DNA from: an uncultured Bacteroidota bacterium
GTDB lineage: Bacteria; Bacteroidota; Bacteroidia; Flavobacteriales; Flavobacteriaceae
Assembly: GCA_902604715.1 (NCBI GenBank)
Contig: CACLAD010000012.1
Location: 1 to 35,462, forward strand
Reading direction: 5' to 3'
Length of the DNA stretch: 35,462 nt
Of the stretch, positions 1 through 35,462 are shown in pieces. Position numbers and translations under genes: made by a program. How positions within the stretch are numbered: the stretch's first letter is position 1; every line of letters starts with the position of its first letter. The notes beneath the pieces are model-generated. The model was not told the origin of the DNA, ran no database searches, and saw only the letters and a list, made by a program, of their open reading frames with translations.

Positions 1-140
1 TTGCTGCTGGAGCAATGATATTTATTGTTGTTGAAGAGGTAATTCCAGAAAGCCAAAGTGGTGGTAATGCCGATATTGCCACTATGGGATTGATTGCTGG
101 ATTTATTGTTATGATGTGTCTTGACGTGGCTTTGGGATAG
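1..140 (+). CDS. ZIP family metal transporter, C-terminal end (partial)
   Basis: The frame is open from base 3 and ends with TAG at 138-140. About 45 residues are visible, including a hydrophobic helix with VVEEVIPES and the ending MMCLDVALG. This pattern (Glu-Glu-x-x-Pro-Glu in a helix, then a last helix ending in a short MCLDxxLG tail) is typical of ZIP/ZupT zinc and divalent metal transporters of the inner membrane. The start lies outside the window. It is convergent with the P19-like gene, with one base between the two stop codons. The SCO1 and P19-like neighbours suggest a metal-homeostasis neighbourhood. The family call rests on a short fragment. Confidence 0.75.
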   Translation, partial: AAGAMIFIVVEEVIPESQSGGNADIATMGLIAGFIVMMCLDVALG

Positions 141-141
141 T

Positions 142-681
142 TTATCTTCTGGACGCATTTGCTATTTCCTCAAAATTCACATCATCATATAAAAAATATT
201 GATTAGTCATTAGCTGACTACCATATTTATCTAACCAATCTTTATGTGGTGAAAGCTCGATATTAGTTGGTGGAATTATATTAAATTCAACAGTATATAA
301 TTCATCTTTTTTGCCAGGTAAAGAAATATTTCTAGCATAATGATAGTTGTCGATTAGGTTTATGTGAGGAGTCAAATCAATGAATGTACTTAAGCCAGTT
401 TTTTGGTTTGTAACTTTAGAAGTGATATGCAAATATGCAACAAACCCCCCTTTAGGAGAGCCTGCAGGAGTATTTTTAATATCCCAATTTACTCGAGCTT
501 CAATATGTACATTTGTTTCATTTTCTTTTAGGTGCATTCCGTGAGGCATTACATGATCCTTAACCGCCCCCTCAAAAATAAACACGATTCCCGGGTCAAC
601 TCTTTCTTCTCCGATAATTAGTTCCTGTGAGGTTAGAAAGTTTAAGTTTAAAAGATAAATTGTAAGTAATATGTATTTCAT
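142..681 (-). CDS. P19/Tp34-like periplasmic iron/copper-binding protein
   Basis: A 179-residue protein with an N-terminal signal peptide (about 1-18, ending LTSQE). The body resembles the Fe2+ transport P19/Tp34 family (Pfam Iron_transport): a beta strand, then a His/Met-rich stretch with His43, Met45, His47 and His50, then HIEA at 59-62, and TPHI...NYHYARNISLPG near 104-123 followed by a beta strand ending in IPP. P19 proteins bind copper and iron in the periplasm and work with ferrous iron uptake. It lies two bases after the SCO1 gene on the same strand, so the two are very likely co-transcribed. The ZIP gene is convergent. Family assignment is by motif reading; the metal bound is an inference. 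Confidence 0.68.
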   Translation of the reverse strand: MKYILLTIYLLNLNFLTSQELIIGEERVDPGIVFIFEGAVKDHVMPHGMHLKENETNVHIEARVNWDIKNTPAGSPKGGFVAYLHITSKVTNQKTGLSTFIDLTPHINLIDNYHYARNISLPGKKDELYTVEFNIIPPTNIELSPHKDWLDKYGSQLMTNQYFLYDDVNFEEIANASRR

Positions 682-683
682 TT

Positions 684-1361
684 TTATTTGTTATAGGATT
701 GTTTCAAAATTTCTATGTCTTTCAATAGCCTATTTATATCTTCAGAATTTGTTCCATCATAAAAACCTCTGATTTGTTTTTCTTTATCAATCAGCATAAA
801 ATTTTCAGTATGAATCATATCATATTCGTTATAATTGCTGTCTTCAACAGCGAGATAGGATTTTCTTGCAAGCTCATAGATTTGTTTTTTATCTCCAGTT
901 ACTAAATTCCACTTCGAATCATCAACATTATTTTCAATGGCATATTTTTTAAGTTGTTCAACTGTGTCAACTTCTGGAATCACAGTGTGAGATAAAAGTA
1001 AAATTTGATTATCATTTTTTAGTTCTTTTTGAAGTTGGTACATATTCTTGGTCATTACAGGACATATGTCTTGACATGTTGTAAAGAAAAAGTCAGCAAC
1101 ATAAATTTTGTCTTTGTAGTTAGCTTGTGTAATTTCTTTACCGTTCTGATTTGTTAATTTGAAATCAGATATTTTGTGGTATTTAGCAACATGAATTATT
1201 GAAGAGTCTACTAGCTTCTCATTTACCTCAGCCGGTTGATATACAGGTAAAACTTCAACAGGTTTTAGAATTACATAAAACATATAAACAGCTGCTGCAG
1301 AAAAAATTAAAATAAATCCAACAGTGATAAAATCTCTTTTTCTAAATAGCTTCAAATTCAA
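684..1361 (-). CDS. SCO1/SenC-type copper chaperone
   Basis: A 225-residue protein with one N-terminal membrane anchor (about 11-31) and a thioredoxin-like periplasmic domain. The copper-binding CxxxCP motif is at Cys96 and Cys100 (TTCQDICPVM) and the conserved distal His is His184 (MIHTENFML). SCO proteins deliver copper to the CuA site of cytochrome c oxidase or keep its cysteines reduced. The start used is TTG at 1361, since there is no ATG before the membrane helix. It is first in a two-gene unit with the P19-like gene. A TATTTTTG box lies just upstream on this strand. Confidence 0.92.
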   Translation of the reverse strand: MNLKLFRKRDFITVGFILIFSAAAVYMFYVILKPVEVLPVYQPAEVNEKLVDSSIIHVAKYHKISDFKLTNQNGKEITQANYKDKIYVADFFFTTCQDICPVMTKNMYQLQKELKNDNQILLLSHTVIPEVDTVEQLKKYAIENNVDDSKWNLVTGDKKQIYELARKSYLAVEDSNYNEYDMIHTENFMLIDKEKQIRGFYDGTNSEDINRLLKDIEILKQSYNK

Positions 1362-1378
1362 TTAAATTTTGTGGTATG

Positions 1379-1386
1379 CAAAAATA
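1379..1386 (-). promoter_or_regulatory. Bacteroidota -7 box before SCO1
   Basis: Read on the minus strand the bases are TATTTTTG, an exact match to TAnnTTTG, about 18 bases before the TTG start of the SCO1 gene. No well-spaced TTG -33 element is evident, so this is a moderate call. Confidence 0.4.
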
Positions 1387-1442
1387 CAACAGTTTTACAT
1401 CAAATAATCAAAATAGATATTTTTAATTTACTATTAATCAAT

Positions 1443-1450
1443 TACTTTTG
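1443..1450 (+). promoter_or_regulatory. Bacteroidota -7 box before rseP
   Basis: TACTTTTG matches TAnnTTTG and lies 20 bases before the ATG of the rseP-like gene. The -33 element is not clear. Confidence 0.4.
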
Positions 1451-1470
1451 TCACCTAATTAAACAAGTCT

Positions 1471-2817
1471 ATGGAAATCTTAATTAAAGTTTCACAATTT
1501 ATTTTAAGTCTTTCTTTAATTATTGTTCTCCATGAGTTTGGACACTATTGGCCAGCAAGGTATTTTAAGATTAAAGTTGAGAAGTTTTATTTGTTCTTTG
1601 ATGTTAATTTTTCACTATTTAAGAAAAAAATTGGGGAAACTGAGTGGGGCATAGGTTGGTTACCTCTTGGCGGATATGTTAAGATAGCTGGTATGATTGA
1701 TGAAAGTATGGATAAGGAGCAAATGGCAAAACCCCCAAAATCTTGGGAGTTTAGATCAAAGCCGTCATGGCAAAGACTAATTGTTATGTTGGGCGGTGTT
1801 ACTGTCAATTTCATTATGGCAATAATTATTTATATAGGTTTAGCCTACAGCTATGGCTCTTCTTCTATTTCATTGGGTTCTATAAAAGATGGTTTTGTAA
1901 TCACTAATCCTATTTTGACTGAGGCTGGTTTCAGGACAGGTGATAAGATAATAACTGTTGATGGACAAACATTAGAAACATACTCTGATTTAAGAAAATC
2001 TATTATTGGATCTACAAATTACCAGATTGAAAGAGATGGAAATATTTTAGAAATTCAACTGCCAGTTGATTTTCTAGGCAAATTATCTTCAAGTGAAGAT
2101 ATGTCTACATTTGAGTTTAGAAGACCTTTTATAATTCAAAGTGTTTCTGACGAATCCTTAAACAAAGATTATGACATTAGGCAGGGGGATAGAATAATTT
2201 CGGTTAACGGGCAAGAGATAAAGTATGCCGACCAATTAGATCCTTTATTGCAACAAAATAGTAATCAAACAATTGAAGTAGAACTGATAAGAAATTCTTT
2301 TAGAATTAAGAAAACTCTTAATGTTGATCAGGACGGAAAACTAGGTATTATGTACGGAGCAACTGTGCAAAACATGGTTGATCTAGGACTTATGAAAGTT
2401 TCAATCAACTCGTATTCTTTTTTAGAAAGTATAGTTGCAGGAACAAATAGATTTGTTTCTTTTACGGGCTTTTACATTGAACAGTTTGTTGCTATTTTTA
2501 ATCCAAGTACCGGAGCATATAAGGGGCTTGGAGGCTTTATTTCTATAGGAAATATTTTTCCGTCTACTTGGGATTGGCAATCATTTTGGAATACTACCGC
2601 TTTTCTCTCGATTATGCTAGGAGTTTTAAATTTATTACCTATTCCTGCCCTAGATGGAGGTCATGCAATGTTTTTGGTTTATGAAATGGTATCAGGAAGA
2701 AAACCATCTGATAAATTCATGGAAACTGTACAAGTAATTGGTTTTATAATTTTATTGGCATTAGTGATATTTGCTAATGGAAATGATATATATAAATTAT
2801 TCAATTTTATAGTTTGA
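1471..2817 (+). CDS. rseP: Site-2 intramembrane zinc protease RseP
   Basis: A 448-residue M50 family protease of the inner membrane. It has the zinc motif HEFGH at residues 21-25 in the first helix and the second motif NLLPIPALDGGH near 388, which supplies the Asp ligand. Between them are two PDZ-like regions (about 140-200 with GFRTGDKIITVDG, and 220-285 with IRQGDRIISVNGQ). The length matches the family (about 440-450). RseP cleaves membrane-bound anti-sigma factors and remnant signal peptides. The ATG at 1471 places HExxH at the expected depth. The next gene begins one base after its stop codon. Confidence 0.96.
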   Translation: MEILIKVSQFILSLSLIIVLHEFGHYWPARYFKIKVEKFYLFFDVNFSLFKKKIGETEWGIGWLPLGGYVKIAGMIDESMDKEQMAKPPKSWEFRSKPSWQRLIVMLGGVTVNFIMAIIIYIGLAYSYGSSSISLGSIKDGFVITNPILTEAGFRTGDKIITVDGQTLETYSDLRKSIIGSTNYQIERDGNILEIQLPVDFLGKLSSSEDMSTFEFRRPFIIQSVSDESLNKDYDIRQGDRIISVNGQEIKYADQLDPLLQQNSNQTIEVELIRNSFRIKKTLNVDQDGKLGIMYGATVQNMVDLGLMKVSINSYSFLESIVAGTNRFVSFTGFYIEQFVAIFNPSTGAYKGLGGFISIGNIFPSTWDWQSFWNTTAFLSIMLGVLNLLPIPALDGGHAMFLVYEMVSGRKPSDKFMETVQVIGFIILLALVIFANGNDIYKLFNFIV

Positions 2818-2818
2818 T

Positions 2819-3559
2819 ATGGGATGGTTCTATAACTCTCTATTCCTTTGGATTTTTATAGGACTCTGCACTTTCTTGTATCTCATATTTTCAAAAACAA
2901 TAGCTCCCTACGGAAGACATTCTAATTCAGAATGGGGTATTACTATTGATAATAAGTGGGGTTGGTTTTGGATGGAATTGCCCGCTTTGGTTGTAATGCC
3001 AATAATAGTTTTAATTTCCCCTGTAGAAAAAAATGAAATCATAATATTAATACTCTCATTATGGATTTTACATTATTTCTATAGAACTATATTATTTCCT
3101 ATTAAGCTCAAGACTAAAGGAAAAAAAATGCCTTTAGTAATTGTAATTAGTGCACTCATTTTTAATTTATTTAATGGTTTTTTTATTGGTTATGAGATAG
3201 GAAATATATCACAACTTGATTTTGGAATTAATACATTAATCGGACTAATTATCTTTTTTACTGGAATGTATATTAACAAATCCTCAGATATTAAATTAAT
3301 ATCATTACGTAAAGAAAACAAAGAATATCAAATTCCTCAAGGAGGTATGTTTGACTATATCTCTTGTCCAAACCATTTTGGTGAGATTGTTGAGTGGATC
3401 GGCTTTGCAATAATTGTTTTTAATCTTGGAGCTTTAAGCTTCGCATTATGGACTGCTTTTAACTTAATTCCTAGAGCCCTAAATCATCACAATTGGTATA
3501 TTAATTATTTTAAAGAATACCCTGGCAAAAGAAAAGCGGTAATACCCTATATTTTTTAA
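2819..3559 (+). CDS. 3-oxo-5-alpha-steroid 4-dehydrogenase-like membrane reductase
   Basis: A 246-residue polytopic protein with about six hydrophobic helices. The C-terminal half has the hallmarks of the steroid 5-alpha-reductase/DUF1295 family: INKSSDIKL..LRK near 150-165, IPQGGMFDYISCPNHFGEIVEW near 175-196, and NHHNWYINYFKEYP...AVIPYIF at the end. These NADPH-dependent membrane reductases act on enone or enoyl double bonds of lipids or steroids. The physiological substrate cannot be read from the sequence. It is probably co-transcribed with rseP, since the gap is one base. Confidence 0.85.
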   Translation: MGWFYNSLFLWIFIGLCTFLYLIFSKTIAPYGRHSNSEWGITIDNKWGWFWMELPALVVMPIIVLISPVEKNEIIILILSLWILHYFYRTILFPIKLKTKGKKMPLVIVISALIFNLFNGFFIGYEIGNISQLDFGINTLIGLIIFFTGMYINKSSDIKLISLRKENKEYQIPQGGMFDYISCPNHFGEIVEWIGFAIIVFNLGALSFALWTAFNLIPRALNHHNWYINYFKEYPGKRKAVIPYIF

Positions 3560-3614
3560 ATTTTTCAGAAATTAAGATTTAATTAAAAAAAAATCAAATT
3601 TTAAAAATATTACA

Positions 3615-3622
3615 TATATTTG
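3615..3622 (+). promoter_or_regulatory. -7 box of the tRNA-Asn promoter
   Basis: TATATTTG matches TAnnTTTG and ends 19 bases before the tRNA. The -33 region is only AT-rich. Confidence 0.45.
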
Positions 3623-3641
3623 CCCTCACTGAAATGTAAAT

Positions 3642-3715
3642 TCCTCCTTAGCTCAGTTGGTTAGAGCATCTGACTGTTAATCAGAGGGTCCTTGGTTCGA
3701 GCCCAAGAGGGGGAG
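3642..3715 (+). tRNA. tRNA-Asn (anticodon GTT)
   Basis: A complete cloverleaf can be drawn by hand. The acceptor stem is 3642-3648 with 3708-3714 (7 bp, one G-T pair). The D arm is GCTC/GAGC. The anticodon stem is 3669-3673 with 3681-3685, around a loop with anticodon GTT at 3676-3678. The T arm is CTTGG/CCAAG with loop TTCGAGC. The discriminator is G at 3715 and CCA is not encoded. Confidence 0.97.
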
Positions 3716-3745
3716 CAAGCGAAACCGCTACACTACACAGAATAA

Positions 3746-3776
3746 AGCCTTCGAGAAATCGGAGGTTTCTTTTTTT
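3746..3776 (+). terminator. Rho-independent terminator after tRNA-Asn
   Basis: AGCCTTCGA and TCGGAGGTT form a 9 bp stem (with G-T pairs) around a GAAA tetraloop, followed by a run of T at 3770-3776. It starts 30 bases after the tRNA. Confidence 0.75.
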
Positions 3777-3810
3777 ACAGCACTTTATAAAGAACGATAT
3801 ATAAATATAC

Positions 3811-3854
3811 TAAAAGTTGGCACTCATTTGGCACTCCAAAACCTTAATAAAAAT
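3811..3854 (+). promoter_or_regulatory. Shared upstream element, copy 1; sigma-54-like spacing
   Basis: About 45 bases that recur, diverged, at 13683-13727. It contains TTGGCAC and a second TTGGCAC twelve bases later. GG at 3819-3820 and GC at 3831-3832 are separated by exactly ten bases, as in the -24/-12 sigma-54 promoter, with TGGCAC perfect and TGGCA in place of TTGCA. The predicted transcript would start near 3843 and run into the small gene at 3904. The sigma-54 reading is an inference; the repeat itself is seen directly. Confidence 0.4.
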
Positions 3855-3903
3855 TAATTAATTAATCTTTATTTCATAACTTTAGGTATTCCAATTTTTA
3901 TTT

Positions 3904-4092
3904 ATGATTTGCTGTAATTGTGGAGCTGAATGTTCCAATAATAATTTTGATGCTTACCCTTTATATCCTAAAGATAATCGTGTATGTGGCAAGTGTGTGT
4001 TTGAGGTTATCTTTAAAAAGAATGATTGTAATATGGTAGGGATAAACTACAAGACTAAACATTGGTCTTACTATCCTTTAAAGGATGTTTAG
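3904..4092 (+). CDS. Small zinc-ribbon-like protein
   Basis: A 62-residue protein with two cysteine pairs (CCNCGAEC near the start and CGKC near residue 28), the usual spacing for a single zinc knuckle, around a DAYPLYP segment. Similar short Cys-pair proteins with an AYP motif occur in phages and bacterial chromosomes, but I cannot assign a function. It follows the shared upstream element at 3811-3854. Its stop codon TAG at 4090-4092 falls inside the edge of repeat R copy 1, which reads the other way. It is probably a real gene, given four well-placed cysteines and an ATG start. Confidence 0.6.
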   Translation: MICCNCGAECSNNNFDAYPLYPKDNRVCGKCVFEVIFKKNDCNMVGINYKTKHWSYYPLKDV

Positions 4093-4116
4093 CTTTTTCA
4101 TATCGTATGTTGGTTA
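4078..4116 (-). repeat. Repeat R copy 1 with stub MKKLNIL
   Basis: On the minus strand, directly at the stop of the 4114-4731 gene, the bases read TAACCAACATACGAT and then ATGAAAAAGCTAA. The ATG at 4101 opens only a 7-residue stub ending at 4078. This is the reference copy of the R family. Confidence 0.8.
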
Positions 4117-4731
4117 ATCTAAATATATAGGATTAAAGTCTCTTTTACCGAACAACATATCAATTTGATTTTGATGTAGTTTAAAGTACCCTCTTTTATT
4201 TCCATTCTTTCTAACTTTAACTATTGCACTGAAACCCTTGATGTCCATCGTATTTTCAATTTCAAATATAGTTTCTCTTATTTTTATAGTTGTTTTTTCA
4301 AGGGCCCCACAAGCATCATAGAATTTATTGTATAAAATTTCTAATTCTTTTTCAGTAGCATTAAATACGACACTATGCTTAAGCTTTTCCAATTGTTTAG
4401 TCTCTTTATTTCTTTCAAAATAATAGTGTGATAACAAGTAGGCTTGAGAATCAGGTTTTTTTTCTAAGAAAGGGCCTAATCTTGCTGCTTTTCCAATAGC
4501 TTTTAGCTTTATTTTTTTTTTATTTTTGTAATAAATACCCAAAAAATTAGGAATCATTGCAATTAAAGCATATGTAATTGCTGTTAAAAGAGAACTTGAA
4601 AATCTTGGAAGATAGTCCCCAATCAAATCAAAATTAAAAACAATAAATATCAAGGCTAATGATAACGTACTACCATAATTAACAAAGAACTTGTTTATAT
4701 CGTATGTTGGTTTTACTATTAGCTTTTTCAT
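4114..4731 (-). CDS. Membrane protein of unknown function
   Basis: A 205-residue protein with two predicted membrane helices (about 19-38 and 45-67), then a basic segment YYKNKKKIKLK and a soluble C-terminal domain of about 130 residues. I do not recognise the family. The start is odd: the first 12 codons (MKKLIVKPTYDI) are made from the two halves of repeat R in swapped order, so the beginning of this gene may be recent. It overlaps a 42-codon ORF upstream by ATGA (4728-4731), which suggests translational coupling, and is followed directly by R copy 1. Confidence 0.7.
   Translation of the reverse strand: MKKLIVKPTYDINKFFVNYGSTLSLALIFIVFNFDLIGDYLPRFSSSLLTAITYALIAMIPNFLGIYYKNKKKIKLKAIGKAARLGPFLEKKPDSQAYLLSHYYFERNKETKQLEKLKHSVVFNATEKELEILYNKFYDACGALEKTTIKIRETIFEIENTMDIKGFSAIVKVRKNGNKRGYFKLHQNQIDMLFGKRDFNPIYLD
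4698..4731 (-). repeat. Repeat R copy 2, halves in permuted order
   Basis: On the minus strand this reads ATGAAAAAGCTAATAGTA and then AAACCAACATACGATAT. Elsewhere the second block precedes the first. Both blocks are in frame in the coding sequence of the 205-residue membrane protein. Confidence 0.7.
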
Positions 4732-4856
4732 TTTTTCAAATATTTATACATTAAAAATGCTAAAAAGAGTCCAAGTCCAAGTATAGTGATAATAAATAAA
4801 TTATCGCTGATTAAAGATTCTTTGAGTGTATCTGTATGTAAAAGTATCTTTTTCAA
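4728..4856 (-). CDS. Small single-helix membrane protein (42 aa)
   Basis: Read with a TTG start at 4856, this frame gives a 42-residue peptide with an N-terminal amphipathic part (KKILLHTDTLKE) and one membrane helix (about 19-36, IITILGLGLFLAFL), ending YKYLKK. There is no ATG in frame. Its TGA stop overlaps the ATG of the downstream 205-residue membrane protein as ATGA, the main reason to consider it coding. The start codon is uncertain. No family is recognised. Confidence 0.4.
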   Translation of the reverse strand: MKKILLHTDTLKESLISDNLFIITILGLGLFLAFLMYKYLKK

Positions 4857-4889
4857 AAAAATTATTTTGAAATTTTATATTTTCATTGC

Positions 4890-4976
4890 TTAGCCAAACA
4901 TCTTCCCAAATAAGCATAAAAAATATCTGAATGCTGAGCCAATTTGTACAACTATTTTTTTTAATAAGTTAATCAT
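4890..4976 (-). CDS. Small amphipathic/hydrophobic peptide (28 aa)
   Basis: A 28-codon frame from ATG at 4976 to TAA at 4890. The peptide begins MINLLKKIVVQIGSAF and ends with a hydrophobic, basic LFGKMFG, so it is likely membrane-active or membrane-bound. Its ATG overlaps the TGA of the repeat-R stub MKRLILL (ATGA at 4973-4976), so ribosomes ending on the stub could restart here. It could be chance, as it is short and has no known relatives that I can name. Confidence 0.35.
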   Translation of the reverse strand: MINLLKKIVVQIGSAFRYFLCLFGKMFG

Positions 4977-5014
4977 AGTAGTATTAGCCTTTTCATATAG
5001 TATGTGTTAGTCAA
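4973..5014 (-). repeat. Repeat R copy 3 with stub MKRLILL
   Basis: Starting at the stop of the 5015-5539 lipoprotein gene, the minus strand reads TTGACTAACACATACTAT and then ATGAAAAGGCTAATACTA. It is a diverged R copy whose ATG at 4996 gives a 7-residue stub ending in TGA at 4973. Confidence 0.7.
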
Positions 5015-5539
5015 TTATTCTATTTCTCTATTCGACATATCTCTTTGATACAAGTAAGCCTTTTTAATTTTCCCATTTATTATTTGTGCATCAAAAATTC
5101 TTTGGAAATTATTTGCACTATCACCCTCACCATAACTTGTATTTAAGCAAGTGGTTACCCAATTTTCGGAAGGCTTATCTCTAAAATTTATATCTGAAGA
5201 AATAGACCATAATATTTCCCATTTTGCATTGGGAAACAAATCTAAAAATTGTTTTGACATTTCAATATGTTGCTTACTCCCCTCAATAACCTGACCTGTA
5301 TGGGTAAAACCTAAAAAATCCTCGTGTTCTAAACTTTTAACAGTTTCAAGATCTTTATTGTTATATCCTTCAAAATAGTTTACGATTACTTCAAGTGAGG
5401 CTTGATCTCCCGTAGTTATATCTACTTTACTTCCATCCTCAGACTCATATCCAAATACATTTGATTTTTCTGCATTGTTACACCCAAGAAATAACAATGA
5501 AATAATTAATAGAAAGTAAAATTTAAAATGGTTTTTCAT
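5015..5539 (-). CDS. Lipoprotein with SnoaL/NTF2-like domain
   Basis: A 174-residue protein with a lipoprotein signal (lipobox LLFLGC, Cys at about 20), so it is probably anchored in an envelope membrane facing the periplasm or outside. The mature part looks like a SnoaL/DUF4440 cone-fold domain: a helix with VIVNYFEGYNNKDLETVKSL, then HEDFLGFTHTGQVIEGSKQHIE, and a C-terminal strand with FDAQIINGKIKKAYLYQ. Such domains bind small hydrophobic ligands or act as isomerases; the ligand is unknown here. It is preceded by P copy 1 and followed by R copy 3. A second lipoprotein of similar type lies at 30141. Confidence 0.7.
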   Translation of the reverse strand: MKNHFKFYFLLIISLLFLGCNNAEKSNVFGYESEDGSKVDITTGDQASLEVIVNYFEGYNNKDLETVKSLEHEDFLGFTHTGQVIEGSKQHIEMSKQFLDLFPNAKWEILWSISSDINFRDKPSENWVTTCLNTSYGEGDSANNFQRIFDAQIINGKIKKAYLYQRDMSNREIE

Positions 5540-5555
5540 AATATTAGTTGTTTAA

Positions 5556-5604
5556 TGTATCTACAAGTTAGTGAAAAAGTTGTTTATGGTTTATTGTATT
5601 TTGC
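5556..5604 (-). repeat. Repeat P copy 1 (internally shortened)
   Basis: Upstream of the 5015-5539 gene. It shares the gene-proximal part with P copies 2 and 5 (AACTTGTAGATACATT and CCATAAACAACTTTTTCAC on the minus strand) and the distal part GCAAAATACAAT. It lacks about 30 bases between them, including the TTGAC and CCTCGTTTCTTAC blocks. Confidence 0.7.
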
Positions 5605-5863
5605 TATATACATCATATATACTACATATAGTAAGTATATATATCTTTAACAACTAAGTACGTAATGTTTCATATATACACATCCAATAAACAACCTACC
5701 CTGTGATTTATATATATGATTCATATATAATGTTTGAAAAAAGATTTATTAATCAAATTTATAAGCTACAAGTATCCAACGCGACTCTTAATTAAAATCG
5801 TATAAAATATGCTGTATTTAAATATATTAGTTAATAAGTCTCAAAATATTGTAAATTGTATTT
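5605..5863. other. AT-rich intergenic stretch
   Basis: Together with P copy 1 this forms a gap of about 320 bases without a gene. It contains alternating TA runs (near 5605-5720) that could form small hairpins or bind regulators. I see no convincing ORF, RNA or promoter other than P copy 1. Confidence 0.4.
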
Positions 5864-6031
5864 TTGAAGAGGTCATATAAGATTGCTTGTATCATATCCT
5901 TGTCGATAAGTACCCTCGCATTTATTATTTGGAGAGTTTATGATATTACTTTGGCTGAGCCATTTATTTGGGCAGGTATCGTGTTAGGAACAATACTTGT
6001 TTGGCTAAACCCATCAAAGCCTAAATCATAG
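5864..6031 (+). CDS. Small two-helix membrane protein (55 aa)
   Basis: A frame with TTG start at 5864 and TAG stop at 6029-6031. The product begins with a basic KRSYK, has two hydrophobic segments (about 7-23 and 31-48), a short WRVYD loop and a polar tail ending NPSKPKS. This is the positive-inside layout expected of a real small membrane protein. The S motif TAAATCATAGG overlaps its stop, as it does at two other plus-strand gene ends. It lies 25 bases before the PAQR gene and may be co-transcribed. No family is recognised. Confidence 0.5.
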   Translation: MKRSYKIACIISLSISTLAFIIWRVYDITLAEPFIWAGIVLGTILVWLNPSKPKS

Positions 6032-6032
6032 G
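6022..6032 (+). repeat. S motif copy 1
   Basis: TAAATCATAGG, here containing the TAG stop of the 55-residue ORF. The same 11 bases sit at two other plus-strand gene ends (6692 and 15647). Confidence 0.45.
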
Positions 6033-6055
6033 CATAATTATTGTAGATTTAGAGC

Positions 6056-6694
6056 GTGCAAGTCATTAGCCTAAAAGATTATAAAAATGAAGAGTTGTGG
6101 AATGTATTAACACATTTTTTTGGTCTTATAATGTCAATTATAGGAATTCCTTTTTTATTTTATTTTGACACTAACATTACCTTCCTTAGCACACTATCAG
6201 TTATATTATTTTCCTTTGGCTTATTGTTTGTTTATTCATCCTCATCTATTTATCATTTTGTTATAAACCCCAAGCTTAAAAAAATATTTCAAGTAATTGA
6301 CCACATTAGTATATATTATCTCATCTTGGGTTCTTATGCGCCTGTGTGCCTAATAACTCTATACGACTATTCAGGCATTAGCATATTTGTAGTTGTACTA
6401 ACTTTATCCATTACAGGAACTTTTAAAAAATTATTTTTTACAGGCAAGTATGAATTTATATCTCTTTTACTATACTTAGCAATGGGATGGCTAATAATTT
6501 TTGACATTGATTCATTATTTAATTTAATTGATTTCAACGCTAAGCTGTTAATAATTCTTGGTGGAGTTTCCTATACATTTGGGATTATATTTTATGCTTT
6601 TGATAAGATAAAGTATTTTCATTCAATATGGCATTTATTTGTGTTAGTAGGCTCAGTGTTACATTATTTTGTGGTATTGCTTTATATCATCTAA
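6056..6694 (+). CDS. trhA: Hemolysin III / PAQR family membrane protein
   Basis: A 212-residue protein with seven hydrophobic segments. It carries the family residues: NEELWNVLTHFFG before the first helix, SSSIYH after helix two (a putative metal-binding His), DHISIYYLILGSYAP, and HSIWHLFVLVGSVLHYFVV near the end with two further His. Bacterial PAQR proteins (YqfA/TrhA/HlyIII) are inner-membrane proteins linked to membrane lipid homeostasis. The start is GTG at 6056; length and layout match the family. Confidence 0.88.
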   Translation: MQVISLKDYKNEELWNVLTHFFGLIMSIIGIPFLFYFDTNITFLSTLSVILFSFGLLFVYSSSSIYHFVINPKLKKIFQVIDHISIYYLILGSYAPVCLITLYDYSGISIFVVVLTLSITGTFKKLFFTGKYEFISLLLYLAMGWLIIFDIDSLFNLIDFNAKLLIILGGVSYTFGIIFYAFDKIKYFHSIWHLFVLVGSVLHYFVVLLYII

Positions 6695-6702
6695 ATCATA
6701 GG
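6692..6702 (+). repeat. S motif copy 2
   Basis: TAAATCATAGG beginning with the TAA stop of the PAQR gene. Confidence 0.45.
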
Positions 6703-6766
6703 TATATATTCCTCTTTTAATTCAGCAAACTCTTTATTATATTAGTAATTAAATAATTTAAATAAA

Positions 6767-7276
6767 ATGAAGAATATTTATACACTAATACTTTTATTAA
6801 CTGCATTTTCCTGTACAATCAATCAAACTAATACTGAACCCATAATTGTCAGTGATGCTGATAACGACGATTTAATTGTTTTGGTTGAATGGTCTGTTAA
6901 TGAAGGTGCTGAAGTTGACTTAGAAGAATGGAGTGATGCTTGGTCAAAAATGGTTGTTGAAACTGAACCATTAACTACATCTTGGAGATTTTTTATAAAT
7001 GAAGATAAATCACGAGTAACTATGTACGAATCTTATACTACTTGGAAAGGATTATTGCATCACGATAAAAGAATTACTGAAGGTGACCTTAAAGATAGAT
7101 TACCAGAGGTTTTTGCAAGATATAAGTTTGAAGGAGTTACAGTTCTTGGTCCAGTTACTGATGAGTTAAAACAATTTTTTTTAGATATAGGATTTGATAA
7201 AGCAATGTATAATTCCGAGGGAAAGTTAATAGAATTTGACTACAGAAGCAGTATAGGTGGTTACACAAAAAAATAG
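6767..7276 (+). CDS. Lipoprotein with ABM-like ferredoxin-fold domain
   Basis: A 169-residue protein with a lipoprotein signal (LTAFSC, Cys at about 16). The mature part reads as a dimeric alpha/beta-barrel domain like antibiotic biosynthesis monooxygenases: strand LIVLVEWSV, helix EEWSDAWSKMVVET, strand TTSWRFFINEDKSRVTMYESY, then a WKGLLHHDK helix and a second helix before a YKFEGVTVLGP strand. Some members oxidise or bind small aromatic compounds; here it may only be a binding module. It has its own upstream region and is convergent with the next gene. Confidence 0.65.
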   Translation: MKNIYTLILLLTAFSCTINQTNTEPIIVSDADNDDLIVLVEWSVNEGAEVDLEEWSDAWSKMVVETEPLTTSWRFFINEDKSRVTMYESYTTWKGLLHHDKRITEGDLKDRLPEVFARYKFEGVTVLGPVTDELKQFFLDIGFDKAMYNSEGKLIEFDYRSSIGGYTKK

Positions 7277-7310
7277 TCAATTGACAATAGGCATAACTTT
7301 TAATTTTTGG

Positions 7311-8201
7311 CTAAAAATCTAATTTTAAGTAAAAATCCTTTATATCAAAATCAATTTTTTCAATCTTATTTAAATTCAACCATTGAAAAAATTTAGAAAA
7401 TACATTTTCATTAATTTTCCCAAAACTATCTTGTTCACCAAAATACTTTCGTGAGAAATTAATTGCATTTTTCAGGTTTATTTTTTTATCATCATCACTT
7501 AAATATTTGTATAAAATTTCTGACGACTCTTGAACATTATTGACACTATATATAAACCCTTTTTTTGTTGCTTTTAAAAACATCTTAATTGAACTTTTTT
7601 TTTCACTAATAAGTTTAGAAGATGTAGTTATTAAAGGGGAATATGAATAAGGTATATTGAAATCACTTAGTTTAAAACACTTTAGGTCAGGTTTTTCAAT
7701 ACCCTCCCAGTTTAAAAAAATCCAAGTAGAATCATATTTGTTATTTGCAACAGTATTCCAAACACCTAATCTTTCGGGGTAATATATTTTTACATTTCCT
7801 TTGCCCCCATCATTTTTAATCAATTGCTTAATAATTAAATCTTCATATCTGGCACCATATGAAGCATAAGACTTATCATCTAAATCCCTTGGACGGTTAA
7901 TATTATTGCCTTTCATAACAGCAATTGCACTTATATCATTTTGAAAAATTGTTGCTAAAGCGTAAAGTTTGAATGGTTTTCTTTTTGTTCGAAAACTAAT
8001 TATAGATTCTGTTGGACAAAGAGCAAAGTCAGCAAGATTTAATTCTATTTTCTTTGCAGGTGAATACTTATAATTATCTGCCTCTGGTGAAATTATTTCT
8101 AAATCAATATTAAGTTTATCATAAAAACCCTTTTCTTTTGCTACATAGAATCCGATATGATTGATATTGGGCGTCCAATCAAGAGCTAGCCTTAGGTCCA
8201 T
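7311..8201 (-). CDS. NMT1/THI5-like protein without signal peptide
   Basis: A 296-residue protein that begins directly with LALDWTPNINHIGFYVAKEKGFY, the signature of the NMT1/THI5 family, which includes the bacterial pyrimidine-precursor binding protein ThiY and the fungal suicide enzyme Thi5. It has the usual two-lobe length and the YASYGARYED segment that corresponds to the YVGEFGK region. Unlike ABC binding proteins it has no signal peptide or lipobox, and no permease or ATPase gene is adjacent. So it may be cytosolic, either a binding protein used differently or an enzyme-like homologue. The Thi5 CCCFC motif is absent. Confidence 0.7.
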   Translation of the reverse strand: MDLRLALDWTPNINHIGFYVAKEKGFYDKLNIDLEIISPEADNYKYSPAKKIELNLADFALCPTESIISFRTKRKPFKLYALATIFQNDISAIAVMKGNNINRPRDLDDKSYASYGARYEDLIIKQLIKNDGGKGNVKIYYPERLGVWNTVANNKYDSTWIFLNWEGIEKPDLKCFKLSDFNIPYSYSPLITTSSKLISEKKSSIKMFLKATKKGFIYSVNNVQESSEILYKYLSDDDKKINLKNAINFSRKYFGEQDSFGKINENVFSKFFQWLNLNKIEKIDFDIKDFYLKLDF

Positions 8202-8377
8202 TGTTTTATTGTGAATTAAAAATGAGCATAAAATTTTTACTTTTTTGAATATAATAAAAATATGGTTTGCTTTTTGTAATATGTTGGATTTATGGTTTAA
8301 AAAATTACGAATTTCATAACAATTTTTTCTTTGAGTTTTCTAAATAGTATTTTAAATTATATAAAGTTATTTTATCT

Positions 8378-9838
8378 ATGAAAGTTTCAATAATAGGGTC
8401 AGGAGTAAGTGGAATAAGTGCTGCAATACGACTAAGGTCTAAAGGATTTGATGTAGAGGTCTATGAAAAAAATACAATGCCTGGTGGAAAACTTAATACT
8501 TTCAAATTAGACAGATTTAGATTTGATGCCGGTCCTTCATTATTTACTATGCCACAGCTGGTAGACGAGTTATTTGAAATCAATAATTTGAATCCTAGGG
8601 ATTACTTTACTTATAAAAAAAAGAAAATACATTGTAAATATTTTTGGGATGATAAAACAAAATTTACTGCATACTCAAATAGAAAAAAATTTCTAAAAGA
8701 GGTTAAAAATAAATTTAAGGTAGACGAGTCTGTGGTAGATAAATATCTAAAAAGGGCAAAAATAAAATATGATTTAACGGAGAAAATTTTTTTAAGAAAA
8801 TCACTACATAAATTATCTAGTTTTTTAAATATCGAAACAATTAAAGCCCTATTTAACTTAAATATTTTTCAAATAAATAAAACATTAAATGAAGTAAATT
8901 CAGATGAATTAAAAAATAAATACCTAATACAAATATTTGATAGGTATGCGACATATAATGGTTCATCTCCTTACAAAACTCCCGGTATGATGACATTAAT
9001 TCAACACTTGGAAAATCATTTTGGAACATTTGTGCCAGAAGGGGGGATGTATGAAATAACAAATGCTTTATTCAATTTAGCGAAGCAAATAGGAGTAAAA
9101 TTTTATTTTGGTTGTAATGTTGACGAGATTATCATAGAAAAAAAAGCTGCTAAAAAGATAAGAGTAAATAATAACTTGATTGATTCTGATATCATTATTT
9201 CAAATGTCGATGTAAATTTTACCTATAAAAATCTAATAAAACAAAAATTTAATCATAGATCTTTGAAAAATGAAAGCTCTAGCTCTGCTTTAATTTTTTA
9301 TTGGGGAATAAAAGGAACTTATAATGAGTTAGACCTTCACAACATATTTTTTTCTTCAAATTACAAGGAGGAGTTTAATTCAATTTTTGAAAAAAAACAA
9401 ATTTTTGATGATCCCACTGTTTATGTTAATATTTCGTGTAAGGATGTTTCCTCGGATGCTCCCAAAGGTTCAGAAAATTGGTTTGTCATGATTAATTCAC
9501 CATATAATATAAATCAAAATTGGGATAGACAAATTCAAATAAGTAGAAAAAAAATAATTAATAAACTTGAGAAAATACTTGGCATAGAGATTGGAAAAAA
9601 TATAGTAAAAGAAAAAGTTTACAGCCCAATTGATTTAGAATCAAATACAAATTCATTTAACGGTTCATTGTATGGCAGCTCAAGTAATAATATTATGTCC
9701 TCTTTTATGAGACACCCAAATTTCACTAAAAAAATAAAAAATCTTTTCTTCTGCGGAGGAAGTGTACATCCGGGTGGCGGGATACCTTTAGCAATTCTAT
9801 CATCAAAAATAGTTTCTGATTTAATTGAAAGCGAATAA
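8378..9838 (+). CDS. crtD: Carotenoid desaturase, CrtI/CrtD family (probable 3',4'-desaturase)
   Basis: A 486-residue FAD enzyme. The N-terminus has the Rossmann motif (IIGSGVSGISAA, Gly7-Gly12) followed by YEKNTMPGGKLNTF and FRFDAGPSLFTMP. The C-terminus has the carotenoid-desaturase signature GGSVHPGGGIPLAILSS. The family covers phytoene desaturase (CrtI) and the CrtD desaturases that add a 3',4' double bond next to a hydroxylated psi end. The tight link to cruF-like and crtA-like genes and the lack of crtB nearby favour CrtD. It overlaps the next gene by 14 bases, so they are one operon. Desaturase versus ketolase/oxidase members cannot be fully separated by eye. Confidence 0.85.
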   Translation: MKVSIIGSGVSGISAAIRLRSKGFDVEVYEKNTMPGGKLNTFKLDRFRFDAGPSLFTMPQLVDELFEINNLNPRDYFTYKKKKIHCKYFWDDKTKFTAYSNRKKFLKEVKNKFKVDESVVDKYLKRAKIKYDLTEKIFLRKSLHKLSSFLNIETIKALFNLNIFQINKTLNEVNSDELKNKYLIQIFDRYATYNGSSPYKTPGMMTLIQHLENHFGTFVPEGGMYEITNALFNLAKQIGVKFYFGCNVDEIIIEKKAAKKIRVNNNLIDSDIIISNVDVNFTYKNLIKQKFNHRSLKNESSSSALIFYWGIKGTYNELDLHNIFFSSNYKEEFNSIFEKKQIFDDPTVYVNISCKDVSSDAPKGSENWFVMINSPYNINQNWDRQIQISRKKIINKLEKILGIEIGKNIVKEKVYSPIDLESNTNSFNGSLYGSSSNNIMSSFMRHPNFTKKIKNLFFCGGSVHPGGGIPLAILSSKIVSDLIESE

Positions 9839-10460
9839 AAAAAACATATCAATATTTATAATTTGGCTAGTACATATTTCTGGTCTTTTGGGTATGGTAT
9901 TTTACGATCTTGATTTCTTTGCAGGTTATACTTCAATAAATCTTTTTCTGATGTCAATAATCCTATTTGCAAATATTAAATTGAATAACAAGAATCAAAT
10001 ATTTTCCCTTTTATTAATTTTTTTAATCGGTATGTTTTCTGAGTTTATTGGGGTCAATTACGGATTAATTTTTGGAGACTATATTTATGGAAATAATTTA
10101 GGATTTAAACTTTTTGGTGTACCATTCTTAATTGGCTTAAATTGGGTAATATTGACTGTAATTTGTGCAAATATTGCCTCAATTTTAATCAAAAATAATA
10201 GTCTTATTCAGATAATTATTTTAGGAACTTTATTAATGTTGCTTATGGATTTTGTTATGGAGCCTATTGCACCAAAATTAGATTTATGGAAATTTAAGAA
10301 TTTAGTAGTGCCAACCTCAAATTATATAGGATGGCTAATTATTAGCTTATTAACACAAACTATTTACAATATTCAATTTAAGGAAAAAGAGGTTAAGCTT
10401 TCATTAAATCTATATTCTGCAATTTTTACATTTTTCGTTTCTTTAAATTTAATTTTATAA
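9825..10460 (+). CDS. cruF: Carotenoid 1',2'-hydratase, CruF-like (DUF422)
   Basis: A 211-residue integral membrane protein with about seven helices and the family hallmarks: EFIGVNYGLIFGDYIYGNNLG, FGVPFLIGLNWVIL, and MDFVMEPIAPKLDLWKF. CruF adds water across the 1',2' double bond of the acyclic end of gamma-carotene-type carotenoids, the first step toward myxol or saproxanthin. The start is TTG at 9825, inside the end of crtD, with no better ATG before the first helix. A coupled partner of crtD. Confidence 0.88.
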   Translation: MKANKKNISIFIIWLVHISGLLGMVFYDLDFFAGYTSINLFLMSIILFANIKLNNKNQIFSLLLIFLIGMFSEFIGVNYGLIFGDYIYGNNLGFKLFGVPFLIGLNWVILTVICANIASILIKNNSLIQIIILGTLLMLLMDFVMEPIAPKLDLWKFKNLVVPTSNYIGWLIISLLTQTIYNIQFKEKEVKLSLNLYSAIFTFFVSLNLIL

Positions 10461-10475
10461 TGTTTATAATTTAAT

Positions 10476-11177
10476 ATGAATAAACAAATTACAACCATTA
10501 CCTTTTTTAAGTTTTCATCTTTAAAAACTAAAATTTGGGCTTTTGTAATGATGTTACTTGCTCATAAGGACTTATATAAAGTCAAAGGGCTATCTTTTTA
10601 TCGACTAATGGGTAGTGGTAAGGACAAAGGCTTTAATCCACTGCCGGATTGGTCTGTATACAGCTTAATACAAGTTTGGGAGTCTGAAGAAATCGCAAAT
10701 CAATTTTTTGATCGATCAAAACTAATCAAAAAATACAAAAATCATACAAAAGAAACCTATACACTATATATGAAAAATATTGCATCTGTAGGAACCTGGA
10801 TTGATAAAACCCCCTTTGAGAAAGCGACAGATTTAGACCATAATCAACCCATAGCTATCATTACTAGAGCAACTATTAAATTGAGTTGGCTATTACGATT
10901 TTGGAAATATGTTCCAACTTCTCAAGAACCTTTAGACGGAAATAAAGGTTTGATCTACACTAAAGGAATCGGTGAGGTTCCAGTTGTCCAAATGGCTACA
11001 TTTAGCTTGTGGAAAAACTTTAATGCAGTAAAGGAGTATGCTTATAAAAGCAAACAACACAAAGAGGCTATTAGAAAAACTCGAAAAAATAATTGGTATA
11101 GAGAAGAGTTGTTTTCAAGGTTTCACCCATATAAATCACTTGGGACTTGGGATGATAATAATCAATTGATTTTTTAA
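10476..11177 (+). CDS. crtA: CrtA-related carotenoid oxygenase (probable 2'-hydroxylase)
   Basis: A 233-residue protein matching the spheroidene monooxygenase (CrtA) family: LSFYRLMGSGKDKGFNPLPDW near the start, SVYSLIQVWES, then the block ITRATIKLSWLLRFWKYVP, and the C-terminal IGEVPVVQMATFSLW...HKEAIRKTRKNNWYREELFSRF. CrtA proteins oxygenate C-2 of acyclic carotenoid ends; a relative from a marine flavobacterium (strain P99-3) has been described as a carotenoid 2-hydroxylase in myxol formation. It lies 15 bases after cruF. With crtD and cruF the set accounts for all tailoring of a myxol psi end. Confidence 0.85.
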   Translation: MNKQITTITFFKFSSLKTKIWAFVMMLLAHKDLYKVKGLSFYRLMGSGKDKGFNPLPDWSVYSLIQVWESEEIANQFFDRSKLIKKYKNHTKETYTLYMKNIASVGTWIDKTPFEKATDLDHNQPIAIITRATIKLSWLLRFWKYVPTSQEPLDGNKGLIYTKGIGEVPVVQMATFSLWKNFNAVKEYAYKSKQHKEAIRKTRKNNWYREELFSRFHPYKSLGTWDDNNQLIF

Positions 11178-11180
11178 AAA

Positions 11181-12110
11181 TCATTTTGGATTTGCAATAA
11201 TTGTCATTATACCAAGTGAAGATTTTTTTTCGTAAAATCTCAAAGGAAGAAACTTAATCATTCCAATTATAAAACCAATAAATTCATCTTCCATACTTTT
11301 ATTCCATTCTATCCCCTTTTTTTCCATTTCACTCATCCAGTATAGTAAATAAGGATTCATGGTCCCATATGTAAAAACTTTAGAAATGTTCCATCCACTT
11401 TTTTTTAGTAACAGTTTAATATTTTTGGGTGAGAATAATGACAAGTGTCTAGGTGTGTGCCAGCCAGCCCAGTCTTTACCATATTTTTTTCTACTTAAAG
11501 AATTAAAATTGGGAACTTCTATTACTAGCATAGTGGATGGTTTGGAAATTTTTTTTAATGACTTTAAGTTTTCAAGAGGATTATAATCGTGTTCCAAATA
11601 ATGCCACATTGTAATTACATCTGGTTGAAGATTGGCTTGTAAATCTTTGATTTCACCAACTCTTAAATCAATTTTTTTAAACCTTTTTAATTGATTTTTC
11701 CAACCTGAATCGTTAAAGTCAATTCCAATTGTTTTACAATTTAATTTTTGTTGACAAGCTTTTAAAAAAGTAGGATTTCCACAGCCAACATCCAAGATTA
11801 GTGAATTATTTGAAAGACTTTGAATATCTTTTATTAGTTTAACTCTCTTTAAATCTAGTTTTTTTTGACTTTGTGAGACAAACCATTCAAATTTCCCCCA
11901 TGCCTTTGCACCCCGATATGGTAAGTAATGAGATGTATAATAGTTTTTCAAATCTTCAAATTTTAATCTCGGGTTTAGAAATACAAAATCACACTTATTG
12001 CATTTATCAAAATTAAATAGCCCATCATTATGGTGCATTTGAGAGGTTGTCTTAATAAAGGAACTCAAAGAAGTCGATCCACACACCGAACAATTATTAA
12101 TTTTGATCAT
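11181..12110 (-). CDS. SAM-dependent methyltransferase with N-terminal Cys cluster
   Basis: A 309-residue protein. Residues about 6-46 hold two Cys pairs (CSVCG and CNKC) in a zinc-binding-like module. The class I methyltransferase domain follows with motif I ILDVGCGNPTFLKAC (about 105-120), IGIDFN, and MWHYLEHDYNPLENL. WHTPRHLSLFSPKNI is typical of the methyltransf_23 group, in which sugar C-methyltransferases and many unassigned enzymes are found. It is convergent with crtA (three bases apart), so it may only be a neighbour. The R stub MKKLILLLFINII ends seven bases before its ATG. Confidence 0.8.
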   Translation of the reverse strand: MIKINNCSVCGSTSLSSFIKTTSQMHHNDGLFNFDKCNKCDFVFLNPRLKFEDLKNYYTSHYLPYRGAKAWGKFEWFVSQSQKKLDLKRVKLIKDIQSLSNNSLILDVGCGNPTFLKACQQKLNCKTIGIDFNDSGWKNQLKRFKKIDLRVGEIKDLQANLQPDVITMWHYLEHDYNPLENLKSLKKISKPSTMLVIEVPNFNSLSRKKYGKDWAGWHTPRHLSLFSPKNIKLLLKKSGWNISKVFTYGTMNPYLLYWMSEMEKKGIEWNKSMEDEFIGFIIGMIKFLPLRFYEKKSSLGIMTIIANPK

Positions 12111-12117
12111 TTAGCTC

Positions 12118-12159
12118 TTAAATAATATTGATAAATAGTAATAGTATTAGCTTCTTCAT
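12118..12159 (-). repeat. Repeat R copy 4, stub MKKLILLLFINII
   Basis: ATGAAGAAGCTAATACTA and then TTACTATTTATC on the minus strand, the coding half of R. Its ATG overlaps the stop of the preceding frame (ATGA at 12156-12159). It encodes 13 residues and stops at 12118, just before the methyltransferase start. It looks like a signal peptide cut off after its hydrophobic core. Confidence 0.7.
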
Positions 12160-12359
12160 TTATTTCTTTTTTCATACCTCAAGATTATTATGAGTGTTGC
12201 AATGGCAGCAAGACCGATTCCAAAGTATCGTATTGACCAAGCGTCAAAGCCTGTATAATCGCAAATTAATTCAGCACCGCTACTAATTATAAAACTCAAT
12301 AAACAAAGCAATTGAATTGTTTGATTCCAACTAAATTTCAGTGTAGATAGAATTAGCTT
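12156..12359 (-). pseudogene. Small membrane protein that has lost its R-derived start
   Basis: An open frame of 67 codons with a membrane-like product: LLCLLSFIISSGAELICDY (helix), WSIRYFGIGLAAIATLIIIL (helix), then RYEKRNK. It has no ATG. Where other genes have ATGAAAAAGCTAAT, this one has ATCAAAAGCTAAT: the ATG is changed and one A is lost, so the ancestral start MKKLIL is out of frame. Either it is now dead or it is translated from a rare start such as ATT, or by coupling from the upstream 81-residue gene. The stop overlaps the next R start as ATGA. Confidence 0.5.
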
Positions 12360-12371
12360 TTGATATTGTTT
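12346..12371 (-). repeat. Repeat R copy 5 (decayed)
   Basis: TAAACAATATCAAAAGCTAA and then TTCTATC on the minus strand, aligned with R but with the start codon destroyed. It begins at the TAA stop of the upstream 81-residue gene. Confidence 0.6.
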
Positions 12372-12615
12372 ATTGTTTGTTCATATTACCTTTACGGTCT
12401 CTAATTTTCTCAAGATCTCTTTCATTTATATCAACAATAACCCCCGTCTTTGTATCAACCCTGTAGAGCTGAGTCTTGACACCTTTAACACCAACTGCGA
12501 TTTGATAGCGACCAACTTCTTTCTCATCAGCGTTTGTTGTTACCGAAATAAATAATGAAATAACACCTACTATTGCAAGTGAATATAAAATAATCTCTTT
12601 TAGTTTTGTTCTCAT
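12370..12615 (-). CDS. Small membrane-anchored protein of unknown function
   Basis: An 81-residue protein with one N-terminal hydrophobic segment (about 8-26, EIILYSLAIVGVISLFISV) and a charged soluble tail containing VGRYQIAVGVKGVKTQLYRVDTKTG, a short beta-rich unit in which a value and its metadata seem to repeat in strand-turn-strand form. The tail ends KIRDRKGNMNKQ. I do not recognise the family. P copy 2 lies directly upstream and R copy 5 starts at its stop, the same arrangement as for the other repeat-flanked genes. Confidence 0.65.
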   Translation of the reverse strand: MRTKLKEIILYSLAIVGVISLFISVTTNADEKEVGRYQIAVGVKGVKTQLYRVDTKTGVIVDINERDLEKIRDRKGNMNKQ

Positions 12616-12633
12616 AATGTTTAGGTTGTTTAA

Positions 12634-12708
12634 TGTATCTACAATATAGTAAGTTGTTTATGGTTTGTCAAGTAAGAAACGAGGATATTGACATGTTGTA
12701 TTTTGCCC
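12634..12708 (-). repeat. Repeat P copy 2, promoter-like
   Basis: Full-length P copy before the 81-residue gene. On the minus strand: ATATCCTCGTTTCTTAC, then TTGACAAACCATAAACAAC, then TTACTATATTGTAGATACAT. TTG at 12671-12669 and TATATTG at 12648-12642 are separated by 20 bases, close to the Bacteroidota TTG-N19-TAnnTTTG layout. Confidence 0.75.
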
Positions 12709-12835
12709 TATTCCTTATACGTGGTCTGAATAATAAACTTAATACTGTTTTTAAATTAAGTTTCTGTTTGGTAAATTATTATTAAAGTACAATACGGAAC
12801 ATTTATTGCTTATAATATAAGTTGTTTTACATATT

Positions 12836-13006
12836 ATGAGAAGAACACGCACAAATGATTATATTAATATTGAAAGAGCAACAGATCTTGAGTGGGTTGT
12901 TTTTGATAAAAGACATTTAAAAAGGGCAAACAAGAAAAAAGCTACAAGAAGAAATAGAAGATACAAGAACAATCTAATAAATCATCTTGTAAAAAAAATT
13001 AATTAA
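12836..13006 (+). CDS. Small basic protein (56 aa)
   Basis: A 56-residue frame starting MRRTRTNDYINIERATDLEWVV and continuing with a strongly basic stretch (KRHLKRANKKKATRRNRRYK), likely nucleic-acid or ribosome binding. No membrane segment. It begins with ATG at 12836 and ends 14 bases before the FMN-binding protein, so the two may form a unit. The intergenic region is shared with the divergent 81-residue gene. No family is recognised; coding is supported by composition and spacing. Confidence 0.5.
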   Translation: MRRTRTNDYINIERATDLEWVVFDKRHLKRANKKKATRRNRRYKNNLINHLVKKIN

Positions 13007-13020
13007 GACCACTAATTGAA

Positions 13021-13596
13021 ATGCCAATTATTCTCCCCGACAACACCCTCAGAGAAATACCAAGTATAATTTTTTCAGAACTTAGAAAAGCAGCATCTAG
13101 AAAAAAACACCCATATAAAAATGTGGTACTAACAACTGTAAAGGAACAAACTCCACACTCCAGATGGGTTGTATTCAGAAAACTAACATTAGAACAAAAT
13201 ATTCTTATTTACACAGATGCAAGAAGTGAAAAAATTAAAAATTTAAGAAAAAATCAGAATTGCGGTTTATTATTTTATAATAATAGACAGGGATTACAAA
13301 TCTATTTTAATGCTATTTCGACTATTCATCAAAAAAATGAACTGACAAAAAAGTATTGGCAAGGTATTGTAGGTAAAAGTTCTGAAAATTACACAACTGT
13401 AAATCCGCCCGGTTTACCAATTGATAGTATTGATAAAGGCCACAAAACTGACAAAGACTTGAATGATAAATATTTTTCAATAATTGAGTTAAGACCTGTT
13501 AATATGAAGATATTACAACTGAGCAGGGGCGGTCATATAAGTTTTAATTTTGTTAAAATTAATAATGACTGGGAAGGTTCTTATGTAGTACCTTAA
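13021..13596 (+). CDS. Pyridoxamine 5'-phosphate oxidase-like FMN-binding protein
   Basis: A 191-residue protein with the split-barrel flavin-binding pattern: KNVVLTTVKEQTPHSRWVVFRKL, then LIYTDARSEKIKNLRKNQNCGLLFYNNRQGLQIYFNAIS, KKYWQGIVGKS, and a C-terminal FSIIELRPVNMKILQLSRG. It is closest in style to the Alr4036/PNPOx-like group. True PdxH signature residues are not all evident, so the activity may be a different FMN-dependent oxidoreduction. Cytosolic, no signal peptide. Confidence 0.78.
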   Translation: MPIILPDNTLREIPSIIFSELRKAASRKKHPYKNVVLTTVKEQTPHSRWVVFRKLTLEQNILIYTDARSEKIKNLRKNQNCGLLFYNNRQGLQIYFNAISTIHQKNELTKKYWQGIVGKSSENYTTVNPPGLPIDSIDKGHKTDKDLNDKYFSIIELRPVNMKILQLSRGGHISFNFVKINNDWEGSYVVP

Positions 13597-13682
13597 AATA
13601 AGAATACACAATTGTGATTTAACCTTTTATTAAAGTTACATCTTAAAGTTACAATTTTTTGGCAGTTATATGACAGTCCTAA

Positions 13683-13727
13683 TAAAAAGTGGCAGCTCAT
13701 TTTGTACTTCAAAACTTTAATAAAAAT
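13683..13727 (+). promoter_or_regulatory. Shared upstream element, copy 2
   Basis: About 45 bases matching 3811-3854 in order (TGGCA, CTCATTT, then CAAAACTTTAATAAAAATT). The GG at 13691-13692 is followed ten bases later by TG rather than GC, so it does not fit sigma-54 spacing as well as copy 1. Within it and just beyond, TAATAAAAA-TGGCA-like blocks repeat at 13680-13694 and 13718-13732. It precedes the fasciclin gene. Confidence 0.4.
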
Positions 13728-13733
13728 TGGCAT

Positions 13734-13741
13734 TAAGTTTG
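13734..13741 (+). promoter_or_regulatory. -7 box before the fasciclin gene
   Basis: TAAGTTTG matches TAnnTTTG, 33 bases before the ATG at 13775. No TTG at the ideal distance. Confidence 0.35.
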
Positions 13742-13774
13742 TTTAATTTCCAATTCAATTTAAAATATATAAAA

Positions 13775-14275
13775 ATGAAAAATTTAATTTTAACAGTTAC
13801 TACTTTATTATTAACGATTACAATTTCGGCACAAACAGTGGTTGATGCAGCAGTTTCTAATAAAGACTTTTCAACTCTTGTAACAGCATTAAAAGCTGCT
13901 GACTTAGTTGGTGCTCTAAGCGGAGAGGGTCCATTTACAGTATTTGCACCAAACAATGATGCATTTGCTAAAATTGACTCGGAAGCTTTAGCAGACTTAC
14001 TTAAGCCAGAAAATGTAAAAGCGCTATCAAATATTTTGACCTATCACGTTGTTTCTGGAAAATTAATGGCCAGTGATATTACAAAAGCATTAAAAAATGG
14101 TTATGGAAAAACCAAGCTTACCGCCTTAAATGGTCAAAAATTTGTCGCTCGGTCAAAGGGGGATAAAATATTTTTAAAAGATAAAGATGGTAATATGAGT
14201 GAGGTGATTGCAACTGATGTGACTGGTACAAACGGAGTAATTCACGTTATTGACTCTGTGATAATGCCTGAATAA
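13775..14275 (+). CDS. Secreted fasciclin (FAS1) domain protein
   Basis: A 166-residue protein with a signal peptide (about 1-19, ending ISAQ) and one complete FAS1 domain: VDAAVSNKDFSTLVTALKAADL, then the conserved GPFTVFAPNNDAF, LTYHVVSGKLMASDI, and the ending GTNGVIHVIDSVIMPE. FAS1 domains mediate adhesion or ligand binding at the cell surface or in the periplasm. ATG 13775 is preferred over an in-frame codon 48 bases earlier because it begins a proper signal peptide. A terminator follows 20 bases later, so it is monocistronic. Confidence 0.93.
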   Translation: MKNLILTVTTLLLTITISAQTVVDAAVSNKDFSTLVTALKAADLVGALSGEGPFTVFAPNNDAFAKIDSEALADLLKPENVKALSNILTYHVVSGKLMASDITKALKNGYGKTKLTALNGQKFVARSKGDKIFLKDKDGNMSEVIATDVTGTNGVIHVIDSVIMPE

Positions 14276-14295
14276 TTATATTTAATTAAGCTTAT

Positions 14296-14330
14296 AAAAA
14301 CCCTCTTGCTAGTTGTAGAGGGTTTTTATT
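14296..14330 (+). terminator. Rho-independent terminator after the fasciclin gene
   Basis: AAAAACCCTCT and AGAGGGTTTTT form an 11 bp stem around a 10-base loop, ending in a T run. Confidence 0.85.
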
Positions 14331-14347
14331 TATCTGTAACTAATTGA

Positions 14348-15649
14348 TTGAACATTAAACTTAAGTATATCAAACATTTAATAGACAAAAAGCCAACATC
14401 TTCTTTTCAATTATCTATTATTTTTATATGTTTTTTGCTTAATGTAATTGATGGTATGGATGTTCTTGTTATTTCATACACAGCTCCTTCTATCGTTTCC
14501 TTTTGGGATATTTCCCCTGAGACATTGGGTATTGTATTTAGCTCTGGTTTATTTGGAATGGCAATTGGGGCGCTTTTTTTAGCTCCTTATGCTGATAAAT
14601 TGGGTAGGAAAAAAATTATTTTGATTAGTAGCATAATTATTTCTTTAGGTGTATTCTTAACTGCTTTCTCTAAAAATATAATTCATCTAACTTTTTTAAG
14701 ATTTCTAAGTGGAATAGGAATTGGTACTATGCTAGCAAGTACTGTTTCTCTTGTTTCAGAATATACATCTGATAGATCAAAGGATTTTTGGATTAGTTTT
14801 GTTTTAGCTGGATATCCTGTCGGAGCAGTATTAGCAGGTTATTTATCCAATATCATTTTATCTAAATATTCTTGGCAATATGTTTACATAGTTTTTGGCA
14901 GCTTCTCTGTATTACTCATTCCTGTTGTTTATTATTTTTTATTTGAGTCTTTAGGATTTTTAATTAAGAGCCAACCAATTAATGCAATTTCACGAATAAA
15001 TAGGATTTTTGATAAACTCAAGATTGCAAATATTAAGACCCTACCAGTTTATAAAAAAAATAACAATCAAATTGCCATAAATGAATTATTAAACAAAAAA
15101 TATTTAGCTTCAACACTAAAGCTTTGGATTGCATTTTTTTCTGCATTTGTTTGTTTGTACTATTTAATTAGTTGGATTCCTAAATTGGTAACCGATATGG
15201 GTTTATCAATAGAGCTGGGTGTTTACTCAGGAATAATATTTAATGTTGGTGCTTTTTTAGGTATTATTACACAAGGCTACTTCTCATCAAAATTTGGACT
15301 CAAAAGAGTCGTATCAACTTTTATGATCTTAACCTGTTTCTTGATGACTCTAATTCGATATTTTATTGATTACGATTTAATGCTGTTTATCTTTGGAGTA
15401 CTGGGTTTCACAATTCAAGGTGGGTTTGTAGGTCTATATGCATTTGCTGCAAGAATATATCCTATAGAATTTAGAACAACAGGAATTGGATGGGGAATTG
15501 GATTAGGCAGGTTTGGTGCAGTAATAAGTCCACTAATCGGAGGCTATCTAATTGGTGCTGGACTATCGATTTCTCAGAGTTTTATGTTTTTTGGAGCTGT
15601 AGCATTCCTCTCAGGGTTTAGCGTTTATATAACATCTACAAAAGATTAA
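14348..15649 (+). CDS. MFS transporter (AAHS-like)
   Basis: A 433-residue, 12-helix major facilitator. Helix 1 carries NVIDGMDVLVISYTAPSI, like the DGxD motif of aromatic acid:H+ symporters. The loop 2-3 motif is APYADKLGRKK. The second half begins near 258 after a central loop with a basic segment. The C-terminal half has FAARIYPIEFRTTGIGWGIGLGRFGAVISP, the family's conserved stretch in helices 10-11. It likely imports an organic acid using protons; the substrate is not evident. The start is TTG at 14348. The S motif begins at its stop. Confidence 0.88.
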   Translation: MNIKLKYIKHLIDKKPTSSFQLSIIFICFLLNVIDGMDVLVISYTAPSIVSFWDISPETLGIVFSSGLFGMAIGALFLAPYADKLGRKKIILISSIIISLGVFLTAFSKNIIHLTFLRFLSGIGIGTMLASTVSLVSEYTSDRSKDFWISFVLAGYPVGAVLAGYLSNIILSKYSWQYVYIVFGSFSVLLIPVVYYFLFESLGFLIKSQPINAISRINRIFDKLKIANIKTLPVYKKNNNQIAINELLNKKYLASTLKLWIAFFSAFVCLYYLISWIPKLVTDMGLSIELGVYSGIIFNVGAFLGIITQGYFSSKFGLKRVVSTFMILTCFLMTLIRYFIDYDLMLFIFGVLGFTIQGGFVGLYAFAARIYPIEFRTTGIGWGIGLGRFGAVISPLIGGYLIGAGLSISQSFMFFGAVAFLSGFSVYITSTKD

Positions 15650-15657
15650 ATCATAGG
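15647..15657 (+). repeat. S motif copy 3
   Basis: TAAATCATAGG beginning with the stop codon of the MFS gene. Confidence 0.45.
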
Positions 15658-15663
15658 TGTATT

Positions 15664-17115
15664 CTACTCTTTAATTATTTTATGAGTTGAGGTGTTTATA
15701 CCGTCAGTTAGATTGAGAATATAAGTGCCTTTTTCTAATGAGCTAATATCAAGCCTACCATTAATATTCCTTCTGAACAATTCTTTACCAGTTAGATCTA
15801 AAACGACTGCTTCCAACTCAGAATCAATACTTACATTGATATACTGAGATGATGGATTTGGAAAAAAATCAATTAGATTTGAAATATTATAAATGTTATT
15901 TGTTAAACTTGGATTTACAATCTTCATAACACCAACTTCAGTATCGCCAAACGCATCAGTGTCATTAAATATTACAAAACCATTTTCGGTTAAATCACCA
16001 TATTCAGTTGCAGTATTTACCCCCTCATGGCAAAAAACATCACTTCTAATTATGTTACCATTAAAATCAGTAAATAAAACCCATCCGTTCCAAACATCTG
16101 ATGATTCAAAGGGTGGATTAGTAGCAGAATATGACTCATTTTCATCGCCAGTCCCCCCAAATAAATATACACCATCATCGGAAACTTTTAATCCGTATAA
16201 TTCGTTTCTAATATATTCTAAATCGTAATCCCTTGGATTTGCATAATGTTTAGCCCACAATATATTTGCCTCTAAATCAATTTTTATAGAAGAATAGTCA
16301 AAAGGCTCTCCATTGCCCTCTCTTTCCCTGTGTCCACCATAATAAATTATATCGTTATGTATATCCAAATCTGCAGGAATTATTGCCTGTGTATCATAGA
16401 GATTACGTGTCCAAAATTCATTACCACTATTATTCAACTTTGTTAAAGTCAGGTCACCTTCGTAATTAGTTGAGCCGTAATATAAATCTCCATTTGAAGA
16501 TTCAACAATTGAGACTGCATATTCTGTTTGACTATTGATAGCTGTCCAAATTTCTTGTCCATTTGACGGGTTTACTTTTATCGTCATCGCATTTCCCCCA
16601 TAAACTATAAAAATTGTATCAGATTCGTCTCCGCCGATGAATCCTGCACCATATATATATCCGTCGTTTCCTACAATAGTTGACCTTATGCCATCGAACA
16701 TTGATGAGCTTCCACTTGAATTGTAATCCTGATTCCAAATTATTGACCCATTGTCTCCATCCAGTCTTGCCATCCACCTTTCTTGTGTATTTCCTGATCC
16801 ACCACTAACTATATAATCAACCCTGTTGTTATCATTAATTTCTGTAATGCCAAAACCTACAGTATTATTTATTGTTATGGACCATATTAGTTCGCCGTTT
16901 TGACCATCAATTTTATGAATTCTTGATTGATTATCAGGCATAAATACAACAGCTAAATTTCCATCAGAATCTACTAAACCTTTGTTTACTTTACCTGGGT
17001 TTCCCTCGGAGAAAACACTTTCCCAAATTATATTTTGATTATAATCCGAATTATCGGGGATTATTTGAGCACTATTAATTAAAGGAATAAATAGTAATAT
17101 TATTAGCTTTTTCAT
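15664..17115 (-). CDS. Secreted beta-propeller protein with type IX sorting domain
   Basis: A 483-residue protein. The signal peptide (MKKLIILLFIPLINSAQ) is encoded by repeat R copy 6. The body shows repeated propeller-like units ending in IDGQNGELIWS, LDGDNGSIIWN and VNPSNGQEIWT, typical of PQQ-like repeats, with WxK- or calcium-like turns DSDGN and NDNNR. The last 75 residues (FFPNPSSQYINV...GKELFRRNINGRLDISSLEKGTYIL...HKIIKE) are a type A type IX secretion C-terminal domain. It should be exported to the cell surface or released; its ligand is unknown. It ends convergent with the MFS gene. Confidence 0.88.
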   Translation of the reverse strand: MKKLIILLFIPLINSAQIIPDNSDYNQNIIWESVFSEGNPGKVNKGLVDSDGNLAVVFMPDNQSRIHKIDGQNGELIWSITINNTVGFGITEINDNNRVDYIVSGGSGNTQERWMARLDGDNGSIIWNQDYNSSGSSSMFDGIRSTIVGNDGYIYGAGFIGGDESDTIFIVYGGNAMTIKVNPSNGQEIWTAINSQTEYAVSIVESSNGDLYYGSTNYEGDLTLTKLNNSGNEFWTRNLYDTQAIIPADLDIHNDIIYYGGHREREGNGEPFDYSSIKIDLEANILWAKHYANPRDYDLEYIRNELYGLKVSDDGVYLFGGTGDENESYSATNPPFESSDVWNGWVLFTDFNGNIIRSDVFCHEGVNTATEYGDLTENGFVIFNDTDAFGDTEVGVMKIVNPSLTNNIYNISNLIDFFPNPSSQYINVSIDSELEAVVLDLTGKELFRRNINGRLDISSLEKGTYILNLTDGINTSTHKIIKE

Positions 17116-17129
17116 ATCGAATGTTGCTT
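17101..17129 (-). repeat. Repeat R copy 6 (used as gene start)
   Basis: AGCAACATTCGAT and then ATGAAAAAGCTAATA on the minus strand, beginning at the stop of the OsmC gene. The ATG is the start of the T9SS propeller gene. The identity with R copy 11 continues through the signal peptide (2 differences in the first 32 bases of the two genes). Confidence 0.75.
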
Positions 17130-17556
17130 AGTCTACTGATGCTAATGAAGCATTTACAGAAATATCGCAATTTAAAGCTCCTGAGATAGGACAATTATTT
17201 TTTGCTTCAAGCACCAATTTATCAAATAAAATCTTACTAATTTCAGGAACATTCGCAATAAGTTTTAGTAATATTTCAACTATTTTACCATTTTCAAATA
17301 TTAGTATAGCATCTGTATTCAATTCAATAGGATGGTAGTTGTTTTCATTAAGAACAAAGCTTAATTTCATATTAAAACAACCTGCAAGAGCTGCGGCGAT
17401 CAATTCCTCAGGATTTGTCCCGAGATCACCTTTATCATTTTCAAATCTCGTTTTGAAACTGTATGGCATTTCATTAAAAGCACCGCTTTGAGCTGTTAAT
17501 ATACCCTGCCCATTTGCTCCACCGCCTTGCCAAATTGCATTTACTTTTCTTTTCAT
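17128..17556 (-). CDS. osmC: OsmC family peroxiredoxin
   Basis: A 142-residue protein with both catalytic cysteines of the OsmC/Ohr family: Cys60 in NPEELIAAALAGCFNMKL and Cys122 in NNCPISGAL. Beginning KVNAIWQGGGANGQGIL, it belongs to the OsmC branch rather than Ohr. These cytosolic enzymes reduce organic hydroperoxides with thiol reductants. It lies 16 bases after the R stub MKKLMLLLSYK and is followed at once by R copy 6. The P copy 3 promoter upstream of the preceding 55-residue gene may drive it. Confidence 0.92.
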   Translation of the reverse strand: MKRKVNAIWQGGGANGQGILTAQSGAFNEMPYSFKTRFENDKGDLGTNPEELIAAALAGCFNMKLSFVLNENNYHPIELNTDAILIFENGKIVEILLKLIANVPEISKILFDKLVLEAKNNCPISGALNCDISVNASLASVD

Positions 17557-17572
17557 GGTTTTATTTTTTTCT

Positions 17573-17622
17573 TTATTTATAAGATAGTAATAGCATTAGC
17601 TTTTTCATATCGTATGTTGGTT
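17573..17622 (-). repeat. Repeat R copy 7, stub MKKLMLLLSYK
   Basis: AAACCAACATACGAT and then ATGAAAAAGCTAATGCTA on the minus strand, between the 55-residue gene and osmC. The ATG at 17608 opens an 11-residue stub with TAA at 17573. It is one of the best-preserved copies. Confidence 0.8.
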
Positions 17623-17630
17623 TAATTTTT

Positions 17631-17798
17631 TTATTCATTTATTTTACTCCAGAAAAGAAAAAATGCAAATAAAAATAATAGTAAGACAAGGACTATTCCC
17701 GTCACTCCATCAAAGTTAAAACCAAATTCTTGTGCATAAAAAAATATAACTATACCAATAACTATTGTAATTAGGTTCAAAGTAAGTTTTTTTTTCAT
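17631..17798 (-). CDS. Small two-helix membrane protein (55 aa)
   Basis: A 55-residue protein beginning MKKKLTLNLITIVIG with two hydrophobic helices (about 6-24 and 34-50) separated by QEFGFNFDGVTG, ending FWSKINE. No known family is recognised. It starts with ATG at 17798, 17 bases from the edge of P copy 3, and its stop is followed within ten bases by R copy 7. The P-gene-R arrangement is the same as for the 81-residue gene at 12370. Confidence 0.65.
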   Translation of the reverse strand: MKKKLTLNLITIVIGIVIFFYAQEFGFNFDGVTGIVLVLLLFLFAFFLFWSKINE

Positions 17799-17814
17799 AT
17801 TGTTAATCGCACAA

Positions 17815-17888
17815 TGTATCTACAAGATAGTAAGTTGTTTGGCGTCAGTCAAGTAACAAACGATTATATTGATATGTCGTATATTGCC
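17815..17888 (-). repeat. Repeat P copy 3, promoter-like
   Basis: ATACGACATATCAATATAATC, split here for reading: the distal block ends ATCAATATAATCG, then TTTGTTACTTGACTGACG, then CAACTTACTATCTTGTAG. TTG at 17852-17850 and TATCTTG at 17829-17823 are 20 bases apart. It precedes the 55-residue membrane protein gene. Confidence 0.7.
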
Positions 17889-18021
17889 TTGCTAATTTAC
17901 ATCGTAGTCTATATAAATTGGCAACTATTATGTAAACTTATATAAAAAGCTTAAGGGAAGATTAGCTTTGTTATATTTTTGGTATATAATTTGTGTTTGA
18001 AATTTTATAAATATATCATTG

Positions 18022-18207
18022 ATGTATAGTTTATTAAATATTGGTAGATTATATTTAGTTCTGGGTTTCATTTCTATATTGGTTTATTTAAATATTCCAG
18101 ATGAAATGAATCAGTCCACAATGGCAGTATGGATTCTTGGACTTAGCTCTATTTATTTTGTTTTAGGTATAAGAAGACTTATAAGGCATTATAAGGAAAA
18201 TAAATAA
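18022..18207 (+). CDS. Small two-helix membrane protein (61 aa)
   Basis: A 61-residue protein with two helices (about 4-24 and 34-52), a short acidic loop NIPDEMNQST and a basic C-terminus RRLIRHYKENK, fitting a positive-inside hairpin. ATG at 18022 is chosen over TTG three bases earlier. It is one of only two plus-strand genes inside the repeat-rich minus-strand stretch. No family is recognised. Confidence 0.6.
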   Translation: MYSLLNIGRLYLVLGFISILVYLNIPDEMNQSTMAVWILGLSSIYFVLGIRRLIRHYKENK

Positions 18208-18267
18208 CTAATATATCTCATTTCCATTCATAAAAAAACCTCAGCTAAATACTATTAGAATAAATAT

Positions 18268-18290
18268 TTATAGCATTAGCTTTTTCATTA
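18268..18290 (-). repeat. Repeat R copy 8, stub MKKLML
   Basis: ATGAAAAAGCTAATGCTATA on the minus strand; six residues then TAA. It lies head to head with the start of the plus-strand methyltransferase gene at 18294, so it is not needed as a start there. Only the coding half of R is preserved. Confidence 0.6.
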
Positions 18291-18293
18291 AAA

Positions 18294-18737
18294 ATGTTAA
18301 AAATACCACCCCCTGTATTAGTTCTTATTTTGGTTGTTTCTAATTATTTTTCATCCAAAAAAATTGATTTAATTCTTCTGCCAAATCAAAACTTAATTTC
18401 GTTTATTATACTTTTAACCGGAGTACTTATTTTAACTAATCCAATTCTTAAGTTTATAAAATCAAAAACTACAATTGACCCGATAAAGTTTAAAAAAGTT
18501 AATAAACTCATTACCTCGGGAATCTATAAATATTCAAGAAACCCTATGTACTTAGGTTTACTAATGATTGTTACATCAACATCAATATTCTATTTGAATA
18601 TTTTCACGATTACAACACCTATCTTTTTTATTTGTTGGATAAATAGATTTCAAATTAAAAGAGAGGAGATTTTCCTTACAGAAAAATTTGGTAAAGAATA
18701 TATATCATACAGGACCAAAACAAGAAGATGGATATAG
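18294..18737 (+). CDS. Isoprenylcysteine methyltransferase-like membrane enzyme
   Basis: A 147-residue protein with about four helices and the conserved C-terminal block of the ICMT/PEMT family: LITSGIYKYSRNPMYLG (about 78-94), then EEIFLTEKFGKEYISYRTKTRRWI, which forms the SAM-binding part. Bacterial members methylate carboxyl or other groups of small hydrophobic molecules; the substrate is unknown. It is monocistronic and convergent with the 70-residue gene, with R copy 9 between them. Confidence 0.85.
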   Translation: MLKIPPPVLVLILVVSNYFSSKKIDLILLPNQNLISFIILLTGVLILTNPILKFIKSKTTIDPIKFKKVNKLITSGIYKYSRNPMYLGLLMIVTSTSIFYLNIFTITTPIFFICWINRFQIKREEIFLTEKFGKEYISYRTKTRRWI

Positions 18738-18768
18738 TATTAGTTTTTTCTTTTTGTCTGTGGGTTTA
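18734..18768 (-). repeat. Repeat R copy 9 (decayed, no start)
   Basis: AAACCCACAGACAAAAAG and then AAAAAACTAATACTAT on the minus strand, 15 bases after the 70-residue gene. The ATG has become AAG. It overlaps the last codons of the plus-strand methyltransferase. Confidence 0.5.
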
Positions 18769-18783
18769 TTTTTTGAATCTGAC

Positions 18784-18996
18784 TCATTCGGGTTTATCGT
18801 GTTTTGGAAAGTAGTCGTTTTTCCAAAGATGGATAAGAATAATTATACCAGCACCTAAAGAAACTAGAAACCCATATAAATGTGTATCTAGTCCGAAACG
18901 GATGTATTGAATTAAATTATATAAGAAAAATACATCAAGGATAACAAGCGTAAAAAAGATATAATGATTAGAGTTTGTAGATTTTAGTTTTTTCAT
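18784..18996 (-). CDS. Small two-helix membrane protein (70 aa)
   Basis: A 70-residue protein: MKKLKSTNSNHYIFF, helix about 12-29, second helix about 41-58 (GFLVSLGAGIIILIHLW), tail KNDYFPKHDKPE. Its ATG lies in R copy 10 and overlaps the TGA stop of the upstream DoxX-like gene as ATGA, so it is translationally coupled to it. No family recognised; possibly an accessory subunit of the DoxX-like pair. Confidence 0.65.
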   Translation of the reverse strand: MKKLKSTNSNHYIFFTLVILDVFFLYNLIQYIRFGLDTHLYGFLVSLGAGIIILIHLWKNDYFPKHDKPE

Positions 18997-19010
18997 ATCG
19001 ATTGTTGTAA
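18984..19010 (-). repeat. Repeat R copy 10 (diverged, spans a stop/start overlap)
   Basis: TTACAACAATCGAT and then ATGAAAAAACTAAAA on the minus strand. Here the repeat supplies both the last codons and stop of the DoxX-like gene and the start of the 70-residue gene. Confidence 0.5.
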
Positions 19011-19328
19011 GATTATTATACCTAAAATTAGATATGCTATAGCAGGAAGAATTTCAGAAATATTATCTTTTATTTTAATTCTAACATAAACAGCTACAAG
19101 CATCATAATTATTAAAATTACTGAACTAATCATCAGCATAAAATTCAATTTTAAACCAATTAGTATCCCTATACCACAGGCTAGTTGAACACTTCCGATC
19201 TCCTTTCTTCTTTTTCCCAATCCCCATCTTTCAAATTCCAAAATCATTTTATTTGAAATAAAAGAATTTATACCATACGCAATAAAGGATATGGCTGTGA
19301 AAACTGTAATTATGTTGTATACCTCCAT
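18993..19328 (-). CDS. DoxX-like membrane protein B
   Basis: A 111-residue four-helix protein beginning MEVYNIITVFTAISFIAYG, with LEFERWGLGKRRKEIGSVQLACGIGILIGL, the pattern of DoxX-like (DoxX_2) proteins, and an ending LPAIAYLILGIIIL. ATG 19328 overlaps the TAA of the upstream paralogue (TAATG) and aligns its N-terminus with that protein, so it is preferred to the ATG five codons earlier. It is a paralogue of the neighbouring gene. Confidence 0.8.
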   Translation of the reverse strand: MEVYNIITVFTAISFIAYGINSFISNKMILEFERWGLGKRRKEIGSVQLACGIGILIGLKLNFMLMISSVILIIMMLVAVYVRIKIKDNISEILPAIAYLILGIIILQQSI

Positions 19329-19672
19329 TAAATTAAGCCACAATTAAACGAAGCAATAAATAAAGACATAATCAAAAATATTAGCGATGGAACAAACTTA
19401 AAAAAAGGATTTTTAACCTTTATATGAGAAAGTTGCGCACACAACATAAAGAAAGCCATTGATAGGGACGCATAAATTGTAATTTCATTATACCACAACC
19501 CCAGTATTAATAATGTAGAAGTTGATGTTTTGGCAACCCCTACAAAATTTCTTAATAAGTCAGGATATCCATAATGTTTAAATTCAACTATAATGTTATC
19601 ATATCTAAAAACCCAAACTATAAGAACAGATATTGCAACGATTAATTGAAATGCAATTGAAATATTTTCCAT
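19328..19672 (-). CDS. DoxX-like membrane protein A
   Basis: A 114-residue four-helix protein beginning MENISIAFQLIVAISVLIVWVFR, with VEFKHYGYPDLLRNFVGVAKTSTSTLLILGLW and FMLCAQLSHIKVKNPFFKFVPSLIF. This matches the DoxX_2 pattern. The family includes small membrane proteins linked to sulfur or redox metabolism, but most members are uncharacterised. It is first in a coupled three-gene unit (A, B and the 70-residue protein), each joined by an overlap. P copy 4 lies directly upstream. Confidence 0.8.
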   Translation of the reverse strand: MENISIAFQLIVAISVLIVWVFRYDNIIVEFKHYGYPDLLRNFVGVAKTSTSTLLILGLWYNEITIYASLSMAFFMLCAQLSHIKVKNPFFKFVPSLIFLIMSLFIASFNCGLI

Positions 19673-19696
19673 AGTAAAATAATTATCTTATTAAAA

Positions 19697-19766
19697 TAAA
19701 GATAGTAAGTTGTTAAGGGTTTTACAAGTAAGAAACGAGGATATCGATATGTCGTATGATGGTTTA
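19697..19766 (-). repeat. Repeat P copy 4, with R-like left end
   Basis: Begins at the stop of the DinB-like gene with TAAACCATCATACGA (R-like), continues CATATCGATATCCTCG and TTTCTTACTTG (P-like), then CAACTTACTATCTTTA. TTG at 19727-19725 and TATCTTTA at 19704-19697 are 20 bases apart. It drives the DoxX-like unit by position. Confidence 0.75.
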
Positions 19767-20351
19767 GTTTGAGCCTGAAGTTTTTCCTATAAATACATTT
19801 ACCCCTGATTGTAAAGGGTTTCCACTTGCTCTTCTATTCATAACCACTTGACCACAATGCCACAAAGCATCAGAAATTGGCCCATTAATTTGATTCCAAA
19901 ATGGAAACTCCATCATATTACCACCTCTTTCAAAACTTATATTTAGCTTTGAAAAGTCAGGATTTAATTTTAATTGTTCGTTAATGTATTTCAAATTTAA
20001 TAACGTTTTTTCTCTTAACTCATTGTAACGATAGTTCACATTCGAAAACTCATATTGTTGATTTTTAAACGATGAAGAAATCATATTAGTCAAGCTATAT
20101 ATGTGTTTGATTATTTCTAATGTAGATCTTGCATCTTCACTTGATTTGTATTCTAAGTCTGTTTCTCTTAGTGATTTTGAAGCCCAATAATATCTATAAC
20201 CTAGACCCTCAATCATTCTTGAAACAATATTAGCTTCAGAAAAATCGGTTGGATATTCTGAAATATCACTAAAAGGTAGATTAAAGTTCTGATCCTTTAT
20301 TTGACCAAAGGAAACAAGTGGAATAAATAGTAATAGTATTAGATTTTTCAT
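19764..20351 (-). CDS. Secreted DinB-like protein
   Basis: A 195-residue protein with a signal peptide (MKNLILLLFIPLVSFGQ) encoded by repeat R copy 11. The mature part is a four-helix bundle of the DinB/YfiT type: RMIEGLGYRYYWASKSL, STLEIIKHIYSLTNMI (first His of the metal triad, about 85), and the ending FPFWNQINGPISDALWHCGQVVMNRRASGNP with another His. DinB proteins are usually cytosolic metal-binding bundles, some acting as thiol-dependent transferases, so the export signal is unusual. It lies 26 bases after the 88-residue gene. Confidence 0.82.
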   Translation of the reverse strand: MKNLILLLFIPLVSFGQIKDQNFNLPFSDISEYPTDFSEANIVSRMIEGLGYRYYWASKSLRETDLEYKSSEDARSTLEIIKHIYSLTNMISSSFKNQQYEFSNVNYRYNELREKTLLNLKYINEQLKLNPDFSKLNISFERGGNMMEFPFWNQINGPISDALWHCGQVVMNRRASGNPLQSGVNVFIGKTSGSN

Positions 20352-20367
20352 ATCGTATGTTGGTTTA
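20331..20367 (-). repeat. Repeat R copy 11 (used as gene start)
   Basis: AAACCAACATACGAT and then ATGAAAAATCTAATACTA on the minus strand, supplying the start of the DinB-like gene. Similarity to R copies 4 and 6 continues through TTACTATTTAT. Confidence 0.8.
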
Positions 20368-20377
20368 TTTATAAAAA

Positions 20378-20644
20378 TTACATCGATAGAGGCTCAAAAG
20401 AATATCTTGTTGGAACAAAATTATGTTCCTTAAAAATTTGCTGAGTGGATGGTTTCGCCAACCATTCTTTAAGTTTTGGCGGGTTTACATCAAAAAAAAG
20501 TTCTAAGATATTTTTATCATCAATTTTACAAAAAACACATTTTGAAGAATCACACCATTCATTAAATTCAGATTTAATTTTTTCATAGCCATTTATTTTA
20601 AAATCATCAGCATCATTACAACTTGCTGTCAGCATTAAGTTCAT
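20378..20644 (-). CDS. Small cysteine-containing alpha/beta protein
   Basis: An 88-residue protein without a signal peptide. The pattern MLTASCNDADDFKINGYEKIKSEF, then CVFCKIDDKNILELFFDVN, then LKEWLAKPSTQQIFKEHNFVPTRYSFEPL reads as a small ferredoxin-like (dimeric alpha/beta barrel) domain of the kind used in ABM and YciI-like proteins. Three cysteines cluster at CDSSKCVFC and might bind metal or react. Its N-terminus ATGAACTTAATGCTGAC may be a diverged R start. P copy 5 lies upstream. The fold call is tentative. Confidence 0.6.
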   Translation of the reverse strand: MNLMLTASCNDADDFKINGYEKIKSEFNEWCDSSKCVFCKIDDKNILELFFDVNPPKLKEWLAKPSTQQIFKEHNFVPTRYSFEPLSM

Positions 20645-20662
20645 ATAGTTATATTTTTTAAT

Positions 20663-20738
20663 TTATCTACAAGTTAGTGAAAAAGTTGTTTATGGTTTGT
20701 CAAGCAAGAAACGAGGATGTTGATATGTCCTATTTTGC
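20663..20738 (-). repeat. Repeat P copy 5, promoter-like
   Basis: Full-length P copy: AGGACATATCAACATCCTCG, then TTTCTTGCTTGACAAACC, then ATAAACAACTTTTTCAC and TAACTTGTAGATAAAT. Like P copy 1 it has TTTTTCAC in place of TTAC, so TTG and TA are 24 bases apart and the promoter fit is weaker than in copies 2-4. Confidence 0.65.
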
Positions 20739-20795
20739 TCTACCTTATATATAGGATATACTTGATATATATACATCAATTAAATGTAAAAATTA

Positions 20796-21914
20796 TTACT
20801 CTTTACCATCATTAGAGCTTATTTTTTTTGCCAGTAACTGCATGTCATCAACCATATCTGTTTCATCAACAATTTCATAACCTAAAATAGTCTCAATTAT
20901 ATCTTCTAGTGTAACAATTCCTATAGTATTTCTTTCACCATCAACCACCAGTGAAATATGTTCACGTTTTTTTAATAGTTTGTCAAAAAGTTTTGGAATT
21001 TTTGTGCCTTCAGTAGAAATAATTATTGGCCTCTTTATTTCTTTTAATTTAAAATCTCCTTTATTATTAATTATGCTTTCCAAAATGGTATCCTTTAGAA
21101 CATAGGCTTCAATCATATTTTCGTTTAAAATTGGAATTCTTGAAAATACTAACTCAGGGTTTTTTTGATAAAATTCATTAATTGTCGAATTCTGATCTGC
21201 TGTAACCATCACCGATGAAGGGGTCATAATTTCTCTTACACTTACATTTCTAAGCTTCACAATATTCTTGATAAAGTTTGAATCTTTTTTACCAATTATA
21301 CCTTCCTCTTTAGCAATTTCTGCAATAGTTGAAATATCCTCCCTCTTAAAAAAAAGTTCTTTTTTTGAAGCCCCTATAGATTTTGTAAATGCTTGAAGAA
21401 TCCACAAAATTCCAGAGTATTTGAAAACAGGAATTATGGATGAAAGAAAAATAGTTGTGAATCTAGCCAAACTATTCCAGTATTTAGCACCAATAGTTTT
21501 TGGAATAATTTCAGAAAAAAGTAAAATCATAATAGTCATTACTGTTGAAACAAACCCCACTAAAACTTCATCTGAAATTCCACCTGGGAAAAAAGTGTTT
21601 TCTAAATTTAGCTCAGAATAAGCGACTTTAGCCTGAACCCCGACTAAGATTGCTCCAACTGTGTGGGCTATTGTGTTTAGGGTTAAAATAATTATCAGAG
21701 GTTCGTCGATTGAATTCTTTAGCTTAGATAAAGTTTTAGCATATTTTTTACCTTCTTTTATCTCAATTTTTATAAATGTGGTATTTATACTTAGCAATAC
21801 AGCCTCCAGAATGGAGCATAAAAAAGATAGGCTGATAGTAAGAAAAATATAAAGTATTAAAAGTTCCAATAGGAATAAATAATTACCCAAATTTAATAAA
21901 ACAAATGCAGACAT
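20796..21914 (-). CDS. CNNM/CorC-type transporter (DUF21 and CBS domains)
   Basis: A 372-residue protein. The first part is a DUF21/CNNM membrane domain (helices about 12-38, 72-93, 110-135, 150-172) with SLSFLCSILEAVLLS, TLNTIAHTVGAILVG and LLFSEIIPKTIGAKYW, the conserved family residues. A CBS-pair follows (about 217-345) with VREIMTPSSVMVTA and GIVTLEDIIETILGYEIVDETD. The C-terminal CorC_HlyC domain is absent. Relatives export Mg2+ or Na+/divalent ions and respond to nucleotides at the CBS domain. It stands alone on the minus strand. Confidence 0.92.
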   Translation of the reverse strand: MSAFVLLNLGNYLFLLELLILYIFLTISLSFLCSILEAVLLSINTTFIKIEIKEGKKYAKTLSKLKNSIDEPLIIILTLNTIAHTVGAILVGVQAKVAYSELNLENTFFPGGISDEVLVGFVSTVMTIMILLFSEIIPKTIGAKYWNSLARFTTIFLSSIIPVFKYSGILWILQAFTKSIGASKKELFFKREDISTIAEIAKEEGIIGKKDSNFIKNIVKLRNVSVREIMTPSSVMVTADQNSTINEFYQKNPELVFSRIPILNENMIEAYVLKDTILESIINNKGDFKLKEIKRPIIISTEGTKIPKLFDKLLKKREHISLVVDGERNTIGIVTLEDIIETILGYEIVDETDMVDDMQLLAKKISSNDGKE

Positions 21915-21947
21915 TTAGGTCTTTTTAAATTATTGTAAATTGTAATT

Positions 21948-22112
21948 ATGAAAAAATGGTTTTTTGGCAAAAGGGTTTTTCCTAGGTGGAAATTAATACT
22001 ACTGGTTTTAATAGGCGTATACAGTGGTTTTATGCTCGATAAAGATCCCACATTTGGAGTGATTTGGAGCTTTCTAATGATATGGGAATTAACAAAAAAA
22101 AATTCTGAATAA
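21948..22112 (+). CDS. Small membrane protein 1 of a three-gene unit (54 aa)
   Basis: A 54-residue protein starting MKKWFFGKRVFPRWKLILLVL with one or two weak helices (about 15-28 and 36-46) and a basic/aromatic front. ATG at 21948. Its stop TAA overlaps the next ATG as TAATG, the main support for coding. No family recognised. Confidence 0.6.
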   Translation: MKKWFFGKRVFPRWKLILLVLIGVYSGFMLDKDPTFGVIWSFLMIWELTKKNSE

Positions 22113-22294
22113 TGAAACGATATGCTCTAGCCTTAATTGGTCTGATTTTATTTTCTTCGGGACTATGCGTTTTTGGAGAAGCAGTAATCTCTAAATATGA
22201 AAATACAAACTGGGTTTTGACCGGAACAATTTCATTAATTTTAATTAATGCTGGTCTTGGCCTGATGGTAAAAAATAAATGGGGTACTTTTTAA
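22112..22294 (+). CDS. Small membrane protein 2 of a three-gene unit (60 aa)
   Basis: A 60-residue two-helix protein: MKRYALALIGLILFSSGLCVFGEAVI, a short loop KYENTNWV, then helix LTGTISLILINAGLGLMV and KNKWGTF. Good positive-inside layout. It is coupled to the gene before it by TAATG. No family recognised. Confidence 0.65.
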   Translation: MKRYALALIGLILFSSGLCVFGEAVISKYENTNWVLTGTISLILINAGLGLMVKNKWGTF

Positions 22295-22313
22295 TTTTAA
22301 GATATTTCAAAGA

Positions 22314-22469
22314 ATGAGAGATTACTCGAGTATTACATCAAACGGAAAAATAGACTTAAATAATGCAGGAAGCAAAAAAGAAAAACGCAAAACGAGGTTT
22401 ATAGTTTTTTTGATCGTTATAATATTTATTTCCTTGATTTCAGCCTCTTTTTATTTTGGGGATAGCTAA
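22314..22469 (+). CDS. Small membrane protein 3 of a three-gene unit (51 aa)
   Basis: A 51-residue protein with a hydrophilic, basic N-terminal half (NAGSKKEKRKTR) and one C-terminal helix (about 29-48) ending YFGDS. ATG at 22314, 19 bases after the previous stop. It ends six bases before the convergent lipoprotein gene. A tail-anchored layout; no family recognised. Confidence 0.55.
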   Translation: MRDYSSITSNGKIDLNNAGSKKEKRKTRFIVFLIVIIFISLISASFYFGDS

Positions 22470-22475
22470 ATTATT

Positions 22476-23813
22476 TTAATCAACAATTGCAGGAGTGATT
22501 TCAGAATTACTCTTAACAACTATATATGTTGAAATAGCATAGAAAGCATTTCCTCCAGCACCATCGCTTGTCCAATCTTCAAAATCATATTCAAATGAAA
22601 TTGCGGATCCACTAAAGCTTAGGTCAAGACTATTTATTCTAGCAGGAACAGCCATTCCTGGACACCAGCCTGCACGATCAGGCATCCAGTTACCTGGACT
22701 TTGATTGCTAACGGGGTTAGCTGCACATCCTATTGGTCCCATATTGTGCTGAAATGTATTTCCTCCGTTAATTTTAATATCATGAGTTCTATAACACCAT
22801 TCAGCACAAGGTCTTCCATCAGCATCATATGGAGTCGCATGACCCCAACCAGATATAATAGTTCTAAATTCTATACTTTCTGAATCACTTGGAATTTGAA
22901 TTGATTTTTCTAAATCTACATTATGAGCAACGCCATACGGAACACCACTGATAGAGTTTGAATGAAGATTTAGAACCTCTGAAATAGCGTAATTTTCATA
23001 GTCAGGAGTACCAACAATATAATCAAAATCAATACTAACAATGTCAGCTTTTGCTGTCCAATTTTCTATATATATCCTAAGCTCAGCACTTTCTTTTAAA
23101 AGCATTTTAAAATCAGTGACGTCAAATTCAAGACCTCTTTGTAATTGTTGGGTTCCCACCCAGTAAGGAGTAATATACCTAGCTATTTCATACCAATTAC
23201 CCGTACTTTGATCTTTAACTTTTACATTGGCAAAACGATCCCAATCATCACATCCAGTTGAAGGGCAATCAATTTGCAGATACATTTTTATTTCTTGGAT
23301 ATTTGATAAATCATCGTGTAAATTAAACACTTGACTAGCAGATTGACTAAATCCTCCTCCATAACCTAAAGCTTGATTTTGAAATGTTTGGTAATTGTGA
23401 ATCATCGGAGTACCAACACCAAATAAATTTATATTTATATTATTGCCAATATCATTAGATGATATAACAAGAGTTGAATAATAGTTGGTGGCATCAGATG
23501 GTCTAAAACGAACATATATTTCATTTGAAATTTCTGGAACAAAAGAAATCTCATTGGAGAACGAGTTATTATCGGTTGATATTTCATAACCATTTGGAGA
23601 ACTGATGTTTAATTCAGATGTAGTGTTTTCGGTACTTATGATTATAACTTGAGAAGCAGAAACCTGGGTTACCATTGTATTTTCAAATGATAAAGAACTA
23701 ACATTGGTTGAAATACTGGCAGGTAAATTAATCACATTGTCATTTCCAGAATCTTCATCTGAACCACATGCTATTAAAAATGCACAAAATAGAAGTTTAT
23801 ATAAATTTTTCAT
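22476..23813 (-). CDS. PNGase F-like lipoprotein
   Basis: A 445-residue protein with a lipobox (CAFLIACGS, Cys at about 16), an N-terminal Ig-like region of about 100 residues, and then the two-domain peptide-N-glycosidase F fold: IHNYQTFQNQALGYGGG, DCPSTGCDDWDRFANVKVK, RYITPYWVGTQQLQRGLEFDVTD, and a second domain with ISGWGHATPY, CAEWCYRTHDIKINGG and SPGNWMPDRAGWCPG. PNGase F removes N-glycans from glycoproteins. The equivalents of its acidic catalytic residues seem present (DWDRF, CAEW), but I cannot confirm them without an alignment. It follows the monooxygenase gene by 22 bases. Confidence 0.85.
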   Translation of the reverse strand: MKNLYKLLFCAFLIACGSDEDSGNDNVINLPASISTNVSSLSFENTMVTQVSASQVIIISTENTTSELNISSPNGYEISTDNNSFSNEISFVPEISNEIYVRFRPSDATNYYSTLVISSNDIGNNININLFGVGTPMIHNYQTFQNQALGYGGGFSQSASQVFNLHDDLSNIQEIKMYLQIDCPSTGCDDWDRFANVKVKDQSTGNWYEIARYITPYWVGTQQLQRGLEFDVTDFKMLLKESAELRIYIENWTAKADIVSIDFDYIVGTPDYENYAISEVLNLHSNSISGVPYGVAHNVDLEKSIQIPSDSESIEFRTIISGWGHATPYDADGRPCAEWCYRTHDIKINGGNTFQHNMGPIGCAANPVSNQSPGNWMPDRAGWCPGMAVPARINSLDLSFSGSAISFEYDFEDWTSDGAGGNAFYAISTYIVVKSNSEITPAIVD

Positions 23814-23835
23814 AGTTGTTTTAATTTTATTATTT

Positions 23836-25278
23836 TCAGTTAAGTATTAAGTTTTTATCTCTTATTTTATTAATTCTAAGCATTGTATAATCAAAAAAAT
23901 AATTTTGATATAGTTTCCAAGGTAATTTAGACCCTTGTTTTGGAAATAGGTGAGATGACCTGTGAATATATCCAGAATTAAGATTTAGCAAGGGGGAAAT
24001 ATTCATGTTTTGATTTTCAATCCTAGGCATAAAGAAAGAATAATTTTTCTTGTCCATTAAATTAAATAATCTACTTGCATATTCACTTGTTAAATCACTT
24101 TTTAATGTCCAAGACGCATTGGTATATCCAGCAAAAAAGATACAATTTGGTAATCCACTAAGCATCAGTCCTTTATAAGTTATTGCATCAGATGGATTAT
24201 AAGGACCGTTATCAATGCTGATTTTTGACCCTCCAAAAGCTAGAAGCTTCAACCCTGTTGCACTAATAATTATATCGGCTTCTAAATTTTTACCAGATAC
24301 TAGTTTTATTCCCTTTTTATTAAATGAATCAATTTTATCAGTAATAATATTTGCTTTGCCTTCTCGAATCGCTCTAAATAAATCTCCATCAGGCGCAACA
24401 CAAAATCTTTGATCCCAAGGGTTATAATTTGGCTCAAAATGAGGCCTAGCTGGAAAATTACCTAATTTTCTTTGAGCAGCTTTTACCAATAATCTTTTCA
24501 TATAGTTAGGCCAGATTTTACATGCTTGAAAAAATAAAATTTGAACAAATATATTTTTAAATCTTATGAGTTTATGGGCAACTTTTTTTGGAAAATATTT
24601 TTTAAATAATTCAGCATATTTATCCTTGTTAGGAAAAGCACCCACATAGGTTGGAGACCTTTGAAGCATTGTAATTTCTGATGTTTCATCAGCCATTTCA
24701 GGAACAATTGTTACTGCTGTAGCTCCACTACCAATTACCACAACCCGCTTATTTTTATAATCCAAATTTTCAGGCCAATGTTGTGGATGTATTATTTCTC
24801 CTTCATAGTTCTCAATCCCATGATAGGCAGGGGTATAACCCTTATCATAATTATAATATCCTGTACAGGAAAAGAGAAATCGAGAATGGTATATTTCCTC
24901 GTTTCCAACTTTGTTAATTGTGGTTATTGACCATATTTTATTTTGAGTGTCAAAGTTTGCTTTTATTACTTTAGTCTGGTATTTAATTTTATCTTTTATT
25001 CTATATTCATTTGCTGCCTCATTTAAATATTTTAAAATATTTGGAGCATCTGCAAAAGACTTTGGGTTGTCCCAAGTTTTAAATGAAAAACCAAATGTAT
25101 ACATGTCAGAGTCTGATCTTATGCCAGGATATTTAAATAGACTCCAAGTACCACCTAATTCTTCTCTTGCTTCGAAAATCACATATGATTTCTCAGGATT
25201 TTTTCTCTCCAAATGACACGCCGCACCTATACCCGATAGACCTGCACCAACAATAATAATATCAGTATAATTTTTCAC
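23836..25278 (-). CDS. Flavin monooxygenase, Baeyer-Villiger type (EthA-like)
   Basis: A 480-residue FAD/NADPH monooxygenase. FAD site GAGLSGIGAA (11-20), then LGGTWSLFKYPGIRSDSDMYTFGF, which matches EthA-type enzymes. The Baeyer-Villiger fingerprint YxGxxxHxxxWP is at 158-169, and the NADPH site GSGATA at 183-188. Such enzymes insert oxygen into ketones or oxidise soft nucleophiles. The GTG at 25278 overlaps the stop of the upstream PepSY gene (GTGA) and is preferred over an ATG 39 bases earlier. Substrate unknown; the partner PepSY gene suggests a membrane link. Confidence 0.9.
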   Translation of the reverse strand: MKNYTDIIIVGAGLSGIGAACHLERKNPEKSYVIFEAREELGGTWSLFKYPGIRSDSDMYTFGFSFKTWDNPKSFADAPNILKYLNEAANEYRIKDKIKYQTKVIKANFDTQNKIWSITTINKVGNEEIYHSRFLFSCTGYYNYDKGYTPAYHGIENYEGEIIHPQHWPENLDYKNKRVVVIGSGATAVTIVPEMADETSEITMLQRSPTYVGAFPNKDKYAELFKKYFPKKVAHKLIRFKNIFVQILFFQACKIWPNYMKRLLVKAAQRKLGNFPARPHFEPNYNPWDQRFCVAPDGDLFRAIREGKANIITDKIDSFNKKGIKLVSGKNLEADIIISATGLKLLAFGGSKISIDNGPYNPSDAITYKGLMLSGLPNCIFFAGYTNASWTLKSDLTSEYASRLFNLMDKKNYSFFMPRIENQNMNISPLLNLNSGYIHRSSHLFPKQGSKLPWKLYQNYFFDYTMLRINKIRDKNLILN

Positions 25279-25970
25279 TTTAAAAATTTTCTTACAGTTG
25301 GCGAAGATACAAACCATAAAGAAAATCCACTAAATACAGTTATAAGGCCCAATAGTGAAAATATTCTCAGCACTGTATTATTAAAGTCATCTCTTCCTTC
25401 ATAATCCATAGTATGTGTCATCCATAAGAAATCAAACCACCTCCAATCTCTGTGTCTTACTGTTTGAAATTTGGCATTTTCTATAGAGATATATGCTTTT
25501 AAATTTTCATCTGATATATAATTAATAACATAAGCTGGTAGAAGTTTTTCTCTGTATTCGTGGTGTTTTCCAACTTTATATATTCTTTCAATACTTGATA
25601 TTTCTAAGCCCTCTTTCATATGATTATTTGCGATATAGATTGCATCTTCCTTTGTAATTGTCTTTTTATGTTCACCGGTTTTTGCATTATACAAATAAGA
25701 CCCATTTATTAAATAAAAAGGCTCTTTTTTTATATCGCGGATTTCAATATTTTTAATCGCATCAGAATGATTAATCTGAGAAGGACTAATCAAATCTTCG
25801 AAAGCCATTGGTTGATAATCAAGATTTTTAAATTGGTTACCATGGATTTCATCAAGATTAGTCCAGCTAAAATACAATCCACTAATTGTCCACATTAAAA
25901 ATTGTACTCCTAAAAAAAGCCCTAAATACCTATGGGCCCTTCTAATTTTATGGGAAATTTTTCTATTCAT
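25275..25970 (-). CDS. PepSY-associated transmembrane protein
   Basis: A 231-residue protein with an N-terminal helix (about 15-33, YLGLFLGVQFLMWTISGLYFSW), a long periplasmic part with two PepSY-like units (EDAIYIANNHMKEGLEISSIERI, and AYISIENAKFQTVRHRDWRW), and a last helix near 200-220. WFDFLWMTHTMDYEGRDDFNNTVLRIFSLLGL is the hallmark of the PepSY-TM family, some of which are heme-linked reductases; His14, His and Trp residues in the helices may serve that role. It is coupled to the flavin monooxygenase by a GTGA overlap. Confidence 0.88.
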   Translation of the reverse strand: MNRKISHKIRRAHRYLGLFLGVQFLMWTISGLYFSWTNLDEIHGNQFKNLDYQPMAFEDLISPSQINHSDAIKNIEIRDIKKEPFYLINGSYLYNAKTGEHKKTITKEDAIYIANNHMKEGLEISSIERIYKVGKHHEYREKLLPAYVINYISDENLKAYISIENAKFQTVRHRDWRWFDFLWMTHTMDYEGRDDFNNTVLRIFSLLGLITVFSGFSLWFVSSPTVRKFLK

Positions 25971-26007
25971 TTTATTTGGTATTAAATCATTTAAAAAAAA
26001 ATCAAAA

Positions 26008-26103
26008 TTATTTTTTTATGTACTTTTTATAAAATGAATAAAGAATCGCATATATAATAAGCACAATCCATAGATATAAAAAAACATCATTTTTATAGCC
26101 CAT
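26008..26103 (-). CDS. Small single-helix membrane protein (31 aa)
   Basis: Begins with ATG at 26103: MGYKNDVFLYLWIVLIIYAILYSFYKKYIKK, described by parts as a short polar start, an aromatic-rich helix (about 7-23) and a basic tail. It stops 37 bases before the PepSY gene on the same strand and could be the first gene of that operon. Too short to assign; supported by layout and position. Confidence 0.45.
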   Translation of the reverse strand: MGYKNDVFLYLWIVLIIYAILYSFYKKYIKK

Positions 26104-26243
26104 TATTGTTTTGGTTATTAAATAGTTAGTTGTAACAATTTAATAAAAAATTAATTATTAATTTTTTAGATAAAAGAACATAGGGATTATTTCTTATTTT
26201 AACCCTCACTTTATTGCTGGGATATTTGTAATTTTACTCTACA

Positions 26244-26765
26244 ATGAGACATACATCAACATTAAAGCTGAATTTTGTGGGAACAATGTTTTCGATTGGT
26301 ATTATTTATTCTATAATAAGACTGCAATATGATGGAGAGATCAAAATATTAGATTATATTGAATTTTTATTGCCAATATTATTTGTATTAATAAATCTAA
26401 TTTTATTTAGAGTAACAGTAAATTCTAATGGTATTTCAAAGTCTTTATTCTTTCCAAATGTCAAATACAATGTAAAATCCTGGAGTGATATTAAACATTT
26501 CATAAATGTAACTGAAGTTACTAAAGATCAATATGGTAAAGAGGAAAGACAGGAAACAATTTGGTTTGTTGATTTTAATGATAAAGTATGTTTAAGGATT
26601 CAAAAAAATAATGTGCTTAGCTCAAAGAATATCAAAAAAATAATAACTGTTATTAAACAAAGAGAAGTGGAGTATCCAGATAAATTAGTTTTCAGAAGTC
26701 CTTTTATGTATAGAATAGGTCTTTGGAAAGTAGACTATTCAAAAAAAGAAAATCCTGATTTGTAA
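26244..26765 (+). CDS. Membrane protein with PH-like domain, unknown function
   Basis: A 173-residue protein with two helices (about 8-25 and 38-57) and then a soluble domain rich in beta strands (VNSNGISKSLFFPNVKYNVKSWSDIKHFI, and TIWFVDFNDKVCLRIQ, ending KKIITVIKQRE), reminiscent of the bacterial PH-like domains that follow two helices. No catalytic motif. It is followed 20 bases later by a small secreted protein, perhaps in the same transcript. Confidence 0.65.
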   Translation: MRHTSTLKLNFVGTMFSIGIIYSIIRLQYDGEIKILDYIEFLLPILFVLINLILFRVTVNSNGISKSLFFPNVKYNVKSWSDIKHFINVTEVTKDQYGKEERQETIWFVDFNDKVCLRIQKNNVLSSKNIKKIITVIKQREVEYPDKLVFRSPFMYRIGLWKVDYSKKENPDL

Positions 26766-26785
26766 ATTATTTTTTATCTTTCAAC

Positions 26786-27103
26786 ATGTATCGATTATTA
26801 GCTTTTTTATTACTATTTAGTTTAACTTCATTTTCGAACAATAATCCTCAATTTGACGAATTTAAAAATATATCATTTGATGAATTTAAAAATCAAAATA
26901 ATTTTCAATTTCAATTAAATGGTATTTTTCACAACCCAGAGAAAAAAAATATATTGCCAGATGGGCCATTAAATGATTTAATAAATAAATTTGCAAATAC
27001 TAATTATCTTTCACTTAAAATCAAAAGCACCAGAGATAGGCAAAACGAACTAAAGATTTCATTTTCTAAAAGTTCACTAGCAATTAAATTTACGCTAGAC
27101 TAA
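26786..27103 (+). CDS. Secreted protein of unknown function (105 aa)
   Basis: A 105-residue protein with a signal peptide (about 1-17, LLAFLLLFSLTSFSN). Right after it is an internal repeat, QFDEFKNISFDEFKNQNNFQFQ, with two DEFKN units. The rest is hydrophilic, ending LAIKFTLD. No family recognised. Likely exported. Confidence 0.6.
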   Translation: MYRLLAFLLLFSLTSFSNNNPQFDEFKNISFDEFKNQNNFQFQLNGIFHNPEKKNILPDGPLNDLINKFANTNYLSLKIKSTRDRQNELKISFSKSSLAIKFTLD

Positions 27104-27126
27104 AACTAATATCTTCATCGATTTAA

Positions 27127-27207
27127 TTATGTAAAGAATAATCTGAAAATAAACCAGCAGATAATTAATGCCCATATATACTTTCTATTTTTTTTATACC
27201 ATTCCAT
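27127..27207 (-). CDS. Small single-helix membrane protein (26 aa)
   Basis: ATG at 27207, two bases after the stop of the metalloprotease gene, TAA at 27127. The product is MEWYKKNRKYIW followed by a hydrophobic, aromatic helix ALIICWFIFRLFF. The tight spacing to the protease gene and positive-inside layout support it, but it is short and could be chance. Confidence 0.4.
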   Translation of the reverse strand: MEWYKKNRKYIWALIICWFIFRLFFT

Positions 27208-27209
27208 AT

Positions 27210-29516
27210 TTATTCACTTATTGATTTCAAATATTTATAATGAGGTCCACCCCCTCTTTTAGCAAGTTTATGAATCTTGTTTTTGGTGTCTAATAAAAAA
27301 CTTTTAATACTTGGATTCAATTTTTCTTCACTCATAAGCTCGTCAATTCTTTGAATAAAATGTATTTGTAATCTTTGCTCAGATAGATCAGGATTTTCTG
27401 GATTTTTTACAATTGTTTCAAATAAATTATCGATTAATCCTTCGACCGAAAGGGGGTTGCCTTTTAAAGATTCTCCTGCTGACAACATTCTATTGAGTTT
27501 GCTTACACTCAATATTCTGTTAAATGCACTTAGCTGTAAGCTCTGAAGTGAGCCCAAAACTCCTTCAGCTTTTATTTGCGATATCAAGCTTTTATCCATT
27601 AGCCATTCTTGAGTATTCCAAAGGTTTTTTTCCATGAATTTTAGAGCCTCTATTTGTTTCTCGATATCAACACTTACATACCTTACAACTCCTTTTTGAT
27701 TTTCATTATGAGGGGTGTCATAAATACCACCCACAAGTTTAAGGACATGATAGATATATCTTCGATATACCCCAATCAATTCTCCATAAAGCTCGTCAAG
27801 TTCACTATAATTTTCTTTGGCTTCTGTCGTCCATTCTTCTAAGTTTTTTGCAACTATTTTTAAATTGCTGATTCCATACATACTAGCTTTAACAGGGTCA
27901 TCACCAATATTTTCTGTTTGAGAATTTGGATCGTTTCCGTATCCGCCAAACATGTATACTGGATTTAATGATTTTTCATCAACAAAGTTTTTAAGAATTT
28001 TTTTTTCTTCTTCTGGACTCTTACCAAAAAATCTATAACCCCACTCTATCGAGTAATTGTCATAAGGCCCTAGCTGTCTAATAAACCTTATGTTTTCATC
28101 TCCAGGCTGAGCAACATAATTATATCTTGCATAATCCATTATAGTAGTTGCAATACCAAACTTTTGAGTAAAACTCCCAGATCTTAATGAATCAACCGGG
28201 TAAGCACTACTTGCTTTCATATTGTGTGGTAAACCTAAAGCATGTCCAATTTCATGTGCAATGACTTGTCTCATCATTTCACCAATTTCTTTTTCTGGGG
28301 TGAATAATGTTCTTGCACTAAGATTTGCAGCTCCTGTTTCCAAAAGGTATCGGTTTCTATATGATCTTAAATGATTGTGGTACCATACAATATCACTTTC
28401 AATAATCTCACCTGTTCTTGGATCGGAAACACTTGGCCCCATAGCATTTCTAGTTGTGGATGCTACATATCTAACTGTTGAGTATCTTACATCTTCAGGA
28501 CTAAAATCTGGGTCTTCTTCTTTGCTAGGGGGGTCTTTAGCTATTATGGCATTTTTAAAACCTGCTTTCTCAAAAGCACTATTCCAGTCTTCGATTCCCA
28601 TCTTAAAATATTTTCTCCACTTCATTGGTGTGCCTGGGTCTAAATAATAAATTATTGGTTTTATGGGTTCAACCAATTCACCAAGATTATAGGCATCTAT
28701 GTCAGAAGGTTCAAGTCTCCACCTCCTAACGATATTGTAACTGTCAGATTTTAATTTTTCAGAACTGTAATTTATTTTATTTAATGTGAACCATCCAACC
28801 CTTTCATCCTCATATCTGACAGGCATGGGGTCATCAGGCAAAGCAATAATTGAATGATTTATTTGAAAACTAAAGGTTTTAGTTCTATTTCCTCTGGGAG
28901 CTTTATTTGCACTAAAGGTTAATGTGTGAAGTATTTCTGTATTTCTTGGAAAGCTTCTTGCTGAGTCGATAAAACTTCTTTTTTTATCAACTCCCCCCAT
29001 TTTATAATTATCTTTTTCATAAGACCTTATAATATTAAACCCTGGTGAATCAGACATAAAATAACCGGAAACATCAATTAGATATCTATCATCTTCTGAG
29101 TTTTTTATATCAAAAGCCCCAAGTATTGGTTTAAAATTATTAACCGCAACGCTAAGGGATATTGGATCTTTTGCATCAGAGATATTAGTAAAACTAACTT
29201 CTTTAAGTAGAATTTTTTTTGCATGCTTTTCAAATTGAACAACATGCTCAGCTGTTTTAGATCCGGCGTTTAGATATCCAGCATAATCACCCGGTAGTTG
29301 AGCCAACCTGGTGACGACTAAGAGTTCTTTTTCCAACAAATTTTCAGAAATTTCAAAATATAATTTGTTTTCATCATTAGAGTAGGTGTTAATTAAACCT
29401 GTACTAACTTTCATATCAATTGTTAACGAGTCAATCGTCTTATTTTGATCTTTTTTTATTGCATAAAGATTAAGATTTAAGCTTATGAATAGTATAAAAA
29501 TTAATATTTTTCTCAT
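27210..29516 (-). CDS. Secreted zinc metalloprotease (metzincin-like, DUF5117 type)
   Basis: A 768-residue protein with a signal peptide (MRKILIFILFISLNLNLYA). The zinc site HEIGHALGLPHN lies near residue 420, i.e. HExxHxxGxxH, and the Met-turn TIMDYARYNYV follows about 45 residues later, so it is a metzincin. The long N-terminal region (STGLINTYSNDENKLYFEISENLLEKELLVVTRL) matches the DUF5117/5118 style of large Bacteroidota proteases. ATG at 29516 is preferred over TTG at 29534 because it starts the signal peptide. Substrate unknown. Confidence 0.9.
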   Translation of the reverse strand: MRKILIFILFISLNLNLYAIKKDQNKTIDSLTIDMKVSTGLINTYSNDENKLYFEISENLLEKELLVVTRLAQLPGDYAGYLNAGSKTAEHVVQFEKHAKKILLKEVSFTNISDAKDPISLSVAVNNFKPILGAFDIKNSEDDRYLIDVSGYFMSDSPGFNIIRSYEKDNYKMGGVDKKRSFIDSARSFPRNTEILHTLTFSANKAPRGNRTKTFSFQINHSIIALPDDPMPVRYEDERVGWFTLNKINYSSEKLKSDSYNIVRRWRLEPSDIDAYNLGELVEPIKPIIYYLDPGTPMKWRKYFKMGIEDWNSAFEKAGFKNAIIAKDPPSKEEDPDFSPEDVRYSTVRYVASTTRNAMGPSVSDPRTGEIIESDIVWYHNHLRSYRNRYLLETGAANLSARTLFTPEKEIGEMMRQVIAHEIGHALGLPHNMKASSAYPVDSLRSGSFTQKFGIATTIMDYARYNYVAQPGDENIRFIRQLGPYDNYSIEWGYRFFGKSPEEEKKILKNFVDEKSLNPVYMFGGYGNDPNSQTENIGDDPVKASMYGISNLKIVAKNLEEWTTEAKENYSELDELYGELIGVYRRYIYHVLKLVGGIYDTPHNENQKGVVRYVSVDIEKQIEALKFMEKNLWNTQEWLMDKSLISQIKAEGVLGSLQSLQLSAFNRILSVSKLNRMLSAGESLKGNPLSVEGLIDNLFETIVKNPENPDLSEQRLQIHFIQRIDELMSEEKLNPSIKSFLLDTKNKIHKLAKRGGGPHYKYLKSISE

Positions 29517-29625
29517 ATCTCTAATTTTTAACAAGTTACAAAACTGGCTGAAAAACTAAATTATGATTAGGATTTCTTTCGATTTTTTTCTTAATTGCAC
29601 CAGCAATGTATAATATGATTCAAAA

Positions 29626-30075
29626 GTGGAATTAATTTTTGCCGATAATCAAGATTTAACTGACCTTATATTAATCCTTTTGATAAATATTTTTGTTGTC
29701 TTTGTTATTTCCAAGTTTATTTATTTGAAATTTAACAAAAGTAAAAAAGCATTAAACGATTTTTTCTTTACCTATAATTCAGCAGGCCTTATTACATTTT
29801 TACTTTGTTTTTTATTGAGTAATGTAAAATTAGATTTAGGTTTTGCATTAGGGCTTTTCGCAATGTTTGCAATAATAAGATTCAGAACTGAAACAATTAA
29901 AGTTAAAGAAATGACATATTTCTTTGTCATAATCGGAGTGTCTGCGATTAATGCTCTTTCTAATCATAACGCCAGTATAATGGAGTTGGTAGTTGCCAAT
30001 GGCTCAATATTATTAACACTTTATATTCTTGAATACACAATAGGCAGATCTTCAACTGAATCTTCAACCAAATAA
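29626..30075 (+). CDS. DUF4956 membrane protein
   Basis: A 149-residue protein with four or five helices. The core DLGFALGLFAMFAIIRFRTETIKVKEMTYFFVIIGVSAINAL is typical of DUF4956, a family often found with polyphosphate-polymerase (VTC) or CotH-like genes, neither of which is present here. Its role is unknown. The start is GTG at 29626; an in-frame ATG would fall too late. Confidence 0.82.
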   Translation: MELIFADNQDLTDLILILLINIFVVFVISKFIYLKFNKSKKALNDFFFTYNSAGLITFLLCFLLSNVKLDLGFALGLFAMFAIIRFRTETIKVKEMTYFFVIIGVSAINALSNHNASIMELVVANGSILLTLYILEYTIGRSSTESSTK

Positions 30076-30140
30076 ATTTCTTTAACACACAATAATCATT
30101 ATTTTTTTCAGTTATAATGTTTCAATCAAATATTATAAAT

Positions 30141-30638
30141 ATGAAAAAACTTATTTTTTTAATTTCAATTTTGGTAAGCTTTTCTTGCTCAACTACAACA
30201 GAAAAAGTACCAGTTGTAGACATTGACCAACTTAAATCAGATATAACGGCTATGTCAAATGATTTTCAATCAGCATATATTACTCGTGATTGGGATACGG
30301 CTAGTAAGTGGGTTTCTGCTGAGCTTGGCACAACAATATATAACTCAAATGGATCTGCTTTGACTGTTCAAAGTCAGGAAGAGGCAAATTCTGTAAGAGG
30401 TTGGGATTTTGGCACATTTGAAATGTCTAATCATCAGGTTTTTATCTCATCTGATATTAATACAGCGGTTATTACATTTGATGCAGATGGGCTTATTAAT
30501 TTTGAAGATGGCGAGCAAAATGTTCCTTATGCAACAAGGGCCTCTCAAACTTGGGTTAACGAAAATGGAGAATGGAAGGTAATGCATTCTCATTGGTCAC
30601 CTAGAACAAATTCTCAAGGAATTCCACAAGCAAATTAG
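30141..30638 (+). CDS. Lipoprotein with SnoaL/DUF4440-like domain
   Basis: A 165-residue protein with a lipoprotein signal (SILVSFSC, Cys at about 16). The mature part has the cone-fold pattern: helix DITAMSNDFQSAYITRDWDTASKWV, then FGTFEMSNHQVFISSDINTAVITFDADG, and RASQTWVNENGEWKVMHSHWSP, the typical DUF4440 ending. ATG 30141 starts the signal peptide, so the earlier in-frame ATG is rejected. It is likely a periplasmic or surface ligand-binding protein, with a strong terminator after it. Confidence 0.83.
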   Translation: MKKLIFLISILVSFSCSTTTEKVPVVDIDQLKSDITAMSNDFQSAYITRDWDTASKWVSAELGTTIYNSNGSALTVQSQEEANSVRGWDFGTFEMSNHQVFISSDINTAVITFDADGLINFEDGEQNVPYATRASQTWVNENGEWKVMHSHWSPRTNSQGIPQAN

Positions 30639-30658
30639 ATTTTTGTTTTTGTAGATTG

Positions 30659-30688
30659 AAAAAACCCCGTTATTCGGGGTTTTTTTTA
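30659..30688 (+). terminator. Rho-independent terminator after the SnoaL-like gene
   Basis: AAAACCCCG and CGGGGTTTT form a 9 bp stem around TTATT, followed by T residues. GC-rich stem in an AT-rich region; strong call. Confidence 0.93.
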
Positions 30689-30705
30689 TTTACTAACTTT
30701 ACAAT

Positions 30706-31482
30706 ATGAAAACAAAGAAAGAAATAGTTAAGGATTGGATTACTAGATATACTGGCGTAGAAATTACCAATTTTGGAGAATATATATTATTGACAAATTT
30801 TCAGAAATACGTTGATGAATTTGCCTCCCTGAATAATGTTGAGGTTAATGGATTAGACAAGAATATGCCATCCTCAACTCACAATAATATTACCATTATA
30901 AATTTTGGTATGGGTAGCCCAAATGCAGCAACTGTAATGGATTTATTGACCGCATTAATGCCCAAGGCGGTATTATTTCTTGGTAAATGCGGTGGATTAA
31001 AAAATAGGATCAAAATAGGTGACTATATTTTGCCAATTGGTGCTATTAGAGGAGAAGGAACATCAAATGATTACTTCCCGATTGAAGTCCCAGCTATGCC
31101 TTCATTTTCTTTACAAAGAGCAATTTCTTCAGCTCTAAAATACAAGAAAACCGACTATTGGACAGGAACAATTTTTACAACAAATAGAAGGGTTTGGGAG
31201 TTTGATTTAAAATTTAAAAAATATTTGAAGAAGGTAAGGGCCTATTCAATAGATATGGAAACAGCGACTCTATTTACGGTAGGCTTTCACAATAGAATTC
31301 CTACTGGTGCTTTACTTTTGGTCACGGACCAACCTATGATTCCTGATGGAATCAAAACTAAAATTGAAGATGATAAAAACTCAAAATTATTTGATAAAAA
31401 CCATCTTGAACTGGGTTTAGCATCTCTTAATGAAATTATTAAATATGACGGTACAAATACAGTACGACACTTAAAATTTTAA
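30706..31482 (+). CDS. amn: AMP nucleosidase
   Basis: A 258-residue protein of the PNP/UDP phosphorylase superfamily: INFGMGSPNAATVMDLL, AVLFLGKCGGLKNRIKIGDYILPIGAIRGEGTS, and YSIDMETATLFTVGF (the conserved Met-Glu-Thr-Ala ribose-binding stretch, about 183-191), LLLVTDQPM. Bacteroidota AMP nucleosidases of this length split AMP to adenine and ribose 5-phosphate. Cytosolic. TTTACTAACTTTACAATATG runs into the start, giving a likely -7 box TAACTTTA close to a nearly leaderless ATG. Confidence 0.9.
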   Translation: MKTKKEIVKDWITRYTGVEITNFGEYILLTNFQKYVDEFASLNNVEVNGLDKNMPSSTHNNITIINFGMGSPNAATVMDLLTALMPKAVLFLGKCGGLKNRIKIGDYILPIGAIRGEGTSNDYFPIEVPAMPSFSLQRAISSALKYKKTDYWTGTIFTTNRRVWEFDLKFKKYLKKVRAYSIDMETATLFTVGFHNRIPTGALLLVTDQPMIPDGIKTKIEDDKNSKLFDKNHLELGLASLNEIIKYDGTNTVRHLKF

Positions 31483-31493
31483 CAATATAAAAG

Positions 31494-31943
31494 ATGAAGA
31501 TTTTTTACTTTTTAATATTTATAGTCTCAATCACTTTTTCACAGAATGAGATTAAACACTCTGACATTATAGGTGAATGGGAGATTAAAATTAAGGTAAA
31601 GCAACTATTAAATGAGGAAATCAAAGAGTTGGATATGTTTGAGAAAATGGCTGTGGAGTTAGCATCAGGTTTTGCAGAGGATATTCTTAATTCAGCAGAC
31701 ATGTATATAGAATTTAAAACAAATGATATTGCATTATTAACATTTGATTTTTTAGATTATCAAGAAGAAGAGGAAATTAAATGGAAGCTAATTGATGATG
31801 AAATTTTAATTGACGATTCTTTAAATAAAAAAATAAATATTGGCTCAGAAAATAATGTGTGGATATTGGAAAATGATATGATATTTCTCAAGGAAAAAAA
31901 TCGAGCGTTAAACAAAGCTATTTTTCTAAGAAAAATACCTTAA
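31494..31943 (+). CDS. Secreted lipocalin-like protein of unknown function
   Basis: A 149-residue protein with a signal peptide (about 1-16, IFIVSITFSQ). The mature part starts with IIGEWEIKI, a common opening of lipocalin-like domains, then has a long helix and acidic strands and ends FLKEKNRALNKAIFLRKIP. No conserved catalytic residues. It lies 11 bases after the AMP nucleosidase and ends with a 4-base overlap against the convergent dehydrogenase. Confidence 0.6.
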   Translation: MKIFYFLIFIVSITFSQNEIKHSDIIGEWEIKIKVKQLLNEEIKELDMFEKMAVELASGFAEDILNSADMYIEFKTNDIALLTFDFLDYQEEEEIKWKLIDDEILIDDSLNKKINIGSENNVWILENDMIFLKEKNRALNKAIFLRKIP

Positions 31944-33151
31944 ATAATAGATTCAAAAGTTAATCCTGCATTTTCTTGAAGTCGTTTTAAAAGAGAATCT
32001 CCTAATCCTACAGAAGGAGTCAGTATGCCGAATTTTTCTGGAGTTTTATCTAAAGCTAAACAAACTGCACTTTCAGCTAACATTTTTGAAGTAGAACCAT
32101 ACCCTGGATCCATGTCTCCAATTACTTTGCTTACATAAGTTTTATTTCCAACAGTTAGATAAAATCGAAGATTATAATATCCATTTATTCTTTTTGTTTC
32201 AGAGGGTCCTTCTCCTGACTTAGGTAATATATAGTCAACAATATTTTTTATTATGCTTCCTTTTTTTCTTGTTGCTAAAAAGATTGGAATTAAACTAATG
32301 TAACCCTTTATTTGACCAGATATTCCTTTACCAGTAAGTGTTGCTTCATCATAAGTAAAGTCTGAGCCATATTTAAAGTCTATTAACGCATGACTTCTTC
32401 TTACAATTTTAGTATTGATTCCTGCCATAACAAACGGGGCAATCCATGACTTAGATATTTTATCAAAAATTACTTTTTGTAAGTCTTGTTTTTCAGGACC
32501 AAACTGTTTGCCAACCGGGTTGAGGCCATAGGGGTTTATCAAAGTTTTTCGCACATCCTTATCGTTACGCGCTTCTTCCAAAACATTAGACAGGCTATTG
32601 TAAGTACCGCCACTTATTCCCCCTTTAGCTCCTGCCACCCTCATATTTATCATATTAGCATACTCACCGGTTTTTTCAAAAATTCTTTTTTGAGAATAGT
32701 AAACGCCCATGTCGGACGGAATAGAGTCGAAGCCACAAGAATTAATTATTTTAATATTCTTTTCCTCCGCCAATTTATGGTACTTATCAATAATTCTTCT
32801 TATCCATTGGGTTTCACCTGTAATATCACAATAATCTGTTCCCGAGCTAATACAAGCCTCAATAAGATTAGTTCCCAATTTTGCATAGGGTCCAACTGTT
32901 GAGCAAATTACTTTAGTTTTTGAAGTAAGTTTAATAAGGCTTTCAATATTTTTGCTTTCAGCAATAAAAACTTTTTCACCATTAATTTTTAATTTATTAG
33001 CAATGGAAAATAGTTTTTCTTTATTTCTTCCAGCTATTCCCCATTTAAGATTGGTGCTTGAGTAGTTTTTATTTATATACTGACTAACCAGCTGTCCAGT
33101 AAAGCCTGTTGCCCCCCAAATAATTAAGTCTAGCTTTTTTGTACTTGACAT
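31940..33151 (-). CDS. Saccharopine dehydrogenase-like oxidoreductase
   Basis: A 403-residue protein. The NAD(P)-binding motif GATGFTGQL is at about 13-21, followed by KWGIAGRNKEKL. VICSTVGPYAKLGTNLIEACISSGTDYCDITGE is the conserved SCCPDH/trans-acting enoyl reductase signature. The C-terminal part has hydrophobic segments. Family members reduce enoyl groups of lipids or are linked to membranes; the substrate is unknown. The 60-residue CPxCG protein starts upstream, and the two are likely one unit. Confidence 0.88.
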   Translation of the reverse strand: MSSTKKLDLIIWGATGFTGQLVSQYINKNYSSTNLKWGIAGRNKEKLFSIANKLKINGEKVFIAESKNIESLIKLTSKTKVICSTVGPYAKLGTNLIEACISSGTDYCDITGETQWIRRIIDKYHKLAEEKNIKIINSCGFDSIPSDMGVYYSQKRIFEKTGEYANMINMRVAGAKGGISGGTYNSLSNVLEEARNDKDVRKTLINPYGLNPVGKQFGPEKQDLQKVIFDKISKSWIAPFVMAGINTKIVRRSHALIDFKYGSDFTYDEATLTGKGISGQIKGYISLIPIFLATRKKGSIIKNIVDYILPKSGEGPSETKRINGYYNLRFYLTVGNKTYVSKVIGDMDPGYGSTSKMLAESAVCLALDKTPEKFGILTPSVGLGDSLLKRLQENAGLTFESII

Positions 33152-33160
33152 ATTTAAAAT

Positions 33161-33343
33161 TTATTGGTCTATTTTTTCAGGTTGAAAGAAAGTGACTTCA
33201 TTGTTTTCAATTGAAATTTGAAAATTAATAGGGTTACAGCAAACTTCACAGTCCTCAATAAAATTTTGATTTTTTACTGAAGGATCTACCATTTTTAATT
33301 GATTCTCCCAACAGTACGGACAATCGAAATATTCTTCTAACAT
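33161..33343 (-). CDS. CPxCG-type cysteine-rich zinc ribbon protein
   Basis: A 60-residue protein with the pattern CPYC near residue 8 and CEVCC near residue 33, the layout of the CPxCG-related small zinc fingers, and an acidic tail IENNEVTFFQPEKIDQ. One Gly of the classic CPxCG motif is Trp here (CPYCW). Such proteins are common and uncharacterised. It precedes the dehydrogenase gene by nine bases. Confidence 0.82.
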   Translation of the reverse strand: MLEEYFDCPYCWENQLKMVDPSVKNQNFIEDCEVCCNPINFQISIENNEVTFFQPEKIDQ

Positions 33344-33424
33344 AAAACTGAATTTTATATTGCAATATTATGACAAAGAATGGGATGATTCATTAAATTC
33401 ACAAATAATTATTAATTAAATACT

Positions 33425-33733
33425 ATGAAAAAATTATTTTTAGTTCTTTGTATACTTGGTGTTGTTTTACCGTATTATCATCTATATCACTTTTTACTTG
33501 AAAATAGATGGTCAATGAGTGGTTTTTGGAGTGATATATATTCCAATCATGCAATATCAATGATAACGATGGATATCACTGTTGCAGCGACATCGTATAT
33601 GGTCTTTATTATTTATCAGTTTATAAATAAGAAAATTCATCTTAAATGTTTTCTTAAATATATGCTTTCGTTATTTTTAGTAGGGTTTTCATTATCAATG
33701 CCTTTATATCTATATGATAATTATAAAAACTGA
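33425..33733 (+). CDS. DUF2834 membrane protein
   Basis: A 102-residue protein with three helices. LPYYHLYHFLLENRW, then GFWSDIYSNHAISMITMDITVAATSYMVFIIYQ, fits DUF2834 (small terpene-cyclase-adjacent or lone membrane proteins of unknown function). The start ATG 33425 gives MKKLFLVLCILGVVLP. Function unknown. Confidence 0.78.
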   Translation: MKKLFLVLCILGVVLPYYHLYHFLLENRWSMSGFWSDIYSNHAISMITMDITVAATSYMVFIIYQFINKKIHLKCFLKYMLSLFLVGFSLSMPLYLYDNYKN

Positions 33734-33775
33734 AAAATAATAGATGAAAATATCAATTGATATAAGAATATAGAC

Positions 33776-33783
33776 TACATTTG
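33776..33783 (+). promoter_or_regulatory. -7 box of the cold shock gene
   Basis: TACATTTG matches TAnnTTTG, 19 bases before the ATG. A TTG at 33757-33759 is 16 bases upstream, a little closer than usual. Confidence 0.5.
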
Positions 33784-33802
33784 CTGAAATTTATAATTTA
33801 TA

Positions 33803-33994
33803 ATGAAAGGAACAGTAAAATTTTTCAATGAATCTAAAGGTTATGGATTCATTACAAACGACGAAACAGGAGAAGACCTTTTCGTTCATTATTCAGCACT
33901 TGGAAACCTTACAATTAAAGAAGGTGATAAGGTGGAGTATGAAGAAGGTGAAGGTAGAAAAGGAAAGGCTGCTACAAAAGTAGAACTTGCATAA
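33803..33994 (+). CDS. cspA: Cold shock protein, CspA family
   Basis: A 63-residue OB-fold protein with both RNA-binding motifs: KGYGFIT (RNP-1, about 12-18) and LFVHYSAL (RNP-2, about 26-33), and an acidic loop [18 protein letters not shown]. It binds single-stranded nucleic acids as an RNA chaperone. The length and ends match the family. It has its own promoter and a terminator-like hairpin downstream. Confidence 0.97.
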
Positions 33995-34040
33995 GCATCT
34001 TAATAGCATTTAATTCAATTAATACTTTCTAATTAAAATC

Positions 34041-34065
34041 AAAAAAGTAAACTATATACTTTTTT
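34041..34065. terminator. Hairpin terminator between cspA and the convergent gene
   Basis: AAAAAAGTA and TACTTTTTT form a 9 bp stem with loop AACTATA. The arms are A/T runs on both sides, so it may work in both directions. The stem is weak, since it is mostly A-T pairs. Confidence 0.5.
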
Positions 34066-34102
34066 ATCTAATTACTGCGCGCGCATAAAAAATTTTGTGC
34101 AT

Positions 34103-34753
34103 TTAAAACCTCTTCCCAATAGAAATACCTCCCTTGAAGGTTCCAGTTGGTCTGTATTCACTAACGCTATAATCGTCAATGTAAGGGGTATCATCACCTT
34201 CATCTCTGGCAAAAAGATATCTTCCAAACCCCAACATATACTCAAAAGTCCAACCTTTTTTATTGACCCATTTTCTACCGATACCAACTCCAGGAGCAAT
34301 ATCCCAAACTTTTATTTCTTCGTTAGTTATGTCTGGTTCATTCGGCATTGGGTCATAAAAGTATGTGTTTCTATCATATTCAATATTTGAAAATTTTATA
34401 AATACTTCAGCAAAATAGCCTTCACCACCGAAATCGGTTTTGTTTAAAAAATAAAATCTGTAAAAAGGGTTCAATGAAAATTTTTCAGACCATGATCTTG
34501 AAATATTATTATTAAAATTCAGAAGTACATCAGCACCATATGAGGAATATGAATCGTTTATTTTTTCAAATCCAATATTTAAAGCTGGTTGGCTTAATAA
34601 ATCTATAACATCCAATTTTATTTCAGAATCACCTAGTTCATCAAAAAGCTGTTCGACTTGTTTATCATTTTTTATAACCTCAACCTGTTGAATATCTTGA
34701 CTGAAGACCTGGTTGAAAAAAAGGATATATATTAAAACCAAATAATATCTCAT
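34103..34753 (-). CDS. Outer-membrane beta-barrel protein
   Basis: A 216-residue protein with a signal peptide (about 1-18, ILFFNQVFSQ), then alternating hydrophobic strands: ALNIGFEKINDSYSSYGADVLLNFN, FSLNPFYRFYFLNKT, YFAEVFIKFSN, KVWDIAPGVGIGRKWVNKKGWTFEYMLGFGRYLF, and a terminal strand ending GISIGKRF with the aromatic C-terminal residue of outer-membrane barrels. Similar to DUF3575-like proteins. Probably eight strands; role unknown. Confidence 0.8.
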   Translation of the reverse strand: MRYYLVLIYILFFNQVFSQDIQQVEVIKNDKQVEQLFDELGDSEIKLDVIDLLSQPALNIGFEKINDSYSSYGADVLLNFNNNISRSWSEKFSLNPFYRFYFLNKTDFGGEGYFAEVFIKFSNIEYDRNTYFYDPMPNEPDITNEEIKVWDIAPGVGIGRKWVNKKGWTFEYMLGFGRYLFARDEGDDTPYIDDYSVSEYRPTGTFKGGISIGKRF

Positions 34754-34843
34754 TATTATTTTTTTACAAATCTAGCGTCTAATCGATGATTTTGAGCATG
34801 ATTATTGTTAATTTAATATTAAAGTTAATCTGTATTTATTATT

Positions 34844-34851
34844 TAAATTTG
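34844..34851 (+). promoter_or_regulatory. -7 box before ubiE/menG
   Basis: TAAATTTG matches TAnnTTTG, 19 bases before the TTG start. The -33 position has TTA rather than TTG. Confidence 0.4.
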
Positions 34852-34870
34852 CATAGCCAAAATATTTGTT

Positions 34871-35462
34871 TTGAAACCAAATCAAAAATCAAAAATCTCT
34901 AAAAAAAATCAAGTTGAAAAAATGTTCGACTCAATATCTTTTGAATATGATTTACTTAACGGAATTATGACTTTTAACAGTCACAAGAGATGGAAGAAAA
35001 ATATTTTAAATATTGCTAAAAGACTCAAACCAAAAAATGCACTTGACATTGCAACTGGAACCGCAGATATTGCAATTAATCTTGGAGCCATTTCAAATTG
35101 TGAAGTTATTGGTGTGGATATTTCTGAGCAAATGTTAAATGTTGGTCGTGAAAAAATAAGGAAAATGAAATTAGCTAAATCGGTTAGATTAGAGTCAGGA
35201 GATGCTGAAAACTTAAATTTCAAAGACAATTTTTTTGACCTTGTCACTATTGGATTTGGTGTAAGAAATTTTCAAGATTTAAAGAAGGGACTAAGTGAGA
35301 GCTTTAGGGTTTTAAACGAAAAAGGTACACTTATTATTCTTGAAACTTCTGTCCCTGAAAATAGAATAATGAAATTATTTTATTCCATTTTCACAAGAAC
35401 ATATATTCCAGTTGTGGCAATGATTTTTTCGAAGGATAAATTAGCATATAATTATTTGCTAA
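34871..35462 (+). CDS. menG: Demethylmenaquinone methyltransferase (partial)
   Basis: About 197 residues from TTG at 34871; the frame runs off the window. EKMFDSISFEYDLLNGIMTFNSHKRWKK is the UbiE/MenG opening, and ALDIATGTADIAINL is the SAM-binding motif I with a GTAD variant. IGVDISEQMLNVGREKI and VTIGFGVRNFQDLKKGLSESFRVLNEKGTLIILE complete the fold. Bacteroidota use menaquinone, so the last methylation of menaquinone is the expected reaction. The start is open: TTG at 34871 is preferred as it gives the usual short N-terminus. Confidence 0.93.
   Translation, partial: MKPNQKSKISKKNQVEKMFDSISFEYDLLNGIMTFNSHKRWKKNILNIAKRLKPKNALDIATGTADIAINLGAISNCEVIGVDISEQMLNVGREKIRKMKLAKSVRLESGDAENLNFKDNFFDLVTIGFGVRNFQDLKKGLSESFRVLNEKGTLIILETSVPENRIMKLFYSIFTRTYIPVVAMIFSKDKLAYNYLL

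What the first reader, a model, noticed from the sequence alone, without database searches (positions are those of the whole stretch)
4078..20367. Dispersed repeat R that carries its own start codon and signal-peptide beginning
Eleven copies of a short element (CCAACATACGAT followed by ATGAAAAAGCTAAT) occur at 4078-4116, 4698-4731, 4973-5014, 12118-12159, 12346-12371, 17101-17129, 17573-17622, 18268-18290, 18734-18768, 18984-19010 and 20331-20367. All point to the minus strand, almost all sit directly at a gene end or start, and none lies in the surrounding conserved genes. Their spread among unrelated small genes suggests a mobile intergenic element or a cassette-junction sequence. I know of no described element like it. 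Alternative: a duplicated leader from one ancestral gene.
Basis: seen in the sequence. Interest (0 to 1): 0.78.

Follow-up and report, generated by a model that had tools for sequence, protein, structure and literature searches.

The report
Junction repeat of shuffled gene cassettes
In a group of tiny ocean bacteria, a short repeated DNA word marks the joints at which single small genes beside a transfer-RNA gene are swapped and reordered between species, much as in an integron but with a different kind of joint and no fixed recombinase gene.

Summary
The repeat is real and marks the joints of a gene-cassette array. Its core CAACATACGATATGAAAAA occurs 99 times (reversed-pattern control 9) in 19 of 21 genomes of this streamlined marine flavobacterial genus; among 197 other sampled family genomes none has more than two. 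In 15 stretches anchored at tRNA-Asn or tRNA-Ala, 63 of 63 copies point toward the tRNA. Recurring gene ends before the repeat join different genes after it in 23 of 25 cases; the reverse holds in 23 of 24. Breakpoints map into an 18-bp core. The leader ATGAAAAAGCTAATACTATT is a separate module.

It is not an integron by the tests made. The only tyrosine recombinases beyond strong XerC/XerD-like ones lie in or beside arrays: intact in two genomes, fragments in a third. Their 3' end is also dispersed as a junction and shares GATATG with the repeat. Best reading: an integron-like variant of tRNA-anchored additive islands, built by such an integrase that most genomes, this one included, no longer show. 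Catalysis is inferred; RecA recombination at short repeats is the main rival.

The parts
3642..3716 (+). tRNA-Asn gene that anchors the array
   Evidence: ARAGORN and Rfam RF00005; the same tRNA anchors arrays in sister genomes
3744..3769 (-). Sequence just 3' of tRNA-Asn (terminator-like, GAAACCTCCGATTTCTCGAAGGCTTT on the minus strand); different array ends join directly to it in sister genomes; candidate island att core
   Evidence: second, internal copy in L095 at 7565
3812..3855 (-). Arm-like direct repeats GAGTGCCAAATGAGTGCC at the tRNA-proximal end of the array
   Evidence: (family D12); similar element at tRNA-Asn and tRNA-Ala arrays in sister genomes
4089..4116 (-). R copy 1 (full core); the stop codon of 4114-4731 abuts it
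4114..4731 (-). Cassette gene (205 aa, no Pfam match); its tail is joined to something else in L095; its start carries leader then left half of R
4691..4713 (-). R copy 2: left half CCAACATACGATATAAACAAG inside the reading frame of 4114-4731
4973..5014 (-). R copy 3, diverged
   Evidence: family D1, 73%
5015..5539 (-). Cassette gene, SnoaL-like below Pfam cut-off; homologue at another array position in L054 (14485-15009)
5531..5592 (-). Promoter-like module (shortened, P2 type) before gene 5015-5539
6693..6711 (-). Relic of an integrase 3' end (GAATATATACCTATGATTT, 2 mismatches to the int tail)
6023..6041 (-). Weaker int-tail junction (ATAATTATGCCTATGATTT, 4 mismatches); same hybrid in L098 and L111
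12134..12157 (-). Right half only (leader GAAGAAGCTAATACTATTACTATT) without left half
12608..12730 (-). Promoter-like module P1 before gene 12370-12615
   Evidence: (family D2)
13624..13728 (-). Second, diverged arm-like end inside the island; 13624-13692 matches the tRNA-proximal end of L054 at 90%
   Evidence: (D12)
15664..17115 (-). Cassette gene starting in R; signal-peptide-like start, T9SS C-terminal sorting domain
17103..17129 (-). R copy 6, between genes 17128-17556 and 15664-17115
17128..17556 (-). Cassette gene, OsmC family; its tail joins other genes in L096 and L108
17591..17622 (-). R copy 7 (full, with leader)
17631..17798 (-). Small cassette gene (55 aa); its tail joins other partners in L100 and L106
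17813..17888 (-). Promoter-like module P1
18268..18290 (-). Right half only (ATGAAAAAGCTAATGCTATAAATATT)
18294..18737 (+). Cassette carrying a gene in the opposite orientation (PEMT methyltransferase); homology block 18275-18742 to L054 17528-17997 ends in the repeats on both sides
18734..18768 (-). R copy 9, diverged
   Evidence: family D6
18784..18996 (-). Cassette gene (70 aa), starts in R copy 10; homologue at L054 12875-13087 with a different upstream neighbour
18984..19010 (-). R copy 10; also holds the stop codon of 18993-19343 (ATATGA)
18993..19343 (-). Cassette gene, DoxX_2; its tail joins five different downstream clusters in five genomes
19699..19763 (-). Promoter-like module P1 fused directly to an R-like left half (CCATCATACGACATATC)
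19764..20351 (-). Cassette gene (195 aa, no Pfam or NCBIfam match), starts in R copy 11
20331..20367 (-). R copy 11 (full, with leader)
20652..20749 (-). Promoter-like module P1 next to the conserved distal flank (gene 20796-21914)

Best explanation
R is the junction sequence of an integron-like array of single-gene cassettes anchored at tRNA-Asn (in other genomes also tRNA-Ala). SHOWN: in the sister genome G055 an array lies at the same tRNA between the same flanking genes with the genes reordered; in the 15 tRNA-anchored stretches R copies point toward the tRNA; genes on both sides of R are exchanged between genomes; breakpoints fall inside the 18-bp core AACATACGATATGAAAAA; a cassette may carry its gene in either orientation, and some junctions carry a promoter-like module. 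INFERRED: a tyrosine integrase of the tRNA-island type recombines cassettes at a short double-stranded core that contains GATATG. Such an integrase is present next to the array in two of 21 genomes, with fragments in a third. The same hexamer is present in the 3' end of the integrase gene (GAAGATATG, codons of its EEDMP tail), so relics of that 3' end also serve as junctions. In most genomes, including this one, no array integrase was found: it has been lost, lies in a missing part, or acts in trans.
For: Clusters in 19 of 21 genomes, 99 copies against 9 for the reversed pattern; in 197 other sampled family genomes 40 stray matches in 36 genomes, at most 2 each, fewer than the reversed-pattern control gives (about 73 by my count). 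Same locus in the sister genome with changed gene order. 23 of 25 recurring upstream ends have at least two different downstream partners, 23 of 24 the other way. Identity of same-upstream pairs falls to the level of unrelated pairs at +1 to +3, that of same-downstream pairs rises weakly from about +5 and clearly from +19 (98 and 72 pairs, not independent). 13 of 14 recurring downstream genes without the leader are still shuffled; in 25 of 31 such pairs the likeness left of +19 ends after 16-24 nt. 63 of 63 copies in 15 stretches point to the tRNA. Homology-block ends within 10 bp of R: 17.1% against 3.2% at random (4,073 ends, not independent). Of 42 PF00589 matches in 21 genomes, 38 are strong and XerC/XerD-like by strength and number (inferred); the other four, one each in G212 and G210 and two fragments below cut-off in G206, lie in or beside an R array. 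No serine recombinase in 21 genomes; one broken Y1-transposase match below cut-off. Int 3'-end motif with at most 2 mismatches in 12 of 31 stretches, 22 copies including 2 intact genes (no shuffled control was run). One clear R-left/int-right hybrid (L101 7589) and two less clear (L102 6739, L093 7052). In another family (L155) int is followed by small genes separated by copies of its own 3' end, one of which diverges right after GATATG.
Against: No array integrase in 18 of 21 genomes, though all are incomplete (56-86%). L100's integrase belongs to an island inserted inside tRNA-Asn and need not act on R. A near Int relative is an ordinary tRNA-Arg island integrase without int-tail repeats (L152). 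Int-tail relics were found in 10 of 23 loci tested, and several are longer int fragments that ordinary decay of tandem islands explains. The int tail and R share only GATATG, and the tail is coding sequence anyway. The L102 6739 hybrid can be joined at another microhomology. The leader module joins many gene ends without the left half of R (65 of 119), so R is not the only joint. One stretch (L100) has a copy on the other strand, and three single copies lie at other tRNAs or none of this geometry (L099, L110, L112). No direct sign of present activity: no circular cassettes, no same-species comparison.
Confidence: 0.5

Rival explanations
1. RecA-type or microhomology-driven recombination between short dispersed modules. 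R, the leader, the promoter modules and the T9SS tail are simply repeated short homologies; crossovers between them shuffle genes and spread the modules further. No dedicated recombinase.
For: Several module types serve as joints; leader and promoter modules give longer homology; promoter variants P2 and P3 look, by eye, like deletions inside P1; 18 of 21 genomes show no array integrase.
Against: 13 of 14 leaderless recurring genes are shuffled with mostly 16-24 nt of likeness left of +19; orientation toward the tRNA in 63 of 63 copies of 15 stretches; breakpoints confined to 18 bp; conservation of an intergenic 10-mer across unrelated gene pairs.
Confidence: 0.3
2. XerC/XerD of the host use R as a dif-like site, so the cassettes are Xer-mobilised modules.
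For: Two strong, XerC/XerD-like PF00589 matches in 17 of 21 genomes and one in the other four; the core has a short dyad CATA-N3-TATG, kept in 73 of 98 copies.
Against: The core does not show the two 11-bp arms and 6-bp centre of dif (recalled); the dif site of this genus was not located; no link between these genes and the arrays was seen.
Confidence: 0.08
3. Ordinary tandem accretion and decay of tRNA-integrated islands; R is a conserved translation-initiation leader from one amplified gene and gene order changed for other reasons.
For: Different boundary types join at the same site next to tRNA-Asn and older ends are nested inside the island (L095 7565, window 13624-13728); the right half often encodes MKKLILLLFIPL signal-peptide starts.
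Against: The left half is shared by genes without the leader and by the promoter modules; partners are exchanged on both sides at the same 18 bp; the methyltransferase cassette is inverted relative to R yet bounded by repeats.
Confidence: 0.09
4. A true integron (attC sites, IntI).
For: Single-gene cassettes, recombinase at one end of the array in L102, mixed gene orientation.
Against: No match over the integron-integrase cut-off in the window's own genome; L102 and L100 Int score 25.7 and 36.2 bits against a cut-off of 265; no enrichment of inverted partners of the core upstream (25 observed, 29.8 expected) or downstream (29 observed, 37.6 expected).
Confidence: 0.01
5. A self-mobile short intergenic element (MITE- or REP-like) that jumps between genes.
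For: Dispersed short repeats at gene ends.
Against: The flanking genes are exchanged; no common inverted repeat beyond CATA-N3-TATG; no Y1 transposase over cut-off in 21 genomes; close copies confined to arrays.
Confidence: 0.02

Closest known systems
Additive flexible genomic islands at tRNA genes (Alteromonas, Actinomarinales, Methylopumilus)
   Same: Conserved tRNA as target, variable cassettes added, same place in related species (PMC4119200, PMC7771536, PMC10872708: passages seen)
   Different: In the Actinomarinales and Methylopumilus passages the tell-tale repeat is part of the tRNA; here the repeat is not tRNA sequence, lies between single genes and is itself the breakpoint
Chromosomal (super)integrons
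   Same: Array of small single-gene cassettes with a short conserved junction, shuffled order, recombinase at one end of the array in L102
   Different: No IntI over cut-off in the own genome, no attC-like partner, short core, no array recombinase in most genomes
Tycheposons of Prochlorococcus and relatives
   Same: tRNA-anchored, tyrosine recombinase, streamlined aquatic hosts (PMC10872708: passages)
   Different: Described there as cargo elements of 4-200 kb; the passages seen describe no single-gene junction repeat
Tyrosine integrases of tRNA genomic islands in Flavobacteriales (e.g. L152, tRNA-Arg)
   Same: L102's Int is 47-54% identical to three of these over most of its length (64% over half for G248) and shares the EEDMP tail with several
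   Different: L152 bounds one restriction-modification island between two tRNA-Arg copies and has no int-tail relics

Membership tests
Integron | Integron integrase (IntI) over the curated cut-off | tested here: not met
   TIGR02249: no match over 265 bits in the window's genome, the only genome searched with it; array-adjacent Int of L102 25.7 and L100 36.2 bits
Integron | attC sites with complementary inner and outer arms | tested here: not met
   Complements of core 7-mers are not enriched up- or downstream of 98 copies; no sequence conservation beyond about -6. A purely structural attC search was not run
Integron | Array of single-gene cassettes with shuffled order | tested here: met
tRNA-anchored additive genomic island | Variable region at a fixed tRNA gene in related genomes | tested here: met
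   tRNA-Asn in 12 and tRNA-Ala in 3 of the 15 stretches used; also tRNA-Asn in L161 and L162
tRNA-anchored additive genomic island | Direct repeats of the tRNA 3' end at cassette borders | tested here: inconclusive
   Only the tRNA-adjacent terminator-like sequence was searched; it recurs once inside L095 (7565); other weak matches (7 mismatches) in L096 and L110. The borders carry R, which is not tRNA sequence
tRNA-anchored additive genomic island | Integrase encoded in the island | tested here: inconclusive
   Present in 2, fragments in 1, not found in 18 of 21 incomplete genomes
Tycheposon | tRNA plus tyrosine recombinase plus cargo modules of several kb | tested here: inconclusive
   tRNA yes; array-linked recombinase in 3 of 21; cargo is mostly single genes. 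Definition from passages of PMC10872708 and recall
Xer-mobilised module (dif-like site) | Two 11-bp Xer arms around a 6-bp centre | not tested
   The dif site of the genus was not located; definition recalled
MITE or REP element | Terminal inverted repeats or hairpins and a matching transposase | tested here: not met
   No Y1 transposase over cut-off in 21 genomes, one broken match below it; no common inverted repeat beyond CATA-N3-TATG. Other transposase families and target duplications were not searched

The most novel reading that the evidence does not exclude
A new integron-analogous gene-capture system of streamlined marine Flavobacteriales: a tRNA-island tyrosine integrase carries its cassette attachment site in the last codons of its own gene (core GATATG) and assembles arrays of single-gene cassettes at that site, using a short double-stranded core and not folded attC sites. 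R is the cassette form of the site in this genus, and the arrays persist and keep shuffling after the integrase is lost, perhaps served in trans. A relative with the same kind of integrase in another family (L155) builds a similar array.
Probability: 0.3. Interest if true: 0.87.

Novelty: new variant of a known kind. Interest (0 to 1): 0.7.

Why it matters
Integrons are the textbook case of a system that stockpiles and reorders single genes. If these arrays work in a comparable way with an unrelated site and a tRNA-island integrase, gene-cassette capture evolved more than once, and in small-genome ocean flavobacteria, where streamlining should remove such luxuries. It would also give a handle (the R core and the int tail) to find cassette genes in ocean metagenomes, many of them of unknown function. 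Even if RecA does the work, it shows that a handful of short modules (joint, promoter, signal-peptide start, secretion tail) are enough to keep a gene nursery in motion.

Tried and rejected
Viral contigs: the 20-mer CCAACATACGATATGAAAAA matched 14 IMG/VR stretches exactly, but each has one copy, after ATG and in like contexts that read MPTYDMKN at the start of a reading frame (the phage protein was not identified further); taken as unrelated.

Rfam: only the tRNA in the window and tRNAs in L102 and L096 (with L155).

attC-like folding: one stretch of L155 with inverted repeats folded no better than its shuffles (z -0.21), and no enrichment of complementary partners of the R core was found.

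Serine recombinase and Y1 transposase as agents: no serine recombinase in 21 genomes; one broken Y1 match below cut-off.

Int outside the genus as proof of the mechanism: of 23 loci tested, 13 show no int-tail relic, among them the ordinary tRNA-Arg island L152; several of the 13 are short contig ends. My note says 11 of 23; the list gives 10, and 10 is used here.

Empty site: of the two genomes without R, G205 has no match to the flanking gene, and in G208 the contig ends about 1.1 kb after that gene without tRNA or motif. A locus without an array was therefore not shown.

Stretches left out of the orientation count: 63 of the 99 copies lie in the 15 stretches with tRNA-Asn or tRNA-Ala; the other 36 lie in 13 stretches that end before a tRNA or have another one. 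Of these 13 only L100 has copies on both strands (5 and 1); L099 (tRNA-Arg), L110 (tRNA-His) and L112 (several tRNAs) have one copy each and do not fit the toward-tRNA geometry or were not assessed.

Literature: searches (capped lists of titles and abstract beginnings) listed no paper on such arrays in this genus. I read only passages of PMC10872708, PMC2426708, PMC4119200, PMC6060240 and PMC7771536.

Full report
OBSERVATION. The core CAACATACGATATGAAAAA occurs six times with at most two mismatches in the 1.39-Mb genome, all inside the window (4.1-20.4 kb) and all on the minus strand; the pattern read backwards gives one match. At up to three mismatches there are ten matches, six of them in the window. 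The eleven listed places are six good copies (one of them, at 4698-4731, with its halves in reverse order), two diverged ones, two with only the right half and one weak one.

RELATIVES. In a sample of 199 genomes of the family, this genome and G055 included, 38 have a match with at most two mismatches. The 197 others have 40 stray matches in 36 genomes, none more than two, and fewer than the reversed-pattern control gives (about 73 by my count). One stray match is exact and lies in G043 about 1.2 kb from a tRNA-Leu, with a leader-like stretch nearer to it; it is a single copy. In the genus, 19 of 21 genomes have matches, 99 in all against 9 for the reversed pattern, mostly in clusters; 27 of 28 stretches with copies have them on one strand only, some with a single copy. 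Named records with an exact 26-base match include MED-G13, MED-G59 and many single-cell genomes of the AG- and AH- series (16 stretches). All 21 genus genomes are incomplete (56-86%).

THE LOCUS. In the sister genome G055 the same locus lies between the same tRNA-Asn and the same distal genes, but the genes between are reordered: window 18784-18996, 5015-5539, 18294-18737 and 18019-18207 have homologues at L054 12875, 14485, 17528 and 16314. In 15 stretches with tRNA-Asn (12) or tRNA-Ala (3), all 63 copies point toward the tRNA; the other 36 copies lie in stretches without such an anchor (see Tried and rejected). Next to the tRNA many arrays end in direct repeats of the type GAGTGCCAAATGAGTGCC. 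At tRNA-Asn I see, by eye, four kinds of end joined to the same terminator-like sequence; older ends lie nested inside the island in L095 and in the window at 13624-13728, so islands were probably stacked at this tRNA.

THE JOINT. I collected 122 copies (up to three mismatches) from 29 stretches and clustered the 145 bases before each and the 150 bases that begin 50 bases after its first base. Of 68 upstream clusters 25 recur, and 23 of these are joined to at least two different downstream clusters; of 74 downstream clusters 24 recur and 23 are joined to at least two upstream clusters. Position by position, pairs with the same upstream gene and different downstream genes (98 pairs) are more alike than unrelated pairs (6,562) up to position 0 of the core and no longer from +1 to +3; pairs with the same downstream gene (72 pairs) become more alike weakly from about +5 and clearly from +19. 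The pairs are not independent. The exchange point therefore lies in AACATACGATATGAAAAA. Fourteen of 24 recurring downstream genes carry no leader, and 13 of these are still shuffled; in 25 of 31 such pairs the likeness left of +19 ends after 16-24 nt. Ends of homology blocks are enriched at R (17.1% within 10 bp, 3.2% at random) and at any of the modules (31.4% against 7.4%); the 4,073 ends are not independent, and blocks must end between genes anyway once genes are reordered.

MODULES. The left half AAACCAACATACGA (102 places, up to two mismatches) is followed by the leader (38), by other ATGAAAAA starts (26), by promoter-like modules P1, P2, P3 (10, 8, 4), by the arm-like repeats (5) or by something else (11). 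The leader GAAAAAGCTAATACTATTACTATT occurs 119 times (up to three mismatches), 54 with the left half and 65 with other left contexts. The promoter-like module contains a TATCTTG-like box that I read, from recall, as a Bacteroidetes -7 element; this was not tested.

RECOMBINASE. PF00589 gives 42 matches in the 21 genomes. Thirty-eight are strong and, by strength and number, XerC/XerD-like (not tested one by one). The other four are an open gene in G212, an open gene in G210 and two fragments below cut-off in G206, and all four lie in or beside R arrays. In L102 (G212) the gene begins next to the tRNA-Asn terminator and its 3' end faces the array. In L100 (G210) it belongs to an island inserted within tRNA-Asn. 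No serine recombinase was found; one Y1-transposase match is broken and below cut-off. The 3' end of the integrase (GAAGATATGCCTATGATTT) recurs in 12 of 31 stretches, 22 copies with up to two mismatches, two of them the open genes (no shuffled control). In L101 an R-type left side clearly runs into the int-type right side; L102 and L093 have less clear cases. Outside the genus, 18 of 395 order genomes carry a relative at E 1e-50. In 10 of 23 loci examined (8 of 21 outside the genus) the last 30 bases of int recur with at least 23 of 30 identities, where shuffled queries reach at most 22. The clearest is L155, in another family: int is followed by small genes separated by copies of GAACTTAATGAAGAGGATATG; one copy runs on further, one diverges right after GATATG and one a few bases before its end. 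But several relics are longer int fragments as ordinary decay would leave, and the ordinary tRNA-Arg island L152 has none.

READING. That R is the junction of a shuffled single-gene cassette array is, in my view, about 90% certain. That a tyrosine integrase of this family made the joints is the best of the available explanations, about 50%, because it is the only array-linked recombinase found and its 3' end shares GATATG with the joints and is itself dispersed among them. RecA or microhomology recombination between the short modules is the main rival (30%). It is not an integron by the tests made. The nearest known kind is the additive genomic island at a tRNA gene (passages), from which it differs by having its own inter-gene joint. 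No paper on it was among those listed by searches, which cover open-licence PMC papers only.

CARGO. The island genes in the window include a haemolysin-III family protein, OsmC, a phospholipid methyltransferase, two DoxX-like proteins, a PQQ-type protein with a T9SS sorting tail, a SnoaL-like protein below cut-off and several small proteins without Pfam match. The haemolysin-III gene (6056-6694) lies between int-tail joints and not between R copies.

Noticed in passing
window 12608-12730, 17813-17888, 19699-19763, 20652-20749, 5531-5592; also G000:C4:8316-8385 (L056): A second dispersed repeat of about 76-120 bp with promoter-like content (P1 and its shortened forms P2, P3), one copy about 2.3 kb from a tRNA-Ala elsewhere in the genome.
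   Followed up: partly
L155 (G248:C25) 571-2930: In another flavobacterial family, an integrase followed by single small genes separated by copies of the integrase's own 3' end.
   Followed up: partly
L100 13640-13810: tRNA-Asn is interrupted by an island whose integrase starts just behind the tRNA's 3' part; an intact tRNA-Asn lies further on (L163 2959-3033).
   Followed up: no
L095 7353-7670: R, arm repeats and tRNA terminator copy run directly into an integrase C-terminal fragment inside the array: probable trace of a second island stacked at tRNA-Asn.
   Followed up: partly
L096 about 10172-10265: A signal-peptide leader runs into an integrase 3' end (leader followed by GGAGATATGCCTGTGATTT), a chimeric small reading frame.
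   Followed up: no
L095 4630-6220: Long gene with repeated 'TASG..STAMG'-like units beside the array, by eye a repeat-rich surface protein; not tested.
   Followed up: no
L058 (G043:C12) 8308-8332 and 9370-9421: In another genus a single exact R core about 1.2 kb from a tRNA-Leu, with a leader-like stretch beside that tRNA.
   Followed up: no
L129-L142 (IMG/VR): A phage reading frame begins MPTYDMKN, whose codons happen to spell CCAACATACGATATGAAAAA.
   Followed up: partly
window 6056-13600: Between the two R-bearing parts of the island lies a block with larger genes, several on the plus strand (FAD-dependent amine-oxidase/desaturase-like 8378-9838, methyltransferase, pyridoxamine oxidase-like); 8378-9838 and 7311-8201 recur beside the array in L100.
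   Followed up: no
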